DNA from: Hyphomicrobiales bacterium
GTDB taxonomy: Bacteria; Pseudomonadota; Alphaproteobacteria; Rhizobiales; Xanthobacteraceae
Direction: 5' to 3'
NCBI GenBank assembly: GCA_017305535.1
Contig: JAFKKN010000002.1
Span: 248,001 to 312,000, forward strand
DNA length: 64,000 nt
This document shows, piece by piece, positions 1 through 64,000 of the stretch (its first letter is position 1; each line of letters begins with the position of its first letter). The position numbers were made by a program, and so were the translations under genes. The notes under the pieces were generated by a model. The model ran no database searches and had not been told where the DNA came from. It was given only the letters and a program-made list of their open reading frames with translations.

Positions 1-2
1 GG

Positions 3-311
3 CTGGAGATCGTGAAGTGGTCGTACTTCGCCATGCTCAACGCCGAGGAACTGGGCATCACGTCAAAGAACATCGATGAGGCGCTGAAATCGCAGAAGCC
101 GGACGTCAAACGTCTGGTCGGCAGCGAGGGCGCCTATGGCGAGCAGATCGGCCTGACCAAGGATTGGGCGGTGCGCATCATTCGGCAGGTCGGCAACTAT
201 GCCGAATCCTATGAGCGCAACGTCGGCACCGGCTCGAAGCTCGGCATTCCGCGCGGCCTCAATCATCTGTGGAACGAGGGCGGCATTCAATACGCTCCGC
301 CGATCCGGTAG
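3..311 (+). CDS. aapJ: C-terminal part of an amino-acid ABC transporter periplasmic binding protein (AapJ/BztA family)
   Basis: Only the last 102 codons lie in the window; the reading frame is open from base 3 and the start is upstream. The protein ends with a segment resembling the C-terminus of general L-amino-acid binding proteins (AapJ/BztA): an NVGTGSKLGIPRGLN stretch followed by LWNEGGIQYAPPIR. In that family the protein captures polar amino acids in the periplasm for the AapQMP permease/ATPase. The downstream permease genes are not here: the next gene is on the other strand, so this is either the last gene of its unit or a lone binding protein. Family assignment rests on this C-terminal segment only. 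Confidence 0.8.
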   Translation: MEIVKWSYFAMLNAEELGITSKNIDEALKSQKPDVKRLVGSEGAYGEQIGLTKDWAVRIIRQVGNYAESYERNVGTGSKLGIPRGLNHLWNEGGIQYAPPIR

Positions 312-390
312 AGGCGATCACGCTTCTACGGAAACATCCAATTCCGTTACACCCGGCCATAGCCGTTTAAAGAACGGCGTCGCCGATGCT

Positions 391-470
391 CGTCTGCGTG
401 TCGGGCATCCACGTCCTGAATGTTTCAAAATGAAAGACGTGGATGGCCGGGACAAGCCCGGCCATGACAG
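391..470. repeat. Intergenic palindromic repeat, family 1, copy 1
   Basis: An inverted repeat of the form GGGCATCCACGTC ... GACGTGGATGGCC followed by GGGACAAGCCCGGCCATGAC. The same unit recurs at 7068-7154, 48140-48228 and 60908-60996. It sits between two convergent genes, where it could fold as a hairpin in RNA. Confidence 0.75.
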
Positions 471-509
471 GTCAGTTCTATCCAGGCAAGATTTTCTCCA
501 GGTCGCGCG

Positions 510-1442
510 TCAAGCCACCCGGTAGACACTCTGCGCGTCTACCTGCACCCGCCCGTCGGCGACGAGTTCGTCGAGGTGCTGCGAAATGGTGCGAGCCTCC
601 GACGAGTCGACCCATGGGCTCTCATAGTGCGACGGATAGATCAACCGCTGCTTGACCAGTTGCGCCAGCGTCTTCGGCGCCTCCTTCAGCATTGCCAGCA
701 AACGCGCTTCGCGTTCGTCGAGCTTCGCGGCATAGGCCGCAAGATCCTGCATGAAGCGCTCGCGATCGGTGTAAACGCCGCGATGATGCGCGGTGACCCA
801 GACCTTCGCCGGAATATCTCGCAGCCGCTCCATGCTGCTGCGGAAGCCAGACAGGCTCGAGGAGGCATCGCCGTAGTAGGGTCCGAAACCGGTGAGATCG
901 ATATCACCGATAAAAGCAACACCCTCCTCTTCGATCAGCAAAACGCAATGACCCGCGGTATGACCCGGCATGTGGAAGGCGCGAACCGTCAGGCCACCGA
1001 GATCCCATGACGCGCCGTCGGCATAGCTTTTCGCATCGGGCTGCGGTGCGTAGAAGAAGTCGCGCTTGAACCGGGCCTCCATTTTCGGAATGCGGCTCTG
1101 ATCGGTCACCCCGAAAGCCGCGACCAGCCCGTCCCAACTGCGCGCCGCCTGCAGATCCGCCTCATGCACATAGACCGGCGCACCGGGAAGACGATGCAGG
1201 CCCGCCATATGATCTTCGTGGACGTGGCCCATCACCACCAGTTCAGTGGCATCGAATTCAGGCCCGATGAAGTTCGAGACGATCGGGGCATCAAGCGCCG
1301 CGCGCGTGTCCGAGCCACGAACGAGCACCTGGTTTCCGTCGGGATATTTGCCGTTCTTCTCGCCGAAGAAGACCGAGACGCGGCCGAAATCCGCGCGTTG
1401 TACTGGTGCGCGGGACGCTGACTGGCTCGCGTGCGAATTCAT
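510..1442 (-). CDS. Metallo-beta-lactamase-fold hydrolase
   Basis: A 310-residue protein with the metal-binding motif of the metallo-beta-lactamase superfamily, GHVHEDHMAG (HxHxDH), near residue 72. A second metal-ligand region follows, FHMPGHTAGHCVLL, then a GDIDLTGFGP stretch carrying the bridging Asp and a late AHHRG histidine. Members hydrolyse thioesters, lactones or esters with two zinc or iron ions; here the substrate cannot be told. A C-terminal extension of about 80 residues resembles the winged-helix tail of LACTB2-like proteins. It is the last gene of the minus-strand run with the SDR, thiolase and CoA-transferase genes, separated from the SDR by 243 bp, so a role in thioester chemistry is possible but inferred. 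Confidence 0.85.
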   Translation of the reverse strand: MNSHASQSASRAPVQRADFGRVSVFFGEKNGKYPDGNQVLVRGSDTRAALDAPIVSNFIGPEFDATELVVMGHVHEDHMAGLHRLPGAPVYVHEADLQAARSWDGLVAAFGVTDQSRIPKMEARFKRDFFYAPQPDAKSYADGASWDLGGLTVRAFHMPGHTAGHCVLLIEEEGVAFIGDIDLTGFGPYYGDASSSLSGFRSSMERLRDIPAKVWVTAHHRGVYTDRERFMQDLAAYAAKLDEREARLLAMLKEAPKTLAQLVKQRLIYPSHYESPWVDSSEARTISQHLDELVADGRVQVDAQSVYRVA

Positions 1443-1685
1443 ATCGACGGTTCTCCTTCAATCACAACCGGCCCGCCGCGTCGCGCTGGACGATCAGACC
1501 ATCGTGCAGGAGCCGGACGCATCATAGAGCAACCCACCGCAGGCACCAAGAAAGCTGCCCAATCGATGAACCGTGATTGAATCCGCCGCATCGTCGCGCC
1601 GGCGCGGCCCGCGACATCCCGGCGGGACGCGCAAGGCTAATGCCGGCGGCGATCGAAGATTGGCTGTATCTATCCGGAAGCGAAC

Positions 1686-2459
1686 CTAACGCGCCTGCAT
1701 GCGCGCGCCGGCGTCCAGACTGATCGTTGTGGCGTTGAGGTACGCATTCTCGGCAATGTGCCGCACCAGACCGGCGAACTCGTCGGGCTGCCCCATCCGG
1801 TTCGGATACAGAATCATGCGATCGACGATCGACTGCGATACCTTCGGCGGCATGCCAGACACCATGCCGGTATCGAACAGGCCGGGCGCGATCGACACCA
1901 CGCGGATGCCGTGCTCGGCGAGGTCGCGCGCTACCGGCAGCGTGAGGCCGATGACGCCGGCCTTGCTGGCGCTGTAGGCGGCCTGTCCAACCTGCCCTTG
2001 CGACGCCGCGCCTGACGCCGTGTTGATGATGACGCCGCGTTCGCCGCTCACACCCTCCGGCGCATTGCGCGTCATCGCCACCGCTGCGAAGCGGATGATG
2101 TTGAAGGTGCCGGTGAGATTGATGCCGATCACCTTGCTCCAGGTCGCGAGCGGAAACGGTTGTCCCTTCGAGACCGTCTTGGACGCATCGGCAACGCCGG
2201 CGCAATTGACGGCGATATGCACTGCGCCGAATGCCGCGACCACCGCGTCGATGGCGGTGCTCACGCTTTCCTCATTGGCGACGTCGACGACGCGGCCGAG
2301 CGCATCGCCGCCCAGTTCGCGGCAGACATCAGCCAGCCGTGCTTCGTCGCGATCGAACGCCGCAATGCGCGCACCCGCTTTTGCCAGGGCGATGCACGAG
2401 GCCCGCCCCAGACCCGATGCCGCGCCGGTAACGATAGCGACCTTTCCGTCCAACTGCAT
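1686..2459 (-). CDS. SDR-family 3-hydroxyacyl-CoA dehydrogenase (type-2/HSD10-like)
   Basis: A 257-residue short-chain dehydrogenase. The NAD-binding TGAASGLG motif lies near residue 11, followed by an NCAG motif and the catalytic Ser/Tyr/Lys set (NTASGAASQGQ, then AAYSASKAG). The C-terminal MGQPDEFAGLV and ATTISLDAGARM segments fit type-2 3-hydroxyacyl-CoA dehydrogenases, which oxidise 3-hydroxyacyl-CoA to 3-ketoacyl-CoA with NAD. I chose the start at 2459 because AGGA lies about 9 bases upstream and the family begins MxLxGKVAIVTG; an upstream in-frame start at 2480 is possible. The thiolase gene ends 29 bp upstream, so the two are probably cotranscribed and catalyse consecutive steps. Confidence 0.88.
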   Translation of the reverse strand: MQLDGKVAIVTGAASGLGRASCIALAKAGARIAAFDRDEARLADVCRELGGDALGRVVDVANEESVSTAIDAVVAAFGAVHIAVNCAGVADASKTVSKGQPFPLATWSKVIGINLTGTFNIIRFAAVAMTRNAPEGVSGERGVIINTASGAASQGQVGQAAYSASKAGVIGLTLPVARDLAEHGIRVVSIAPGLFDTGMVSGMPPKVSQSIVDRMILYPNRMGQPDEFAGLVRHIAENAYLNATTISLDAGARMQAR

Positions 2460-2488
2460 AAGCGTCTTTCCTACTCTCAATGATTGTC

Positions 2489-3727
2489 TTAGCGGCCAAG
2501 GATGGTGATGCAGGCCACCGCCTCTTCGATGCCTTGCAAACCACCGCCATTTTCAGCGAGCGCGATGCGCGCGCCCTCGACCTGCCGCGCGCCGGCTTCG
2601 CCGCGCAGTTGCGCTACCAGTTCATGGACCTGACCGATGCCGGTGGCGCCGACCGGATGACCCTTTGATTCCAGACCGCCGGACGGATTGACCGGAATGC
2701 GCCCGCCGAGCGTCGTGTCACCGCGTTCGGAAATCGCGCCGCCGTCGCCGAAATCGCAGAAACCGAGATTCTCGATCTGGATGATCTCGCCCATCGCGGT
2801 GGCATCATGCACCTCGGCGACGGAAACATCGTTGGGACCGATACCGGCCTTGTCATAGGCCTTTTTCGCCGCCAGCGCGGTGCAGTGGTGCTCGACCGCC
2901 GCGGGATCGCGATCGCTGCCGGTCTGGATCACCGAGGCCAGCACGCGGATCGCACGCTTCTCATCGAGACCAAGCCGCTTCAATCCCGCCTTGGTGACGA
3001 GAACGGCGGCCGCCGCACCATCGGAGATCGGCGAGCACATCGGCAACGTCAGCGGATAGGTGATCGGCGGCGCGTTCAGCACCTCGTCAACCGAATAGGC
3101 GTTGCGGAATTGCGAGAGCGGATTCTCCACCGAATGCCGGTGATTCTTCGCCGACACCGCCGCCAACTGGCGCTGCGTCGTGCCGAAGCGCTTCATATGC
3201 TGGCGCGAAAATGCCGCGTAAACATCCATGAATACACTATAGGGCTTGTCGGAGGTGCTCCCCTCTGGCACCTCGACGCCTTCGCCGAGACTGAGCAGGC
3301 GCTCGCGGATTTCATCGTCACGGCTGACGTCCCACGCACTGTCGAACGCTTCGAACATCAGCTTGCGATCGGTGGAAAACATTTTCTCGGCACCGAGCGC
3401 CAGCGCGACATCGCCCTCGCCGGCCTTGAGGAATGTCACCGCGAGGTTGAAGGCCGAGCTGCCGCTGGCGCAGGCATTCTCGACATTCACCACCGGGATG
3501 CCCCCGATGCCCATCTCGCGCAGCAGAATCTCGCCGCGGATCATGTGCTGGCGTTCCATGTGGCCTTGCGAGGCATTGGCGAAGAACGCGCCCTCCACGT
3601 CAGCCTTCTGCAAACCGGCATCGCCGAGCGCAGCATCCACTGCGGTGCGTGACATTGTTTTCATATCGACGTCGAGCATTCGCCCGAACGGCGTCATGCC
3701 AACGCCGACCACATAAATGTCGTCCAT
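2489..3727 (-). CDS. Thiolase family protein (SCP2/acetyl-CoA acetyltransferase type)
   Basis: A 412-residue thiolase of the SCP-x/non-specific lipid-transfer type. The nucleophilic cysteine sits in NACASGSSAFN (about residue 86) and the catalytic histidine in ESKGHPVGATGIGQ. The C-terminal ENGGGLQGIEEA loop is present. Such enzymes cleave 3-ketoacyl-CoA with CoA, releasing acetyl- or propionyl-CoA, or act as acyltransferases. It lies between the CoA-transferase and SDR genes on the same strand with short gaps (33 and 29 bp), which suggests one operon for the last two beta-oxidation steps of an acid activated by the neighbouring enzymes. Confidence 0.88.
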   Translation of the reverse strand: MDDIYVVGVGMTPFGRMLDVDMKTMSRTAVDAALGDAGLQKADVEGAFFANASQGHMERQHMIRGEILLREMGIGGIPVVNVENACASGSSAFNLAVTFLKAGEGDVALALGAEKMFSTDRKLMFEAFDSAWDVSRDDEIRERLLSLGEGVEVPEGSTSDKPYSVFMDVYAAFSRQHMKRFGTTQRQLAAVSAKNHRHSVENPLSQFRNAYSVDEVLNAPPITYPLTLPMCSPISDGAAAAVLVTKAGLKRLGLDEKRAIRVLASVIQTGSDRDPAAVEHHCTALAAKKAYDKAGIGPNDVSVAEVHDATAMGEIIQIENLGFCDFGDGGAISERGDTTLGGRIPVNPSGGLESKGHPVGATGIGQVHELVAQLRGEAGARQVEGARIALAENGGGLQGIEEAVACITILGR

Positions 3728-3760
3728 CGCATCCTCCCTGCGGCCGGAGCCGTCTCGAAC

Positions 3761-4873
3761 CTAACCGTTCTTCAATTCCGGCAGCGTGCGCAGCACCTGC
3801 TCGGTATGTTCGCCGAGACCGGGCACGCCGGAGCGCGGTCCCGGATGCTCGCCGGAGAAAATCAACGGTTGCGCCACGTGATGGCGCGCCGTCCCGTCGC
3901 TGTCCGGCACCTCGCGGAACAATCCGCGCGCACGGAAATGCGGATCGGCTGCCACTTCATCGAGCGAATTCACCGGTCCCCACGGAATGCCGGCAGCATC
4001 GAGCTTCGCGCCCCAATCGGCGCGGCTGCGCGTCGCCAACACCGCGGCGACCTGACCCTGCAATGTCTCATTTCGCGCAACGCGCTCGCTGCGATTGAAG
4101 CCGGCGGCATCGGGCAGCCCGAGAAGTTCGCACAGCGGCCGCCAGAACCAGTCCTCATGCGCGATCGACAGCGTGAGCAACTTGCCGTCGCCGCACTTGA
4201 ACACGCCGTAGGCCGGCTCCGCGCCGATGTCGGCCAGCGGCGCGCCGTTCATCACCGGCCCGAGCATCACCGACATCCACGACACCAGACCGTCCGTCAT
4301 CGACACGTCGATGTATTTTCCCTTGCCGGTGCGCCCGCGCTCCAACAGTGCCGCCAGCGTCCCCACCGCCGCAAACATGCCGGAGGACAGATCGCCGACC
4401 GCGATGCTTCCGGGGTCCTCCACCGAACCTTGCTCGGCATGGCGGAACAGAAACCCCGCGAGCGCCTGATATGAAATGTCATGCGCGGGCCGGTCGCGAT
4501 ACGGGCCATCCTGACCGAAACCCGAGATCGAGACGTAAACCAGGCGCGGATTAAGCTGCGCCATCGCCTCGTAACCGAAGCCGAGGCGCGCCATGGTGCC
4601 GGGGCGATATCCTTCCATCAGCACGTCGGCGGACGCGATCAACCGGCGCAGGTGCTGTTTGCCGTCGTCGCTCTTGAGATCCAGTGCCACCGACTGCTTG
4701 CCGCGATTGAGCGCGGCATGAAACGCCGGAAACTGCCGGGCCGGATCACCGACCCCAGGACGCTCGACCAGAACTACCTCGGCACCGAGATCGCCCAACA
4801 ACAGCGTGGCGTAAGGCCCCGGATACTGCTCGGCCAGACTGACAACTCGAATTCCAGCAAGGGGAAGGCTCAT
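3761..4873 (-). CDS. CaiB/BaiF-family (class III) CoA-transferase
   Basis: A 370-residue class III CoA-transferase starting SLPLAGIRVVSL, with GDLGAEVVLVERPGVGDPAR and the LDLKSDDGKQ segment. The nucleophilic aspartate typical of the family is in the PAHDISYQALAG region, and GxPxGPVN-like IPWGPVNSLDEV lies near the C-terminus. The family moves CoA between carboxylic acids, or makes racemases. Translation may instead begin at 4930; I prefer 4873 because homologues begin there. It is divergent from the crotonase gene, and the shared promoter region carries a candidate TetR operator. It probably heads the minus-strand operon through thiolase and SDR. Confidence 0.87.
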   Translation of the reverse strand: MSLPLAGIRVVSLAEQYPGPYATLLLGDLGAEVVLVERPGVGDPARQFPAFHAALNRGKQSVALDLKSDDGKQHLRRLIASADVLMEGYRPGTMARLGFGYEAMAQLNPRLVYVSISGFGQDGPYRDRPAHDISYQALAGFLFRHAEQGSVEDPGSIAVGDLSSGMFAAVGTLAALLERGRTGKGKYIDVSMTDGLVSWMSVMLGPVMNGAPLADIGAEPAYGVFKCGDGKLLTLSIAHEDWFWRPLCELLGLPDAAGFNRSERVARNETLQGQVAAVLATRSRADWGAKLDAAGIPWGPVNSLDEVAADPHFRARGLFREVPDSDGTARHHVAQPLIFSGEHPGPRSGVPGLGEHTEQVLRTLPELKNG

Positions 4874-4949
4874 GTCGCTACGCGCTCCAACAGGTGCTGA
4901 GCTTGATTTCGCCCCAACAGTCTGTAACATAACTCATGAAATAATCAAC

Positions 4950-4966
4950 TAACTTCACAGTCAATT
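4950..4966 (-). promoter_or_regulatory. Candidate TetR-type operator, site 1
   Basis: AATTGACTGTGAAGTTA on the minus strand, between the divergent CoA-transferase and enoyl-CoA hydratase genes, 15 bp before the hydratase start. It matches sites at 14176-14192 and 14443-14459 with the same 17-bp spacing. The assignment to the TetR gene at 15.9 kb is inference. Confidence 0.45.
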
Positions 4967-4981
4967 CTTCGGAGAAGCGCC

Positions 4982-5761
4982 ATGGAATCGCTGATTTCTG
5001 AAATTCGCGGCAACGCGATGTGGATCACGCTGAACCGGCCGGATGCGCTCAACGCGCTCACCCCGGCCATCATTTCGGGAATCAACGCCTCGCTCGACAA
5101 GGCTCAGCAATCGGACGTCCGCGCGGTGGTCCTGACCGGAACGGGGCGCGCTTTCTGTGCCGGCGCCGATCTGAAGTTCGTGCGCGGCGAAGCCGGCAAC
5201 GACGAAACCGCACTCGGCCGCTTTCTCGATACGATTCTTCTGGTGATGAACCGGCTCGAGACATTCCCCATGCCGGTGATCGCCGCGCTCAACGGATTGA
5301 CGCTGGCTGGCGGGCTCGAACTGATGCTGTGCTGCGATCTCGTCATCGCCGCGCGGTCGGCCAAACTCGGCGACGCACACGCGAATTACGGCCTGCTGCC
5401 GGGCGGCGGCAGTTCGGTGCGGCTGCCGCGCAAGATCGGTCCGACCCGCGCGAAGTATCTGCTCTATACCGGCGAGTTCGTACCGGCCGAACAACTTATC
5501 GTCGCCGGGCTGGTGAATGACGTCGTCGACGACGATGCGTTGATCACGGCCACCGAAGCGCTGGTCGCCAAGCTCGCCAACAAGAGTCCGCTGGTGCTTC
5601 GCCGCATGAAAGCATTGGTCGATGATGGCCTTGAGCAACCGGCTGCGATAGCATTGCGACAGGAATTACTCGCCAGCGAAGTCCACGCCTACAGCCACGA
5701 TCTGAAGGAAGGACTTGCCGCTTTCGAGGAAAAACGCAAACCGCGCTTCACCGGCAAATAA
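4982..5761 (+). CDS. Enoyl-CoA hydratase/isomerase (crotonase superfamily)
   Basis: A 259-residue crotonase-fold protein. It has the oxyanion-hole segment FCAGADLKF (about residue 60) and NGLTLAGGLELMLCCDLVIA with the first catalytic Glu preserved in GGLELM. The position of the second hydratase Glu is replaced: the segment reads GDAHANYGLLPGGG rather than the GxPE form, so the exact reaction (hydratase, isomerase or hydrolase) is uncertain. The C-terminal half has the usual trimerisation helices and an EKRKPRFTGK end. It is divergent from the CoA-transferase gene and 39 bp upstream of the PaaK-like gene, with which it likely forms an operon. Confidence 0.88.
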   Translation: MESLISEIRGNAMWITLNRPDALNALTPAIISGINASLDKAQQSDVRAVVLTGTGRAFCAGADLKFVRGEAGNDETALGRFLDTILLVMNRLETFPMPVIAALNGLTLAGGLELMLCCDLVIAARSAKLGDAHANYGLLPGGGSSVRLPRKIGPTRAKYLLYTGEFVPAEQLIVAGLVNDVVDDDALITATEALVAKLANKSPLVLRRMKALVDDGLEQPAAIALRQELLASEVHAYSHDLKEGLAAFEEKRKPRFTGK

Positions 5762-5800
5762 GACAAGCAAGCCGCAGGACGTCGAGAGGAAACAAAAGCA

Positions 5801-7021
5801 ATGAGTCAGGACACTCGATTCGCCCGCCTCCAGCAGGTTCAGCAAACCGCCTATCAGCTTGCGCCGGCGATCCGGGAGATGTTCGATCGCGCCGGCCTTG
5901 CCCCGGCCGATCTCAAGACCGTGGGCGATTTGTCGCGGCTGCCTGTCCTCAAGAAAGAGTCTTTGGTCGATTTGCAGCAGCAGCGGCCGCCATTCGGCGG
6001 TTTCCTTGCGGCGAAGGACGAGGACATCGCGCGCATCTTCGTGTCGCCCGGCCCGATCAACGAACCGCAGTTCCGGCATGATCGCGACGGCCACGGTTTC
6101 GGCACCGCGTTCGCCGCCGCCGGCCTCGGCCCGGGCGATCGCGTGCTCAACACCTGGTCCTACCATCTGGTGCCAGCCGGCCTGCTGCTCGATGAAGGGC
6201 TGCGCGCGGCCGGCGCCACGGTGATCCCGGCCGGCACCGGCGGCAGCGAATTGCAAGCCAAGCTGGTGACGGACCTTGGCGTCACCTGCATCTGCGCCTC
6301 GACGGCATTCTTCATCACGCTCGCCGAAGCTGTCGAAGCCATGGGACACAAACTGCCGGGCGGATGGAAAGTGAAGTCCGCGCTGCTCGGTGGCGAATTG
6401 GGCGACTGGCTCGGCAAGCGCCGCCGGCTGGAAGCCAGGTACGGCATTCGCACCTTCGCGGTGTATGCAACCGCCGACTTCGGCGTGATCGGTTTCGAGA
6501 ACGGCGCGCAGGACGGCGGCTACGAAATTCATCAGGACCGCATCGTGCAGATCTGCGATCCGGTGACAGGCGCACCGCTGCCTGAAGGCGAACCGGGCGA
6601 GATCGTCGTCACCACGCTTACGCCGGGCTGGCCGCTGATCCGGTTCGGCACCGGAGACGTCGCCGCCGCGACGGCGACGAACGCCGACGGCACCGTGCAG
6701 CGGATCGGCATGTTGCAGGGGCGCGTCGGCCAGGCGGTGAAGGCGCGCGAGATTTTCATCTATCCGCGCCAGCTCGAAGATCTCGCGATCTCGATTCCCG
6801 GCGTCGGACGCGCGCAGGCCATCGTCGCGCGGCCGCAGCAGCGCGAGGAGATCACGCTACGTCTTGCGCTGTCGTCGGATGCGGATCGCGACGCGGTGCT
6901 GGGCGCCGTGCCCGCGCGTTTCACCGCGTTGTCGCGGCTAAAGGCCGACCGGATCGAAATCGTGACGGCCGACGAACTTCCGGCCGACGCACCGTTCGTG
7001 GTCGACCGCAAGGACGTTTAA
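5801..7021 (+). CDS. Phenylacetate-CoA ligase-like (PaaK-family) adenylate-forming protein with a degenerate P-loop
   Basis: A 406-residue protein of the PaaK branch of adenylate-forming enzymes. Recognisable parts are the N-terminal RLPVLKKESL, the YATADFGVIGFE region (equivalent to A5), the GEPGEIVVTTL and RFGTGDV motifs, and a C-terminal domain with KAREIFIYPRQLE. The usual SSGTTGxP phosphate-binding loop is replaced by VSPGPINEP (residues 81-89) and the usual end-of-domain catalytic Lys motif is not obvious. It may activate an aromatic or short acid, or may have lost ligase activity. It follows the enoyl-CoA hydratase gene in the same direction; a palindromic repeat lies after it. Confidence 0.8.
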   Translation: MSQDTRFARLQQVQQTAYQLAPAIREMFDRAGLAPADLKTVGDLSRLPVLKKESLVDLQQQRPPFGGFLAAKDEDIARIFVSPGPINEPQFRHDRDGHGFGTAFAAAGLGPGDRVLNTWSYHLVPAGLLLDEGLRAAGATVIPAGTGGSELQAKLVTDLGVTCICASTAFFITLAEAVEAMGHKLPGGWKVKSALLGGELGDWLGKRRRLEARYGIRTFAVYATADFGVIGFENGAQDGGYEIHQDRIVQICDPVTGAPLPEGEPGEIVVTTLTPGWPLIRFGTGDVAAATATNADGTVQRIGMLQGRVGQAVKAREIFIYPRQLEDLAISIPGVGRAQAIVARPQQREEITLRLALSSDADRDAVLGAVPARFTALSRLKADRIEIVTADELPADAPFVVDRKDV

Positions 7022-7067
7022 GCGTGGACTCCAGAGCGGTTCACGCTTTAACAAAGCACCCAAATCC

Positions 7068-7154
7068 GTCATGCCCGGCCTTGTGCCGGGCATTCACATC
7101 TTAAGATGTTACGAAATGAAAGACGTGGATGGCCGGGACAGGCCCGGCCATGAC
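7068..7154. repeat. Intergenic palindromic repeat, family 1, copy 2
   Basis: GTCATGCCCGGCCTTGTGCC ... GGCCCGGCCATGAC, a long inverted repeat between two convergent genes. Same family as 391-470, 48140-48228 and 60908-60996. It could serve as a bidirectional hairpin terminator. Confidence 0.75.
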
Positions 7155-7185
7155 GTATCGCTGATTCTATCCAAACGAAACCGCT

Positions 7186-7977
7186 CTAGCCGAGCCAGCG
7201 CTTGCGTCGGCGATAGTGCTTGATGTCGCGGTAGCTCTTGCGCTCGCCTTCGAGATCAAGCCCGAGATAGAACTCCCGCACGTCCTCATTGCTGCGCAGA
7301 TCCTCGGCGGCACCTTCGAGAACGATGCGGCCGTTTTCCATCACATAACCGTAATCGGCGATATCGAGCGCGACGCGGGTATTTTGCTCGACGATCAACA
7401 GCGTGGTGCCGCCCGCCTTCAACTGCTTCAGCAGCTCGAAGACCTCGTCGATCATCAGCGGCGCGAGGCCGAGCGACGGCTCGTCGATCATGATCAACTT
7501 GGGATTGGCCATCATCGCGCGGCCGATCACCACCATCTGCTGTTCGCCACCGGAGAGATAGCCGGTCACGCGATCCTTGAGCGCGGCGAGGCGACGAATG
7601 CGATCGTAAACCTCGTCGAGGCGTTTGCGCACCTCGCGGCCAGATGATTCCATGTGGCCGCCGACCTGGAGATTCTGTTCCACGGTCAGATGGCGCAGCA
7701 CACGGCGGCCCTCCATCACGTGAATGATGCCGCTGCGCACCACATCGGTCGGCTCGATCTTGTCGATCCGCTTGCCGTCGAAACTGATGTTGCCGGATGT
7801 CACCCGGCCGTCCTCGACGCGAATGATACCCGAGATCGCTTTTAGCGTCGTCGATTTACCGGCACCGTTGCCGCCAAGCAGCGCCACGCACTTGCCATCC
7901 GGCACGGCGAGGGAGATGCCCTTCACCGCCAGAATGACATCGCTGTAGATGACTTCAACGTTGTTGAGTTCGAGCAC
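7186..7977 (-). CDS. Liv-type ABC transporter ATP-binding protein (LivF family)
   Basis: A 263-residue ATPase with Walker A GGNGAGKSTT (about residue 35), signature YLSGGEQQMV, Walker B LIMIDEPSLGLAP and the switch His in LIVEQNTRVAL. The order and length fit LivF of the branched-chain/HAAT importer family. A C-terminal extension of about 30 residues (GLDLEGERKSYRDIKHYRRRKRW) goes beyond canonical LivF and is seen in importers that sit next to acyl-CoA genes. It is the last gene of a six-gene minus-strand operon: livG, ligase, livH, livM, binding protein, livF. Confidence 0.92.
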   Translation of the reverse strand: MLELNNVEVIYSDVILAVKGISLAVPDGKCVALLGGNGAGKSTTLKAISGIIRVEDGRVTSGNISFDGKRIDKIEPTDVVRSGIIHVMEGRRVLRHLTVEQNLQVGGHMESSGREVRKRLDEVYDRIRRLAALKDRVTGYLSGGEQQMVVIGRAMMANPKLIMIDEPSLGLAPLMIDEVFELLKQLKAGGTTLLIVEQNTRVALDIADYGYVMENGRIVLEGAAEDLRSNEDVREFYLGLDLEGERKSYRDIKHYRRRKRWLG

Positions 7978-8037
7978 GACGCAAGCCTCCGGAAGTCTCC
8001 GGCCGGGTTCATGCGAACCCGGCCGGATAACCTGTCT

Positions 8038-9267
8038 TCACCACTTGTTGAGGGTCGGCACCGGGACGTTCTCGGCGGCTTCCGTGTACTTGCCGTCCTT
8101 CACGGTCGCGATGCTCGCCACCATGCCCTGTGTCGGGAACGGCGCGTCGTTGGAGAACTTGATGGTGCCGAGAATCTTGAAGGTATCATCGGGAGTGATC
8201 GGAGCCGAAATCAGCGCCTCACGCACGGCCTCGCCGGTGATCTTGTCCGGACCAACCTTCTTGGCCGCGGCTTCGATCGCCCGCATCGCGATCAACGCCT
8301 GACCGAGACCCTGAACAGCGGACACCGTCCACTTGGCCTTGAGGTTGTACTTGCTTTGCAGCATGTCGAAGAATTCGCGACCCGGCGTCTTGGCGTCGGT
8401 CGGCGCCGCCATCGCGTAGACCTCGTAGTCGCCCTCCATCTGCTTGAGGTCGCCGATCGCGCGGCCGGATTCCGCCAGGCCGTTATGCGAACTCAGAATG
8501 ATCGGCACCTGCTTGCCGAGCGATTGCAGGGCGCGCTTGGTGGCAACCACCGCAGCCGTATTTGTCATGATCATGATCACTTCGGCGCCCTTGCGAGTCA
8601 CACGATTGACCTGCGTGGTGAGGTCGGTGGGCTGCACCTCGGTGAAGACGACTTCAACCACCTCGACCTTGTCGGGATTGTCCGCCGCGTAACGCTGAAC
8701 GCCCTTGTGCTGATCGACATAGGCGGGCGAGGCTTCCGACGAAATGATCGCGACCTTCAATGGTCCGGCGCCGCCACGCTTCTGGCGGAACCATTCGAAG
8801 AACGACGCGGCCTCGTGGCTGTAGGTCGGGCGCTGATTGAAAATCCACGGGTCCGGCTTCCAGGCGAAGCCATAAGCCGCCGTCGACATCACCATCGGAA
8901 TCTTGTCGGACGGCAGCCGTCCTTGCAGCGCCGCGACGTCAGGCCCGCCGACGCCGAGCGCGATGATCGGATTGAGTTCGGCCTTAATGCCGGGCCACAG
9001 GCTCGCCACCTGCGCGGCATCGTAGCGATGGTCGTAATCCTTGACGCCGAGCTTGACGCCGAGCTTCTTGCCGACTTCCGCGTTCCACCAGTCGATCACC
9101 GGCCGACGCGCGCCGATCAGATCCTTCATCACGTCCGCATAAGGGCCGGTGAAGTCCGCCAGCGAGGCGATGTTGTAGGTAGTCTCCGCCTTGGCCGGCA
9201 TCGTGGCCGCCAACAGGCCGAACGCGGCCGCCAATCCAGCCGTCTTGATGTGTTTCAGGATCGTCAT
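8038..9267 (-). CDS. Periplasmic binding protein of the Liv-type importer
   Basis: A 409-residue type I periplasmic binding protein with an N-terminal signal peptide (KHIKTAGLAAAFGLLAATMPAKA, cleaved near residue 27). The mature part starts with the ligand-binding YNIASLADFTGPYADV segment. It carries the substrate selectivity of the importer encoded in the same operon. Ligands of this sub-group next to acyl-CoA ligases are often aromatic or aliphatic carboxylates rather than amino acids; this is inference from context. The gene lies between livM (48 bp upstream) and livF (61 bp downstream). Confidence 0.9.
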   Translation of the reverse strand: MTILKHIKTAGLAAAFGLLAATMPAKAETTYNIASLADFTGPYADVMKDLIGARRPVIDWWNAEVGKKLGVKLGVKDYDHRYDAAQVASLWPGIKAELNPIIALGVGGPDVAALQGRLPSDKIPMVMSTAAYGFAWKPDPWIFNQRPTYSHEAASFFEWFRQKRGGAGPLKVAIISSEASPAYVDQHKGVQRYAADNPDKVEVVEVVFTEVQPTDLTTQVNRVTRKGAEVIMIMTNTAAVVATKRALQSLGKQVPIILSSHNGLAESGRAIGDLKQMEGDYEVYAMAAPTDAKTPGREFFDMLQSKYNLKAKWTVSAVQGLGQALIAMRAIEAAAKKVGPDKITGEAVREALISAPITPDDTFKILGTIKFSNDAPFPTQGMVASIATVKDGKYTEAAENVPVPTLNKW

Positions 9268-9314
9268 CGTTCAGTTCCTCCCATGAACAGTCTCGATTGC
9301 GAAGCGCGGCGTCC

Positions 9315-10367
9315 TCAGTAAGGGAACGGCCACAGGCGATAGGATCGTTTCATAATGTTCCAGCGGTGCATCAGGCCGCGCGGCTCGAAGATCAGGAATG
9401 CCGCGATGATGCCGCCGAGAAACACGTTCATCAGCGCGAACACGACGTCACCGCCGAGCCCGGGGAATTGCGCCACGATGCTGGGGCCGAGCGTGACGAA
9501 GCTCTCCTGGATCGCCTTGATGACGAACACGCCGATCAGAGCGCCGGTGATCGAACCGAGACCGCCGACGATCACCATGGCGATGAACCAGATCGAGTGG
9601 AACAACGTGAACTGATCGACTGCGACAAAGCGCACGTAATAGGCCCACAGCGCGCCGCCGATGCCGGCGTAGAACGCACCGATCAGGAACGCTGTCGCCT
9701 TGGTGCGGACGACGTTGATGCCCATCAGCCCGGAGGCGACGTCATCGTCATTGACTGCGACGAAAGCGCGTCCGTGCCGGCTGCGCACGATGCCGTAAGC
9801 ACCGAACACCATCGCCGCCGTCACCGCGAGGCATAGATAATAGATCGACGTATCGCTGACGAAACTGAAGCCGAAAATCTGCGCCGGTTGCAGGGTCAAG
9901 CCGTTCGATCCGCCGAACCACGACTGCGGCAGATTGAGAATCAGGAAGTGAAACAGCGTCTGCGCCGCGATGGTGGTGAGCGCCAGATAGAATCCCTTGA
10001 TGCGCACCGCCGACAGGCCGAAGATGAAGCCGAACAGCGCGGCGGCGCAACCGCCGAGCGGGATACTGAGCCAGAATGGCAGATTGAACTTGATGGCGAG
10101 CGCGCCGGTGGCGTAGGCGCCGACCCCCATGAAGGCGGCCTGACCAAGGTTGATCTGCCCCGCGTAGCCCATGTTGATCTGCAACCCGATCACGACCACG
10201 GCCATGATCAGCATGTTGGTCGAGATCGCGACCAGACGCGGCCCCAAGACATGGGGCAACGCGATCATCGCGATCAGAAGCAGAAGAAGCGCGACCCACT
10301 GTCCGCGGGTGCGGACCAAGGCCTGATCGCGTTCGAAGCTGGTGGCGAATACGCCTGCCGGATCCAT
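9315..10367 (-). CDS. Liv-type ABC transporter permease (LivM family)
   Basis: A 350-residue membrane protein with about nine hydrophobic segments. It has the LivM hallmark GYAGQINLGQAAFMGVGAYA near residue 68 and the cytoplasmic EAA-like loop SRHGRAFVAVNDDDVASGLMGI. It pairs with the LivH-type permease encoded 3 bp upstream to form the transmembrane pore. The C-terminal tail EPRGLMHRWNIMKRSYRLWPFPY is typical for this operon type. Confidence 0.92.
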   Translation of the reverse strand: MDPAGVFATSFERDQALVRTRGQWVALLLLLIAMIALPHVLGPRLVAISTNMLIMAVVVIGLQINMGYAGQINLGQAAFMGVGAYATGALAIKFNLPFWLSIPLGGCAAALFGFIFGLSAVRIKGFYLALTTIAAQTLFHFLILNLPQSWFGGSNGLTLQPAQIFGFSFVSDTSIYYLCLAVTAAMVFGAYGIVRSRHGRAFVAVNDDDVASGLMGINVVRTKATAFLIGAFYAGIGGALWAYYVRFVAVDQFTLFHSIWFIAMVIVGGLGSITGALIGVFVIKAIQESFVTLGPSIVAQFPGLGGDVVFALMNVFLGGIIAAFLIFEPRGLMHRWNIMKRSYRLWPFPY

Positions 10368-10370
10368 CGA

Positions 10371-11255
10371 TCAGACCCTTTCGATAGTCTTCCAGCCGAA
10401 CATTCCGGTCGGCCGAATGAAGAGGATAACTAGCATGATGATGAACGGGAAAACGGTGCCGATGGCGCCGCCCACGATCGGATCGAGGTAGGCCGTCACC
10501 AGCCCCTGAATGATGCCTACGATCAAACCGGCGAGCAGCACGCCGGCGATTGCCTCGAAGCCGGCCAGCAACGCCACCGGCAACGCCGCGAGCCCGATGT
10601 CAGACGCAAGGAAGTTGAGCGACTTGCCGCTGAGGAAGATGATCGCGCCGAGCGTGGAGAGCACCGCGCCGAGAACCCATGCGAAGGCGATGGAGCGCTT
10701 CACCGAAATGCCCATCGACAGCGCGACCTGATGATCTTCTGCTACCGCCGTCATGCGCAGACCCGCGCGGGTGCGGTTGAAGAACCATGACAGGCCGAAC
10801 CCGACGATCACCGTGATGACGCCGCCGACCAGCAGCGAGCGCGGGATCAGGATGTCGCCGATGATCACCGGCTGCAACGGGAAGATGATCGGGAACGAAC
10901 GCACCTGCGGGCCGAACAGCACGAGGATCAGGCCGCGGATCAGGATCAGCAATCCGATCGTGACCATCACCATGGCGAACACGGATTCACCGGCGAGACG
11001 GGAGAAGAACACGCGCTCGACCAGAAGCCCGAAGATCGCCGCCGCGACGAAAGCGAGCGGCAGGCCTACCCAGAGCGGCAACCCGAGCGAGGCGACCATC
11101 CACCAGACGATGAAGCCGCCGAACACGACGAGTTCACCCTGCGCGAAATTGAACACCTTCGAGGCGCGATAGATCACCACGAAGCCCATGGCGATCAGGG
11201 CATACAACAGCCCGACCAGCGCCCCGTTGATGAGGTAGTTGATGAAATCGATCAT
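10371..11255 (-). CDS. Liv-type ABC transporter permease (LivH family)
   Basis: A 294-residue polytopic permease beginning with the LivH pattern INYLINGALVGLLYALIAMG and containing FNFAQGELVVFGGF and the coupling loop RTRAGLRMTAVAEDHQVALSMGI. Its start overlaps the stop of the upstream acyl-CoA ligase gene by four bases, which indicates translational coupling and ties substrate import to CoA activation. It works with the LivM-type subunit encoded just downstream. Confidence 0.92.
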   Translation of the reverse strand: MIDFINYLINGALVGLLYALIAMGFVVIYRASKVFNFAQGELVVFGGFIVWWMVASLGLPLWVGLPLAFVAAAIFGLLVERVFFSRLAGESVFAMVMVTIGLLILIRGLILVLFGPQVRSFPIIFPLQPVIIGDILIPRSLLVGGVITVIVGFGLSWFFNRTRAGLRMTAVAEDHQVALSMGISVKRSIAFAWVLGAVLSTLGAIIFLSGKSLNFLASDIGLAALPVALLAGFEAIAGVLLAGLIVGIIQGLVTAYLDPIVGGAIGTVFPFIIMLVILFIRPTGMFGWKTIERV

Positions 11256-13216
11256 GCGGTGGCTCGCAATGGTTCGGCGGCGTTGCCGGCCTTGGTCCCC
11301 TTGGCGACATCGTGGATGGGGACGCCGGCGGACAGCGTACCCTTGCGCCCATCCTGATAGGTCACCGCGATCTCAAGTGCCTGATGATCCCGGCCGCCAT
11401 ACATCGCCTCGATCAAGGCGGCGTAACGCTCGGCGAGGAACTCGCGGCGCAGCTTGCGCGTGCGCGTCAGTTCGCCTTCGTCCGGATCGAGTTCTTTCGG
11501 GAAATTGGCGAAGCGCCGCACCCGCGCGTGCTCAGGCAGGAAGGTGTTGACGCGCGCGATCTCGCCGCGCACCAGTTCGGCCACCTCGGCCTTCTGCGAC
11601 AGGTCGGTGAAGGTGGAGAAGCTGATATTGCGATCCTCAGCCCAGCGCGACACCACGCTCATGTCGATGTTGATCAGCGCGCCGATATAGTCGCGCGTCT
11701 CGTCGCCGAGCGTCATGATATCCTTGATGAACGGGCTGAAGCGCAATCGCGTTTCGATGAACTGCGGCGGGAAGCGCTCGCCCGAGCGAAGCTGCCGCAA
11801 GTCGTCGAGGCGCTCGAGGAACACGAGTTCGCCGCTGTCGGTGACCGACACCGCGTCGCCGGTACGGTACCAGCCTTCCTGCACGCGTTGCACGACGCTG
11901 TCGGGCTTTTTGTAATAGCCCTGGAAGAAGCTGCCGCCGCGAATCAACAATTCGCCTTCATCCGACACCTGCCATTCCAGCGCCGAGCCGGACTCCGGAT
12001 GCGCCGTCAGCCAATGCCCGACGGTTTCGAGATTGTAGCGATCGCCCTGATGCAGCGTCAGCAGGCCGATTTCCGTGGTGCCGTAGATGTTGCGCAATGG
12101 CACGCCGATAGCATGGAATAAGCGGAACACGTCCGGCGCCATCGTCGAGCCGCCGCACAGCGCGAGCTTGATGCGGGTGAGGCCGAGCTTGTCGCGCAGC
12201 GGCTTCAGCACCAGCATTTCCGCCAGCGGCAGCGCGAGCCGCGCGCCGAACGGAATTGGCTTGCCTTCGAGCCGCGCGACATGGACCTTGTGGCCGATAT
12301 CGACGCCCCAGGCGTAGATCGCCCGCCGCGTCCGGCCGGCATCGAGCATCCGTCCCTGAATGGTGGCCGCGAGGCTTTCCCATTGCCGGGGCGCGAACAC
12401 CATCACCTCGACGGCGAGTTCGCGGATATTATTGAGGACCTCTTCCGGCGACTCCGGGAAATTCACCACCAACGGCAGCAGAAGACCGATGGTGACGCCG
12501 AAGAACTGCTCTGTCGCCCAGGCCGGCGCGATGTAGGTGAGATATTCCATCCCCGGCTTGATGCCGGTCGCCGCGATCACGCGATGCGCGTTATCGACCA
12601 GATAACGATGCGTCAGCACCACGCCTTTCGGCCGCCCGGTGGTGCCCGACGTATAGGACAGCACCGCGACGTCGTCGGGCCGCCCCGTTTCGACCAGCTT
12701 GCGGAAAAGATCGGCATCCTCGGCATGACGCGCACGCCCGGCATCGAGCACCTTTTCGAACGGCGTCAACCGGGCGTGATGATAGGACCACATGCCGGTG
12801 TCGTCCCAATAGATCAGCTGGCGCAGATGCGGCACGCGATCGAGGATCGCCAGCCCCTTGTCCACCTGCTCCTGATCCTGCGCCACCAGACAGACCGCGT
12901 CGCTGTCATTGAGCAGGTATTCGATCTCGTCGGCGGTGATATCGGGGTAGAGCGAGACGATCTTGCAGCCGATCGAGAAGGCCGCGAACTCGCTCCAGAA
13001 ATTCTCCGGCTCGTTCTCGCCGATGATGGCGACGGTTTCGCCACGACGAATGCCCATCGCATCGAGGCCGAGTGCAAAGGCCCGCACCTTCTCCAGCACG
13101 TCGCCGTAACTGTATTCGCGCCAGATGCCGCGATACTTGTGGCGCTCGACAAGCTGACCGGGGGCCGCGCTGGCGCGATCCAGCAACAACTGCGGAATGG
13201 TACGCATCGGCAGCAT
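11252..13216 (-). CDS. AMP-dependent long-chain acyl-CoA synthetase embedded in the importer operon
   Basis: A 654-residue adenylate-forming enzyme. The P-loop LSYTSGTTGRPKGVVLTH lies near residue 187; IYGTTEIGLLTLHQGD (A5), GWYRTGDAVSV (A7) and FLERLDDLRQLRSGERFPPQFIE (A8) follow in order. Length and the gap between domains fit long-chain fatty-acid-CoA ligases. It converts a free acid to its CoA ester with ATP. The gene sits between livG (one-base overlap) and livH (four-base overlap), so the enzyme is made together with the importer and may trap the incoming acid as CoA ester. The actual acid is not shown by the sequence. Confidence 0.9.
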   Translation of the reverse strand: MLPMRTIPQLLLDRASAAPGQLVERHKYRGIWREYSYGDVLEKVRAFALGLDAMGIRRGETVAIIGENEPENFWSEFAAFSIGCKIVSLYPDITADEIEYLLNDSDAVCLVAQDQEQVDKGLAILDRVPHLRQLIYWDDTGMWSYHHARLTPFEKVLDAGRARHAEDADLFRKLVETGRPDDVAVLSYTSGTTGRPKGVVLTHRYLVDNAHRVIAATGIKPGMEYLTYIAPAWATEQFFGVTIGLLLPLVVNFPESPEEVLNNIRELAVEVMVFAPRQWESLAATIQGRMLDAGRTRRAIYAWGVDIGHKVHVARLEGKPIPFGARLALPLAEMLVLKPLRDKLGLTRIKLALCGGSTMAPDVFRLFHAIGVPLRNIYGTTEIGLLTLHQGDRYNLETVGHWLTAHPESGSALEWQVSDEGELLIRGGSFFQGYYKKPDSVVQRVQEGWYRTGDAVSVTDSGELVFLERLDDLRQLRSGERFPPQFIETRLRFSPFIKDIMTLGDETRDYIGALINIDMSVVSRWAEDRNISFSTFTDLSQKAEVAELVRGEIARVNTFLPEHARVRRFANFPKELDPDEGELTRTRKLRREFLAERYAALIEAMYGGRDHQALEIAVTYQDGRKGTLSAGVPIHDVAKGTKAGNAAEPLRATA

Positions 13217-14043
13217 CAGCGATTCCCCTCGCCCAGATACGCCTTCAGCACCGCCGGATTCTCCTGAATTTCACGCGGCGTTCCCTCCGCGATCTTGCGG
13301 CCGAAATCGAGCACGACGATGCGATCTGCGAGATCCATCACGACGCCCATGTCGTGCTCGACCAGCACCACGGGAATCCGCCGCGCCTCGCGTACGTCGA
13401 GAATGAAGCGCGCGAGATCTTCCTTCTCTTCGGTGTTCATGCCGGCCATCGGCTCGTCCATCAGCAGAATGCTCGGCTCCTGCGCCAAAGCACGGCCAAG
13501 ATCGACGCGCTTGCGCAGGCCATAACCAAGGCTGCCGACCGGCTGGTGACGGATCGATTCGATTTCGAGCAGTTCGATAATTTCCTCGACGACCTCGCGG
13601 TGGCGCATTTCCTCGCGCCGGCACGCCCCGAAATAAAGGAACGCCGACGGAATCGAGCTCTTCATGTGGATGTGACGGCCGACCATGATGTTTTCGATCA
13701 CGGTCATGTTCGAGAAGATGTGCGTGCCCTGGAAAGTCCGCGCCAGACCGGCGCGCACGATGTTATGGACACCCATGCTGGAGATCACCGCGCCATTGAA
13801 ACGCACCTCGCCCTGCTGCGGCCGATAGAATCCGCTAAGGCAATTCATCAACGAGGTCTTGCCGGCGCCATTCGGCCCGATCACCGCCAACAGTTCGTCC
13901 GCGCCGACCGAGATGGACACCTTGTCGAGCGCAACGACGCCCCCGAAGGCCATCCGGATACCGTCAGCAACAAGAACCGCGGAATTTTGCACCGCAGCGG
14001 AATTTCGCGATGGCGAATAGACAGGTGAAACGGCACTCAACAC
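13216..14043 (-). CDS. Liv-type ABC transporter ATP-binding protein (LivG family)
   Basis: A 275-residue ATPase with Walker A GPNGAGKTSLMN, the LivG-type signature region SLGYGLRKRVDLGRALAQEP (the family's degenerate LSGGQ), Walker B LLMDEPMAGMN and the switch region VLVEHDMGVVMD. It is the first gene of the importer operon and its stop overlaps the ligase start by one base. GTG at 14043 or TTG at 14040 could be the start; a strong AAGGAGGT lies just upstream and spaces better with TTG. The upstream region carries candidate TetR operators. Confidence 0.92.
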   Translation of the reverse strand: MLSAVSPVYSPSRNSAAVQNSAVLVADGIRMAFGGVVALDKVSISVGADELLAVIGPNGAGKTSLMNCLSGFYRPQQGEVRFNGAVISSMGVHNIVRAGLARTFQGTHIFSNMTVIENIMVGRHIHMKSSIPSAFLYFGACRREEMRHREVVEEIIELLEIESIRHQPVGSLGYGLRKRVDLGRALAQEPSILLMDEPMAGMNTEEKEDLARFILDVREARRIPVVLVEHDMGVVMDLADRIVVLDFGRKIAEGTPREIQENPAVLKAYLGEGNR

Positions 14044-14175
14044 GCACCTCCTTCACCAGCGCAATCCTGCGACATTCATCCTCCCCAAGGTATGCGGCAT
14101 TTCGACCGGGTAGACGCCCCACGTTCAAGACCCGGTCGATCCTTGGCGGATTTTATGACCAAGCAGGCTTGTTTT

Positions 14176-14192
14176 TAACTTGATAGTCAATT
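14176..14192 (-). promoter_or_regulatory. Candidate TetR-type operator, site 2
   Basis: AATTGACTATCAAGTTA on the minus strand, about 130 bp upstream of the livG-type gene. Shares 13 of 17 or more positions with sites 1 and 3, all with AATTGACy and GTTA at the same spacing. Confidence 0.45.
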
Positions 14193-14442
14193 TGCGTCAA
14201 GCAGGTTCGCATGCGCAACGCGCGTCATCGTCGAATGAGGAGGGCCGAACATTTGAATTTCGCCACCGCGGAGCAGCAACGGCCGGCATCGATTATCCTT
14301 CAATTGCAGAGGGAGCGCCGCTTTTCTCATGAATATCGGCTTGTATTCAGGAATCCCGACGCGCGCTCGATGATGCCAAGACCGCACCCCTCCGGTGGGA
14401 TAACGACGCAGGAAATCGAATTGGATAGACTGTCGATTATTA

Positions 14443-14459
14443 AATTGACCAATGCGTTA
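14443..14459 (+). promoter_or_regulatory. Candidate TetR-type operator, site 3
   Basis: AATTGACCAATGCGTTA on the plus strand, about 140 bp upstream of the acyl-CoA dehydrogenase start. Same AATTGACy-5-GTTA layout as the sites at 4950 and 14176. Confidence 0.42.
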
Positions 14460-14600
14460 AATAACCTAATATTGAGTTGAATAGAGAGATCCCGCGCCGA
14501 CCAAACCAACGTCGCGCACTTGCGCCCCGTTAGGGTGCGACACAACAAACGGTCCGGCGGCGCCGCGCGATCTTCGACAACGACATGCAGGAGGACCCGG

Positions 14601-15758
14601 ATGGCGCAGCCCGAAAACAAATCTTTTTCATTCCTGAGCGATCAGCAGATCATGGTGCGCGACGTCGCGCGCGGCGTGGCGACCGACACAATCGCCCCAA
14701 CCGCCGCGGAACGCGACCGCACCGCGGCCTGGCCACACGCCGAATTGAAGGCGCTCGCCAGTCTCGGTTTCATGGGCATGCTGCCGTCCGAGCAATATGG
14801 CGGCTCCAACGCCGGCTTTCTCTCATACTGCCTGGCGTTCGAGGAAATCGCCGCTGCGGACGCCGGCGTCGGCACCATCTTCCATGTCCATAACACCACC
14901 GCCTACACCATCGGCCTGCACGGCACCGAAGCGCAAAAGCAGAAATATCTGCCGCCGATGCTGCGCGGCGAGAAGATCGGCGCCTTTCTCCTCACCGAGC
15001 CGCAGGCCGGCTCGGACACCTCGGCGTTTCGCGCCACCGCGCATCGCGACGGTGATCATTACGTGCTGAACGGCACCAAGCAATTCATCTCCAACGGCAG
15101 CGAGGCCGGCATGACCATCGTGCTCGCCCGCACCGATCCGCAGGCCGGCAGGAAGGGCTTCACGACGTTTCTGGTCGACCCGACCAGCCCCGGCTACAAC
15201 ATCGCCCGCGTCGAGGACAAACTCGGCCAGCGCACCGCGCACATCGCACAGATCCAGCTCGACAATCTTCGGGTGCCGGCGGAGAACGTGCTCGGCGAGG
15301 TCGGCGGCGGCTACAAGATCGTGATGGGCGGCCTGTCAGATGGGCGCATCGCGATTGCCGCCCAGGCGGTCGGCGTCGCCCAGGCCGCGCTCGATGCGGC
15401 GATCCGCTATGCCAGCGAGCGCGAGGCCTACGGCAAGCCGATCGCCGCATTGCAGGCGGTAAGCTTCCATCTCGCGGAGATGGCGGCTCAGGTCGACGTG
15501 GCGCGGCAATACTACATCCACGCCGCGCGGCTGCTCGAGGCCGGCGTCCCCTGCTTCAAGGAAGCCGCCATCGCCAAGCTCACAGCCTCGGAGATGGCCG
15601 AAAAGGTCTGCTCGGATGCGCTGCAGGTGCACGGCGGCTACGGCTACCTGAAGGACTTTCCGGTCGAACGCTACTATCGGGACGTTCGCGTCTGCAAAAT
15701 CTACGAGGGGACCAGCGATATCCAGAAGCAGATCATCGCGCGCAGCCTCTCGGCCTGA
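14601..15758 (+). CDS. Acyl-CoA dehydrogenase
   Basis: A 385-residue flavoprotein with all three acyl-CoA dehydrogenase domains. Signatures are FLLTEPQAGSDTSAFR (FAD/substrate binding, about residue 124), LNGTKQFISNGSEAG, and the C-terminal VHGGYGYLKDFPVERYYRDVRV followed by KIYEGTSDIQKQ, which holds the catalytic Glu. It oxidises acyl-CoA to 2-enoyl-CoA and passes electrons to ETF. I chose the ATG at 14601 because AGGAGG lies 6-10 bases before it and the upstream extension is Arg-rich and unlike the family. It supplies the first oxidation of the acyl-CoA module. Confidence 0.92.
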   Translation: MAQPENKSFSFLSDQQIMVRDVARGVATDTIAPTAAERDRTAAWPHAELKALASLGFMGMLPSEQYGGSNAGFLSYCLAFEEIAAADAGVGTIFHVHNTTAYTIGLHGTEAQKQKYLPPMLRGEKIGAFLLTEPQAGSDTSAFRATAHRDGDHYVLNGTKQFISNGSEAGMTIVLARTDPQAGRKGFTTFLVDPTSPGYNIARVEDKLGQRTAHIAQIQLDNLRVPAENVLGEVGGGYKIVMGGLSDGRIAIAAQAVGVAQAALDAAIRYASEREAYGKPIAALQAVSFHLAEMAAQVDVARQYYIHAARLLEAGVPCFKEAAIAKLTASEMAEKVCSDALQVHGGYGYLKDFPVERYYRDVRVCKIYEGTSDIQKQIIARSLSA

Positions 15759-15767
15759 CGTTCGACG

Positions 15768-15800
15768 AATTGACTTTACGGCCGTAGTTTTGACTATGGC
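15768..15800 (+). promoter_or_regulatory. Candidate operator in the tetR promoter
   Basis: AATTGACTTTACGGCCGTAG followed by TTTTGACTAT, about 50-80 bp before the TetR start. It shares only the AATTGACT half of the 17-bp motif, but contains the perfect palindrome ACGGCCGT. Autoregulation is a guess. Confidence 0.3.
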
Positions 15801-15850
15801 ACCTGAAATCGCGAATCGGCCAAGAGCCGTGGGTTATTTGGCATGATCTC

Positions 15851-16495
15851 ATGAAGAAGGCTTCGACAGCAAGGCGCGGCCGCCACGCCTCGGCGTGGAA
15901 AAGCGTCGTTCTGAGCCGGGAGCAGCAGTTCTCGCTCAAACGGGCCGCCCTGCTTCGCGAAGCCGGACGCGCCTTCAGTCTGCGCGGCTATCACAACACT
16001 TCGCTCGAGGACGTCGCGAAGACGCTGGATGTCACCAAGGCCGCGCTTTACTACTACGTCAAGAACAAGCAGGAAATTCTCTTCGAATGCCACATGCTCG
16101 CGCTCGACTTCGGCGACGAGGCCATGAAGCATTGCGAGGAGCACGGCAAGACCGGCCTGGACAAGATCCTGCTGCTTGTCGACAAATACGTCCGCACGAT
16201 TACCAGCGAGATGGGCTCCTTCGCCGTGCTCGGCGAATATCACGCGCTGGAGCCGCAGAACAAGGCGATCATCAGCAAGCGCCGCGACAAGTTCGATCGC
16301 GCCTTCCGCAAACTGATTTCCGAGGGCATCACTGACGGCACCGTGCGCACCGTCGATCCCAAGCTGACGGTGTTCTTCTTCATGGGATCGATCAACTGGA
16401 TGACGCGCTGGTTCACTCCGGAAGGATCGGCCAGCGGCGAGGAGATCGCTCGCCAACTGGTCGATCTGGTGAAAGGCGCATTGCGCGCGCGTTGA
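15851..16495 (+). CDS. TetR-family transcriptional regulator
   Basis: A 214-residue regulator. The N-terminal helix-turn-helix is clear: AGRAFSLRGYHNTSLEDVAKTLDVTKAALYYYVKNKQEIL (about residues 38-76), preceded by a basic leader. The ligand-binding C-terminal domain resembles the TetR_C group found with acyl-CoA genes (FadR/PsrA-like), ending in a MGSINWMTRWFTPEGSASGEEIARQLVDLV helix pair. It probably senses an acyl-CoA or the free acid and controls the surrounding module. It is convergent with the crotonase gene, with only 3 bp between stops. Confidence 0.9.
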   Translation: MKKASTARRGRHASAWKSVVLSREQQFSLKRAALLREAGRAFSLRGYHNTSLEDVAKTLDVTKAALYYYVKNKQEILFECHMLALDFGDEAMKHCEEHGKTGLDKILLLVDKYVRTITSEMGSFAVLGEYHALEPQNKAIISKRRDKFDRAFRKLISEGITDGTVRTVDPKLTVFFFMGSINWMTRWFTPEGSASGEEIARQLVDLVKGALRAR

Positions 16496-16498
16496 TAT

Positions 16499-17293
16499 CT
16501 ACTTGCGCCCGACCCAGACCGGCTTGCGCTTTTCGACGAAGGCGTTGATCCCCTCGCGCGCGTCAGTATGCGCCATGTTCCGCACCACGAGTTCGCCGGA
16601 ATATTCATAGGCATCCGACACCGGCATCTGAAGCTGGCGGTAGAACGCCTGCTTGCCGAGCGCCAGCGTATAAGTGGACTTCGAGGCGATCTCCGCAGCC
16701 ATCGTCTCGACCGTTTCGGCGAGCTGTTCGGGCGCGACCACCTCGTTCACGAGCCCGATCCGCAGCGCGAACTCCGCATCATAAAGGCGTCCCGTGGTCA
16801 GCATCTGCATTGCGTGCTTCGGCATCACGGTGCGCGACAACGCCACCATCGGCGTCAGGCACCACAGGCCGATATTCACGCCCGGGGTCGCGAACCGCGC
16901 CTCGCTGGAGGCAATCGCCAGATCGGCGCTGGCCACCAACTGGCAACCGGCGGCGGACGCCACGCCTTCGACGCTGGCGATAATGATCTGCGGCTGATCC
17001 CGCATCGCCTGCATCATCGTCGAGCATCGCGTCGATACCGTCTTGAAGAATTCCGGATCGGTCTCGCCGTCGAATTCCGTAAGGTCGTGTCCCGCGCAAA
17101 AGATCTTCTTGCCGATGCCGCCCAGCACGATCACCGCGATCGAAGGCTCCTGCCGCAGGTCCATCAAATGACGGGTCAATGCATCGATGGTCGCGAGCGA
17201 CAGGCTGTTGCCGTTGCGCGGCCGGTTCAACGACAGGAACGACACCGCGCCGGCATCTTCCCGCATAACGATATCCTGGCCCTCGCCCATCAC
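16499..17293 (-). CDS. Crotonase-family protein (ECHDC3-like) lacking the hydratase glutamates
   Basis: A 264-residue crotonase-fold protein. The oxyanion-hole segment FCAGHDLTEF is intact, but the two Glu residues of classical enoyl-CoA hydratase are replaced: the first is Gln in AAGCQLVASADLAIA (about residue 118) and the second is Gly in FATPGVNIGLWCLTPMVALSR (about residue 138). This pattern is typical of the ECHDC3 sub-family, whose reaction is not firmly known. The gene is alone on the minus strand between the TetR gene and irr; TTG/GTG alternatives to the ATG at 17293 are not favoured. Confidence 0.87.
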   Translation of the reverse strand: MMGEGQDIVMREDAGAVSFLSLNRPRNGNSLSLATIDALTRHLMDLRQEPSIAVIVLGGIGKKIFCAGHDLTEFDGETDPEFFKTVSTRCSTMMQAMRDQPQIIIASVEGVASAAGCQLVASADLAIASSEARFATPGVNIGLWCLTPMVALSRTVMPKHAMQMLTTGRLYDAEFALRIGLVNEVVAPEQLAETVETMAAEIASKSTYTLALGKQAFYRQLQMPVSDAYEYSGELVVRNMAHTDAREGINAFVEKRKPVWVGRK

Positions 17294-17408
17294 GTCCTCC
17301 CCGCATCATCCGCGATGATGCACGCGGCTGCGCGCGCATCTCCCTGACGTTATCGCGATTTATCAAGCGGCCACAATCATCAAATGGCCCGATGAGGCGA
17401 GATTCGAT

Positions 17409-17894
17409 TCAGTTGACGCTATCGTGTGCCGCGGAAGCCGCATTGTCCCGGATGCGCCGCCGCAGGTGGATCACGACTTCCACCCCAGCGACGGTGCATC
17501 CATCCGGGAGTTCCGGAAACCGGAGAAACGAGATCGAATTACTGTCGATATCGATGATGCGGTCTTCGCCGTCGACATAGAAGTGGTGATGCGCGTTCAC
17601 ATCCGCATCGAAGTAAACCACCCCGCGATCCACTGGAATCCGCTTGATGATGGCGGCATCGGAGAACTGGTGAAGGGTATTGTAGACGGTCGCAAGCGAG
17701 ACGCCCATGCCAGCCTCACGGGCGAGCTGATACAACTCTTTCGCAGTCAGATGACGACCAGGAGCCCCAAAGATCAGGCCGACGAGATCGAGCCGCTGGC
17801 GCGTCGGACGCAAACCCGCCTTCAGCAGTATCTCATACGGCCGAAACGACGATCCGTCACGAAATGCGTTGGCCGATTCGGAGTGCTCGCTCAT
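17409..17894 (-). CDS. irr: Irr-like Fur-family iron/heme-response regulator, paralogue without heme-regulatory motif
   Basis: A 161-residue Fur-superfamily protein of the Irr branch. It has LLKAGLRPTRQRLDLVGLIFG, the DNA-recognition helix region GVSLATVYNTLHQFSD and the His-rich heme/metal site NAHHHFYVDG (residues 100-109). Irr represses or activates iron and heme genes under low iron. The N-terminal heme-regulatory GCPWHD motif of the Bradyrhizobium japonicum Irr is absent here: the sequence reads SSFRPYEILLKAG instead, so degradation on heme may differ. AAAGGAG lies 7 bases before the ATG. The acyl-CoA dehydrogenase gene ends 44 bp upstream on the same strand. Confidence 0.88.
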   Translation of the reverse strand: MSEHSESANAFRDGSSFRPYEILLKAGLRPTRQRLDLVGLIFGAPGRHLTAKELYQLAREAGMGVSLATVYNTLHQFSDAAIIKRIPVDRGVVYFDADVNAHHHFYVDGEDRIIDIDSNSISFLRFPELPDGCTVAGVEVVIHLRRRIRDNAASAAHDSVN

Positions 17895-17938
17895 CCCGCG
17901 CTCCTTTCAGAAATCTTTCTTACGGATAGCCCGCACGC

Positions 17939-19099
17939 TCAGATGGAAAGGCCTCGCTTCAGAAGATCTCGCGCGATCGCGACACGATGAATTTCCGAGG
18001 TGCCGTCCAGAATGCGCTGGACCCGAGCATCGCGATACAGCCGCTCCACGGGCATTTCGCTGCAATAGCCCATGCCGCCGAATATCTGGATCGCCTTGTC
18101 AGTCACGCGTCCGAGCATTTCCGACGCGAACAGTTTCACCATGGAGATTTTGGCGCGCGGCTCGCGCCCCTGATCGATATCCCACGCGGCATTGAGCACC
18201 ATCGAGCGCGCCGCGTAGATATCCACGGCCATATCCGCCAGCATGGCCTGGATCATCTGGAAATTGGCGATCTCTGTTCCGAATTGCTTGCGCTCATTGG
18301 CGTATTCGAGGCTCATCTGTAGCGCCCGGCTCGCCATGCCGACGGCGCGCGCCGCCACCGCGCGCAACCGCTGCCGGTTTCCGGTGCCCAGAGCCAGCGC
18401 CATACCATCGCCTTCCTGACCAAGACGCTGCTCCGGCGACAGACGAACGTTGTTGAAGAACAGTTCGCAATGGCTGAGCCCGTGCAAACCCATCAGCCGT
18501 TGCTCGCGACCGACGGTCACGCCCTCGGCGTCCCGGTCCACGAGAAACAGGGAGATGCCCTTATGCCCCTTGCCCGGATCGGTCAGGGCGGTCACCATGA
18601 AAGCGTCGGCGACGTTGGCATCGGAGATGAAATGCTTCGAGCCATTGAGAACATAACCGTCGCCGGCGCGCGCGGCGATGGTCTTGATGCCAGCGGCATC
18701 AGAGCCCGCGCTGGCTTCCGACATGGCGAAGGCGACGATGATATCCCCCGCCACCGCCGGCAGCAGATACTTCTCGCGTTGTGCATCGGAGCAGCTCATC
18801 AACGTCGCGGGAACCGCGCCGAACGCTCGCCGCACCAGAACGTCCGACGTCCACCCGAACTGCTCCTCGACCAGACACATGTCCACCATGCTGAGCCCGC
18901 CGCCTCCGACCGAAGCCGGCATGTCCATCGCATAGAGGCCCAACGCTCGCGCTTTGTCGCGTATCGACCTGGCAAGATCCAGCGGGACTGCTTCTTGTTC
19001 ATCGACGGCCTGCTCAACGGGCCGCAATTCGGAATCGATAAATCGCCGCACCGTCTCGATGACTTGAAGCGTCTCTTCGGGAACTGAGAAATCGATCAT
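17939..19099 (-). CDS. Acyl-CoA dehydrogenase family protein (Asp at the catalytic-base position)
   Basis: A 386-residue acyl-CoA dehydrogenase with FAMSEASAGSDAAGIKT, LNGSKHFISDANVADAF and the C-terminal IFGGMGYCSEMPVERLYRDARVQRILDGTSEIHR. The catalytic Glu of short/medium-chain enzymes is replaced by Asp (LDGTSEI), as in some other sub-families of this fold. It lies 79 bp downstream of the amidase gene on the same strand, so it may be the third gene of the maleate isomerase-amidase unit of the heterocycle cluster, or may be independent. Substrate unknown. Confidence 0.88.
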   Translation of the reverse strand: MIDFSVPEETLQVIETVRRFIDSELRPVEQAVDEQEAVPLDLARSIRDKARALGLYAMDMPASVGGGGLSMVDMCLVEEQFGWTSDVLVRRAFGAVPATLMSCSDAQREKYLLPAVAGDIIVAFAMSEASAGSDAAGIKTIAARAGDGYVLNGSKHFISDANVADAFMVTALTDPGKGHKGISLFLVDRDAEGVTVGREQRLMGLHGLSHCELFFNNVRLSPEQRLGQEGDGMALALGTGNRQRLRAVAARAVGMASRALQMSLEYANERKQFGTEIANFQMIQAMLADMAVDIYAARSMVLNAAWDIDQGREPRAKISMVKLFASEMLGRVTDKAIQIFGGMGYCSEMPVERLYRDARVQRILDGTSEIHRVAIARDLLKRGLSI

Positions 19100-19178
19100 C
19101 GTGCAGCTTGCCTTTCCGATAAGCAGAATGCATCGCCGCGCTGTCCGAATGTACGCGGCATGAAATTCTCGAACACTG

Positions 19179-20492
19179 TCAACTTTCCTTACACGCTTCC
19201 GCGCTATCGCTTGACAACATAATCTTCGCGATCATTCGCGCATGAGCCAGAATTGCATTGTCACTTCCTCTCCCTGCGATGAGTTGGAGACCAAGCGGCA
19301 GACCTCCCCGCACACGCGGCAGAGGAAGGGTCAGGCAGGGCACGTGAAGCATCGTCCATGCGCTGTTGAAAACGGGATCGCCAGTGCCCCGCTCGAACAG
19401 AGGCGCCTCTCCCGGCGCCGCCGGCATCAACAGAATGTCGTCACTCGCGAGCACACGATCGAGCCGCGTTCGCTCCGCATTACACTCCGCCTGCGTGTCC
19501 TCATAGAGCAGCCGATCGATCCCAGCTCCCGACTGAACGAGAGCGCGAAGCTCTGGCCCGACGCCTTGAGACTGCCGCGCGGTCAGCGACGCGTAATGCG
19601 CGTGCACCTCATAAGCCAACAGCGTATAGTGGAGACGCGACCACCTCTCGTAGCAATCGGTCAGATCCAACGGGTCACACGCGACGCCGGACGATATCAG
19701 CTTGGCCTTCACGTCGGAGAGCGCGTCGAACGCACCGGGATGGGCTTCATCAAGCCCCGACAACTCTCCGATCAGAATACGCGGCGCACGGCGGGAGGGA
19801 GCGAATTCGTCGCGCGTCGGGATAAGCGCCTCGAATACGCTTCGAGCGTCGTCGACGTCCCGCGAGAATATTCCGATCGTATCAAGCGAGGGTGCAAGCG
19901 GCCGCACGCCGGTCATATCGATCAGGCCGTAGGTCGGCTTGAATCCCACCACGCCGCAAAACGCCGCCGGCCGAATCGTCGACCCGGCTGTCTGCGTTCC
20001 GATCGCGACCGGCACCATGTGATCCGCAACCGCTGCGGCCGATCCACTCGACGAGCCGCCCGGGGTCCGACGACTGTCGTGAGGATTGCGGGTGCGGGAA
20101 GGTCGCAGGTAAGCGAACTCGGTGCTGACCGTTTTTCCCGGAACAATCGCTCCCTGCTTGCGCAGCCGCGCCACAATGTGCGCGTCGGCCTCGGGCCGAT
20201 GCCCCGCATAGAGCCGCGAGCCATATGTCGTCGGCATGTCGGAGGTGTCGATGACATCCTTGATCCCGATTGGAACGCCGGCCAGCGGTCGATCGTATCC
20301 GTCACGATCGACAACCCGGGCCGCGGCGAGGGCCTGATCGGGAGCAAGATACTCCCACGCCATGACCCCCGCTTCACGGGACCTGATCCGGGAGAGGCAG
20401 TCTCGTAGCACCCTTTCCGCCGTCAGATCACCCGCGGCAAACCGGGAGCGTAATTCGCCGATGGTTGCACCGCGCTGAGCGTCCGCCGCCAT
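19179..20492 (-). CDS. Amidase-signature-family amidohydrolase (cluster amidase 1)
   Basis: A 437-residue amidase-signature enzyme. The Lys-Ser-Ser triad is visible: Lys in GVPIGIKDVIDT (residue 78), cis-Ser in TPGGSSSGSAAA (residue 147/148) and nucleophile Ser in GTQTAGSTIRPAAFCG (residue 171). It hydrolyses C-N amide bonds. It starts 12 bp after the maleate isomerase stop. In pyridine catabolism an amide (maleamate) is hydrolysed to maleate just before the isomerase acts, so maleamate or a formyl-amide is a fair candidate substrate. Known maleamate amidases (NicF) are a different family, so this would be a non-homologous replacement. That role is inference. Confidence 0.87.
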   Translation of the reverse strand: MAADAQRGATIGELRSRFAAGDLTAERVLRDCLSRIRSREAGVMAWEYLAPDQALAAARVVDRDGYDRPLAGVPIGIKDVIDTSDMPTTYGSRLYAGHRPEADAHIVARLRKQGAIVPGKTVSTEFAYLRPSRTRNPHDSRRTPGGSSSGSAAAVADHMVPVAIGTQTAGSTIRPAAFCGVVGFKPTYGLIDMTGVRPLAPSLDTIGIFSRDVDDARSVFEALIPTRDEFAPSRRAPRILIGELSGLDEAHPGAFDALSDVKAKLISSGVACDPLDLTDCYERWSRLHYTLLAYEVHAHYASLTARQSQGVGPELRALVQSGAGIDRLLYEDTQAECNAERTRLDRVLASDDILLMPAAPGEAPLFERGTGDPVFNSAWTMLHVPCLTLPLPRVRGGLPLGLQLIAGRGSDNAILAHARMIAKIMLSSDSAEACKES

Positions 20493-20504
20493 TCGCCGCC
20501 TGCC

Positions 20505-21254
20505 CTAGTATCGGCCGGACAGAATGGCACCGGCGTCCGGCACCGCCGCATGCAACCCGAGCCGCTTCAGCATCTCGTGAACCGTGCAGGTTGCGGCGGA
20601 AACCACCGGCTTGCCGAGCTTGGCTTCGAGGGGAGCGATCGAGGCGAGCGAAGGCATCTGAACGCAAGCCGACGCGACCACCACGTCCGCGCCATCGACG
20701 TTCAGCCCATCGACAATATCGATCAGGGCGCGCGGATCACGCTCGCCCACCGCCATGTTGTCCGGAATCTCAAGGGAGAGCGCGTCGATGACCTCGATAC
20801 CCTCGTTTTCAATATAGCTCTTCACCAGCGCGGTGAGCGGCTTCATATAGGGCGTCATGATGGCAACCCGGCGCGCGCCCATTGTCTTCAGGCCGGACAC
20901 CAGGGCGCCAGCACTGCTCACGATTTCCGCCCTGGAGCCTTCACTCGCCGCCACGCTGCGTAGCCGCTCCTCGGATGTTCGATGATAGCCGTTGCCCATG
21001 CTCATGATGGCCACGAGACAGGCATACCCCATGACATCCACCTGCGCATCGGACAGCTCCAGCGCGCAGCGCTCCGCTTGCGCGTTCATCTGCTCGAGTT
21101 CTTCCTTCGTCACGCTCTTCATTCGCATCCGGCTCGAATGATAGGTGAAGCGCTCCGGCGCCGTCGCTTCGCGCGCCCGGAACATCGCCGGAATCTCCGT
21201 CTCCATGGTGATGTTCGAGCTGGGAACGATCTGCCCGATCCGAAACGCACGCAT
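20505..21254 (-). CDS. maiA: Maleate cis-trans isomerase
   Basis: A 249-residue Asp/Glu-racemase-fold enzyme very like characterised maleate isomerases. The N-terminus RIGQIVPSSNITMETEIPAM, the first catalytic Cys in GYACLVAIMSMG (Cys79), the segment PYMKPLTALVKSYIENEG and the second Cys in SACVQMPS (Cys197) all match. It converts maleate to fumarate, the last step of the nicotinate and picolinate routes before the TCA cycle. I chose the ATG at 21254 because the family begins there and CGGAG lies about 8 bases upstream. It is divergent from the marR gene, and a palindromic operator lies in between. Confidence 0.93.
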   Translation of the reverse strand: MRAFRIGQIVPSSNITMETEIPAMFRAREATAPERFTYHSSRMRMKSVTKEELEQMNAQAERCALELSDAQVDVMGYACLVAIMSMGNGYHRTSEERLRSVAASEGSRAEIVSSAGALVSGLKTMGARRVAIMTPYMKPLTALVKSYIENEGIEVIDALSLEIPDNMAVGERDPRALIDIVDGLNVDGADVVVASACVQMPSLASIAPLEAKLGKPVVSAATCTVHEMLKRLGLHAAVPDAGAILSGRY

Positions 21255-21322
21255 CAAAAACTCCGCAAGGTTGGCAAGGACGTCCTCGCACGGGACACCG
21301 CTTGGCATATCGATGCCGCTTC

Positions 21323-21346
21323 ATATCATACGTGTACGTACAATGT
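21323..21346 (-). promoter_or_regulatory. Cluster operator, copy A (maiA/marR)
   Basis: Minus-strand ATTGTACGTACACGTATGAT within a 24-bp imperfect palindrome that ends in ATAT. It aligns without gaps to copies B, C, D and E. Proposed binding site of the MarR regulator encoded 240 bp away. Confidence 0.65.
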
Positions 21347-21462
21347 AAACCGGTCGCGATTTCCAAATCCGGCAAATCGCCGGCCTGAATATCGCCAATC
21401 CGCGAATATTTCCGCTCCCGGGGCGGACCGCTTCAGAAACAACGCACCGCGCATTATCCGTT

Positions 21463-21486
21463 TGGACATATGTGTACAAACAAATT
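21463..21486 (+). promoter_or_regulatory. Weak cluster-operator match in the marR promoter
   Basis: GTGTACAAACAAA matches the right half (GTATACAAGCAAT) of the cluster palindrome; the left half is poor. About 100 bp before the marR start. It may be a low-affinity autoregulatory site or chance. Confidence 0.3.
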
Positions 21487-21588
21487 GGGGGTGGCCGCCG
21501 TGCCTGCGATACTGTAATGCACATCAGGCAGGGACTTCCGTCGCGCAACGGGGTCGCTGCCGGCGAAATTGTCACCGGGAAGCCAGAA

Positions 21589-22050
21589 ATGCCGCCTCGA
21601 AAGAAAGCCGCTCGACCACAGAAAACAAATCCCTCGAAGAGTCCTTACATGCTCGAGCAACAGGTCGGCTTCCTGCTTCGCGCCGCACTGCGACGACACA
21701 CGGTTATTTTCACCGACCAGATGGTCGAGGGATTGACCCCACCGCAATTCTCGGTCCTGGCCAAGCTGCTCGAAGCAGGGCCTCTTTCGCAGAATTTTCT
21801 GGGACGGCTGATCAATTCCGATTCATCCACGATCAAGGACATCGTCGATCGGATGGAATCCCGGAATCTGGTCGAGACCAATCCGGACCCATCCGATCTG
21901 CGCCTGCGATCGGTGAAGCTGACCAGCAAGGGGAAGGCTCTGGCGGAAGCCGCCATCGGCGTCGGCAGTCAGATCACCGAAGATACACTGGCGCCGCTCA
22001 CACCGGCCGAACGGTTGGTGATCGTGGATATTCTTCAGAAGCTGTCATAG
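21589..22050 (+). CDS. MarR-family regulator, NicR/PicR-like
   Basis: A 153-residue winged-helix protein. After a basic leader comes PYMLEQQVGFLLRAALRRHTVIFTDQMVEGLTPPQFSVLAKLLEAG, then the recognition region SQNFLGRLINSDSSTIKDIVDRMESRNLVE and the wing PDPSDLRLRSVKLTSKG. The wording of the N-terminal helix and DNA-binding region resembles NicR/PicR, MarR repressors of nicotinate and picolinate pathways. I placed the start at 21589 because the family begins shortly before the YMLxxQVGF helix. It is divergent from maiA. It is the best candidate for the factor that binds the palindrome found five times in the cluster promoters. Confidence 0.88.
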   Translation: MPPRKKAARPQKTNPSKSPYMLEQQVGFLLRAALRRHTVIFTDQMVEGLTPPQFSVLAKLLEAGPLSQNFLGRLINSDSSTIKDIVDRMESRNLVETNPDPSDLRLRSVKLTSKGKALAEAAIGVGSQITEDTLAPLTPAERLVIVDILQKLS

Positions 22051-22067
22051 GCTTCCTCGGACAATCC

Positions 22068-23165
22068 TCATCCCTGATCAAGTATGACGGCCAGGCGCTC
22101 CACGCCATCGGCAACTGCGTCGATGGCGGAATCGGTGGAAGCCTGGACAAAAGCATCGGCGTGACAATTCTCGCGCTCGACCTTCAAGGCATGAAGCTTC
22201 GACATGCATGTCTCGACCATAATCGGCGGGCCTGCCAGATAGGCCTTCGCATTGGCGACGGGCAGATCGAATGCTTCGAGAACGTCGGCGAGATTGCCAT
22301 AGAGACGCGAACGCGACCCGGCGCCGCAGCGGGACAGCACCGTTGCCGCCCGAAGCGTCGGATACGTGACCTGCAACATGGCGACCTCGCGTTCGTAATA
22401 GACATCGGCTTCGTCGCGAACGCCATGTAACAAAATCGCGGCCCGATCAGGAATCTGGCGAAGAGCAGCCGTCAGTACCGAGAGGACCGGCGCCAATCCC
22501 GATCCGCCCGCAAGACAGATGATCGGGCCATCGTGTGCCGCGCGAAGATACGACGCCCCGAACGGGCCATCGATCTCGATCGCATCGCCTGTCGAAAGCT
22601 TATCGAACAGATATGTCGACAGTCGTCCGCCGGGAACCTTGCGAACATGAAACTCGACATAAGGGTCCGAAGACTGGCTCGCCATCGAGTAGGGACGCGA
22701 GGGGAGACCTTCAATGCAGAGATTCGCCGATTGGCCCGACGTGAACTGAAACGGGTCGTCCTCGGGCTGGGCAAGGCGAATGCGGACGATGTCATGGGTC
22801 AGCCGATCCACCGCCGTGACCGTCAACATCATCCGTCTCCGCGGCTGTGGCGGCGGCGGATCATCAGCGTCAAGCCATGCAATCTCGATATCGGCGCGCG
22901 CCATCGCGCGACACGCGAGCACCATACCGCGTTGACGATCCGCATCGCTCAGCGCCAGCGGAGAATGCGGTAGCATTTCGACTTGTCCTTGCAAGAGCAC
23001 ACTCTTGCAAGCACCGCAGACACCCGATTCACAACCGCATGGATAGTCGATGTCGTTGCGTTGCGCGAGATCGAGAATGGTTTCCGATCCGTCCGACGCG
23101 AGCGTGACGCCGGCTTGCGTCAACGTGACATTGAAGCGCCGAGACACTGATTGATCCGTGGTCAT
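22068..23165 (-). CDS. Rieske oxygenase reductase component (ferredoxin-FAD-NAD, class IB type)
   Basis: A 365-residue electron-transfer protein with domains in order: N-terminal plant-type [2Fe-2S] ferredoxin (CGCESGVCGACKSVLL near residue 43, last Cys in VLACRAM), FAD domain with RPYSMAS, and NAD domain with CLAGGSGLAPVLSVL. It takes electrons from NADH to the ferredoxin centre and on to an oxygenase; this order is that of benzoate-dioxygenase-type reductases. The likely partner is the Rieske protein encoded at 39.2 kb. I chose 23165 (AGGGAG upstream); a longer frame to 23378 would run through the operator at 23251. Convergent with marR. Confidence 0.9.
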   Translation of the reverse strand: MTTDQSVSRRFNVTLTQAGVTLASDGSETILDLAQRNDIDYPCGCESGVCGACKSVLLQGQVEMLPHSPLALSDADRQRGMVLACRAMARADIEIAWLDADDPPPPQPRRRMMLTVTAVDRLTHDIVRIRLAQPEDDPFQFTSGQSANLCIEGLPSRPYSMASQSSDPYVEFHVRKVPGGRLSTYLFDKLSTGDAIEIDGPFGASYLRAAHDGPIICLAGGSGLAPVLSVLTAALRQIPDRAAILLHGVRDEADVYYEREVAMLQVTYPTLRAATVLSRCGAGSRSRLYGNLADVLEAFDLPVANAKAYLAGPPIMVETCMSKLHALKVERENCHADAFVQASTDSAIDAVADGVERLAVILDQG

Positions 23166-23250
23166 TTTCACTCCCTGCCGAACATCGCGACAACGATCCC
23201 GCGACGCATTGCGAGAATCGCTCGCCGCAGCCGCTTGTCGCGTCAACCGA

Positions 23251-23274
23251 CGTTTGCTAGTATACGTACAATCG
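23251..23274 (-). promoter_or_regulatory. Cluster operator, copy B (reductase/coxG)
   Basis: Minus-strand ATTGTACGTATACTAGCAAA, same alignment as copies A, C, D and E. It lies in the promoter shared by the divergent reductase (86 bp to start) and coxG (125 bp to start) genes. Confidence 0.65.
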
Positions 23275-23398
23275 ACGATCTGAAAAGTTTTTTCTTCGGC
23301 GAACGCTGCGCGCGTTGCCGCCGCAACGCGCAGCCGCGCCGTGACCACGCGGCCGGCATCGGATCGTGGTTTCATCATCTCTAATGGAGGAAACTTAT

Positions 23399-23869
23399 AT
23401 GCAGATCACCGGCGACTATCAGCTCGCTGCTTCACCCGAAAACGTATGGCGCGCGATCCACGATGACATCGTGCTCCAGCGCTGCATCCCCGGCTGCAAA
23501 TCGATCGAGCGGCTGTCGGAAGATCAATTGCGGGCTGTCGTGACGACCAAGGTCGGACCGGTCAGCGCCACACTCAAGGGGCTGATCACGTTCTCCGAGC
23601 AGACTCCGCCCAAGAGCCTTTATCTGACGGGTTCCGGCGACGGAGGGATTGTCGGTTTCGCCAAAGGCGGCGCGCGCGTGACGCTGGAGGCCGTGCCGGA
23701 TGGCACGCATCTCAACTATGAGATCGATGTCGCGATCGGCGGCAAGCTCGCGCAGCTCGGACAGCGCCTGCTCGCCGGCACGGCGAAGAAGAATTCCGAT
23801 ATCTTCTTCAGCAATCTGGTCGCTTACTTCAACGAGAGTATCGCTGCGACAGAAGCCGTGCTGAAGTAA
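23399..23869 (+). CDS. coxG: CoxG-like SRPBCC protein
   Basis: A 156-residue START/SRPBCC-fold protein of the CoxG family: ITGDYQLAASPENVWRAIHDDIVLQRCIPGCKSIERLSEDQL at the N-terminus, then KVGPVSATLKG and a helical C-terminus LAQLGQRLLAGTAKKNSDIFFSNLVAYFNE. In CO dehydrogenase clusters CoxG anchors the molybdenum enzyme to the membrane; relatives accompany many molybdenum hydroxylases. GGAGG lies 8 bases before the ATG at 23399. Here it is separated from the hydroxylase subunits by 9 kb but shares the operator type, which supports a joint function. Confidence 0.85.
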   Translation: MQITGDYQLAASPENVWRAIHDDIVLQRCIPGCKSIERLSEDQLRAVVTTKVGPVSATLKGLITFSEQTPPKSLYLTGSGDGGIVGFAKGGARVTLEAVPDGTHLNYEIDVAIGGKLAQLGQRLLAGTAKKNSDIFFSNLVAYFNESIAATEAVLK

Positions 23870-23877
23870 CCCGGATA

Positions 23878-23913
23878 GCGCAACCGCACGATGAAAGGGA
23901 CGTGCGGTTGCGC
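23878..23913. terminator. Hairpin between convergent coxG and FAD monooxygenase genes
   Basis: GCGCAACCGCACG and CGTGCGGTTGCGC form a perfect 13-bp stem with a 10-base loop, 8 bp after the coxG stop. No long T-run, but the position between convergent genes fits a bidirectional terminator. Confidence 0.7.
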
Positions 23914-23926
23914 CGTTCGACGACGA

Positions 23927-25135
23927 TCAACCCAGCTCCGCGGCTCTTTCGAGACTTCTGATCATCGATATCCGAAGCAGAAACTCCCGCGACTTTGCCG
24001 CGTCGGCGGCCGTCTCCCGCATTTCCTCGCAGTAACGGCGATGTTCCGCGTCCGTCGCCGCCTCGAGATTTCGCTTGTTCTCGATAGTTTGCTTCTGCAC
24101 GTGCTCCAGCGTGACGAGGCGTCGCTCGCGATCATAACCATCGAGCACATTTTCATCGAGTTCGGAATGCCAGACGCCGGCAAGCCGGTTCGTCAGGCTG
24201 AATGCGTCGTGGATTCCGCCATTCATTCCCATCCCGCCGAGAGGATTGTTGATATGGGCCGCATCGCCCGCCAGGAATACCCGATCGCGTCTGAAGGATG
24301 AAGCAACCCGTTGATGCACCCGATAGAGCGTCAGATGAAGGATCGCCGACTGTCCGGCGCCCGGCGCAATTGATTCCAGTTGTCGGGTCGCGAATGCTTC
24401 GCTAAGCGCGACATCATCCGGCAGCTCAGAATCCACCGGCACCATCGCTCGCCACATTCCGGGAATCCGAAGGAGGAAAAACCACTGTCGGGGATCAGCG
24501 ACGTAAGTAACCGATGCCAGATCCGGATAAGCCGACCGGAAATCGAATGGTGTCGAAATGACAAGAAACCGCTCGGGCCATGTGAACCCTTCAAACTCGA
24601 GACCGACCGACTTTCGCACCGCGCTGCGCGCGCCATCCGCGCCAATCAGCCAACGTCCGGTCCGCTCGATGGTCGCCCCGTTCGGCTGCTCGACCTGAAC
24701 CCGGACGCCGCCGTCGATTTGCTCGACGCGGTTCACAGCCTGATTGAATTCAATCTGAAAGTTGGAATTGGATTGATAGTGACGTTGAATGATTCGCGTG
24801 AGCTTGAACTGTTCGCTTTGAAGTCGATAGGGGTGGCCCGTCATATCGGCGATATCGCCGAAGTCGAATTGCGCGACGGCACCGAACGACTTCGAGCGAT
24901 ACTGCACCGAGGGAGCCTTGAGCCCCTCCTTGATCAGATCGTCGGCCACGCCGAGCTTATCAAGCATATCGAGCGTCGGCGGATGAAACGTCGAGGCTCG
25001 GGACTCGCTGCTGAGCGTCGGCGACGCCTCGAACACCGTAACCGGCACACCCCGCATGGCGAGGTTGGCGGCCGCCACCATGCCGATCGGCCCCGCGCCG
25101 GCGACAAACACACGATCTTCAACTGACATCTTCAT
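23927..25135 (-). CDS. FAD-dependent aromatic monooxygenase (group A, PHBH fold)
   Basis: A 402-residue flavin monooxygenase. Motifs in order: dinucleotide fold VAGAGPIGMVAAANLAMRG (residue 10 on), the DG motif LIGADGARSAVRKSVG, and the GD motif VFLAGDAAHINNPLGGMGMNGGIHDAFSL. Such enzymes hydroxylate electron-rich rings with NAD(P)H and O2, e.g. 6-hydroxynicotinate or 6-hydroxypicolinate in pyridine routes. Its exact substrate is unknown. It is on the same strand as the CoA-transferase gene, 51 bp downstream, and is probably the last gene of the long importer operon. No thioredoxin-like C-terminal domain is present, unlike the phenol-hydroxylase type. Confidence 0.88.
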   Translation of the reverse strand: MKMSVEDRVFVAGAGPIGMVAAANLAMRGVPVTVFEASPTLSSESRASTFHPPTLDMLDKLGVADDLIKEGLKAPSVQYRSKSFGAVAQFDFGDIADMTGHPYRLQSEQFKLTRIIQRHYQSNSNFQIEFNQAVNRVEQIDGGVRVQVEQPNGATIERTGRWLIGADGARSAVRKSVGLEFEGFTWPERFLVISTPFDFRSAYPDLASVTYVADPRQWFFLLRIPGMWRAMVPVDSELPDDVALSEAFATRQLESIAPGAGQSAILHLTLYRVHQRVASSFRRDRVFLAGDAAHINNPLGGMGMNGGIHDAFSLTNRLAGVWHSELDENVLDGYDRERRLVTLEHVQKQTIENKRNLEAATDAEHRRYCEEMRETAADAAKSREFLLRISMIRSLERAAELG

Positions 25136-25186
25136 GATCCCCGGCGGAGCTCTTGCCCGGTCTGCCCGAGCATTACTCCGATCAAA

Positions 25187-26392
25187 TTACAGAATTCCCG
25201 CGGCGCGCAGCTCTTCGCGCTTGTCCGCGCCATAGCCGAGCGACTCGAGAATTTCCTCGGTATGCTGCCCGAGCATCGGCGGCGAACGTTTGGCGATGCT
25301 CTCGACATTGGAAAGCCGCAACACATTGCCGACGGTTTCGAACGCTCCGTGATGCGGATGATCCAGTTCGAGCATCGTCTTGTTGTGCACGACCTGAGGA
25401 TGCCGCGTGGCTTCACCCAGCGAGAGAACCGGCGCGCACAGCAAGTCCGCGTCATCCAGGCGTTTCAGGCACTCCTGCGTCGTGTACTTCGCAAACCCCT
25501 TGCTCAGATAGGCGTAAAGTTCGTCCCGTCGCTTCATCTGTTCCGCAAGGTTGGCGAACGCCGGCTGCACCGTGATATCGTCAATCTCCAGCGCATGGCA
25601 CAAATCCGAAATCGGATTGGGCCGGTAGGCCGCGACCAGCACGACGTGCCCGTCCTCAGTCCGGAAGATCCACATCGGATTCTGTTTGAGCCAGTTCGTT
25701 TCCTGATTTCTCAGCAGAAGTTGCGTCACCTCCTGTTGCTGCATGGCCAGCAGCGTGTCGAGAAGATTGACCTTCACCTTCTGTCCGACACCGGTTCGCT
25801 CACGTTGAAACAGCGCCAGCATAATACCCTGAGCCAGAATCATGCCCGCCGAATAGTCGCCCAGCGCGGTCGGGAATAATTGCGGCTGCCCGGACGGGTC
25901 CGTATTGCGAAAGGCAATCCCCGACAGGGCTTGGGCCAGGAGATCCTGTCCACCCTTGTGGACGAGAGGGCCGCTGTCACCAAATCCAGATCCCGACGCA
26001 TGAATCAGCCGTGGATTCTCCTTGGCGAGGGTGTCGTAATCCAGCCCCAGACGCTCGACGACATTGGGCCGGAAGTTGTGAACGAGAACGTCGCTCTGCA
26101 ACGCGATCTGTTTGGCGATCGCCAGCCCTTGCGGCTTGGTCAGATCGATCGCCAGACTGCGCTTGTTGCGATTCATCGCCATGAAGTAAGCACTCTCGCC
26201 GCCATCTTCCTTGGCGAAGTGATCGTAACCGCGACTGAGATCTCCACCTTTCGGCTTTTCGATCTTGATGATTTCGGCGCCGAAATCGCCGAGCACCTGG
26301 GTGGCGATAGGCCCGAACATCACCTGTGTCAGATCGAGAATGCGGATTCCCTGTAACGGCAGCGCTTGCGCGGTAGTGGATTGCTGGCTCAT
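25187..26392 (-). CDS. CaiB/BaiF-family (class III) CoA-transferase of the heterocycle cluster
   Basis: A 401-residue class III CoA-transferase: LPLQGIRILDLTQVMFGPIATQVLGDFGAEIIKIEKPKGGD, then AIDLTKPQGLAIAKQIA and the ALGDYSAGMILAQGIMLALFQRERTGVGQKVKVNLLDTLLAMQ core. It transfers CoA between carboxylates or catalyses racemisation. Its place between the binding-protein genes and the FAD monooxygenase gene suggests that a carboxylated intermediate of the pathway is handled as a CoA ester, which is not part of the classical nicotinate route. Confidence 0.88.
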   Translation of the reverse strand: MSQQSTTAQALPLQGIRILDLTQVMFGPIATQVLGDFGAEIIKIEKPKGGDLSRGYDHFAKEDGGESAYFMAMNRNKRSLAIDLTKPQGLAIAKQIALQSDVLVHNFRPNVVERLGLDYDTLAKENPRLIHASGSGFGDSGPLVHKGGQDLLAQALSGIAFRNTDPSGQPQLFPTALGDYSAGMILAQGIMLALFQRERTGVGQKVKVNLLDTLLAMQQQEVTQLLLRNQETNWLKQNPMWIFRTEDGHVVLVAAYRPNPISDLCHALEIDDITVQPAFANLAEQMKRRDELYAYLSKGFAKYTTQECLKRLDDADLLCAPVLSLGEATRHPQVVHNKTMLELDHPHHGAFETVGNVLRLSNVESIAKRSPPMLGQHTEEILESLGYGADKREELRAAGIL

Positions 26393-26498
26393 GACTGTCT
26401 CTGGTTAATGGAGAAAAAGGAATCGGATGGGACGACCCGGCTCAACAGGACGGAAACGAAACTGCTGTTGCCTGTTGCAACATCGGCGAACCGTCTCA

Positions 26499-27701
26499 TC
26501 ACCTTTTACGGTTGATGAAGCGCCCGCTCCTGACCGTGACCAGGAGAAGATTCTTCGCGCCCCACCCGTCGTGATCTTCCGGCGTGTACTGCACCGTTCC
26601 CGCTGAGAACGGCGTGAACGGCGGCAATTGTTCCATCGCGTCACGCAGCATCGCACCGTCGGTCGCTCCGGTCTTCAAACCCTCGATGATGGTGGCGGCT
26701 GAAGCCGCACCAAGCAGCGAGCCGAAGCCCTGAGCGCCGCCATGCGGTGCCAGCGCCTCGAACAGCGGTTGCAGCGGCCCGGCTTCATGCGGATTGAAGA
26801 TTGCCGCCATGGTCATTCCCTCGGCCGCATCGCCGGCCGCGCGGACGGTGGCCGGTTGCGCCAGCGCCGCCGAGCCATAGATGGGAAGCGTCGATCCAAA
26901 CTCGCGCAGCTTGCGGATGAACGTCCCCGCCATGGTGGCGCCTGCCGCGCTCAACACCAGAACGCTGTCCGCATTGGAACGGCGAACGGCGAGCGCGGGC
27001 GCGGTGAGATCCGTTGCCCTCAGGGCTGCAGACGTCGAGAGCACGATCTCGAAGTCTTTCCGTTCGATCGCCACGCGCTTGATCAGGTCGGCGGCCTGCT
27101 GTCCGAACGCGTCCTCCGAGGAAAACACTGCCAAACGCTTATGGCCATCCTTGACGAGGGTTTCGCCAAGCAACCTGGCGTCGTCTGTCGGCGTCGTGCA
27201 GACCCTGAAAACCCATTTGAAATAGGCAGCCCCCGGATCGGTCGTCGATAGCGTCGACTCCATCGCGAAGACTGGCGTCTTCGACCGCACGGCGAGATCC
27301 GCGATGGCCAGGGTATCGCTGCCCCGACCCGTCGTCAGCGCAATCACTTTCTGATCGAAGATCAGTTGATTGGCGAGACGCGCCGCCTCGGTGGGATCAC
27401 CCTTGGTGTCGCGGGTCACGAGATTGATCGGCCGGCCACGCACGCCGCCGGCCGCATTTGCCTTGGCGATCACCGCCTCGAGGGCGCTTCTCTCCTGCGC
27501 ACCGAATTCGGCGCCAGGACCGCTGAGCGGCAGCAACGCACCAATCGAAAACGTCGCGTCCTCCGCGAGTGCAGGAACAAGCCTGCTTCCCAGCAGAACC
27601 GACATCGCGGCGGCGCTCGCGAGCATGGTCCTTCGCGTGATACGGGCCTTAGCCAGATCGATTTCAGACATATCGATCACCTCGCTCATTGCACATTTCA
27701 A
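26499..27701 (-). CDS. Liv-type ABC transporter binding protein (tandem copy 2), Tat-type signal
   Basis: A type I periplasmic binding protein of up to 400 residues. A twin-arginine-like leader (RITRRTMLASAAAMSVLLGS) precedes the mature start FSIGALLPLSGPGAEFGAQE. Nearly every block matches the neighbouring binding protein at 27.8-28.9 kb, e.g. RDAMEQLPPFTPFSAGTVQYTPEDHDGWGAKNLL against RDAMEKLPPFSPYTAGKVQYAPNKHDGWGPQNLL. The two clearly arose by tandem duplication. The start could also be at 27671. It serves the importer encoded upstream in the same direction. Confidence 0.9.
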   Translation of the reverse strand: MKCAMSEVIDMSEIDLAKARITRRTMLASAAAMSVLLGSRLVPALAEDATFSIGALLPLSGPGAEFGAQERSALEAVIAKANAAGGVRGRPINLVTRDTKGDPTEAARLANQLIFDQKVIALTTGRGSDTLAIADLAVRSKTPVFAMESTLSTTDPGAAYFKWVFRVCTTPTDDARLLGETLVKDGHKRLAVFSSEDAFGQQAADLIKRVAIERKDFEIVLSTSAALRATDLTAPALAVRRSNADSVLVLSAAGATMAGTFIRKLREFGSTLPIYGSAALAQPATVRAAGDAAEGMTMAAIFNPHEAGPLQPLFEALAPHGGAQGFGSLLGAASAATIIEGLKTGATDGAMLRDAMEQLPPFTPFSAGTVQYTPEDHDGWGAKNLLLVTVRSGRFINRKR

Positions 27702-27773
27702 ATCTCACCCTGGGTTCGAATCTCGCACCGCGGCGTGACGCGGGCGAGATCGGAAATCCCTCGCCCGGCGGTC

Positions 27774-28922
27774 TTAGGGATCGAGGTTGGTGAACTTGCC
27801 GTTTTTCACACGGACGATGAGCAGATTCTGCGGTCCCCATCCGTCGTGCTTGTTTGGCGCGTACTGCACCTTGCCGGCGGTATAGGGACTGAACGGCGGT
27901 AACTTCTCCATGGCGTCGCGAAGCGACGGCCCATCCTTTGCACCAGCCTTCAGGCCTTCGGCGATGGTTGCCGCGGACGCCGCGCCGAGCAGCGAGCCGA
28001 AGCCGCGCGCACCACCGTGATCCTTGAGAACGTCGAACAACGGTTGTAACAGGCCGGGCTCGTCGGCATTGAAGATGGCCGCCAGGGTCATGCCTTCGGC
28101 CGCGTCACCCGCCGCGCGAACAAGTGCGGGCTGCGCCAGCGCCGCAGGCCCGTAAGCGGGAATCTTCGATCCGAGCTCACGCAGCTTGCGCAGGAATCCG
28201 CCTGCGGCGTTCACACCCGCTCCGCTGAAGATCATCACCGCATCCGCGTCCGAGCGACGAACCGCCAACGCGGGTGCGGTCAGATCGGTCGCGTTCAAGG
28301 CGGCGGACGTCTTGAGCACGATCCCGATGTCATTCTTTTCGCGCGTGATGCGCTCCGCCAGTTCCGTGGACTGCTGGCCGAACGCATCTTCCGAGAAAAA
28401 GATCGCGAGGCGTTTGTGGCCTTCCTTCACCACGCGGTCGCGGATCAGGACAGCATCGTCGGTCGCCGTCGTACAGGTGCGGAAAACCCACGGATAATAT
28501 TGCGCCTTCGGGTCCGTCGCGGCGAATGTCGATCCCATGAAAAACAACGGAACGCGGGCGCGGGCCACGATATCCGCGACCGCCATGGTATCCGCGCCGG
28601 TCCCCGTGGTGATGGCGACGACACCGTCGTCCAGAATCAGCTGATTGGCCAAGCGGGCGGCTTCCGTCGGATTGGCCTTGCTGTCCTTGACGATAACCCG
28701 CACGGGCTTGCCACCGACGCCGCCAGCGGCGTTGATCTTTTCGAAGACGGCCTCGAACGCCTGACGTTCCTGCCCGCCGAATTCGGCACCCGGCCCACTG
28801 AGCGGCACCAGAACGCCGACCTTGAGCGGTTCGCCGTTCGTTTCGGCGAAGGCTCGGCCGGTCCCTGCCGCGACACCCAACGCGGACCACGATGTCGCAA
28901 TGAGAAACTGTCGTCTATCCAT
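27774..28922 (-). CDS. Liv-type ABC transporter binding protein (tandem copy 1), Tat-type signal
   Basis: A 382-residue type I periplasmic binding protein. It starts MDRRQFLIATSWSALGVAAG, a short Tat-like leader ending at AFA near residue 26, followed by LKVGVLVPLSGPGAEFGGQERQAFEAV. It is homologous over its whole length to the next gene and directly follows the livF-type gene (21 bp). Having two binding proteins for one permease suggests two related ligands, such as a parent compound and a metabolite. Confidence 0.9.
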   Translation of the reverse strand: MDRRQFLIATSWSALGVAAGTGRAFAETNGEPLKVGVLVPLSGPGAEFGGQERQAFEAVFEKINAAGGVGGKPVRVIVKDSKANPTEAARLANQLILDDGVVAITTGTGADTMAVADIVARARVPLFFMGSTFAATDPKAQYYPWVFRTCTTATDDAVLIRDRVVKEGHKRLAIFFSEDAFGQQSTELAERITREKNDIGIVLKTSAALNATDLTAPALAVRRSDADAVMIFSGAGVNAAGGFLRKLRELGSKIPAYGPAALAQPALVRAAGDAAEGMTLAAIFNADEPGLLQPLFDVLKDHGGARGFGSLLGAASAATIAEGLKAGAKDGPSLRDAMEKLPPFSPYTAGKVQYAPNKHDGWGPQNLLIVRVKNGKFTNLDP

Positions 28923-28943
28923 CGGCTCTATCCTCCCCTCATA

Positions 28944-29699
28944 TTAATTTTCCGAATGGTGAGTAATGAACGCGCGCGCGATCGCTTCACGATCCCGCAG
29001 TGCCTCGCGCTGGCCTTTCACGACGATGCGGCCACCGGCCATGATCAGGAAACGATCGGCAACGCGCTCAACCATGCCGAGATTTTGCTCGACCAGCAGA
29101 ACAGGCAGCCGAAGCAACCGCAGGCGCTTAAGCAGGTCGCCGACTTCGTCAACGATCCGCGGCGCGAGGCCTTGGGTCGGCTCATCAAGAACGAGGCCGC
29201 TGGGGCGGCCGGCTAGACTTTTCGCCAGCGCGAGCATCTGTTGTTCGCCACCGCTCATCGATCCGGCCGCGGCGTTCCATCTCTTCCGGAGAATCGGAAA
29301 CAAATCGATCGTCTCATCGATCGCCCTGGGCCGCTCATACCTGGGGGCCAGACGCGATCCGAGCCGCACGTTCTCCGCGACGGTCAACGATGGGAAAAGG
29401 CCGCGCGTATCCGGAATGGTGGCAAGCCCCAATCGGGCACGCATCTGCGCCGGCTTGTCCCCCAGTTCGCGTGATCCGAGCGTCACGCGCCCCTCGCCCG
29501 CCACGGTACCGCTGATGGCGCCGACAAAACTGCTTTTGCCGGCACCGTTGGGTCCAAGCAGCGCGACGATCTCACCGGGCTCGACGATCAGCGAAATGCC
29601 GTGACACACGATATGCGAGCCGTATCGCGCATAGATATCGCGGCACGAAAGCTTCCCGGCCGTCACCGCGGCATCGGGCTTCAACGCATCAGCCAGCAT
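28944..29699 (-). CDS. Liv-type ABC transporter ATP-binding protein (LivF family), cluster importer
   Basis: A 251-residue ATPase with Walker A GPNGAGKSSFVG, signature MSGGEQQMLALAKSLAGRP, Walker B GLVLDEPTQGLAP and VLLVEQNLGMVERV. I chose the ATG at 29699 since GGAG lies 7 bases before it; this start overlaps the livG-type stop by 11 bases. It energises uptake together with the livG-type protein. Second gene set of this type in the window; the operon order here is H-M-G-F followed by two binding proteins. Confidence 0.9.
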   Translation of the reverse strand: MLADALKPDAAVTAGKLSCRDIYARYGSHIVCHGISLIVEPGEIVALLGPNGAGKSSFVGAISGTVAGEGRVTLGSRELGDKPAQMRARLGLATIPDTRGLFPSLTVAENVRLGSRLAPRYERPRAIDETIDLFPILRKRWNAAAGSMSGGEQQMLALAKSLAGRPSGLVLDEPTQGLAPRIVDEVGDLLKRLRLLRLPVLLVEQNLGMVERVADRFLIMAGGRIVVKGQREALRDREAIARAFITHHSEN

Positions 29700-30453
29700 T
29701 GCTGTCTCCGAGGTAAGCCCTGACAAAGTGCGGATCGCTCAACACCCCGCTCGGCTCGCCCGATGCGGCAATCCTTCCCTGGACGAGAGCGATTAGCCGA
29801 CCGCAAAGATCCGCGACGAATGGCACGTTATGTTCGACAATCAGCACACCGATGCCATCTTTCGCTGCTTTGCGGATGACGTTGGCAAGGACGCCTTGAT
29901 CGTTCTCGTCGATGCCGGCGGCCGGCTCGTCCAGCAGGAGGTAGTGCGGACCGGCGGCCAGCGCGCGGGCCACCTCGACGAGACGCAGCGCTCCCAACGA
30001 GAGGTCGCCGGCCCGCTTGGTCGGATCGGTCGTGATGCCGAGTTCGCTGATAAGGTTGTGAGCGCGACTTTCCATATCGGCTTCGGCTTTACGAACGCTG
30101 CGGCTCCCGAAGAAGGAGCCGAACAATGGCTTCTTGACGATCGGATTGAAGCCAAGCATCACCGCTTCCAACACCGTGCCGTGTGCATTGACGCGCGGCG
30201 TTTGAAACGTTCGGCTGATTCCCAGATGAACCCGCAGGTCGAAGCGGTGATTTGAAATATCCGCGCCGTCGACCACGACGCTACCGGCGTTCGGCGCGAC
30301 GACGCCCGTGATGCAATTGAACAAGGTCGTCTTGCCCGCGCCGTTGGGGCCGATCAGTCCGACGATCTCGCCGCGGTTCAGCTCGAAGTCCACGCCGTCA
30401 AGCGCCGTGATGCCGCCGAATCTGACGGCCAGATCCCGTGCCGCGATCTTCAT
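29689..30453 (-). CDS. Liv-type ABC transporter ATP-binding protein (LivG family), cluster importer
   Basis: A 254-residue ATPase starting KIAARDLAVRFGGITALDGVDFELNRGEIVGLIGPNGAGKTTLFN (Walker A). The LivG-type signature DLSLGALRLVEVARALAAGP, Walker B LLLDEPAAGID and switch region LIVEHNVPFVADLCG follow. The ATG overlaps the livM-type stop as ATGA, so translation is coupled. A much longer in-frame extension upstream of this ATG is Arg-rich read-through of the livM region and is not credible. Confidence 0.92.
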   Translation of the reverse strand: MKIAARDLAVRFGGITALDGVDFELNRGEIVGLIGPNGAGKTTLFNCITGVVAPNAGSVVVDGADISNHRFDLRVHLGISRTFQTPRVNAHGTVLEAVMLGFNPIVKKPLFGSFFGSRSVRKAEADMESRAHNLISELGITTDPTKRAGDLSLGALRLVEVARALAAGPHYLLLDEPAAGIDENDQGVLANVIRKAAKDGIGVLIVEHNVPFVADLCGRLIALVQGRIAASGEPSGVLSDPHFVRAYLGDSNAG

Positions 30454-31433
30454 AGCGATTGCTCCGGGCTGAGCTGCGACGACTGCGGGATCGGCCTCGA
30501 TGCCACCCGCTTCCATCGAAACCTGGATTGCACGAGTGACAGCAGCCCTTCGGGAACGAGAAGCAGGACGAGAACGATCAGCGCACCGAACACCATGCCG
30601 TGGGCTTGCGCCGAACCGGGAAGCCAATCTCCCGCGAAGACGAAGAACGCTGCGCCCAGCACCGGGCCGAGCGAATACTTGCGCCCGCCGACGACCACCA
30701 TGAACAGGAGATTCGCCGAGAGATGAACGTTCAACGAACCGGGACCGATGTATCCGAGATAATGGGCGTACAGCCATCCGACGAAGCCGGAGATGCCGGC
30801 AGTGATCGCGAACAGCAGCGACAGTTCGCGCGCCACCGGTATGCCGACCGACTCCGCCAGCAATCGATCGACGTGGATTGCGATGAGGGCGCGGCCGCGT
30901 GCGCTGGTGCGAAAGGCGTCGTAACAATAGACGCAGATAATGACGGCGCTCCAGACCAGCAGCAGGACGCCGACTCTCGAATTCCCCACGATCGGAATCG
31001 GCGGCAGGCCCGTCACGCCCTCATAGCCCCCGGTCAGTCCTCCGCTGGAGCTGAACACCACCTCGACGAGAAGACCCAGCGCCAGTGTCGCGAGCGCCAT
31101 CGACATCTCGGGCAAACGGAGGATCGGCCGGGAGACGACATATGCGAAGAGAGCCGGCACAATAATCGCGGGCAACAGCGTCGCTTCCGGCGGCAAGTGA
31201 TAGTGCGAGAACAGCAGCGCGCTGGCATAGCCACCGATCGCGGCAAACGCCGCCTGCGCCAGCGAGAGCACGCCGCCGCAGCCGTAGATCAACCCGAGCG
31301 GCACGCCAAGCAAGGCATAAAGACCAACAGTGATCGCCGTCGCGTAGAGTGACGAATGCCCCTGCCCGACGATCAGTATTCCGAGCATAACGATCGTCAG
31401 CACGCCGGCATTCCGGCCAACGGATTTGCTCAT
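30450..31433 (-). CDS. Liv-type ABC transporter permease (LivM family), cluster importer
   Basis: A 327-residue polytopic membrane protein. The LivM hallmark reads YGCGGVLSLAQAAFAAIGGYASALL and the coupling loop RTSARGRALIAIHVDRLLAESVGIPV. About nine hydrophobic segments. The ATG at 31433 overlaps the livH-type stop (ATGA), and its own stop overlaps the livG-type start the same way; the four genes are thus tightly coupled. Confidence 0.9.
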   Translation of the reverse strand: MSKSVGRNAGVLTIVMLGILIVGQGHSSLYATAITVGLYALLGVPLGLIYGCGGVLSLAQAAFAAIGGYASALLFSHYHLPPEATLLPAIIVPALFAYVVSRPILRLPEMSMALATLALGLLVEVVFSSSGGLTGGYEGVTGLPPIPIVGNSRVGVLLLVWSAVIICVYCYDAFRTSARGRALIAIHVDRLLAESVGIPVARELSLLFAITAGISGFVGWLYAHYLGYIGPGSLNVHLSANLLFMVVVGGRKYSLGPVLGAAFFVFAGDWLPGSAQAHGMVFGALIVLVLLLVPEGLLSLVQSRFRWKRVASRPIPQSSQLSPEQSL

Positions 31434-32287
31434 GGACGCGCTCCCGAGAAGGCGATGGCGGCATTTCGGCTGGTTGCGAGAACCAGCAAAATCACCAGCG
31501 AAGATGTGCCCGCCGACCATCCGGACGGCAGATAGGCTTGCCCGAGCGTTTCAGCCAAACCGATGAGCATACCGCCCAGGAATGCCGCTTGCGGCGTTTT
31601 GCGCCCGAACAACAGCGCGCCGCCGAGGCCCGCTAACGTCAGGCTGAATGGCGACGAATAGGACAGCCCCACCAGCATCGCGGCCACCACGCCCGCGATT
31701 CCGACCAGAACGCCGCCGAGCACGAACGCAAACGTCTGGGTTTGACGCACCGCGATTCCAACGAGACGCGCAGACTTCTCGGAGATCGCGCTTGCGCGCA
31801 TATTCAATCCGATCGGTGTGAACCGCAGCAGCAAGGCAACCACCACGAGCGAAGCCGTGGCACAGGCTACAGCCACGAGACTGGAAATCAGAATGATCGC
31901 TCCACCCACCTCGACGACGCCGGCGACCACGGTGAGCTTCACGCCTTCCGGCCCCACCACGGTCAGGATCGCGGATTCAATCATGATCAGAACGGCGAAC
32001 GTGCTCAGGATAATGGGCACCGGGTCCTTGAGCGCGCCGCGCAGATGAAACATCTGGAACACTCCGGCGATCGTCGCGCCGGTGAGGATTCCGGCGACGA
32101 CACCTGCCACGGGCCCCCACGGCATGCCGGCCGCGGCCGCGACAACTCCCGCGAACGTCGCCTGCGCTCCGGACGAAATGTCCAGAACATCGGACGTTGC
32201 CCAGATCACCGTGATCGCCATGGACACAAGCGCGTAGATCGCTCCGAGCGCGAGACCATTGGCGGCAAATTCCACGACCTGCAACAT
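31430..32287 (-). CDS. Liv-type ABC transporter permease (LivH family), cluster importer
   Basis: A 285-residue permease starting LQVVEFAANGLALGAIYALVSMAITVIWATSDVLDISSGAQATFAG. The family's FNFAQGE motif is altered to LDISSGAQ. The coupling loop is RFTPIGLNMRASAISEKSARLVGI. GGAGGG lies a few bases before the ATG at 32287. It is the first gene of the importer operon, and the cluster palindrome lies about 100 bp upstream. Confidence 0.9.
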   Translation of the reverse strand: MLQVVEFAANGLALGAIYALVSMAITVIWATSDVLDISSGAQATFAGVVAAAAGMPWGPVAGVVAGILTGATIAGVFQMFHLRGALKDPVPIILSTFAVLIMIESAILTVVGPEGVKLTVVAGVVEVGGAIILISSLVAVACATASLVVVALLLRFTPIGLNMRASAISEKSARLVGIAVRQTQTFAFVLGGVLVGIAGVVAAMLVGLSYSSPFSLTLAGLGGALLFGRKTPQAAFLGGMLIGLAETLGQAYLPSGWSAGTSSLVILLVLATSRNAAIAFSGARP

Positions 32288-32649
32288 GGTCCCTCCACAC
32301 AAGGACAACGGTTGAATTCAGCGAGCGACCCGGCTTGAAGGGTTTCTTATCCGCGGCGCACGCACGTTCCTGACGTCCGTCGTAACGATTGTCCGTATAC
32401 AAGTGATATGGATAGTTCATTCGACGGTCAAGAACGATTTTTGAAAATGTCTAGATTTGCCGCCGATGAATATTTTACGCGCAGACAAACCCGCCACCGA
32501 TCGTGGAGGCTTCGCTCGAGCGCTACTTCCAATCGCACATGCGTCGGCGGACGCCGCATCATGCGTCGCGGCGCGGGATCACAGGACCAACGCAATCAGT
32601 CGTCAGGCGGCTGGTGTCAGCGGATCACGATCATGCCGCATCGCGCGCG
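32288..32649. other. Promoter region of the importer operon, also downstream of the molybdenum hydroxylase genes
   Basis: No convincing gene. It contains cluster operator copy C at 32386-32409 and an AT-rich stretch around 32,395-32,480. The remainder is non-coding as far as I can see. Confidence 0.6.
32386..32409 (+). promoter_or_regulatory. Cluster operator, copy C (importer operon)
   Basis: ATTGTCCGTATACAAGTGAT followed by AT, aligned without gaps to copies A, B, D and E. About 100 bp before the livH-type start. Confidence 0.65.
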
Positions 32650-35019
32650 CTATTTCGCCGTATCCATCATTTCGACAATTCGGCTCGGCCGCAGCGGCAC
32701 GCAATTGACGTTAGCGCCCGTTCCCGCCAGCGCATCGGCGACCGCGTTGGTAATCGCGGCAAGTCCACCAATGACGCCGCCTTCTCCCATGCCCTTGAAG
32801 CCGCCTTCCGTGCTGGGCGACGGCGATTCCATGTGAGCCAGATCGAAATCCGGGATATCGAGCGCCGTGGGAACGAGGTAGTCCAGCAGATTGCCGCTGA
32901 GGAGCTGCCCCTCGCCGTCATAGACAATCTCTTCCATGAGAGCGCCCCCGATACCCTGGGCCGTCGCGCCTTGAACTTGTCCGTCCACAAGCAGAGGATT
33001 GATGGTGGTGCCGTTGTCGTGGACGACGACGTACTTCTCGATGCGCGTCGATCCGTCTTCCGGTCCGACGCTGACGATGGCGATGTGGATCGCGTTTCCG
33101 ATCGTTGCCATCGGCGGCTCATAGTAAGCGGTTGCTTCGAGGCCGGGTTGCTCGCCTTGCGGAAAGCCCATCGGATCGAACGAATACGCCACCTTGCCGA
33201 TCTCGGCGAAAGACACCGAAACGTCAGGCGCGTCGCTGCGCCGGGCACGGCTCCCCTCGAGAACAATGCTGGATGCATCGACATTCAGCACGAACCCCGC
33301 GAACCGCTTCAGCTTCTCCTGCAATTCACGCGCGGCTCGGATGATGGCGCCGCCACCGGTGATGGTGCCCCGGCTGGCAAAGGTGCCGGAGCCGTAGGGG
33401 ACGCTCGCGGTATCGCTCTGAACGATCGTAACGTCGTCATAATTCGCGCCGAGACGCTCGGCGACGAGTTGGGCGAAGACCGTTCCGTGACCCTGTCCGG
33501 AACTGGTGTGGCTGACATGGGCGAGAATCTGTCCGTCCTGATCGATCCTGATCAGAGCGCTCGCAATCCCCGGCACTGCCACCAATCCCCGCGCGCGCCA
33601 GGCTGCCGTGCTGAATCCCGAACCTTCCGAAAACTGACATATCCCGATTCCCCGGAGACGTCCGTTCACCAGACGATCGGCGGGCTGCGCGGCACGGAAA
33701 CGATCATAGTCGATCATCGCTCGCGCCCGGTCCAGCGCCGGCACGTAGCTGCCGGAATCGATCTGGCCGCCATGCGCGTGAGTGTAGGGAATTTCCTCGG
33801 GGCGAATCGTGTTGCGCAACCGCACATCGAGCGGATCGAGATTAAGCCGGCGCGCCAGCCGATCGATCAGGCCTTCGAGAACGAGGTAAGTGCCGGGGGC
33901 GCCCACGCCGCGAAACGCGCCGGTCGGCGCGGTATTGGTGCATACGCCGAAAGTGCGGAAGAACGAGTTCTGAATCTTGTACGGACCCGGAACGTAGCGC
34001 CGGGGCCCGATCACCTCCATCGCGCAGCCGAACGGAAAGCTCGAATACGCACCCGCATTTGAATACATCTTGACGCGCAACGCGGTGATGACGCCATCCT
34101 TCGTCGCGGCGATCGCAGCCTCGTAACGATGATCACGCGCATGAACGCTGGTCAGAAGATCCTCGCGGCGATCCTGAACCCACTTGATCGGCCGTCGAAA
34201 CTTCAGCGCGAGCGCCGTTGCGATGAACTCTTCCGGATAGATTTGCGATTTGATTCCGAAGCCGCCACCAAGGTCCGGAGCGACGACCCGGATCAGCGAT
34301 TCCGAAATCCCGAGATGCACCGACAGCGCCGAACGCACCAGGTGCGGCACCTGTGTCGACGTGTACAGGGTGACCGCGCCCGGGATATGGTCGCACATCG
34401 CAAGGCATCCTCGCGGCTCCAGCGACAGTCCAGCGATTCGGCCGATCTTGAATTCGTCTTCCACGACGACATCCGCCGCCGCGAACACGGCATCGAAGTC
34501 CGCGGTCTTGAACTCGTCGGCCATCAGGATGTTGTCGGGCGCATTGTCGTGAATCTGCGGCGCGCCATCCAGAGTAGCCTCGCGCGCGTCGGAAACGCCG
34601 GGCAGAACATCGTAATCGACGACGATCTGTTCGATCGCGTCCTGGGCAATATAGGGTGTTTCGGCCAGGACCACCGCCACCTGCTCGCCGACGAAGCGAA
34701 CCTTGTCCCGCGCCAGCGGATCGCGGCCGGTCGGACGATAGCTGGGATGATTGATCAGCGTGGTGACCGGCTTGATCAACGGCGCGAAGTCATCACCCGT
34801 CAACACGGCAACGACGCCGGGCAACGATAGCGCCGCGCTGGCATCGATGCCAACGATCCGGGCATGCGCGTGTGGACTCATGACAAACGCAAGATGCAAG
34901 GTGTGTCGCGGCTCGGGCAGGTCGTCGAGGAAACGCCCCCTGCCGCGCAGCAGATGCTCGTCCTCGCGGCGAAGCAGCGACCGCCCGACCAGACCTTCGC
35001 TGGGCTCATGCGCGTTCAT
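32650..35019 (-). CDS. Molybdenum hydroxylase large subunit (xanthine dehydrogenase/CoxL-like family)
   Basis: A 789-residue molybdopterin-binding subunit. It starts with the GRGRFLDDLPEPRHTLHLAFVMSPHAHARI pattern. Moco-binding DLGGGFGIKSQIYPEE, the GAFRGVGAPGTYLVLEGLIDRLARRL segment and the C-terminal KGMGEGGVIGGLAAITNAVADAL with the catalytic Glu are in place. The CO-dehydrogenase signature AYRCSFR is absent, so CO is not the substrate. Such enzymes insert water-derived oxygen next to ring nitrogen, e.g. nicotinate or picolinate 6-hydroxylation. Its start overlaps the small-subunit stop by 14 bases. Last gene of the operon that begins with the Rieske gene. Confidence 0.9.
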   Translation of the reverse strand: MNAHEPSEGLVGRSLLRREDEHLLRGRGRFLDDLPEPRHTLHLAFVMSPHAHARIVGIDASAALSLPGVVAVLTGDDFAPLIKPVTTLINHPSYRPTGRDPLARDKVRFVGEQVAVVLAETPYIAQDAIEQIVVDYDVLPGVSDAREATLDGAPQIHDNAPDNILMADEFKTADFDAVFAAADVVVEDEFKIGRIAGLSLEPRGCLAMCDHIPGAVTLYTSTQVPHLVRSALSVHLGISESLIRVVAPDLGGGFGIKSQIYPEEFIATALALKFRRPIKWVQDRREDLLTSVHARDHRYEAAIAATKDGVITALRVKMYSNAGAYSSFPFGCAMEVIGPRRYVPGPYKIQNSFFRTFGVCTNTAPTGAFRGVGAPGTYLVLEGLIDRLARRLNLDPLDVRLRNTIRPEEIPYTHAHGGQIDSGSYVPALDRARAMIDYDRFRAAQPADRLVNGRLRGIGICQFSEGSGFSTAAWRARGLVAVPGIASALIRIDQDGQILAHVSHTSSGQGHGTVFAQLVAERLGANYDDVTIVQSDTASVPYGSGTFASRGTITGGGAIIRAARELQEKLKRFAGFVLNVDASSIVLEGSRARRSDAPDVSVSFAEIGKVAYSFDPMGFPQGEQPGLEATAYYEPPMATIGNAIHIAIVSVGPEDGSTRIEKYVVVHDNGTTINPLLVDGQVQGATAQGIGGALMEEIVYDGEGQLLSGNLLDYLVPTALDIPDFDLAHMESPSPSTEGGFKGMGEGGVIGGLAAITNAVADALAGTGANVNCVPLRPSRIVEMMDTAK

Positions 35020-35512
35020 TGGCAGGATTTCCTTCACGCAGGGCCTTCGCCGCAAGCTTTACCGCGCCGACGATGTTGGCGTAACCGGTGCACCGGCAGA
35101 TGTTGTTGGTCAGCGCCAGACGAATCTCGCTCTCGGTCGGATCGGGATTCTCGGCAAGGAACTCCTTCGCCGTCATCAGGAAGCCCGGCGTGCAGAAGCC
35201 GCATTGCAACGCATGGGATTGATGGAAGGCCTCCTGGATCGGATGCAGCGCCGTCTCGCTTGCAAGCCCCTCGACGGTCGTGACCTCGCTGCCTTGCACG
35301 GCGATAGCGAAATGCAGACAGCTTCTGCTGGTCTTGCCGTCGATCAGCACCGTGCAAGCGCCGCAAACCCCATGCTCGCAACCGATGTGGGTGCCTTTAA
35401 GATCAAGCTCATGGCGAAGGAAATCGGCCAGCAGGTAGCGCGGCTCGATCAGCCGCGTGTAGCGGGTGCCGTTGACCGACAAGGTCACTTCGCATTTCGT
35501 GGACGTGGTCAA
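35006..35512 (-). CDS. Molybdenum hydroxylase small (2x[2Fe-2S]) subunit
   Basis: A 168-residue iron-sulfur subunit. The plant-type cluster ligands are in GCEHGVCGACTVL (Cys45, 50, 53) plus Cys65. The second, all-helical cluster uses CGFCTPG (Cys104, 107) and CRCTGY (Cys139, 141). It passes electrons from the molybdenum site toward the FAD subunit. It lies between the FAD-subunit and large-subunit genes, in the M-S-L order. Confidence 0.93.
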   Translation of the reverse strand: MTTSTKCEVTLSVNGTRYTRLIEPRYLLADFLRHELDLKGTHIGCEHGVCGACTVLIDGKTSRSCLHFAIAVQGSEVTTVEGLASETALHPIQEAFHQSHALQCGFCTPGFLMTAKEFLAENPDPTESEIRLALTNNICRCTGYANIVGAVKLAAKALREGNPANERA

Positions 35513-35573
35513 ATGTCATCCCTCACAGACTTAACACCCCGACGACAGAAATCGTCCGCTTGCGCGAACGTCG

Positions 35574-36434
35574 TCACACTCCCGCGGCCTGACACAACGT
35601 TTGCCTGACCATCTTCCCGATGACGCGACGGCGGTAGCCACTGTCCGCATGGAGATCGCTCGACGGGTCCAGCATCGGAAGCGCGGCATCGGCGGCGGCT
35701 CTCGCGGCGTCTTCGGAAACGCGCCGCCCGATCAGCGTTTGTTCCGCGTCGACAAGACGGATCGGTGTAGCCCCGCCGCCGACCGCCGCGATCCGGGCCG
35801 ACGTGCAGGTGCCGTCCGCGGCGATGTCGAGTTGCGTTGCGACCGCCGCGAGCGCGAACCCGTGTCCCCGGCTGCTGATCTTGGAAAACGCAACTCGGCT
35901 ATCGGCCTTGGCGACCGGAAGCCGGACCGCTTCCAGCATCTCGCCGGGCTCCATGCTGTTGCAAAGCTCCGACACGAAAAATTCGGCGGCGTCGATCTCG
36001 CGCATGCCTTGCTGGCTTCGGACCACGAACATCGCATCCAGTGCGACCGCGACAGCCGGCAGCTCGGCACACGGATCGGCGTGGGCCAAACTGCCGCAGA
36101 TCGTACTGCGGTTGCGGCTGGCCCGGCAGCCGACTTCCGGGAGTACCGCCGCCAACAACGGGCACGCGCTTTTGACCAGCTCCGAGGTGTTGGCCTCCTG
36201 CTGGCGAGTCAACGCACCAATGGTGAGACATCCGTCCACCACGCGGATGTAGGACAGTTCGTCGCAGTGATTGATGCTCACCAGTCCGCGAGGGCTCGCC
36301 ATTCTCATATTGAGGAGCGGCACCAGGCTTTGACCGCCGGCGAGAACACGGCCCTCGTCGCCATAGTGAGCGAGCCGTTCGAGGACCCCGGAGAGGTGCG
36401 TCGGAGCGGAAAATTCAAACACCGGTGGTTTCAC
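35574..36434 (-). CDS. Molybdenum hydroxylase medium (FAD) subunit
   Basis: A 286-residue FAD-binding subunit of the CoxM type: FEFSAPTHLSGVLERLAHYGDEGRVLAGGQSLVPLLNMRMASPRGLVSI holds the first FAD loop, and TICGSLAHADPCAELPAVAVALDA the second. I chose GTG at 36434, shortly after a GGACGGG; the only longer start is a TTG at 36470. It completes the three-subunit hydroxylase. Confidence 0.88.
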   Translation of the reverse strand: MKPPVFEFSAPTHLSGVLERLAHYGDEGRVLAGGQSLVPLLNMRMASPRGLVSINHCDELSYIRVVDGCLTIGALTRQQEANTSELVKSACPLLAAVLPEVGCRASRNRSTICGSLAHADPCAELPAVAVALDAMFVVRSQQGMREIDAAEFFVSELCNSMEPGEMLEAVRLPVAKADSRVAFSKISSRGHGFALAAVATQLDIAADGTCTSARIAAVGGGATPIRLVDAEQTLIGRRVSEDAARAAADAALPMLDPSSDLHADSGYRRRVIGKMVRQTLCQAAGV

Positions 36435-36588
36435 GTTTTCCCGTCCTGACTTCGTGGAGTTGCACGTCAATCATTTCCACAACCCGTTTGACCAACGGCC
36501 GGCGCGGGCCGCGCTCCGCGAGATTTGATCATCAAGGCGCGATATCAGGCAAGCGCCTTCGATCGCACCCCGCGTCTGCGGCCGTCCT

Positions 36589-37608
36589 TCACGCGGCGTG
36601 CGGCGCCAGGGCGCGAGACTGCGCGACCAGCGCAGCCGGCGCGACGAAAATTCCGTTGCTGACGATGGGTTCGCCATCGATCGAAATGGATTGGCTCCTC
36701 ACGATCCCGTCCGGATGATTCTCACCGCCGCCGGGGAGCCAGAACGGCACGCCGAATCCGATGGCGTTGTTGCCGCACGCTCTCATATCCTCGATGAAGG
36801 AACGCCCGGTCCAGCGCGCCGTCGGATGCACACCGACATTCAGGTGAATGATCTGGCCGTAGCTGCCATTGTTAGCCCGGCGCAGGACGCGATCCATGAT
36901 GAGCCGGTCGGCTCCCTCACCCTCGAGCCCGACAATCTGGTTATCCACCTCGAGAACAAGCGGCTTGTCGAGCGGCGTATAATATTCGTGCATCACCGAG
37001 CTGAGGACGATGCGACCACGAACCGTGTCGACGTCGAGCGGAATCGACAGCGATCCCGGCACGAAGAAGATGTTGTGCTTCGGCGAGCCTTTGCCGATCT
37101 TGAATTCGAAATCGCTTCCGCGCGGACAAGTGATCCGACACGACTTGCCAAGGGAGGCCACCATCAAGGCGCGAAAATCGGCGGTCATCTTCGCGATCGC
37201 CGCCAGATCGGCTTGCCCGAACAGCCGCTCCAGCCCCCGCGAGTCGATGTCTCCCGCGAGGCAGTAGCGAACCCCGCCGGTCTTCATGGCGTGATCGTGC
37301 GCCTCGCTGCCCGCCATGTAGGGCCAAGTCAAATCGATCCAGACGCCACGTGTCGCGGCGGCGGACGCCACCGCTTCGGAGATGTATGGATTCGCCAGCG
37401 CGCCTTGAACGGGCAAACGCGGCGCCTTGGTCACCAGCGGGCGCGCCCCGAGCATCACGGCCGCGGCGAGCAGCGCATCGGCCGCGACCGCATCGGTATC
37501 CGCATCGGTGGTGATGACGACATTCTCTCCCGGCTGAACCGACAGATAATCCTGGAGCAAGGCGCGCGCCGCCGGCACGGCTTCGGGCTGATGATCGGCA
37601 AGTCTCAT
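36589..37608 (-). CDS. NicX-like (2,5-dihydroxypyridine 5,6-dioxygenase family) ring-cleavage enzyme
   Basis: A 339-residue protein related to the M29-aminopeptidase-like fold that includes NicX. NicX holds Fe(II) with two His and one Asp; the equivalents are visible here as His255 in IIHLNVGVHPTARW and the His298-x-Asp300 pair in GENHPDGIVRSQS. The sequence around both sites lines up with NicX, although overall similarity looks low. NicX opens the 2,5-dihydroxypyridine ring to N-formylmaleamate. Given a molybdenum hydroxylase, oxygenases, amidases and maleate isomerase in the same regulon, a ring-opening role on a dihydroxylated N-heterocycle is the best guess. Automated pipelines might call it a leucyl aminopeptidase. 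It lies between the amidase and FAD-subunit genes. Confidence 0.72.
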   Translation of the reverse strand: MRLADHQPEAVPAARALLQDYLSVQPGENVVITTDADTDAVAADALLAAAVMLGARPLVTKAPRLPVQGALANPYISEAVASAAATRGVWIDLTWPYMAGSEAHDHAMKTGGVRYCLAGDIDSRGLERLFGQADLAAIAKMTADFRALMVASLGKSCRITCPRGSDFEFKIGKGSPKHNIFFVPGSLSIPLDVDTVRGRIVLSSVMHEYYTPLDKPLVLEVDNQIVGLEGEGADRLIMDRVLRRANNGSYGQIIHLNVGVHPTARWTGRSFIEDMRACGNNAIGFGVPFWLPGGGENHPDGIVRSQSISIDGEPIVSNGIFVAPAALVAQSRALAPHAA

Positions 37609-37649
37609 GGTGCATACCTCTGTTCAGGACAAATCGGGCGCGGCAAAGT

Positions 37650-39098
37650 TCACGCGAAGGACGGCGGCGCGACAAAGCCCCGGTAACAACGCTCGAGCAT
37701 GGCGGCGAAGGCGATACAGCGGAGATCGTGCCCCTGCGGGCCGATCACCTGCATGCCGATGGGAAGACCCTCGCCGGACAATCCGAGCGGCGTCACCGTC
37801 GACGGCAGATGAGCGAGCGCGGAGAATCCGACCCAGAACATCTGATCCGTCGCGGCAACGACATCGCCGTCGATTCGGATCGTCTGCTCCCAGCGCTTGC
37901 TGACATGATCGTGAGGCGTTGCAGGCGTGCTGCTCGCCGGACAGATCAAGAAATCCCACGACTGGAAGAACTCGGCCCAGGTCCGGCGCATCCGGTGACG
38001 CGTTTCATCGGTGCGAAACCAGTCGCGATGGCTCATGAGTTCCGCCCGCGCCGACTCGATTCGATAATTCGACTCGTCGGCCGTTACGCCGTCGAGAAAT
38101 TGCCTGGCCGCCTGAGCGGCCTCGTCGGTCAGCCCCGCCGACCCGGCCGCGCGAAGCAGCCGGAGGAATGTGAGTGTGGCCTGCTCAGGATCGAGCGCCG
38201 GCGCGGTCTCCTGCACGTGCGCTCCACGATCCGACAGAAACGTCGCAACCCTTTGAAGCTGCGCCCGGGTCTCGGCATCGACCCGCGCGGTCGGCGAATC
38301 CAGCATGACGGCGATCCGCAGATCGGCGAAGCCGCGCTGCTTCATAGGCGGCGGCGTCAGCGCCCAACAACCCCTGTCGAGCGAGTCAGGCCCGGCCATG
38401 ACGCCGAGCACCAATGCGAGATCGTCCGCCGTCCGCGCGATCGGACCGAGCGTCGACAAATCTCGCGGCGCGATGGCGCCGCCAAGTTCGTGCCCGGTCT
38501 GCGGCACGATGCCGTGCGTCGGACGATGACCGTAGACGCCGCAATAATGCGCCGGCACCCGCAACGAGCCCGCCGAATCGCTTCCCGCCTCGAAGGCGAC
38601 AAGTCCCGCCGCCACCGCCGCCGCGCCGCCACCGCTCGAGCCACCGGGCGTCCGGCCCGGATCCCATGGATTGTTGGTGCAGCCGTAAATGACGTTGTAG
38701 CTCTGCCAGTCCGCGAGATGGATCGGAACGTTGGATTTCCCGAAGATGACCGCGCCTGCCGCCTTGAGACGCTCGACCACCAGCATGTCGCGGTCCACCA
38801 GACGTCCCGCGAGGTGCGGCATCCCACGCGTCGTCGCGAGGCCCGCGACGTTGTAGGATTCCTTGACCGTGATCGGCAGTCCGTGAAGCGGCCCCCATAG
38901 TTCTCCGCGCGCCAGCGCCGCATCGGCCGCGTCGGCGTGTGCTCTCGAGCGATCGATGTCCTTCACCACGATGGCGTTGACGGTCGGATCGATCGCGTCC
39001 AGCCGCCGCAAATAGAGATCGAGCAGCTCGCGACACCCGATCCGCTTTTCCCGGATATCGAGCGCCAATCGCGCTGCGGAGCTGAATGCATAATCCAT
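37650..39098 (-). CDS. Amidase-signature-family amidohydrolase (cluster amidase 2)
   Basis: A 482-residue amidase-signature enzyme with Lys79 in LPITVKESYNVAG, cis-Ser in TPGGSSGGGAAAV (154/155) and nucleophile Ser178 in AGSDSAGSLRVPAHYCG. The nucleophile loop reads SAGS instead of the commoner xGGS. I chose the ATG at 39098 (AAGG about 11 bases before); 39140 is possible. It follows the Rieske gene and precedes the NicX-like gene, so it probably acts on the ring-opened amide. Having two amidases under the same operator type suggests two C-N cleavages, such as deformylation and deamidation. Confidence 0.87.
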   Translation of the reverse strand: MDYAFSSAARLALDIREKRIGCRELLDLYLRRLDAIDPTVNAIVVKDIDRSRAHADAADAALARGELWGPLHGLPITVKESYNVAGLATTRGMPHLAGRLVDRDMLVVERLKAAGAVIFGKSNVPIHLADWQSYNVIYGCTNNPWDPGRTPGGSSGGGAAAVAAGLVAFEAGSDSAGSLRVPAHYCGVYGHRPTHGIVPQTGHELGGAIAPRDLSTLGPIARTADDLALVLGVMAGPDSLDRGCWALTPPPMKQRGFADLRIAVMLDSPTARVDAETRAQLQRVATFLSDRGAHVQETAPALDPEQATLTFLRLLRAAGSAGLTDEAAQAARQFLDGVTADESNYRIESARAELMSHRDWFRTDETRHRMRRTWAEFFQSWDFLICPASSTPATPHDHVSKRWEQTIRIDGDVVAATDQMFWVGFSALAHLPSTVTPLGLSGEGLPIGMQVIGPQGHDLRCIAFAAMLERCYRGFVAPPSFA

Positions 39099-39186
39099 CG
39101 AGCGAGCCTTCACGATTTCAGGTTGATCGATTTCGCGCATGCATGCTTGCGCCGCCCCGCTTGCGCATGGCGGCGCAAGTCGCGCG

Positions 39187-40332
39187 CTATCCTTTGAATC
39201 CGGCGGGATCGCGGTCACCCAGAACGCGCCGAATGTGAGCATTGAGGAAGTTGTGCGCGGGCTTTTCCATCAGCGACATCCGCCCCGGAACGAACAGATC
39301 GGACGCCAGCGACTGTTGCAGGCTGTCGATCATCGTCAGGTCCTCGCCCAGCACGGCGTCCTGCCACTCCGAATAACGCTTCTCTTTCTCGCGAAGCTCG
39401 GGATCGAGCAGCGTTTCCGGCGGATACAGATTGTAACTGACCCAACGGCACTGCGTCAGCGACACCGGCCACAGCACGATCGGCCGAACGCTGTCCGAGC
39501 GGCCGAACAGCAACAGGTTCGGCGGCCGAATCCCGAGCGACGCGAAGGACTCGCCGCGATCCTCCAGCCATGGAATCGGCTTGTAGAGCGACTTCCCGCC
39601 GAACACGTTGGGCGCCGACTTATAGAAAACCGAATAGCCGCCGTCCTTCTTGAGCGAGGTGCCCTTGTCGTGCGCCCACTCGAAGCCCGTCTTCGCCAGC
39701 GTGTTCTCGTGCAGGACCGGCACGTGGTAAAAATCCATCAGGTTTTCGACCACGAGCTTCCAGTTGCAGTTGACGATGCGCTCGCGCTTGCCTCCGAGAC
39801 ACAAATCTCCGAGCCGCAAGAATCCAAAATCCTTCTCGAACTCGGCGATGAAGTCGGCGAATGATGGCGGATTGGAATCGAAGCAGATGAAGATGTTTCC
39901 TGCCCATTCGGACAGCGCCACCTCCTGCAAACTACACTTGCTCGGATCGAACCCTTCGATTCCCTCCATGCCGGGAGCGCCCTTCAGCCGACCGCCCAGA
40001 TCGTAGGTCCAGCCATGATAGGGGCAGACAAACGCCTTGGTGTTGCCCGCACCGCTGGCGATCGCTGCGCCACGATGAATGCACGCGTTGATAAACGCGC
40101 CGAGCTTGCCCTTCTTGTCGCGGCATACGACGACCGGCTCACCAAGAATCGATGTGGTCATATAGTCGCCCGGCGAGCTGACCTCCTCCACGCGCGCGAC
40201 CAGAAGCCATTCCTTGAGAAAGACGTTCTTCTTCTCGAGGTCAAAAAATTCCTGGGACGCATAGACATACTTCGGCGCATGGCTCGCAGCCTCAATCGGC
40301 TTGTTGATCTGGAGACTATCCTGACGCCCCAT
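39187..40332 (-). CDS. Rieske non-heme iron oxygenase, alpha subunit
   Basis: A 381-residue ring-hydroxylating or demethylating oxygenase. Rieske ligands are Cys84/His86 in NACIHRGAA and Cys103/His106 in VCPYHGWTYDLGG. The mononuclear iron site is in NWKLVVENLMDFYHVPVLHE (His203, His208). It adds oxygen to an aromatic or N-heterocyclic substrate using electrons from a reductase, most likely the class IB reductase at 22.1 kb. No beta subunit gene is nearby, so it may be an alpha-only oxygenase. First gene of a minus-strand operon through the molybdenum hydroxylase; the operator lies 33 bp before its start. Confidence 0.9.
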   Translation of the reverse strand: MGRQDSLQINKPIEAASHAPKYVYASQEFFDLEKKNVFLKEWLLVARVEEVSSPGDYMTTSILGEPVVVCRDKKGKLGAFINACIHRGAAIASGAGNTKAFVCPYHGWTYDLGGRLKGAPGMEGIEGFDPSKCSLQEVALSEWAGNIFICFDSNPPSFADFIAEFEKDFGFLRLGDLCLGGKRERIVNCNWKLVVENLMDFYHVPVLHENTLAKTGFEWAHDKGTSLKKDGGYSVFYKSAPNVFGGKSLYKPIPWLEDRGESFASLGIRPPNLLLFGRSDSVRPIVLWPVSLTQCRWVSYNLYPPETLLDPELREKEKRYSEWQDAVLGEDLTMIDSLQQSLASDLFVPGRMSLMEKPAHNFLNAHIRRVLGDRDPAGFKG

Positions 40333-40364
40333 CTTGACCCTCTCAATTATCTATCGACCAATCG

Positions 40365-40388
40365 ATATTGTACGTATACAAGCAATAT
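40365..40388 (+). promoter_or_regulatory. Cluster operator, copy D (Rieske operon/CoA ligase), the most symmetric copy
   Basis: ATATTG and CAATAT arms flank TACGTATACAAG; 9 of 12 half-site positions are symmetric. It sits between the divergent Rieske gene (33 bp) and CoA ligase gene (90 bp) and likely overlaps at least one promoter. Confidence 0.68.
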
Positions 40389-40477
40389 GACCAACCTTAG
40401 TCAAGGACTAATTCCAGAGTAGCGACCTCAGACTCTCCTCATCACCCTTGAAATGATGGATTCTGAAGCGATATCTC

Positions 40478-42187
40478 TTGATGAAACAGGAGTCCGTCAT
40501 GCACCTCACCGGCCATATCAACCGTGTACAAGCGATATCCTCGGCGCGGATTCCTTCGTCCGAACGGACGCTCAATCATCTCTGGGAAAAGCGACTCGGC
40601 CTCTCGCCGCGGCAACCGTTTCTCGCGTTCGAAAGCGGCACGTACGAAACATTCGAGGAAACCGACGCACGGATCAGGCAACTGGCCGGCATGCTGATCG
40701 CGGCCAGCGTCAGAAAGGGCGATCGCGTGGTTATCTTTGCGCCAAACAGCCTGACCCCGATCCATGCGTGGATGGCCATCAACTTCATCGGCGCCGTCGA
40801 CGTCCCGATCAATCCATCGTTGCGTGGGCTACCGCTGGAGCATGCGATCAATCTGACGCAAGCCAAGCTGATTTTCGCCGAGGATTCCTGCCTCCCCGCG
40901 CTTCACGAATGCGAAGCCCGGCTCGACACCACCGACGTCCTGTTCTTTGCCGGACCGTCCGCCGTCCAGCCTCCGCCGACCTTCGCACGTCTGCGCGTAC
41001 GGCCTCTGACCGCGTTATCCGCAAGTGCCGACATCGGTATCGAGGCCGCCGCGCCCGGCGACCTGGCATCCATCATGCTGACATCCGGAACATCCGGACC
41101 TTCGAAAGGCGTGATGATTTCGCACGCCCAGGCCTTCATCGCGGCACAACAGGTGGTGGACGGACTACGCCTCGGCGCGGACGACATTCATTATTGCTGC
41201 CAGCCGCTGTTTCATATGTCGCCGCGTTATTTTGCCGTCTATGCCGGCCTGCTCGCCGGAACGCGGGTCTGGATCGACCGCGCGTTTCAGGCGCACCACT
41301 GGATCGATCGCATCAGGACCTCGAAGGCGACCGTGACGATCGGGCATGGGCCGTTGTTGGAAATGATCTTCGATCAGCGCCGTCGGGACGACGACAATGA
41401 CAATCGCCTGACGCGAATCGCCGCCGCGCCGTTTCCCAAGCATATCGCCGATGATTTCGAACGCCGCTTCGAGGTCAAGGGAATCGAGGCATGGGGGATG
41501 ACGGAAATCGGAATGCCGTGCTGGACTCCCTATGACGAGCCGCGTCGCGTCGGCTCATGCGGGTATGTCCGCGCGGATTTCTATGACTTCGCGGTCCTCG
41601 ATCCCGATACCGACGAGCAACTGCCGCCCGGCTCGGTCGGTGAGTTCGCCGTTCGTCCTCGGCAGCCCTGGATCATCAGTCCGGGCTATTTCAACGATGC
41701 ATCCGCCACGCAGCGAAGCTGGCGCAATCTCTGGTTTCATACCGGAGACGCAGGTTACATCGACGCCGATGGCTGGGTTTACTTTGTTGATCGCCTGAAG
41801 GATCGCATCCGGCGGCGCGCGGAGAACATCTCGTCCTACGACATCGAAGTCGCAGCCGCCCGCTTTCCTCGCGTGAAGGAATGCGCCGCCGTGGGCGTTC
41901 CCTCGTCCTACAGCATGGATGACGACATCAAGCTGTTCGTCGTCCCCGACGCAGGCCACGATCCAGATCCGTTATCCCTGCTTCGCCATATCGGCCGCCT
42001 GGTGCCGCATTACATGGTGCCGCGCTTCATCGCATTCGTCGATCAATTGCCGCGAACGCCGACCCAGAAGATTCGGCGCGCCGCGCTTCGTCAGGAACAG
42101 GACCCGGAGCGGACCTGGGATAGAAAATCCCTCGGACAATCGCTTCGCCAGCTTTTGGAGGAGCCGACAACGATCGATCAGGCGTGA
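40478..42187 (+). CDS. AMP-dependent acyl-CoA ligase of the heterocycle cluster
   Basis: A 569-residue (or 562 from the ATG at 40499) adenylate-forming enzyme. P-loop MLTSGTSGPSKGVMISH near residue 197, AWGMTEIGMPCW (A5), WFHTGDAGYIDADGWVYFVDRLKDRIRRRAENISSYDIE (A7-A8) and a C-terminal PRTPTQKIRRAAL with the catalytic Lys. It activates a carboxylic acid as CoA ester. The wording resembles crotonobetaine/carnitine-CoA ligases (CaiC-type). It is the only rightward gene of this segment and its N-terminal codons overlap a second operator-like palindrome. The acid could be the imported substrate or a side-chain product. Confidence 0.88.
   Translation: MMKQESVMHLTGHINRVQAISSARIPSSERTLNHLWEKRLGLSPRQPFLAFESGTYETFEETDARIRQLAGMLIAASVRKGDRVVIFAPNSLTPIHAWMAINFIGAVDVPINPSLRGLPLEHAINLTQAKLIFAEDSCLPALHECEARLDTTDVLFFAGPSAVQPPPTFARLRVRPLTALSASADIGIEAAAPGDLASIMLTSGTSGPSKGVMISHAQAFIAAQQVVDGLRLGADDIHYCCQPLFHMSPRYFAVYAGLLAGTRVWIDRAFQAHHWIDRIRTSKATVTIGHGPLLEMIFDQRRRDDDNDNRLTRIAAAPFPKHIADDFERRFEVKGIEAWGMTEIGMPCWTPYDEPRRVGSCGYVRADFYDFAVLDPDTDEQLPPGSVGEFAVRPRQPWIISPGYFNDASATQRSWRNLWFHTGDAGYIDADGWVYFVDRLKDRIRRRAENISSYDIEVAAARFPRVKECAAVGVPSSYSMDDDIKLFVVPDAGHDPDPLSLLRHIGRLVPHYMVPRFIAFVDQLPRTPTQKIRRAALRQEQDPERTWDRKSLGQSLRQLLEEPTTIDQA
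40515..40538 (+). promoter_or_regulatory. Operator-like palindrome inside the start of the CoA ligase gene
   Basis: ATATCAACCGTGTACAAGCG followed by ATAT matches copy D at about 17 of 24 positions, including both ATAT ends. It is centred 150 bp from copy D, inside codons 13-21. It could assist repression by looping or block elongation. Confidence 0.42.
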
Positions 42188-42237
42188 TCGGAGATTTTAT
42201 CCGCACCACCACGAGGCGGCGGCGCAATTCCGGAACG

Positions 42238-42684
42238 TCAGGCCGCATCCCGATCGGGGATGACCTTGAGAATATGACGCGCCGACAGCACGACGTCGCC
42301 ATGCTGGTTGCGGCCCGACACATCGGAGACGATCCGCGCGCGGTCGCGATCGAACTCGGCCGCCCGGTAGTCGATGGTCACGGTATCGCCGAGCATCACC
42401 GGCTTGATGAAACGGACCTTGTCGTAACCGAGCGAGGCGCCCGTCACGCCGAATTTCGCGGCGAACATCCACACCGCCGCCGACGACAGGCCAAGGACCA
42501 GCACGCCCTGCGCGATGCGTCCGCCATACTCCGTGCCTTTCATGTAGTTTTCGTTGACATGATTTGGGCTGAGATCGCCGGTGATCCCGGCGAACAGACC
42601 AACATCGGATTCGGTGACGGTCTTGGTCCAAGAAACGCCATCGCCGGCGGCAATCGACTGGAATACCTTCTCGACGTAGTTCAT
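42238..42684 (-). CDS. MaoC-like (R)-specific enoyl-CoA hydratase/dehydratase
   Basis: A 148-residue hot-dog-fold protein. The hydratase-2 motif is visible: TESDVGLFAGITGDLSPNHVNENYMKG contains the catalytic Asp and His, followed by GGRIAQGVLVLGLSSA. It hydrates 2-enoyl-CoA or dehydrates the product. I chose the ATG at 42684, where homologues begin. It is the third gene of the DUF2848-cupin-MaoC unit and convergent with the CoA ligase, whose product may be its substrate. Confidence 0.85.
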   Translation of the reverse strand: MNYVEKVFQSIAAGDGVSWTKTVTESDVGLFAGITGDLSPNHVNENYMKGTEYGGRIAQGVLVLGLSSAAVWMFAAKFGVTGASLGYDKVRFIKPVMLGDTVTIDYRAAEFDRDRARIVSDVSGRNQHGDVVLSARHILKVIPDRDAA

Positions 42685-42743
42685 CGTCCTTGTTTCCTTG
42701 CCATCATGGTGGCTTTCCGTTCGCGCTGAATCGCGGCCTGAAC

Positions 42744-43121
42744 TCAAGCGTCTCCGAAGTAATGGATTTCCAGCAACAGGCATCCGCCTTCGGATTTGAA
42801 CGGCCCGTGATAAGCGCCGGGCGGCCGACAGGCATAGGTCGGCCCTTGGTAAGACTCGCCGCCGTTGCCGCTGGCGTCGTTACCGACGACGAGATCGCCG
42901 GACACCAGGAAGACTTCTTCCCAATAGGTATGAACGAACGGCGCGGTGGTGTAGACGCCCGGCTCGAACGACAGCAGACGGGTTCGATGGCCCTGTCCGT
43001 TCGGCTCATCGAGACGCCCAGCAAGAATCTTTTGCTTGATGCCCGACGGATATCCGGGCGGCGTTTCCCAGCCTTCATCCATGTTCAAGCGATGAAACTC
43101 GAGATGCGGCTTGAATGTCAT
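42744..43121 (-). CDS. Small cupin-domain protein
   Basis: A 125-residue single-domain cupin. The first metal motif is in PFVHTYWEEVFLVSGDLVVG (His...Glu), the second in RPPGAYHGPFKSEGGCLLLEIHYF. Cupins of this size may be dioxygenases, isomerases or hydrolases; without a closer match the function cannot be named. It lies between the DUF2848 gene (18 bp) and the MaoC gene (59 bp) on the same strand and thus probably belongs to the cluster's operator E unit. Confidence 0.8.
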   Translation of the reverse strand: MTFKPHLEFHRLNMDEGWETPPGYPSGIKQKILAGRLDEPNGQGHRTRLLSFEPGVYTTAPFVHTYWEEVFLVSGDLVVGNDASGNGGESYQGPTYACRPPGAYHGPFKSEGGCLLLEIHYFGDA

Positions 43122-43139
43122 GATCGGAACGTCCCTGAG

Positions 43140-43856
43140 TTAGTCCTGGATCGGAAGCATATCGACGAGATAACGGTGGTTGAGGGTTCGCTTGAGGACC
43201 GGGTCGCATAGCTCCACCTCAAGCTGATCCGCATATTGAAATTCGCCGTGAACGGGCACCGTTCCGCAGAACATCACGGCCCCGGACTCGAACACGCCCC
43301 CCTCTTGCCGAAACCTCGCGATCAAATCGGACGGCGCGTGCAGGGTGGAAACGCTGCCCTGCTGGTACAGGCGGCGCGCACCGCCTGCATGGACATACGA
43401 GCGCAGCTCCAGTCTGTCCCAATGCGGCTCGACCTCCTCGAGGCGCCAGAGCATCGTCCCGATCGGCTTCGCGCAAACCTGCTTCGAGATCGTGACGCCG
43501 ACGGCCTCGAGTTTGCGATCGGTGTGATCGGAACCGACCCCGACCCATAACTGGCCCTCCGACCGCAGGATCACAGCCTCGACTTCTCCGCTCGAGGTTT
43601 CTCCGACAACCTGGATCGTCGGCGCCGTCGTCAGCAATGACGAGGCCACCTTGTAGAACAGAGGTGTTTTACGCGGAGGCCTGACTCCCAACGCTTCCAG
43701 TTCACGGATATGGGCTTGAACCGAGTCGCGATCGCGCCCCGCCCATCCGGCAATGACGAGATTGCACGGCCTGAAGGAGATGCCTTCGCCGCTCTGGTCC
43801 GTCTCAACGAAGAAATCGAGGACCGAGTCTCGCAGGCATGTCGTCGACGTCATCAT
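43140..43856 (-). CDS. DUF2848 family protein
   Basis: A 238-residue protein of the DUF2848 family: FRPCNLVIAGWAGRDRDSVQAHIRELEALGVRPPRKTPLFYKVASSLLT is followed by VVGETSSGEVEAVIL, LWVGVGSDHTDRKLEAVGVTISKQVCAKPIGTMLWRLEEV and HWDRLELRSYV. No function is established that I know of; the fold may be related to fumarylacetoacetate-hydrolase-like proteins but I see no clear metal motif beyond SDHTDRK. GGGGG lies a few bases before the ATG. It is first in the operator E unit, so a role in the heterocycle pathway, e.g. hydrolysis of a ring-opened intermediate, is worth testing. Confidence 0.82.
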   Translation of the reverse strand: MMTSTTCLRDSVLDFFVETDQSGEGISFRPCNLVIAGWAGRDRDSVQAHIRELEALGVRPPRKTPLFYKVASSLLTTAPTIQVVGETSSGEVEAVILRSEGQLWVGVGSDHTDRKLEAVGVTISKQVCAKPIGTMLWRLEEVEPHWDRLELRSYVHAGGARRLYQQGSVSTLHAPSDLIARFRQEGGVFESGAVMFCGTVPVHGEFQYADQLEVELCDPVLKRTLNHRYLVDMLPIQD

Positions 43857-43909
43857 TCGATCCCCCGAGCCACGCACGACATCGATGCCCGTCTATCCGC
43901 TCAATATCG

Positions 43910-43933
43910 TCATTGTCCGTATACGTACGATAT
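43910..43933 (+). promoter_or_regulatory. Cluster operator, copy E (DUF2848-cupin-MaoC)
   Basis: ATTGTCCGTATACGTACGAT followed by AT, aligned without gaps to copies A-D; 54 bp before the DUF2848 start. Confidence 0.65.
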
Positions 43934-44419
43934 GTGTTAGTGTCAACAGATTCAAAAAACTCATGGGATCGACCGACCCACGCGGGCTCATCGACGGTGC
44001 CAGGTTTCCGTGTGTTCGACGCAGCCGATTGCTGTCGATCATTCACACGGTCGAGAAGCTGGGTCGGCCTGCAAAAACCGATCGCAACGAGGGCGCATCG
44101 CGGTGACCGCGCCGGAGTCCTGAATGCAGGTTGCGCTGGACCTTGCTCCCGACCAACGCCGCGCTTCGCGATGCCGCGGCTCGCGCCTTTAGCGGGTGAC
44201 GACGTCCCGAAAACCGAACCGCGAGGTCTCCAAATCCACCGTTCGGCCTGAACGCCGGCGACCACGCAATCAACCGGGCTGCCGATTGCTCACGTATCAT
44301 CACTACCCGATGAAACCCTCGCGCGTCGGGATGAAATTCAGCGCCGCGATAACCCATGGAACGATTATCCGGGCTGCCGAATGCGCCAATGTTGAACTTT
44401 CGGAAACTTGAGCGACCAC

Positions 44420-44438
44420 GGCAGAGGGGGAGGGATTC
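44420..44438 (+). repeat. Partial direct repeat of the tRNA-Ser 3' end (att-like)
   Basis: GGCAGAGGGGGAGGGATTC matches the tRNA-Ser end at 47712-47730 at 17 of 19 bases, in the same orientation. It may be the remnant of an integration site. Confidence 0.4.
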
Positions 44439-44697
44439 CGCCGACACACCTCACAGGCAATTGAAAAACAGGACCTTTCTCAACCGCCGACCTGACTTTG
44501 TGTCCCAACGAAATGTACTTAAGCCAACCCTTGAAATGTTGCCCATGATCTTCCGGGGGGCGCAGCGATGATTGGTCGAGTGAGTGAGATCGACGGAGCG
44601 TTGTTATGTACTGACCACAGTCGCCGTATCATCGGTTCCAATGACGCGGTCGCACGCGCAGACGCCTACTCCTGTCGAGACACCGCAGGAGGCGATC

Positions 44698-44994
44698 ATG
44701 ACCAAGCTCTCAGTTCGTGCCAAATTGCTCCATATGGGAGCGACCTACCCGCTCGCGGGCTGGCTGCGTCCGAGTGTACTCATAATCAGTGGCGCGTTGG
44801 CCGCGGCGCTGATCGGCGCGACCTTCAGCACGCCGCTATCGGGATCGATTGGCGAAGCCGTGACGGCGCAGGCTTTTGTCGATTCACCTCGGCCTGAGGC
44901 TGTTCCCGCGGTCGAGATCATGAAAATCGTGCCGGCGGACGCGCTTGAAAAGAATTTGTTCTGGTTGCCTGCGACCGGTGACGGCTCAAACTGA
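44698..44994 (+). CDS. Small membrane protein of unknown function
   Basis: A 98-residue protein. The ATG at 44698 has AGGAGG five bases upstream, a strong ribosome binding site that supports a real gene. One hydrophobic segment (SVLIISGALAAALIGATFS, about residues 27-45) follows a basic N-terminus, consistent with a single membrane anchor or uncleaved signal; the rest is probably periplasmic. I recognise no family. It lies in the gene-poor region between the tRNA-Ser-like repeat and the LuxR gene. A longer in-frame start at 44584 is less likely. Confidence 0.5.
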   Translation: MTKLSVRAKLLHMGATYPLAGWLRPSVLIISGALAAALIGATFSTPLSGSIGEAVTAQAFVDSPRPEAVPAVEIMKIVPADALEKNLFWLPATGDGSN

Positions 44995-45533
44995 ACGGGC
45001 GTTGGCGATAGACACGCCCCTGCATGGCCTGACAGGCGCGTCGATGATTCTCAGGCAGTTCGCGGCGGTCGTTGCGGGCCAACATGCACAGATAGCCCAG
45101 TGACCGAGACAAGCGCGCACCTGTCTCGGTACTGCTGACGTCGAACATCCGGACTGACTGAAAACATCACCACGTCCTGCCCTTGTCCTGCCATCAAACA
45201 GATCGCCAAGGGACAACGCCTGGTTTATATAGGACGTCTATTTTTGATTAGTTTAAGATGACTGATTGGCTCGCGTGTTGTCTCCAAGCTGCTATTTGCT
45301 GAAGTTGCCGCTCCGATAATAAGAAGCACGGTACCGTCGACGGATATGCACCATACGCTTATGCTGGGCCAGCAGGCATCGACCTTTCGCTTGTTGAGCA
45401 CTTTCTCTTCTTTGCTAAGAACGCGATATAGAGGATCGTCTCGAAACCATTATTGGCAGCAATCACGCTTTTGACTTACGTCGAACTGCGATTTTCCGAC
45501 CGATATGCAAAATCACTTCAGCAGGAGGACTTC
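44995..45533. other. AT-richer intergenic region upstream of the LuxR gene
   Basis: No gene supported. Base composition drops visibly around 45,225-45,320 compared with the flanks, which fits a promoter region or transferred DNA. Confidence 0.5.
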
Positions 45534-46697
45534 GTGATCGATCTGGATGGAGTCTCCGCCCAGGCATTTTCCGATACGATTGGCGCGATCTATGACTGCG
45601 CGCTCGACCCACAACAGTGGCCCGACACCTGCCGAACGATTGCCGGCCTGTGTGAAAGCACAGCGGGCGGAATATGCGTCCATGATCTGCGGCATGTACA
45701 AAACGACCAGTTGTTCGTGTTCGGATACCAATCAGAATTCCTGGAAAAACTGGGAGCGCACTATGCACAAAGCCCGATGGCAGCAGCGGATATCGTCGCG
45801 AGTATCGGCGACGTCAGTGCCCTCGCCCTCTGCATGGAGCGCCACGAACTGTTGGAAAGCCGATTCTTTCGAGAAGTGTTAGAACCGTTCGGCCTGCTGG
45901 ATATGATCTGGTTTCCGGCGTTACGGACCGGGGGACGCATGGCCTCCATGCATGCCTCACGGAACGAGAAGGCGCAGTGTTACGAACAGCGCGAGATCGG
46001 CTTATTCAGGCTGCTCTCCCCGCATATCTGCCGGGCCCTCGCCATCTCCGATGCGCTCGATATCAGAACTGTGAGATCGGAGATGCTGGAAAGGACGCTT
46101 GATGGGCTTGCCGCCGGCGTTTTCCTCACGGCGCGCGACGGCCGCGTCGTCTACATGAACGACGCCGCCGAGCGTCAGATCAAGACCGGTAATTCCATTC
46201 GCGTCGTCAACAACCGGATTTATCCCACCGATCCCGCCGCACGCACGGCGCTCTCGAAGGCTATTGACGAAGCGGTGCGCGACGGTGGCGAAGATGCTGT
46301 GAGCAGACACTCCCTGGCGATCCCAGATGTGAACGGTGCCGGCTATGTAGCAACGATCCTCCCGGTCGACCGCGGTCAGCGCCGCAACATTGTCGCGCCA
46401 TTTGCAGCATCGGTTGCTGTGTTCACGAAAGATCCTGCGCAGACAGCGCTGATGCCGGGCGAGGCCTTTGCCAGGCTTTACAGGCTGACCGGCGGCGAGC
46501 TGCGCGTGCTGTTGGCGCTTGCCCAAGGGCTGGGCGGCAAGGAAGCGGCCGATATGCTCGGCATCAGCGAGCCGACGGTGCGAACCCACCTACAGCATAT
46601 CTTCTCCAAGACTGACACGCTCCGGCAGACGGATCTCCTGCGCCTGTTCCAGAACTCGACGCCGCCGATCCGGCCCCCGCAATTGGCGGCTCACTAA
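45534..46697 (+). CDS. LuxR-family transcriptional regulator with PAS-like sensor
   Basis: A 387-residue regulator of a type common in Bradyrhizobium relatives: N-terminal FSDTIGAIYDCALDPQQWPDTC, a central PAS-like segment LDGLAAGVFLTARDGRVVYMNDAAERQ, and a C-terminal LuxR helix-turn-helix LTGGELRVLLALAQGLGGKEAADMLGISEPTVRTHLQHIFSKT (about residues 324-366). The signal it senses is unknown. I chose GTG at 45534 because AGGAGG lies 5 bases upstream. It stands alone. Confidence 0.85.
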   Translation: MIDLDGVSAQAFSDTIGAIYDCALDPQQWPDTCRTIAGLCESTAGGICVHDLRHVQNDQLFVFGYQSEFLEKLGAHYAQSPMAAADIVASIGDVSALALCMERHELLESRFFREVLEPFGLLDMIWFPALRTGGRMASMHASRNEKAQCYEQREIGLFRLLSPHICRALAISDALDIRTVRSEMLERTLDGLAAGVFLTARDGRVVYMNDAAERQIKTGNSIRVVNNRIYPTDPAARTALSKAIDEAVRDGGEDAVSRHSLAIPDVNGAGYVATILPVDRGQRRNIVAPFAASVAVFTKDPAQTALMPGEAFARLYRLTGGELRVLLALAQGLGGKEAADMLGISEPTVRTHLQHIFSKTDTLRQTDLLRLFQNSTPPIRPPQLAAH

Positions 46698-47710
46698 AAT
46701 TCCCGGGCAGCCCGTCTTTTAGTCACCATCATGCGCCTTATTGGCGACCGGCATGCGCAATTTCGGTCTGGTGCTGGGCTCTTTTAGGCCACCGGCCCCC
46801 TCATCATCCGCAATGTCGATGACATGGCTAGCGACTAGCTGGGCGCGACCACGGCCTGTCCGATGGCCATGGCGGCTGACGGACAGAACGGCCGGAAGGC
46901 AGAGCAGCAATAGCAAACCACCCTCATTGGTTCCGATGACGCGGCGACTGCGACCGGCTGGCTATCTTCACACACGACCAATGCCCGACAAACGGCCGTG
47001 ACCTTTCCGTCGAAAATCGGGTGACGATGACCACGAAGCAGGAGGTTGCGTTGGGCGACATAGCTCTAGCGCTGTCGCGCTTTTTCCGCGCGGACATGGA
47101 AGGGCGAATTACCAGAAGATGGAGATTTAAGTCGGTCGTGTTTTACGGCTCGCTCCTCGCCGAACTGATCTTTTTCGCAGTGTTGAGCCAGCCCTCCCCG
47201 CGAGGCCTTTCACAACATCATTCGATCACGCAGCATACGGATTGAAAGTGACCCCTCACAAATCTTGATCGTCATCTATCTCGCGTGGACCCTCGCTCAA
47301 ACTGGCCGGTCTATCCGCAAATTTCCCTCAAACCACTCCGTCGCGCAGGAGATGGAATCGGCGACGATTGTTGTATGCCATTTCCACGGCAGAAGTTGCG
47401 GGAAGGCTGATCGGGTTTCTCGCACAGCCTTGGTCGAGTTTTTCACCCGACCGAGCTATGTCTCGCAAAGCCTGGGGGTGCCTCAAGTTTCGACGCCGAT
47501 GACACAGATCGAGCCGATGACACAGATGGAGATGTGTTCGACACAACACCTTTCGCTGTGACAACCGGCTTGTCCTGATCGAGTGCGGTTGTCGCACCGC
47601 TAACGATCGAAGGCGCGACCAAAAACGCCCGATCGTGAGTACGGGTCTGGCTATGGGCCGCTAAACAGCGAACTTCAGGAAGCGCTGACACATAGGGACC
47701 TTTTGCCCTA
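46698..47710. other. Gene-poor region between the LuxR gene and tRNA-Ser
   Basis: About 1 kb with no confident gene. One short frame (47021-47245) is listed separately. The rest shows no family content; it is on the 3' side of the tRNA, where integrative elements insert. Confidence 0.5.
47021..47245 (+). CDS. Possible small hypothetical protein
   Basis: A 74-residue frame (72 from the ATG at 47027) with a basic middle and one hydrophobic segment (VVFYGSLLAELIFFAVL). The N-terminal EVALGDIALALSRFFRADMEGRITRRWR looks protein-like, but the start signal is weak and no family is recognised. It may be a gene remnant. Confidence 0.22.
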   Translation: MTMTTKQEVALGDIALALSRFFRADMEGRITRRWRFKSVVFYGSLLAELIFFAVLSQPSPRGLSQHHSITQHTD

Positions 47711-47800
47711 TGGCGGAGAGGGAGGGATTCGAACCCCCGATAGGCTTGCACCTATGCCGCATTTCGAGTGCGGTGCATTCAACCACTCTGCCACCTCTCC
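47711..47800 (-). tRNA. tRNA-Ser(CGA)
   Basis: Ninety bases including the encoded CCA end. Acceptor GGAGAGG pairs with CCTCTCC; anticodon loop ACTCGAAAT carries CGA (47764-47766); a long variable arm (ATAGGTGCAAGCCTAT) marks class II serine tRNA; T-loop GGTTCGAATCC is canonical. Confidence 0.97.
47712..47730 (+). repeat. tRNA-Ser 3' end, partner of the att-like repeat at 44420
   Basis: GGCGGAGAGGGAGGGATTC, the last part of the tRNA read on the plus strand, matched 17/19 at 44420-44438 in direct orientation. Confidence 0.4.
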
Positions 47801-47843
47801 AGGCGCCAAGATCGCGGGGAATCCCCCGTCAGTGGTCGGCGGT

Positions 47844-47872
47844 GTTCTAGGCGAGGATGGCGGGCCAGACAA
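47844..47872 (-). promoter_or_regulatory. Candidate promoter of tRNA-Ser
   Basis: Minus-strand TTGTCT, 17-bp spacer, TAGAAC, about 44 bp upstream of the tRNA. Moderate match to the housekeeping sigma consensus. Confidence 0.38.
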
Positions 47873-48139
47873 GCCGCACCGGGACGAAAATGTTGAGTGG
47901 CGGCCATCGCGGGCTGTCGGCGGGTGCGGGATCGGCAATACCGAGGCTTTCTCCATCGCCCCGCACCCGATCGGGAACGTCGTCGACGTGTTCAGGCTCA
48001 TCCAGCCGCCGGAGAATGAAACCAAAATATTTATGACGAGGCGTCGCCGCCATGCCGGCAGACGGATCGGATCACCCTGCGATCTGCCCCGATATCCAGC
48101 TCCGCTCGCAATTGAACCACGATCCGCTCGACCCAGCCC

Positions 48140-48228
48140 GTCATGTCCGGCTTTGTGCCGAGCGTCCTCGTCCTGAAAACGGTACAGGTCCAAGGACGTG
48201 GATGGGCGGGACAAGCCCGGCCATCACA
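48140..48228. repeat. Intergenic palindromic repeat, family 1, copy 3 (diverged)
   Basis: GTCATGTCCGGCTTTGTGCC ... GGACGTGGATGGGCGGGACA then AGCCCGGCCATCAC. More mutated than the other copies. Confidence 0.65.
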
Positions 48229-48355
48229 AGCGAAAACTGAAAGCACTGGGCTGGAAAGGACTTCGTTCTCGAAAGATTCGAACGAACCTTCCAGGCTTGC
48301 TGCGTCAAATCCGAGGTGCGTCCGGTGAAATTGCGCCGAAGCCGCGGCAGGCTTG

Positions 48356-49507
48356 CTAACCTTTGTTTTTCTTTGACTTTTCCTTGCCGCCCGCGCCCTT
48401 CTTACCGTTGCTCTTGTCATCCCTGGCCTTCTCGTCCTTCGGCTTGTCGTCCTTCTTGCGGTTGGTGAAGCGGGCATTGCCGAGGCCGGTGCCGATGGTC
48501 AAAACACCCCAGCGCGCGACGTCCTGCATGAACGGCATTTCGCTGAGGCCCTGCGCCACGCCGTCATTGTGCATCAGGATGGCGGTGTCGTGCTCGCCGA
48601 TCATCGGGATCGCCTCGACCAGGCTGGCGGGCAGGTTGAAGCGGCTGCTTTCCCAGTTGCCGGGCAGGTTCTGCGCGCCCTTCTCGATCGCGCCATCCTC
48701 CTCGATCACGCCGGGGCAGGAGATGCCGATGAAGGGCGCGAGTTTCAGCCCCTCGGCGTCGGCCTGTTCGATCAGATCCTTGAGCATCTTCACCAGCCGC
48801 TTCACCGCGCCTTCGCGCGTGGGCTCGTCGTCGGCGTGACGCCACAAATCCGATTTCCAGACCGCCGCCTTGGAGAGGTCCTTCGCCTTCTTCCATCGGG
48901 TTTCGACCACGCCGCAACGGATGTTGGAGCCGCCGATATCGACCGCCAAAATGCTGTCATAGGCCTCGAAGATCCACGGCGGCGCCAGATGCAGGCAGCC
49001 GATCAAGCCTGCCTCGTCGGGATGAAAGCGAATCGGGATCAGGTCGACCTTCAATCCTTCCGCCTTGAGGATCAGGTCAGCGCGGGCGATGGCGATCTCG
49101 CCCACCCGGCTTTGCCGAAACCCGCCGCCGACCACGATGCGTTCGGTATCGGCCCAGGCCTTGGTCTTGAGGAAGCGGCGGGTGACATAGGCCAGTTGCT
49201 GGGCGAACTCCTCCAGCGCGCCGTGCACCAGCGCTGCCGCCATCACGTCGTCGCCGCGCAACGCCTCGTCCAGCGTGGTCTTGCTGAGGTCGTCGGTGGG
49301 CTTCTTGCCGAGCGGATCGTCGCCGTTCTTCTTCAGCGGCTTGCGCCAGTCGTCGAGGATCTGCTGAAACGCGCCCTTGCTGGCGCGGTCGCCGAGAAAG
49401 CCGTCGTCGTCCTTCAATTCGATGTTGTAGCTGTCGATATCGACCGACGGCAGCCGCGCCGCGCCATGCCTGCCGATGCCGGAGGTGGTGATGTTGCCGT
49501 CCGCCAT
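48356..49507 (-). CDS. ROK-family (sugar kinase-like) protein with circularly permuted motif order
   Basis: A 383-residue protein containing all ROK landmarks but in rotated order. Elements that normally close a ROK protein come first: RGDDVMAAALVHGALEEFAQQLAYVTR, then ERIVVGGGF (residues 123-130) and HPDEAGLIGCLHLAP (162-176). Elements that normally open it come after: phosphate-binding LAVDIGGSNIRCGVV (188-201), GISCPGVIEEDGAIEKGAQNLPG, catalytic-region HND (313-315) and IGTGLGNARF (338-347). A Lys/Asp-rich tail (350-383) follows. ROK kinases phosphorylate sugars with ATP. Here the fold could be kept because the natural ends are close in space. The gene is alone, divergent from rplU. Confidence 0.85.
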   Translation of the reverse strand: MADGNITTSGIGRHGAARLPSVDIDSYNIELKDDDGFLGDRASKGAFQQILDDWRKPLKKNGDDPLGKKPTDDLSKTTLDEALRGDDVMAAALVHGALEEFAQQLAYVTRRFLKTKAWADTERIVVGGGFRQSRVGEIAIARADLILKAEGLKVDLIPIRFHPDEAGLIGCLHLAPPWIFEAYDSILAVDIGGSNIRCGVVETRWKKAKDLSKAAVWKSDLWRHADDEPTREGAVKRLVKMLKDLIEQADAEGLKLAPFIGISCPGVIEEDGAIEKGAQNLPGNWESSRFNLPASLVEAIPMIGEHDTAILMHNDGVAQGLSEMPFMQDVARWGVLTIGTGLGNARFTNRKKDDKPKDEKARDDKSNGKKGAGGKEKSKKNKG

Positions 49508-49833
49508 GCCGCCCCTTCATCCTCTCGTGAGCGTAGGACAACGGCCGGGGAACCGGTTGGTTTCAGCCCTACGGCCGACCAATCCGGCCGGGACGGCCGC
49601 GAAAACCCGCCAAACCCTTCATTCGCGGTCCTTTTCGCCGGGTTTCGCCTTGACTCCACGCTTCTCCCGACTATAAGTCCCGGCACGCGGCGCCAGGTTT
49701 TCCTTGCGCCGATTGTTTTTGCGTGGCCGGCGGGCATCCGCCCGAGGCGCGCGAAATTCGCCCTTATCGACTGAACAAGAAGCCGGGCCGGAGCGATCCG
49801 AGCATCGGAATCGAACACGAAGGAATGAAAACG
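49508..49833. other. Divergent promoter region of the ROK gene and rplU
   Basis: No gene; contains the rplU promoter at 49650-49677 and a 150-bp leader before the rplU start, long enough for an autoregulatory structure, though none is clear by eye. Confidence 0.55.
49650..49677 (+). promoter_or_regulatory. Sigma70-type promoter of rplU-rpmA
   Basis: TTGACT, 16-bp spacer, TATAAG, close to the housekeeping consensus; about 155 bp before the rplU start. Confidence 0.65.
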
Positions 49834-50220
49834 ATGTTCGCAGTCATCAAAACCGGCGGCCGGCAGTACCGCGTCGTTCCGGAAGATGTACTCGAGATTG
49901 GCAAGATCGCCGGCGAAGTCGGCACGATCGTGCAACTGGATAACGTGCTGGTGCTCGGCGGCGATACGCCGGTGCTCGGCACCCCGACCGTGGCGGGCGC
50001 CACCGTGGCAGCGGAAGTGCTCGACCACAAGCGCGGCCCCAAGGTCATCGCGTTCAAGAAGCGTCGCCGCAAGAATTCGAAGCGCAAGCGTGGCTATCGC
50101 GACGAGATCACCGTGCTGCGCATCACCGAGATCCTCGCCGACGGCAAGAAGCCCACGGTCGGTCCGCGTCCGAAGCGCGAGAAGGCCGCCGCGAAGCCGG
50201 CGGAAGCCGCCGCCGAGTAA
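49834..50220 (+). CDS. rplU: 50S ribosomal protein L21
   Basis: A 128-residue L21 protein starting FAVIKTGGRQYRVVPEDVLEIGKIAGEVG with the conserved KRRRKNSKRKRGYRDEITVLRITEI rRNA-binding region. It has a C-terminal Ala/Lys-rich tail of about 20 residues beyond the E. coli length, common in alphaproteobacteria. The ATG at 49834 has AAGGA about 9 bases before it; the ATG at 49825 is too close to that site. First gene of the rplU-rpmA pair. Confidence 0.97.
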   Translation: MFAVIKTGGRQYRVVPEDVLEIGKIAGEVGTIVQLDNVLVLGGDTPVLGTPTVAGATVAAEVLDHKRGPKVIAFKKRRRKNSKRKRGYRDEITVLRITEILADGKKPTVGPRPKREKAAAKPAEAAAE

Positions 50221-50335
50221 TCGCGTGACGTGATCGCTCCGGGAAATTCAGAGCGATTACAATTTACGAGACAAAAAGTGAGATGATTCCGTCAAGGAAT
50301 CAAACTACTGTGTTCTAGAGATTTGGAGACGAGCC

Positions 50336-50608
50336 ATGGCTCACAAAAAAGCAGGCGGTTCATCACGTAACGGCCGCGATTCCGCGGGCAAGCGCCTTGG
50401 CATCAAGGCCTACGGCGGCGAACACGTCATTCCCGGCAACATCATTGCGCGTCAACGCGGCACCACCTGGCATCCCGGCCTTAATGTCGGCATGGGGACG
50501 GACCATACGTTGTTCGCCAAGATTGAAGGCCGCGTTGAGTTCCGTGCCAAAGCCAACGGCCGCACTTTCGTATCGGTACTCCCGATGGTGGAAGCTGCGG
50601 CCGAGTAG
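50336..50608 (+). CDS. rpmA: 50S ribosomal protein L27
   Basis: A 90-residue L27 protein: [47 protein letters not shown] is the conserved N-terminus that reaches toward the peptidyl-transferase centre. GGAGACGAGCC precedes the ATG. It is 115 bp after rplU in the usual order and is followed by a strong terminator. Confidence 0.98.
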
Positions 50609-50672
50609 AGACGGTGGAAACATTCGAGTCCGCCGGGTCCTGTTGAACCGGCGGAGTCGTCAAGGCTCCTGA

Positions 50673-50705
50673 GGGGAGGCGGGAAACCGGCCTCCCCTTT
50701 TCGTT
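50673..50705 (+). terminator. Rho-independent terminator after rpmA
   Basis: GGGGAGGC ... GCCTCCCC stem with a small loop, followed by TTTTCGTTTT. It ends the rplU-rpmA unit. Confidence 0.85.
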
Positions 50706-50760
50706 TTGCGTGTTTCGCGTTCGTGCGTTTCGCAAAGGTTTGACGCCCAAGGAGCCGACC

Positions 50761-51357
50761 ATGTTGCAGGAATTCTCCACGCCCATCTCACGACAGCCAA
50801 GTACCGTCGTCCTCGAGACAGAACGGCTGACCCTGCGCAAGCCGACCCTCGCGGACGTAAAAGCCATTACCGGTCTCGCCAACGATCGCCGCATCGCCGA
50901 GAACACGCGCCGCCTGCCGCATCCATATCGGCAGGACGACGCCACGCACTTCGTCAAGACCGTCGCCGGCGACGGGTCCAACACCGTGTTTCTGATCGAA
51001 CATCACCACACGCCGGTCGGCGTGGTCGGTGTCGATTGGCGCAAGCCGGAGACGCCCGAACTCGGCTACTGGCTCGGCATCGACTATTGGGGCCGCGGCT
51101 TCGGCACCGAAGCGGCGCGCGCCACGATCGACTTCGCCTTCGAGGAATTCGCCATCGAGCAGATGATCTCCGGCGCGCGCGTGGTCAATCCGGCGTCGCG
51201 CAACATCCTGGAGAAGTGCGGCTTCCAGTGGAGCGGCGTCGAACTGCACCGCTTCGAGGCGCTCGGCTCGTCCTCGCCGGTCGACTGCTTCCGGCTGACG
51301 CGCGGCGTGTGGTCGTCACTCAAGAACTGGGGCCACGCCGCGCGACGCGGCGGCTGA
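50761..51357 (+). CDS. GNAT-family N-acetyltransferase (RimJ/RimL-like)
   Basis: A 198-residue acetyltransferase: LETERLTLRKPTLADVKAITGLANDRRIAENTRRLPHPY is the typical start of the RimJ/RimL sub-family. The acetyl-CoA-binding region is ELGYWLGIDYWGRGFGTEAARATIDFAFEEF and the late VNPASRNILEKCGF closes the fold. It transfers an acetyl group to an unknown amine. I chose the ATG at 50761 because AAGGAG lies 6-7 bases upstream. It stands between rpmA and kup, a position conserved next to rplU-rpmA-obgE in related genomes. Confidence 0.9.
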   Translation: MLQEFSTPISRQPSTVVLETERLTLRKPTLADVKAITGLANDRRIAENTRRLPHPYRQDDATHFVKTVAGDGSNTVFLIEHHHTPVGVVGVDWRKPETPELGYWLGIDYWGRGFGTEAARATIDFAFEEFAIEQMISGARVVNPASRNILEKCGFQWSGVELHRFEALGSSSPVDCFRLTRGVWSSLKNWGHAARRGG

Positions 51358-51380
51358 CACGCATCCGCATCACGACACGT

Positions 51381-51420
51381 CAAGGGCCCGATCCGGCATT
51401 CCCGGATCGGGCCCTTGTTT
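51381..51420 (+). terminator. Strong terminator after the GNAT gene
   Basis: CAAGGGCCCGATCCGG and its perfect 16-bp complement CCGGATCGGGCCCTTG flank a five-base loop, followed by TTTC. Confidence 0.88.
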
Positions 51421-51541
51421 CATGCGGCGGCATGTAGCTGCCCGGTCGGCATTTAGACACCGGTGCACAAGCGTAACGAACTGAGCGTGCGCGAATCCCG
51501 TAGCAATTTGCCACGACCCATCGCAGACTATCAGGAAGATC

Positions 51542-53497
51542 GTGTCCGGCCGGTCGGCTACCGCGACAGGCGAGCCTGAGGAAACGTCAGTGACTGCCAT
51601 TCCGGATGCAGCATCTAGTCACGGGAGCGGCCTGCCCACCGCGGCAACCATCGGCGCGCTCGGCGTCGTCTATGGCGACATCGGCACCAGCCCGCTGTAT
51701 GCGTTGAAGGAAGCCGCGCGAGCGGCCACGCACGGCGGCGCGCTGACGCCGGATGCCGTGCTTGGCGTGGTGTCGCTGATCCTCTGGGCCCTGATCCTGA
51801 TCATCTCGCTGAAATACGCCATGCTGATCCTGCGCGCCGACAATCGCGGTGAAGGCGGTATCGTCGCGCTGCTGGCGCTGCTCTCCGCACGCAACGCCAG
51901 GCCCGGCACGTGGCGCGCGCAGCTTCTCGTCGTCGGACTGATCGGCGCCGCGCTGCTTTACGGCGACGGCGCCATCACGCCGGCGATCTCGGTGCTCAGC
52001 GCGGTCGAAGGCCTCAAGGTCGACGCGCCGTCGCTGACGCCGTTAGTGGTGCCGCTGACGACAGTGATCCTGATCGGGCTTTTCGTCGTCCAGAAGAAGG
52101 GCACCGGATTTATCGGCGGCATTTTCGGTCCGGTGATGCTGGCGTGGTTCGTAGTGCTGGCGCTGCTCGGCATCCACGGCATCGTGCGCGCGCCGCAGGT
52201 GCTGGTGGCGCTCAGTCCGTTTTACGCTTTCGATTTTCTGATCCACCAGAATTTCCACATCAGTTTCGGCATTCTCGGCGCGGCGTTTCTCGCGGTGACC
52301 GGCGGCGAGGCGATGTATGCCGACATGGGGCACTTCGGCCGGGTGCCGATCCGCCTCGCATGGTTCGCGGTGGCGTTGCCGGCCTTGATGCTGAATTACT
52401 TCGGTCAGGCCGCGCTGCTGATCACCGATCCGAGCGCGGCGGACAATCCGTTCTATCAGCTCGCGCCCGACATCCTGCATTATCCGCTGGTCGCCTTCGC
52501 CACCCTCGCCACCGTGATCGCATCGCAGGCGATCATCTCCGGCGTGTTCTCGCTGACCCAGCAATCGATCCAGCTCGGCTTCCTGCCGCGCATGCAGATC
52601 AACCACACCACCAGCCACGCCATCGGCCAGATCTACGTGCCGCTGGTGAACTGGCTGCTGGCCGCGGCCACGCTCGGCGCGGTCTTCGCGTTCGGCACAT
52701 CGGACGCGCTGGCGGGCGCCTATGGCATCGCGGTGTCACTGCTGATGGCGATCACCACGCTGTTGGCCGCGCTGGTCGCGTTGCAGTGGGGCTATTCACC
52801 GATCATCGTCATCGCGGTGAACGGCTTCTTCTTCGCCATCGATTGCGTGTTCTTCGCCGCCAATTCGGCAAAGCTGTTCGAGGGCGGCTGGTTTCCGCTG
52901 CTGCTCGCGGCCATCGTGGCGTTCCTGATGCTGACCTGGCGCGGCGGCGTCAAGCTGGTGGAAGCGGCGCGCGCCAAGCTGCGCCAGCCCGAGGAAGACC
53001 TGATCGAAACCGCCGTCAGCCGATGCCGCACGCGATTGCCCGGCACCGCCGTCTTCCTCGCCTCCGCGCCCCACGGCGTGCCGCTGGCGCTGACGCAGTT
53101 CGTCAAGCACAACCACGTCCTGCACGAACGGGTCATTCTGGTGACGGTGGTGATCGAGGAACTCCCGCGCATCGACGACGACAAGAAGATCGAGGTGATC
53201 GAGATCGTCGAAGGCATCACCCGCGTCATCCTGCACTACGGTTTCATGCAGTATCCGACCATCTACGACGGCCTTCGCCTCGCCTGCGAACAGGGCAAGC
53301 TGCCGGGCATCGATCTCACCGATGTCACCTACTACATCGGCCGCGAAACCATCATTCCGAGCGACCAGGTCGCCGGCATGTGGGTGTGGCGCGAATCCAT
53401 CTTCGCATTCCTGCAACGCAACGCCGAACGAACCGCCGCCTTTTTCGGCGTGCCGACCGGACAGGTGGTCGAGTTCGGCACCGAGATCGAGATTTAG
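51542..53497 (+). CDS. kup: Kup-type low-affinity potassium uptake protein
   Basis: A 651-residue membrane protein of the KUP/HAK family: ALGVVYGDIGTSPLYALKEA opens the first helix, GEGGIVALLALL follows, and LLYGDGAITPAISVLSAVEGL is the family hallmark. About twelve membrane segments precede a cytoplasmic C-terminal domain of around 190 residues. It imports K+ with protons. The start could be GTG at 51542 (AGGA nearby) or GTG at 51590; I kept the longer one. Single gene between two independent transcription units. Confidence 0.95.
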   Translation: MSGRSATATGEPEETSVTAIPDAASSHGSGLPTAATIGALGVVYGDIGTSPLYALKEAARAATHGGALTPDAVLGVVSLILWALILIISLKYAMLILRADNRGEGGIVALLALLSARNARPGTWRAQLLVVGLIGAALLYGDGAITPAISVLSAVEGLKVDAPSLTPLVVPLTTVILIGLFVVQKKGTGFIGGIFGPVMLAWFVVLALLGIHGIVRAPQVLVALSPFYAFDFLIHQNFHISFGILGAAFLAVTGGEAMYADMGHFGRVPIRLAWFAVALPALMLNYFGQAALLITDPSAADNPFYQLAPDILHYPLVAFATLATVIASQAIISGVFSLTQQSIQLGFLPRMQINHTTSHAIGQIYVPLVNWLLAAATLGAVFAFGTSDALAGAYGIAVSLLMAITTLLAALVALQWGYSPIIVIAVNGFFFAIDCVFFAANSAKLFEGGWFPLLLAAIVAFLMLTWRGGVKLVEAARAKLRQPEEDLIETAVSRCRTRLPGTAVFLASAPHGVPLALTQFVKHNHVLHERVILVTVVIEELPRIDDDKKIEVIEIVEGITRVILHYGFMQYPTIYDGLRLACEQGKLPGIDLTDVTYYIGRETIIPSDQVAGMWVWRESIFAFLQRNAERTAAFFGVPTGQVVEFGTEIEI

Positions 53498-53623
53498 ATT
53501 CAGGCGCGTGGACGCGTAAATCTTCGTCGATGATCGCGGCTTCACAACTTCAATCCGGTGTTGGTGACGAGGCCGCATGCCGGCTATACAACGGTCGCAT
53601 AACCGCCCATGCGAGGTGGATAC

Positions 53624-54229
53624 ATGACCAATGTCAAAGGTCCCATCATATCGTTTGCGGACCTGCCATCGATCGAAGCCTATCTGTCGGCGCACGAGGG
53701 AAGCGAGAGCGGCTTCTGGCTCAAGCTCGCCAAAGCCGGTGCGCCGAAAACAACCATCACCAAGGCGCAGGCCGTTGAGGCCGCGTTGTGTCATGGATGG
53801 ATCGACGGTCAGCTCGGGACGTTCGATGAGCATTACTTTTTGGTGAAAATGACGCCGCGACGAAGCGCGAGCCGGTGGTCCGCAAACAATCGCGATACCG
53901 CTGAGCGTCTTATGCGCGAAACGCGCATGCAGCCCGCCGGATTGCGCGAGGTCGAGAAGGCCAAGGCCGACGGGCGCTGGAGCGCGGCGTATCAATCCCA
54001 AAGCAAGGCCGAACCTCCGGCCGATTTCCTGGCCGCACTGACTGCAAATGCGAAGGCGGAACGGGCGTTCGCGACGCTCGACCGCGCCAACAGGTACGCC
54101 TTCGTCTACCGCGTCAACGATGCCAGGCGCCCCGAGACGCGGACGAAACGCATTCGCGAATTCGTCGCCATGCTCGCCCGGGGCGAAACCATTCATCCGA
54201 CCAAAAGCAAGCGGGCGCCAAAGGCCTGA
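53624..54229 (+). CDS. YdeI/OmpD-associated family protein
   Basis: A 201-residue protein starting FADLPSIEAYLSAHEGSESGFWLKLAKAGAPKTTITKAQAVEAALCHGWIDGQLGTFDEHYFLVKMTPRRSASRWS, the pattern of the YdeI/bacteriocin-protection family. The C-terminal helical half ending VNDARRPETRTKRIREFVAMLARGE is also typical. Function is poorly known; relatives are linked to resistance to membrane-active agents. I chose the ATG at 53624 with GAGGTGG upstream. It stands alone; a palindromic repeat follows. Confidence 0.87.
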   Translation: MTNVKGPIISFADLPSIEAYLSAHEGSESGFWLKLAKAGAPKTTITKAQAVEAALCHGWIDGQLGTFDEHYFLVKMTPRRSASRWSANNRDTAERLMRETRMQPAGLREVEKAKADGRWSAAYQSQSKAEPPADFLAALTANAKAERAFATLDRANRYAFVYRVNDARRPETRTKRIREFVAMLARGETIHPTKSKRAPKA

Positions 54230-54338
54230 GGAGGCAGCGGAGCGGAGAAAGAACGCATCAGAGTCCAAATTCCAATTGCTTCACCTCATTGCGAGCACGC
54301 GAGCCGACGTTTCGTGCGCGGAGCTGCAACATAAACGC

Positions 54339-54462
54339 GTCGTCCCCGCGCAGGCGGGGACCCAGACTCGGCAGCAGCAATGAGACGAAAAGCGCCCGTG
54401 GCCCGCGCTTGGAAAAGCAATTAAGGCCAGGGGTAATGGGTCCCCGCCTGCGCGGGGACGAC
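54339..54462. repeat. Intergenic palindromic repeat, family 2, copy 1
   Basis: GTCGTCCCCGCGCAGGCGGG and the inverted CCCGCCTGCGCGGGGACGAC about 85 bp apart, between convergent genes. Related to 62379-62497. Confidence 0.75.
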
Positions 54463-54492
54463 GAGCCAATTTCCATACCTCACTCATTCCAC

Positions 54493-56112
54493 CTAGAACA
54501 GCCGATAGAACAGCACATACAAACTGCCCGACAGCAGGATCGCGGCGGGCAGCGTCAGCACCCAAGCCATCGCGAGATTGCGGATGGTCTTGAGTTGCAG
54601 GCCCGAGCCGTTGGCGGCCATGGTGCCGGCGACACCCGACGACAGCACATGCGTGGTGGACACCGGCAGGCCGAACACGTCGGCGGCGCCGATGGTGGCG
54701 GCGGCGACCAGCTCCGCCGACGCGCCTTGCGCATAGGTCAGATGCGTCTTGCCGATCTTCTCGCCGACCGTGACCACGATGCGCTTCCAGCCGATCATGG
54801 TGCCGAGGCCGAGCGCGATCGCCACCGCGATCTTCACCCAGGTCGGAATGAACTTGGTGGCGCTATCCAGCGTACCCTTGTAGGTGCTCAACACCTTCAC
54901 CTCGGCGGCGCTGAGATCGTTCTCCTTGTCCTTCATCAGGAAACGGATCGCTTCCGCCGCGAGATACATGTCGTTGCGGGTGTTGCCCACCGCATCGGCC
55001 GGCACCTTGTCGAGCGAACCATACTTCAGCACGTCATCGCCGATGCTCTTCACCAGCACCGCCAGCGACGGATAGGTGCCCTCGTTGATCTTGCGCTCCG
55101 CCACATAGGCGGTGACGGCCGGACGCGGATTGCCGAGAATGTTATAGCCGTCGCCCTTGGCCGCGATCACCTCCGAGGCCGCGGTGGACGCCGCCTGAAA
55201 CTGCGCCACCTGCGAGACCGGCAGCGCGCGATTGAGCGCGTAGGCGGTCGGCACCGTGCCGATCAGGATCAGCATGATGAGGCCCATGCCCTTCTGGCCG
55301 TCATTGGAGCCGTGCGCGAAGCTGACGCCGGTGCAAGTCGCGATCAGCAAGCCGCGAATCCACAGCGGCGGCGCCTTGTTGCCTTCCGGCGCGGCATAGA
55401 GCGCGGGGTTGCGCACGATCATCTTGAGCAGCAGCAACAGCAACGCCGCGCAGACGAAGCCGAACAGCGGCGACAACAGCAGTGCATAGCCGATTTCCGT
55501 CGCCTTGCTCCAGTCGACGCCCGAGGTGCCGTCACGCCCGCGCATCAGCGCATTGGCGATGCCGACACCGATGATCGAGCCGATCAGCGTATGCGAGCTG
55601 GATGCCGGCAGGCCGAAATACCAGGTGCCGAGGTTCCAGACGATGGCCGCGATCAACAGCGCGAACACCATCGCGAAACCGGCGCCGCTGCCGACTTGCA
55701 GGATCAGTTCCACCGGCAACAGCGAGACGATGCCGAACGCCACCGCGCCGCTGGAGGCGATGACCCCGAGGAAATTGAACAGGCCCGACCACATCACCGC
55801 GAATTCGGCCGGCAGCGAATGCGTGTAGATCACGGTCGCGACCGCATTGGCGGTATCGTGGAAGCCGTTGACGAACTCGAATCCCAGCGCGATCAGCAAC
55901 GCCACCAGCAGCAAGATATATGGCAGGTAGGTGGTGACCTTCGCACCCGTCGCCTGCACGTCGACATAGATGCTGTAAGTGACGAACAGGAACCCCGCCG
56001 CGAGAATCCCGAAGAAGATAATCATCGTCATCGGGTTGAAGCCGCGGTCGAGATTGGGCCTGCCGCTCGACTTCCGTGGGTCGATACCGTCGCCGATTGC
56101 TACGTTGGTCAT
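54493..56112 (-). CDS. pitA: PiT-family inorganic phosphate transporter
   Basis: A 539-residue membrane protein of the PiT family. The two inverted signature repeats are visible: FEFVNGFHDTANAVATVIYTHSLPAEFAV in the first half and GVSFAHGSNDGQKGMGLIM in the second, the latter followed by the late PVSTTHVLSSGVAG. It imports phosphate with protons. A long hydrophilic insert (about residues 355-440) separates the halves, as in rhizobial homologues. I chose the ATG at 56112, where GAGG lies about 11 bases upstream; the longer frame to 56217 has a non-family leader. Single gene on the minus strand. Confidence 0.93.
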   Translation of the reverse strand: MTNVAIGDGIDPRKSSGRPNLDRGFNPMTMIIFFGILAAGFLFVTYSIYVDVQATGAKVTTYLPYILLLVALLIALGFEFVNGFHDTANAVATVIYTHSLPAEFAVMWSGLFNFLGVIASSGAVAFGIVSLLPVELILQVGSGAGFAMVFALLIAAIVWNLGTWYFGLPASSSHTLIGSIIGVGIANALMRGRDGTSGVDWSKATEIGYALLLSPLFGFVCAALLLLLLKMIVRNPALYAAPEGNKAPPLWIRGLLIATCTGVSFAHGSNDGQKGMGLIMLILIGTVPTAYALNRALPVSQVAQFQAASTAASEVIAAKGDGYNILGNPRPAVTAYVAERKINEGTYPSLAVLVKSIGDDVLKYGSLDKVPADAVGNTRNDMYLAAEAIRFLMKDKENDLSAAEVKVLSTYKGTLDSATKFIPTWVKIAVAIALGLGTMIGWKRIVVTVGEKIGKTHLTYAQGASAELVAAATIGAADVFGLPVSTTHVLSSGVAGTMAANGSGLQLKTIRNLAMAWVLTLPAAILLSGSLYVLFYRLF

Positions 56113-56280
56113 TCCAGCCGCCTCTTGTTCTTGTCCATCGGGCGCCTGTTCTGACGCATGGATTTGAAGGCTGGATGACAGTTGCTCCGCAGAAAGAACG
56201 GCAATGATGCCGTCCATGCGAAGGCAGGGACCCGATTAGCGTATGTTGCGCAGATGGTTTTCGTTGCACGACGCCAGCTC

Positions 56281-56342
56281 TGTCACCATCGCCGGACTTG
56301 ATCCGGCGATCCATCTGGCTTCGAAATGATGGATGCGCGGGC
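56281..56342. repeat. Short palindromic intergenic repeat remnant
   Basis: CGCCGGACTTGATCCGGCG, a hairpin, followed by ATCCATC ... GATGGAT. Resembles the common rhizobial-type intergenic palindromes but differs from families 1 and 2. Confidence 0.5.
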
Positions 56343-56423
56343 CTACGCCGCGCCGAAGGAGACTTCGACCCCCGCAGGCCCGGTCAAACCCGCGCAAGAC
56401 GCACAGCGCAACACCCGCGTTGA

Positions 56424-57335
56424 TCATGCCGGCGGATTGACCGGCGTGTCCTCGCGCCCGAGCGCCTGCTCGCGCAGGAAAATGTAGAACCCGGCGCCGA
56501 TGATGATGGCCGCGCCGATCAGGGTCGCCAGCGTCGGCACATCGCCGAACACGAAGTAACCGAACATCACCGCCCAGACGATCATCGAATACTGGTACGG
56601 CACCACGACGCTGGCGGGCGCGAGTTTCAGTGAACGATTGATGCATAGTGATGCGCCGACCGAGATCGCGCCGGCGATCGCGAACAGGCCAAAGCCGGGC
56701 ACACTCGGTGTCACCCAGCCGAACGGCAGCAGCAGCGCGCCGAATGTCAAGGTCCCGATGAACTGCGACGACGCCAGCACCAGGTCGGATGCGCCGCGCA
56801 ACGAGCGCGTGACAAGCATCAGCAGCGAGAACGAGATGCTGCCGCCGAGCGCGATCAGTGCCGGCCAGCTAATGGTCTGCGCCGATGGCCGCATCGCGAT
56901 CATGACGCCGCAGAAGCCAACCCCGACCGCGCACCAGCGCCGCCAGCCGACCTGCTCGCGCAGCACCAGCGCCGACAGCGCGGTGACGAAGATCGGCGAT
57001 GCCAGATAGAAGGTGATGACATCCGCCAGCGGCAGATACCTCACCGCGACGAAAAACGCGGCGACCTCCAGCGTCGAGAGCACGATGCGCAGCAGATGAA
57101 GACCGGGCCGCTCCAGCCGCATGAATTCGGCGCGGCCTCGCCAGATCAGCGGCGACAGCAACAGCAACGACGCAATGGCACGCAGAAACAGCAGTTGCCC
57201 CACCGGATGGGTCGCGACGATGTATTTGCCAAGTGCGTCGCCGAACGAGAACGCCCACACCCCCGCCAGCATCAGGGCGATGCCGGCGAGCCGCGCGGTG
57301 CGTTCGTTGGTGCCGGTCAAGATACGCGAGATCAT
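56424..57335 (-). CDS. DMT-superfamily (EamA) transporter
   Basis: A 303-residue membrane protein with ten hydrophobic segments arranged as two EamA repeats: GIALMLAGVWAFSFGDALGKYIV with the proline/charged loops, RYLPLADVITFYLASPIFVTALSALVL in the first repeat, and APASVVVPYQYSMIVWAVMFGYFVFGDVPTLATLIGAAIIIGAG in the second. Drug/metabolite exporters of this family move amino acids or other metabolites; its substrate is not evident. Single gene between pitA and the MFS gene on the same strand; gaps of about 100-300 bp argue against a tight operon. Confidence 0.9.
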   Translation of the reverse strand: MISRILTGTNERTARLAGIALMLAGVWAFSFGDALGKYIVATHPVGQLLFLRAIASLLLLSPLIWRGRAEFMRLERPGLHLLRIVLSTLEVAAFFVAVRYLPLADVITFYLASPIFVTALSALVLREQVGWRRWCAVGVGFCGVMIAMRPSAQTISWPALIALGGSISFSLLMLVTRSLRGASDLVLASSQFIGTLTFGALLLPFGWVTPSVPGFGLFAIAGAISVGASLCINRSLKLAPASVVVPYQYSMIVWAVMFGYFVFGDVPTLATLIGAAIIIGAGFYIFLREQALGREDTPVNPPA

Positions 57336-57442
57336 GCGGTGAACGTTATTCCGGAGGTGGAGCCTGCTCGATCAGCCTCCTTAGCACGCGGAAAAGGCGG
57401 ACATGTGTCGCTGTTGTCGCACACCTGCCCTGCCGGCGCGGC

Positions 57443-58669
57443 TCACGATCCGCGATCCGTGTGCGGCAGGTTCGCGCGGCCGAATCGCTTGACCATGGGC
57501 ATCAGTGCCAACCCCGCGGCAGTGGCCATCGCGCCCGCGACGTACGCCGCGGTGTATCCCATCGCGCCGGTCAGCAATCCGACAAGAGGACCGGTGAGGC
57601 CGACGGCGACGTCGAAGAAGGCGATGAAGTTGCCCACCGCGCGGCCGCGCATTTCCGCCGGCACGCGCAGCGTCGCCATCACGCCCATGGCGGGAAACAC
57701 CAGCGAGAAGCCAAGACCCGTCAACGCCGCGCCGAAGAGCGCGACGGCGGGCGACGGCGCGCACCACAGCACCAGCTGGCCGATCAGTTCGACGGCGAGC
57801 GAAGCGGCGACCACGCGCACCGGACCGAACCGGTCCGGCAGATGCGATCCCACCAGCCGCACAAACACATAGGCGACGCCGAAACTCGCAATCGCCACGC
57901 CCGCGCCGGCCCAGTTCCTGACGCTATAGGCCAGCGGCAGGAACGCGGTCATGCTCGCGAACGGAACGGTGGCGAGCGCCAGCACCAGGCCGGGCAACCA
58001 GATCAGCCGCAGCACCCGATGCACCGGCACATGCACGCGATCGCCGCTCACCACCGGCACCGGCGGCAACACGACCGCGACGGCGATGGCAATCAACGGC
58101 GTCGCGATCGCCAGCACGGCGACCCCGGCGAACCCGAACGCCGAATGCATCGCAAGGCCGAGCGGCGCGCCGAGGCCGAACGCCGCGTACATCGCGATGC
58201 CCTGCCACGACATCACCCTGCCGGTGCGCGCGACGCCAATGCGGCCGATGCCCCAGCTCATGGTGCCGGTAATGAACAGGCTTTCGGCAAAGCCCAGCAG
58301 CACGCGGCCGGCGATCAGAACCGCGAGCCGAACTTCCGGCGCGGCCGGCAGCAGCGCCGAGGCGAGATAGCAACCGGCGGCAAGCGCGGCGAGCGGCAGG
58401 CCGCGCAGCACGATCCAGCGCGGACCGTGATGGTCGCTCAGCGTTCCGGCGAAATGGCGCGACAGCACCGTGACGACGGACTGGATGCCGATCACCCAGC
58501 CGACGGTAAAGCCGCTGAAGCCGAGTTCGTCGTGGACATAGAGCGACAGCGCCGGCAGCGGCGCGCCGACCGCGAGGAAGCCGCAAAAGACGATGGCCAC
58601 CAACGGCGCCAGCCCGGAGACCGCGCTGCGCTGGGATGCGAATTGAGTATGGGAAGGAACGTCATTCAT
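57443..58669 (-). CDS. MFS transporter (YhhS/YfcJ-like)
   Basis: A 408-residue major facilitator protein with twelve hydrophobic segments. The N-terminal half holds LPALSLYVHDELGFSGFTVGWVIGIQSVVTVLSRHFAGTLSDHHGPRWIVLRG, in which the loop GTLSDHHGPR is the MFS motif A. The GLGFSLVFPAMGVMATLRVP segment in the second half fits the YhhS/YfcJ group of exporters. Substrate unknown; relatives give arabinose or drug efflux. The ATG at 58669 is preferred over the one at 58705 because homologues lack the longer leader. Single gene, divergent from obgE. Confidence 0.9.
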   Translation of the reverse strand: MNDVPSHTQFASQRSAVSGLAPLVAIVFCGFLAVGAPLPALSLYVHDELGFSGFTVGWVIGIQSVVTVLSRHFAGTLSDHHGPRWIVLRGLPLAALAAGCYLASALLPAAPEVRLAVLIAGRVLLGFAESLFITGTMSWGIGRIGVARTGRVMSWQGIAMYAAFGLGAPLGLAMHSAFGFAGVAVLAIATPLIAIAVAVVLPPVPVVSGDRVHVPVHRVLRLIWLPGLVLALATVPFASMTAFLPLAYSVRNWAGAGVAIASFGVAYVFVRLVGSHLPDRFGPVRVVAASLAVELIGQLVLWCAPSPAVALFGAALTGLGFSLVFPAMGVMATLRVPAEMRGRAVGNFIAFFDVAVGLTGPLVGLLTGAMGYTAAYVAGAMATAAGLALMPMVKRFGRANLPHTDRGS

Positions 58670-58871
58670 GATAACACGCCCGAAACTTCCGCCGGACGGA
58701 TTCATCCGGTTCGGAATGTGGCGCGTTGCGTGACGTTAACGCTTACGGAACACGGCGGTGCCGCGTTCGATGGCGGGCAAGTAACTTGCGCGCGAAGACC
58801 TGTCAAGCGACCGCATGGAAATGACAGGCATGCGCGTTGTTGCTGACGCGCCGCCGCTGCGATACGGATAG

Positions 58872-59936
<1,065 letters not shown>

Positions 59937-59979
59937 CGCGATTCAACTTCACTCAACACAGATGGGGAGACCGACCACA

Positions 59980-60882
59980 ATGGCCGAGAAGGATCCTGAC
60001 GTCGCCGCGTTCTGGGCTTGGTGCAAGGAGCGCGCGGCAAAGCGCGGGAACATGACGCTGGCGGAAACCCGCGAGTCCTTCGACGCCGAAATGGCCCGCA
60101 TCCCTCTGGCCGATAACGTCACGACGGAAAGCCTGAGCTTCGGCAGCGTGCCGGTCGAGAAGATCACACCCGCCACCGCCACGCCTGGCAAGGTGCTGCT
60201 GTATCTGCACGGCGGCGGCCATGTCTTCGGCAGCATCAAGAGCCACCGCCATTTCGTTTCGCGGCTTGCGGTCGCGACCAAGGCGACCGCGTATCACATC
60301 GACTACCGCCTCGCGCCGGAGCATCCCTATCCGGCGGCGATCGAGGATGCGCTCGTCGCCTATCGCGCGATCCTCGACAGCGGCATCGCGCCAGCCGATC
60401 TGATCGTCGGCGGCGAATCCGCCGGCGGCAATCTCGCCGCCGCGCTGCTACTCAAGTTGAAAGACGAAAAGCTGCCGCAACCGGCCGGACTCTACCTGCT
60501 CAGCCCGTGGCTCGACATGACCACCGCTGCCGAGTCCTACGAGAAAGTTGGCGCGCGCGATCCGATGATCACGCGCGAGGGCATCGTCGGCGTGGCGCTC
60601 GCCTACCTCGGCAACCAGCCCGACAATCCGCTGGCTTCGCCGGTGCGCGCCGATGTCGCCGGCCTGCCGCCGATGCTGATTCAGGTCGGCAGCGAGGAAG
60701 TGCTGCTGTCGGATTCGACCACCTTCGCCAACAACGCGGCGATGACCGGCATCGACGTCAGCTTGCGGGTGTGGGCCGGCATGCCGCACGCGTGGCCGCT
60801 GTTCCACCCGTTCCTCCGCGCGGGCCTCCCCGCCATCGACGAAGTCGGCGCCTGGATGCGCAAGCGGCTGGGGATTATTTAG
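59980..60882 (+). CDS. Alpha/beta hydrolase of the hormone-sensitive-lipase type
   Basis: A 300-residue esterase/lipase. The HSL oxyanion motif HGGGHVFGS (about residue 75) and nucleophile motif GGESAGGNLAAAL (Ser near 146) are followed by catalytic Asp (SEEVLLSDS) and His (MPHAWPLF). It hydrolyses short acyl esters or similar; the natural substrate is unknown. I chose the ATG at 59980 with GGGGAGA upstream. It may be cotranscribed with obgE; a palindromic repeat lies after it. Confidence 0.9.
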   Translation: MAEKDPDVAAFWAWCKERAAKRGNMTLAETRESFDAEMARIPLADNVTTESLSFGSVPVEKITPATATPGKVLLYLHGGGHVFGSIKSHRHFVSRLAVATKATAYHIDYRLAPEHPYPAAIEDALVAYRAILDSGIAPADLIVGGESAGGNLAAALLLKLKDEKLPQPAGLYLLSPWLDMTTAAESYEKVGARDPMITREGIVGVALAYLGNQPDNPLASPVRADVAGLPPMLIQVGSEEVLLSDSTTFANNAAMTGIDVSLRVWAGMPHAWPLFHPFLRAGLPAIDEVGAWMRKRLGII

Positions 60883-60907
60883 TCACAATCGCCATCGTTT
60901 ATGACCC

Positions 60908-60996
60908 GTCATGCCCGGGCTTGTCCCGGGCATCCACGTCTTTCTTCCCGTATCGACGCTCAAGACGTGGATGGCCGGAATAAATCCGGCCATGAC
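60908..60996. repeat. Intergenic palindromic repeat, family 1, copy 4
   Basis: GTCATGCCCGGGCTTGTCCC ... AAGACGTGGATGGCCGGAAT then AAATCCGGCCATGAC, between convergent genes. Confidence 0.75.
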
Positions 60997-61038
60997 GACG
61001 GAGAGGTTGCGCGTCGCCTTACTTCCTTCCCCCGCGTC

Positions 61039-62286
61039 CTACTTCCCGTCGTACCAAATCCGATACAGCGCGCCGGCCTGATCGTCCGACACCACGAGCG
61101 ATCCGTCCGGCAGTTGCGCGACGTCGACCGGGCGGCCGAGATAATGACCGTTGTTATTCCAGCCTTCCGCGAACGGCTCGGATGGACCCGCCGCGTGTCC
61201 ATCCGCTTTCAGAAACGTCACCATCACCCGCGCGCCGACCGGCACGGTGCGATTCCATGAACCGTGCTGCGTGCTGAAGATCGCGCCGCGATATTTTTGC
61301 GGCAACATGGTGCCGGTATAGAACGCCAAACCAAGATCGGCGGCGTGCGCGACCTGCTCGACCTCCGGAAAGATCAGGTTCTGCGGCGGCGTGTCGTTCT
61401 TGTACTCGTTGGTGCGGGTGTGGCCGCCGCCGTACCACGGGAAGCCGTAGTCGTGTCCGATCTCGGTGATGCGATTCATTTCGCCCGGCGGTCGATCGTC
61501 GCCCATGCGATCGACCTGATTGTCGTTGCTCCACAGCGAGCCGTCCTTCGGGTTGAAATCCATCCCGACCGGATTGCGCATGCCGGTTGCATAGACCTCG
61601 CGATGAGAACCGTCACGGTCCATGCGCACGATGCCGCCGATGCCCCACCTGCGATAGACATCGAGCTTCTCTTTCGGCGGCACGTTGTAGGGTTGCCCGA
61701 GCTGGATATAGAGCTTGTTATCCGGCCCGATCCGGCACACGCGCGTGGCGTGATTGAAGCTCTCCTCGGCTTTCGGAATCAGATCGCCCTGCGTCACCAC
61801 GTTCGAAGCGACCAAATCGGCGCGTTTGTCGAACGATTCCGCGTCGGCAACAGCGAGCACGCGATTGACTTCGGCGATGTAGAGCGTGCCGTCCTTCGCG
61901 AAGCAGACGCCGTTCGGAATCTTCTTCGACACGGACGGCGCGAACTCCTTCACCTCATGGCTGCCGCCGCTCGCACGATCGGTCACCGCCCAGACCTTGG
62001 ACTGACGTGTGCCGACGAAGGTGACGATCCCTTTCGGTCCTACCGCGATATGCCGCGCACCCGGCACCAGCGCGTAAAGCGAGATATGAAAACCCGCAGG
62101 CAATTTGATCCGGGCGAGCGTTGCCCTCACCTGCTCGGCCTCGGCGCCGGTTTGCGGCACCGTCGGCCAATCCGCCGCGCTGCCGATCCTGATCGCGCCC
62201 GGTTTCGCGTCATCGGTGGCGCGCGCACCGAGCGGCCATGCCAACAAGGCCAACAACGCAACAGATGCTGTCCAATGCAATCTCAC
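61039..62286 (-). CDS. PQQ-dependent sugar dehydrogenase-like (sorbosone dehydrogenase family) secreted protein
   Basis: A 415-residue exported protein with a signal peptide (HWTASVALLALLAWPLGARA, cleavage near residue 23). The mature part forms the six-bladed beta-propeller of the glucose/sorbosone dehydrogenase family: LPAGFHISLYA opens it, GPDNKLYIQLGQPYNVP and YATGMRNPVGMDFNPKDGSLWSNDNQVD hold the conserved Arg/Asn region, and QLPDGSLVVSDDQAGALYRI closes it. It would oxidise a sugar or aldehyde in the periplasm with PQQ; PQQ dependence is by family only. Single gene on the minus strand. Confidence 0.88.
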   Translation of the reverse strand: MRLHWTASVALLALLAWPLGARATDDAKPGAIRIGSAADWPTVPQTGAEAEQVRATLARIKLPAGFHISLYALVPGARHIAVGPKGIVTFVGTRQSKVWAVTDRASGGSHEVKEFAPSVSKKIPNGVCFAKDGTLYIAEVNRVLAVADAESFDKRADLVASNVVTQGDLIPKAEESFNHATRVCRIGPDNKLYIQLGQPYNVPPKEKLDVYRRWGIGGIVRMDRDGSHREVYATGMRNPVGMDFNPKDGSLWSNDNQVDRMGDDRPPGEMNRITEIGHDYGFPWYGGGHTRTNEYKNDTPPQNLIFPEVEQVAHAADLGLAFYTGTMLPQKYRGAIFSTQHGSWNRTVPVGARVMVTFLKADGHAAGPSEPFAEGWNNNGHYLGRPVDVAQLPDGSLVVSDDQAGALYRIWYDGK

Positions 62287-62378
62287 GGGTCGCCTCCGTT
62301 AGTGGTGTTGCATGAGGTCAATGCAACCAAATCTCATTCAAACGAAGTTTTCTCGCACCGACGCGCAGCACAAAAGCT

Positions 62379-62497
62379 GTCGTCCCCGCGCAGGCGGGGA
62401 CCCAGACTCCGCAGCGGCTCGGCTCCATCGCCAAGGCTAGTTTATTCTATAACAACTAACGCCAGGGGTTATGGGTCCCTGCCTGCGCGGGGACGAC
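62379..62497. repeat. Intergenic palindromic repeat, family 2, copy 2
   Basis: GTCGTCCCCGCGCAGGCGGG and the inverted CCTGCCTGCGCGGGGACGAC, about 80 bp apart; same layout as 54339-54462. Confidence 0.75.
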
Positions 62498-62523
62498 TCA
62501 GTACATGCGGGACCGCCGCATAG

Positions 62524-64000
62524 TCACTTCGTCTCGCCGTTCGACACCAGCAACACCGAGCCTTCCGCCTCCCGCAGTACTTCGGCGGCGACGCTGCCGA
62601 AGTTCAATCCATCGCCCTCGATACGATCGACACCCATCACCACAAGATCGATATTGCTGTCACGCATCTCCTGAAGGATCGCCGCTTCCGGCGCGGTGTT
62701 GGTGCGCAAGGTAGTGATCACCTCGACATCGTAACGGGCGGCGAGCGCGATGGTGTCCTTGAGGATCGCCTCCTCCTCGAACAACGACACGCTGACGTTG
62801 CGGCGGCGCCGGCCCTTGTCGCGCGTCGTCGTCACGTAGATCACCCGCAGCGGATGGTTGCTGCTGCGCGCCAACGCCACCGCGACTTCCGCGCCGCGCC
62901 GCGACACGCCGCTGCCCGACACCGGCACGAGAATTTTCAAACCGTCGCTGTCCGGCCGCGTCAGATGATGCCCCTTCGCGGCGACCACGGCGAGCGGCCC
63001 GTCGAATCCCGCGGTCACACTCTCGACATTGCGATAGAATCCGCCGTCGGCGCCGATCACCTTGTTGAGCCCGACCACCAGCAGATCGAATCCCTTGCGG
63101 GCCTCGTCGACCACGGCGTCGACCGCTTTCTTCTGCCGCGCGCGCGAAATGACGTCGATCTCGCGCACCTCTTCGCCGTCTTCCTTCTCGATCTCGGCGC
63201 TGACTTTCGCGGCGTTCTTCACCGTCGACTCGTGGCTCTCCTCGTCAGCGCGCCGCTTCTCCTGCGCCTTGGCCCGCGGCCCGAGATGCAGCACGGTGGT
63301 TGGGATGCCGCGCGCGCCGGCGATGAGGCCGGCGATGCGCGAGGCGAATTTCGCGTTGGCGCTTTCGTCCACGGCCAGCAACAGACGCTCGAGATTGGCG
63401 ACAAAACCCTTTTCCTCGAATTCCTCGCGCTCCAGCCGCTCCTTCTCTTCCTTCTCCAGAGGCAACCGCGACAGCGCCGCGCGCAGCATCGGCGGCATCG
63501 CCATCGTGGTGACGATCGCCATGGTGACGATCATCGTGAACAGGTTCTGGCTCAGCACCCCCATCGACAGGCCGATGGTGGCGATGATCACTTCAGTCGA
63601 GCCGCGCGCATTCATGCCGCTGGCGAGCGCGAAGGATTCGCGGCGGTTCAGCCCGCCCATCGCGCCGCCGACGAAAGCCCCGCCGAATTTTCCGATGCTG
63701 GCGATCAATACCAACAGCGCTGTGAGCACCAGCAATTTCGGATCTTTCAGCACCGAGAGGTCCGCGCTCAATCCCGCCAGACCGAAGAAGATCGGCATGA
63801 ACAGGCTGGTGATCAGGCCGCGCAGCCGCTCATCGATCTGCTTGGTGAGGATCGGCGATTCACCCACGAGAATGCCGGCGACGAACGCACCCAGCACCGT
63901 ATGCACGCCGATCCAGTGCGTGATCAGCGCCATGCAGCTCATCAGGAGCAGGATCACGGTGATCACCGCCGCCGAACTCACCAGCGTATCGTTGGCCCAA
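62524..64000 (-). CDS. C-terminal part of a Kef-type cation:proton antiporter with universal-stress domains
   Basis: About 492 residues lie in the window; the frame stays open to the window edge, so the N-terminus is missing. The membrane part shows several hydrophobic helices with VLGAFVAGILVGESP and GMNARGSTEVIIATIGLSMGVLSQNLFTMIVTMAIVTTMAMPPML, the CPA2/Kef exchanger core. The cytoplasmic part contains two universal-stress-protein-like segments, one around VDESANAKFASRIAGLIAGARG and one near the C-terminus ending VVMGVDRIEGDGLNFGSVAAEVLREAEGSVLLV. It exchanges K+ or Na+ for protons. The USP pair probably regulates transport, possibly by nucleotide binding. Confidence 0.88.
   Translation of the reverse strand, partial: WANDTLVSSAAVITVILLLMSCMALITHWIGVHTVLGAFVAGILVGESPILTKQIDERLRGLITSLFMPIFFGLAGLSADLSVLKDPKLLVLTALLVLIASIGKFGGAFVGGAMGGLNRRESFALASGMNARGSTEVIIATIGLSMGVLSQNLFTMIVTMAIVTTMAMPPMLRAALSRLPLEKEEKERLEREEFEEKGFVANLERLLLAVDESANAKFASRIAGLIAGARGIPTTVLHLGPRAKAQEKRRADEESHESTVKNAAKVSAEIEKEDGEEVREIDVISRARQKKAVDAVVDEARKGFDLLVVGLNKVIGADGGFYRNVESVTAGFDGPLAVVAAKGHHLTRPDSDGLKILVPVSGSGVSRRGAEVAVALARSSNHPLRVIYVTTTRDKGRRRRNVSVSLFEEEAILKDTIALAARYDVEVITTLRTNTAPEAAILQEMRDSNIDLVVMGVDRIEGDGLNFGSVAAEVLREAEGSVLLVSNGETK

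Follow-up and report, generated by a model that had tools for sequence, protein, structure and literature searches.

A genomic island of about 30 kb (17281..47710 of the window, the 64,000-nucleotide stretch of DNA analyzed here) carries a candidate cluster for taking up and degrading an N-heteroaromatic compound. Its gene set supports the proposal in the initial annotation of an N-heteroaromatic catabolic cluster distinct from nic and pic. We read a Rieske oxygenase and a NicX-fold protein (NicXL), joined in some loci by a molybdenum hydroxylase, as a core that would hydroxylate the ring beside nitrogen, hydroxylate it again, and open it. That the island as a whole serves such a pathway, through a Liv-type transporter, the molybdenum hydroxylase, the Rieske oxygenase, NicXL, amidases, and maleate isomerase, has in our judgment a probability of roughly 0.5.

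The island ends at a tRNA gene. DNA comparison shows no collinear counterpart of 17281..47710 in any of seven congeners, and in all seven, homology restarts at the 3' end of tRNA-Ser(CGA) (47711). Unique DNA at a tRNA gene, a trait of genomic islands, is thus present, and single-gene relatives (65-73% identity) are scattered elsewhere in the genus. These strong matches between 17281 and 47711 correspond to amidase, ligase, acyl-CoA dehydrogenase, and cupin-DUF2848 genes; none of them, across the seven congeners, falls on the Rieske, NicX-like, or molybdenum genes. AmiB has DNA relatives of 67-69% in six of the seven. Congener G002 has a 69% match to the acyl-CoA dehydrogenase, adjoined by a ligase relative, and a 68% match to the AMP-forming acyl-CoA ligase; in congener G001, the cupin and DUF2848 relatives are neighbors. 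Both pairs sit apart from any NicXL. We found no second copy of the tRNA end on the contig (up to two mismatches to the 25-base end), no integrase among the ORFs scanned, and no plasmid match to 43.9-47.7 kb, where remnants were sought.

Table 1. Predicted features of the cluster and its borders, with positions in the window.
Feature	Position	Strand	Evidence or remark
Fur-type gene	17409-17894		just outside cluster
Acyl-CoA dehydrogenase	17939..19099	-	Pfam
AmiA, amidase-signature hydrolase	19179..20492	-	PF01425 3.2e-74; GGSSSG motif
Maleate cis-trans isomerase	20505..21308	-	PDB 4fq7 5.3e-94; Cys97 and Cys215 kept
MarR-type regulator	21472..22050	+	PF01047 2.5e-12
Ferredoxin-FAD-NAD reductase	22068..23378	-	domain order BenC-like
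CoxG/SRPBCC protein	23366..23869	+	PF06240 4.2e-29
FAD monooxygenase (FMO), PnpA/HspB kind	23927..25135	-	PDB 6ain 1.3e-62, 7da9 2.4e-55
CaiB-type CoA-transferase	25187..26392	-	PF02515 1.3e-107
Periplasmic binding proteins (n = 2)	26499..28922	-	PF13458
Liv-type ABC transporter, 2 ATPases and 2 permeases	28944..32308	-	Pfam
Molybdenum hydroxylase large subunit	32650..35055	-	PDB 1t3q 4.1e-162
Molybdenum hydroxylase 2Fe-2S subunit	35006..35512	-	Pfam
Molybdenum hydroxylase FAD subunit	35574..36470	-	Pfam
NicXL, NicX-fold, putative ring-cleaving dioxygenase, separate family	36589..37608	-	profile, model, residues, tree
AmiB, amidase-signature hydrolase	37650..39242	-	PF01425 2.2e-98
Rieske oxygenase alpha subunit	39187..40332	-	Pfam; conserved residues
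AMP-forming acyl-CoA ligase	40478..42187	+	PF00501 3.5e-60
MaoC-type hydratase	42238..42783	-	PF01575 3.1e-18
Small cupin	42744..43121	-	Pfam sub-threshold; plasmid homologues
DUF2848 protein	43140..43877	-	PF11010 2.7e-80
tRNA-Ser(CGA)	47711..47800	-	right border of island

Pfam scans of 38 distinct ORFs in the window bear out the genes named in the initial annotation at their positions. That annotation did not list the acyl-CoA dehydrogenase, the MarR and CoxG/SRPBCC proteins, the reductase, the two binding proteins, the Fur-type gene, or the tRNA-Ser border. The predicted genes from the Rieske oxygenase to the FAD monooxygenase (40332-23927) lie on a single strand. Maleate isomerase, placed by the annotation at 20.5 kb, is securely identified by sequence: its two kept cysteines align with those of 4fq7, which we take to be catalytic, and 4fq5 has alanine at the second position. 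AmiB scores 571.9 bits against NCBIfam NF004816 (cut-off 503); its translation may in fact begin at a later position within the gene. The CaiB-type protein matches no NCBIfam subtype above its cut-off. The reductase probably supplies the Rieske oxygenase with electrons; the first 70-80 residues of the reductase may stem from a wrong start. The cupin, at 26.1 bits, falls just below the Pfam cut-off of 27 bits; its six annotated plasmid homologues (60-71% identity) carry the name cupin in five cases and DUF4437 in one. We claim no function for the DUF2848 protein, because its profile comparison as a fumarylacetoacetate-hydrolase relative returned a probability of 0.1% (against a profile of two sequences only) and its single-sequence model is worthless (pLDDT 33). 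DUF2848 searches of viral contigs and of open-licence PMC texts also gave no match.

NicXL is not an ordinary NicX, although its predicted fold is nearest to that of NicX. Neither Pfam nor NCBIfam matches it, and no PDB sequence does so below E 0.38; thus, the NicX-like call lies out of reach of plain sequence search. For an ordinary NicX relative, too, Pfam and NCBIfam give no match (best NCBIfam E 0.022), so this absence is no mark of novelty. That relative nevertheless matches the NicX structure by sequence at 1.8e-80, and NicXL does not. Profile comparison of NicXL with a NicX relative gave 95.5% (E 1.5e-8). The AlphaFold model of NicXL (pLDDT 89.4) has NicX 7cn3 as its best Foldseek match in the PDB (E 5.1e-19, TM 0.71, 18% identity), and M29 aminopeptidases come next (TMq 0.57-0.65).

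Residue conservation separates the two families. Counterparts of the NicX iron ligands His265, His318, and Asp320 (H255, H298, and D300 in NicXL) are kept in all 15 NicXL members. The iron ligand Ser302 and the active-site residue His189 of NicX (PMC7910607) occur in none of these 15 and in all 21 ordinary NicX relatives. The sample for this comparison comprised 19 of 39 listed loci, chosen by eye, together with L041 and L004; near-duplicates, fragments, repeat reads of one gene, and loci with no ordinary-NicX match were left out. NicX His105, Glu177, and Glu308 were also set aside because they vary among ordinary NicX relatives too. NicXL has its own invariant, family-specific His207 and Glu296 and a family-specific GGGENHPD motif, and forms a branch separate from NicX with support of 100/100. 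Thus, the NicX-like ring-opening enzyme of the initial annotation stands in its profile match and predicted fold, but not as an ordinary NicX. Since NicXL lacks NicX residues for iron binding and product holding, plain 2,5-dihydroxypyridine is doubtful as its substrate.

The recurrence of a Rieske gene beside NicXL is more than chance. Of 14 relative loci, 11 have a Rieske gene no more than 3 kb from NicXL, eight of them directly upstream; none is seen in L003, L036, or L037, the last a contig of just 3.5 kb that was included in the 14. Rieske, NicXL, FAD, 2Fe-2S, and molybdenum subunit genes are collinear in four loci (L032, L034, L038, and L042), and the collinear molybdenum hydroxylase is missing in the other ten. 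Identities to these four are 52-55% for the large, 67-75% for the 2Fe-2S, and 48-54% for the FAD subunit. Liv genes lie upstream in three of them, and a CoxG/SRPBCC protein also adjoins the molybdenum hydroxylase in L038. A genome scan with P0001 alone returned no loci; an alignment scan with two short peptide patterns returned 12 and surely misses relatives. At E<=1e-60, Rieske homologues were found in one of 398 genomes, the island's own. In an alignment of 13 Rieske proteins, which takes in one encoded without NicXL (L091), C84, H86, C103, H106, H203, H208, and D331 are invariant. Both the C-x-H/C-x2-H cluster site and a 2-His-1-carboxylate iron site are present, with D331 as the presumed iron ligand.

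The other enzymes of the island lie outside this recurrent core. Within the 12 genome loci (3.5-21 kb each), we found no homologue of maleate isomerase, CaiB, FMO, or DUF2848 at E<=1e-8, and an amidase homologue only once (L038, 29%, ~6 kb from NicXL). Of the gene set whose co-occurrence the initial annotation proposed to check, the Rieske-NicXL(-molybdenum hydroxylase) part recurs, while peripheral genes occur in other contexts, which is in part the outcome that the annotation named as refuting its reading. The "complete route" claimed there is therefore not established, although one complete route to fumarate is plausible.

We propose that the Liv-type transporter would import an N-heteroaromatic compound, and the quinoline-oxidoreductase-like molybdenum hydroxylase would oxygenate the ring carbon next to nitrogen. 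The Rieske oxygenase, with electrons from the 22-kb reductase, would add a second hydroxyl group, and NicXL, as a metal enzyme with a two-histidine-one-aspartate site, would open the ring. Amidases would then release nitrogen, and maleate isomerase would finish the C4 cis-dicarboxylate. We infer these reactions, their order, and the dioxygenase role of NicXL; likewise, the amidases, maleate isomerase, FMO, CaiB, ligase, MaoC, cupin, and DUF2848 protein presumably serve the pathway of the core. A substrate with an acid side chain is a guess. More tentatively, and with the odds against it, NicXL might represent a new ring-fission dioxygenase class, its substrate made from a substituted (e.g., methyl-bearing) pyridone by a dedicated Rieske oxygenase instead of a flavin enzyme. 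Ring opening would then yield a methylated C4 acid, maleate isomerase would convert citraconate to mesaconate, and the next steps, by way of mesaconyl-CoA and citramalyl-CoA, would fall to CaiB or the ligase together with MaoC. Locus L033 fits this: acyl-CoA dehydrogenase, CoA ligase, Rieske, NicXL, MaoC, and HpcH/HpaI (citrate-lyase-type) genes lie together there, with no maleate isomerase or CaiB seen.

It is quite possible, at somewhat less than even odds, that at least two pathways share the island, with a flavin monooxygenase-cupin-DUF2848 route (with amidase and Liv transporter) and acyl-CoA genes separate from the Rieske-NicXL-molybdenum hydroxylase route. FMO, DUF2848, and cupin homologues are adjacent in Bradyrhizobium sp. 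187 (62, 46, and 70% identity). Thioclava, Roseateles, and Caballeronia NK8 group an HpaB-type monooxygenase, flavin reductase, cupin, amidase, DUF2848, and Liv genes. We found no NicXL in any of these four cupin-DUF2848 regions, and the gene pairs of G002 and G001 point the same way. However, the single-strand stretch that holds the core also holds FMO and CaiB, and ~18 kb separate FMO from DUF2848-cupin; the second set is thus not preserved as one unit. That such sets can join is hinted at in NK8, where a molybdenum-hydroxylase 2Fe-2S subunit (53%) and a ligase precede the cupin by ~7-8 kb.

Two other alternatives concern NicXL itself. A metal-dependent, M29 aminopeptidase-like hydrolase, acting after another enzyme opens or oxidizes the ring, would agree with the second place of M29 enzymes in the fold search, with the family's own His207 and Glu296, and with the loss of Ser302 and His189. 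We consider this unlikely: NicX has a clearly better fold score, NicXL and a NicX relative match significantly in the profile comparison, the His-His-Asp set is kept throughout, and no Peptidase_M29 Pfam match appears even at E 5, although HMMER filters drop weak matches. A nic/pic-like route, in which NicXL performs ordinary 2,5-dihydroxypyridine 5,6-cleavage while the deformylase and maleamate amidase give way to amidase-signature enzymes, seems more improbable still. Maleate isomerase and an HspB-related FAD monooxygenase are present, and pic and nic coincide from 2,5-dihydroxypyridine onward to fumarate (PMC10142695), but the His189 and Ser302 pattern speaks against it. So do a Variovorax SRS16 plasmid carrying both NicXL and an ordinary NicX cluster, and an ordinary NicX relative elsewhere in the island's own genome. 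The Rieske, reductase, CoA ligase, two-binding-protein transporter, and MarR genes recall the iad operon (PMC10374108, PMC12633357). Auxin (indole-3-acetate) degradation of iad or iac type is nevertheless largely refuted, and we reject it as very improbable, because a Rieske small subunit and thiolase are absent among the scanned ORFs. A kynurenine-formamidase-type gene is likewise absent there, and the match of the IadD chain 9o71 to the Rieske protein (3.9e-29, residues 21-221) does not surpass those of naphthalene or benzene dioxygenases.

To our knowledge, few pyridine-ring-opening enzymes are known. For full-length NicX, the authors of its structure report that DALI gave no obvious homologue (PMC7910607), and we found no cluster with a Rieske and a NicX-like enzyme among the titles and abstract beginnings retrieved from the open-licence PMC literature. 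A NicXL sister family that does without the unusual serine ligand of NicX and mostly has a Rieske oxygenase of its own next to it would broaden the chemistry of N-heterocycle degradation and would serve as a marker for finding such pathways in genomes.

The nicotinate (nic) cluster has a molybdenum hydroxylase, a second hydroxylation, a NicX-fold enzyme, and maleate isomerase; in nic and pic, the deformylase is an alpha/beta-hydrolase and the maleamate amidase is isochorismatase-type. The island resembles both in the first four features, the second hydroxylation being a predicted one. It differs in having NicXL in place of ordinary NicX, a Rieske oxygenase, and added CoA ligase, CaiB, MaoC, cupin, and DUF2848 genes. 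Furthermore, two amidase-signature enzymes stand in place of the deformylase and maleamate amidase types, and the absence of isochorismatase, alpha/beta-hydrolase, and amidohydrolase decarboxylase noted in the initial annotation holds for the ORFs scanned. For the picolinate (pic) cluster, the basis of comparison is PMC10142695. NicXL shares with NicX (7cn3) its predicted fold and the two histidines and one aspartate of the iron site, but differs in its low identity, in lacking Ser302 and His189, in its own His207 and GGGENHPD motif, and in its separate branch. Quinoline 2-oxidoreductase (1t3q) is the best PDB match of the large molybdenum subunit; unlike it, the island has a CoxG-type protein near its molybdenum hydroxylase. 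Riboflavin/lumichrome catabolism, as described in PMC12746152, a paper whose main text does not contain the word NicX, similarly applies a xanthine-oxidase-type enzyme and then a Rieske oxygenase to an N-heterocycle. There, in contrast to the scheme proposed for the island, it is the Rieske enzyme that cleaves the quinoxaline ring, and an extradiol enzyme acts next. The island is a new variation on the molybdenum hydroxylase/NicX logic.

Pfam searches of 38 distinct open reading frames in the window (G000:C15:248001-312000 of a 4.73-Mb genome) confirm, in name and position, the genes listed in the initial annotation. We also detected an acyl-CoA dehydrogenase, a MarR regulator, a ferredoxin-FAD-NAD reductase, a CoxG/SRPBCC protein, and two periplasmic binding proteins within the cluster, with a Fur-type gene just beyond it. 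The predicted genes from the Rieske oxygenase through to the FAD monooxygenase are all on the minus strand; the ligase, CoxG, and MarR genes are on the plus strand. The identity of the maleate isomerase is secure. The FAD monooxygenase is nearest to PnpA and HspB, and the nearest PDB structure to the large molybdenum subunit is quinoline 2-oxidoreductase, with CO dehydrogenase second.

Features of the window and related loci (window coordinates unless prefixed by genome and contig)
Feature	Position	Strand
Block left of the island	9766-17280	
Island	17281..47710	
FAD monooxygenase	23927..25135	minus
Molybdenum hydroxylase subunits (FAD, 2Fe-2S, Mo)	32650-36470	minus
NicX-like protein (NicXL)	36589..37608	minus
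Amidase AmiB	37650..39242	minus
Rieske oxygenase	39187..40332	minus
PAS-LuxR regulator	45453-46697	
Restart of congener homology (3' end of tRNA-Ser(CGA))	47709-47711	
Ordinary-type NicX relative, own genome (L086)	G000:C1:542253-543050	
NicXL-like C-terminal piece	G311:C10:13018-13355	
Adjacent ligase and acyl-CoA dehydrogenase relatives, congener G002	G002:C1:118558-120633	

NicXL represents a putative ring-cleaving dioxygenase family separate from ordinary NicX. Searches of Pfam and NCBIfam assign it to no family, and none of its PDB sequence matches falls below E 0.38. NicX is nevertheless the best structural match to its AlphaFold model (pLDDT 89.4, built with 13 sequences; E 5.1e-19, TM 0.71, 18% identity), followed by M29 aminopeptidases, and comparing its profile with that of an ordinary NicX relative yields 95.5%. 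PMC7910607 describes the iron of NicX as held by His265, Ser302, His318, and Asp320, with His189 in contact with the product. We show, in an alignment of 36 proteins, that all five residues are kept in 21/21 ordinary NicX relatives. All 15 NicXL proteins keep His265, His318, and Asp320, which correspond to H255, H298, and D300 of the window's NicXL, whereas Ser302 and His189 are missing from every one of them. Opposite Ser302, one alignment places Gly and the 36-protein alignment Pro (once Glu); because the two disagree, the exact counterpart is unsure. His207 and Glu296 are invariant in NicXL and specific to it. The two families separate in the tree with 100/100 support, a split for which the program warns of long branches meeting.

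Relatives of NicXL at 44-51% occur on one Agrobacterium plasmid, on one Variovorax plasmid, and at 12 genome loci, including Paraburkholderia xenovorans LB400, Azospirillum rugosum, which has the Rieske oxygenase as well, and metagenome assemblies that bear alphaproteobacterial, gammaproteobacterial, Burkholderiales, and actinobacterial labels. A close copy is absent from 60 other genomes, whose 12 weak matches (24-35% identity) are, where comparable, mostly ordinary NicX relatives; two (L015 and L016) matched NicXL only. Among 398 genomes from the phylum, strong matches are confined to the own genome and one broken copy (G311). The remaining matches are weak (profile E 7.6e-9 or worse), and 12/12 compared loci fit ordinary NicX better. 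On Cupriavidus plasmids (matches H3-H6), as in G311, NicXL-like sequence is left as C-terminal pieces only. The ordinary-type relative in the own genome lies near an NMT1-type binding protein, and five of the seven congeners also have an ordinary-type relative.

The genes next to NicXL recur with it. Using tblastn of window proteins against the 14 NicXL relative loci, we found the Rieske oxygenase in 11 (37-51% identity) and did not find it in L003, L036, and L037. By match ends, it lies directly upstream of NicXL in eight loci (gap 36-144 bases) and on the opposite side in three (154, 1020, and 2611 bases). The FAD, 2Fe-2S, and Mo subunits lie downstream of NicXL in L032, L034, L038, and L042 (2Fe-2S 67-75%, Mo 52-55%). 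The first three of these loci also have Liv genes upstream, and L038 has CoxG downstream. As a control, with the best few candidates per genome scored, Rieske homologues at E<=1e-60 were present in 1/398 genomes, the own genome. Rieske relatives at 37-38% on Paraburkholderia fungorum and Acidovorax carolinensis plasmids that show no NicXL match speak against an exclusive pairing.

Four NicXL loci without a collinear molybdenum hydroxylase (L004, L035, L036, and L039) share an alpha/beta-hydrolase and an M20 amidohydrolase, the latter reduced to a fragment in L036. Two of them, L035 and L039, each carry a flavin reductase and a ferredoxin reductase as well. On L004 (Variovorax sp. SRS16 plasmid 3), the NicXL-Rieske-alpha/beta-hydrolase-M20 set has, within a few kb, a second and distinct cluster that comprises ordinary NicX, alpha/beta-hydrolase, isochorismatase, FAD monooxygenase, SRPBCC protein, and molybdenum hydroxylase.

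The cluster lies in an island without a collinear counterpart in seven congeners. To its right, congener homology restarts at the tRNA-Ser end in 7/7 congeners; to its left, an 88% match to one congener (G004) ends at the border. That left block, collinear in 1/7 congeners only, carries Liv-type genes, an acyl-CoA dehydrogenase, TetR, and an enoyl-CoA hydratase. Between the borders, congener DNA matches are scattered. The acyl-CoA dehydrogenase is the sole match in 17281-37000 at E<=1e-60 (69%, G002). Matches in 37001-43900 at E<=1e-20 cover part of AmiB (67-69%, six congeners), part of the ligase (68%, G002, with the relative of the dehydrogenase as its neighbour), and cupin, alone or with DUF2848 (66-73%; G001, G003, and G004). 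At these thresholds, no match in the seven congeners covers the Rieske, NicXL, or molybdenum subunit genes, and no match there above 41% spans the whole of the large molybdenum subunit. The ligase and dehydrogenase relatives adjacent in G002 are 21 kb apart in the window. Between the cluster and tRNA-Ser, a PAS-LuxR regulator stands isolated in a stretch of lower GC content. We found no second tRNA end on the contig and no integrase among the scanned open reading frames.

The strongest rival to a single route is that the island houses more than one pathway. In its favour, peripheral genes have relatives across the genus (congener DNA matches 66-73%); the own genome holds further relatives of the AmiB, ligase, and cupin/DUF2848 genes. 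The nearest plasmid relative of the FAD monooxygenase (62%, Bradyrhizobium sp. 187) adjoins DUF2848 and cupin genes, in a region whose opposite-strand CoA ligase is only 26% like that of the window. Thioclava, Roseateles, and Caballeronia NK8 combine cupin and DUF2848 with an HpaB-type monooxygenase, flavin reductase, amidase, and Liv genes, a recurrent set (loci L092, L097, and L098). Some kb upstream of this set, NK8 also has a ligase and the 2Fe-2S subunit of a molybdenum hydroxylase. DUF2848 also adjoins an amidase in Phyllobacterium, Paraburkholderia, and Caballeronia SL2Y3. The initial annotation proposed searching genomes for the co-occurring genes; Rieske-NicXL does recur (11/14 loci, 4 with molybdenum subunits), and NicXL was not found with the cupin-DUF2848-monooxygenase sets of other genomes. 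The cupin-DUF2848 neighbourhood is a second recurrent set, which may or may not work with the core in this window.

Under the single-route reading, which we prefer, the compound would be imported, hydroxylated beside the nitrogen, and hydroxylated a second time by the Rieske oxygenase. NicXL would then open the ring, with amide hydrolysis and cis-trans isomerisation to follow. Gene identity, recurrence, and predicted fold and ligands are observed; the reactions we infer from family chemistry. The riboflavin pathway (PMC12746152) provides a precedent for this order, with a xanthine-oxidase-type enzyme and then a Rieske oxygenase acting on an N-heterocycle. A bolder reading is a route through mesaconyl-CoA, suggested by L033, which joins acyl-CoA dehydrogenase, CoA ligase, Rieske, NicXL, MaoC, and HpcH/HpaI lyase.

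Titles and abstract openings of open-licence PMC texts yielded no description of a cluster of this kind. The nic pathway serves here for comparison, alongside the pic pathway, whose steps follow PMC10142695. Like these systems, the window cluster has a molybdenum hydroxylase, a predicted second hydroxylation, a NicX-fold cleavage enzyme, and a maleate isomerase. Unlike them, it differs in its deformylase and amidase types, and its NicXL lacks two tested NicX residues, Ser302 and His189.
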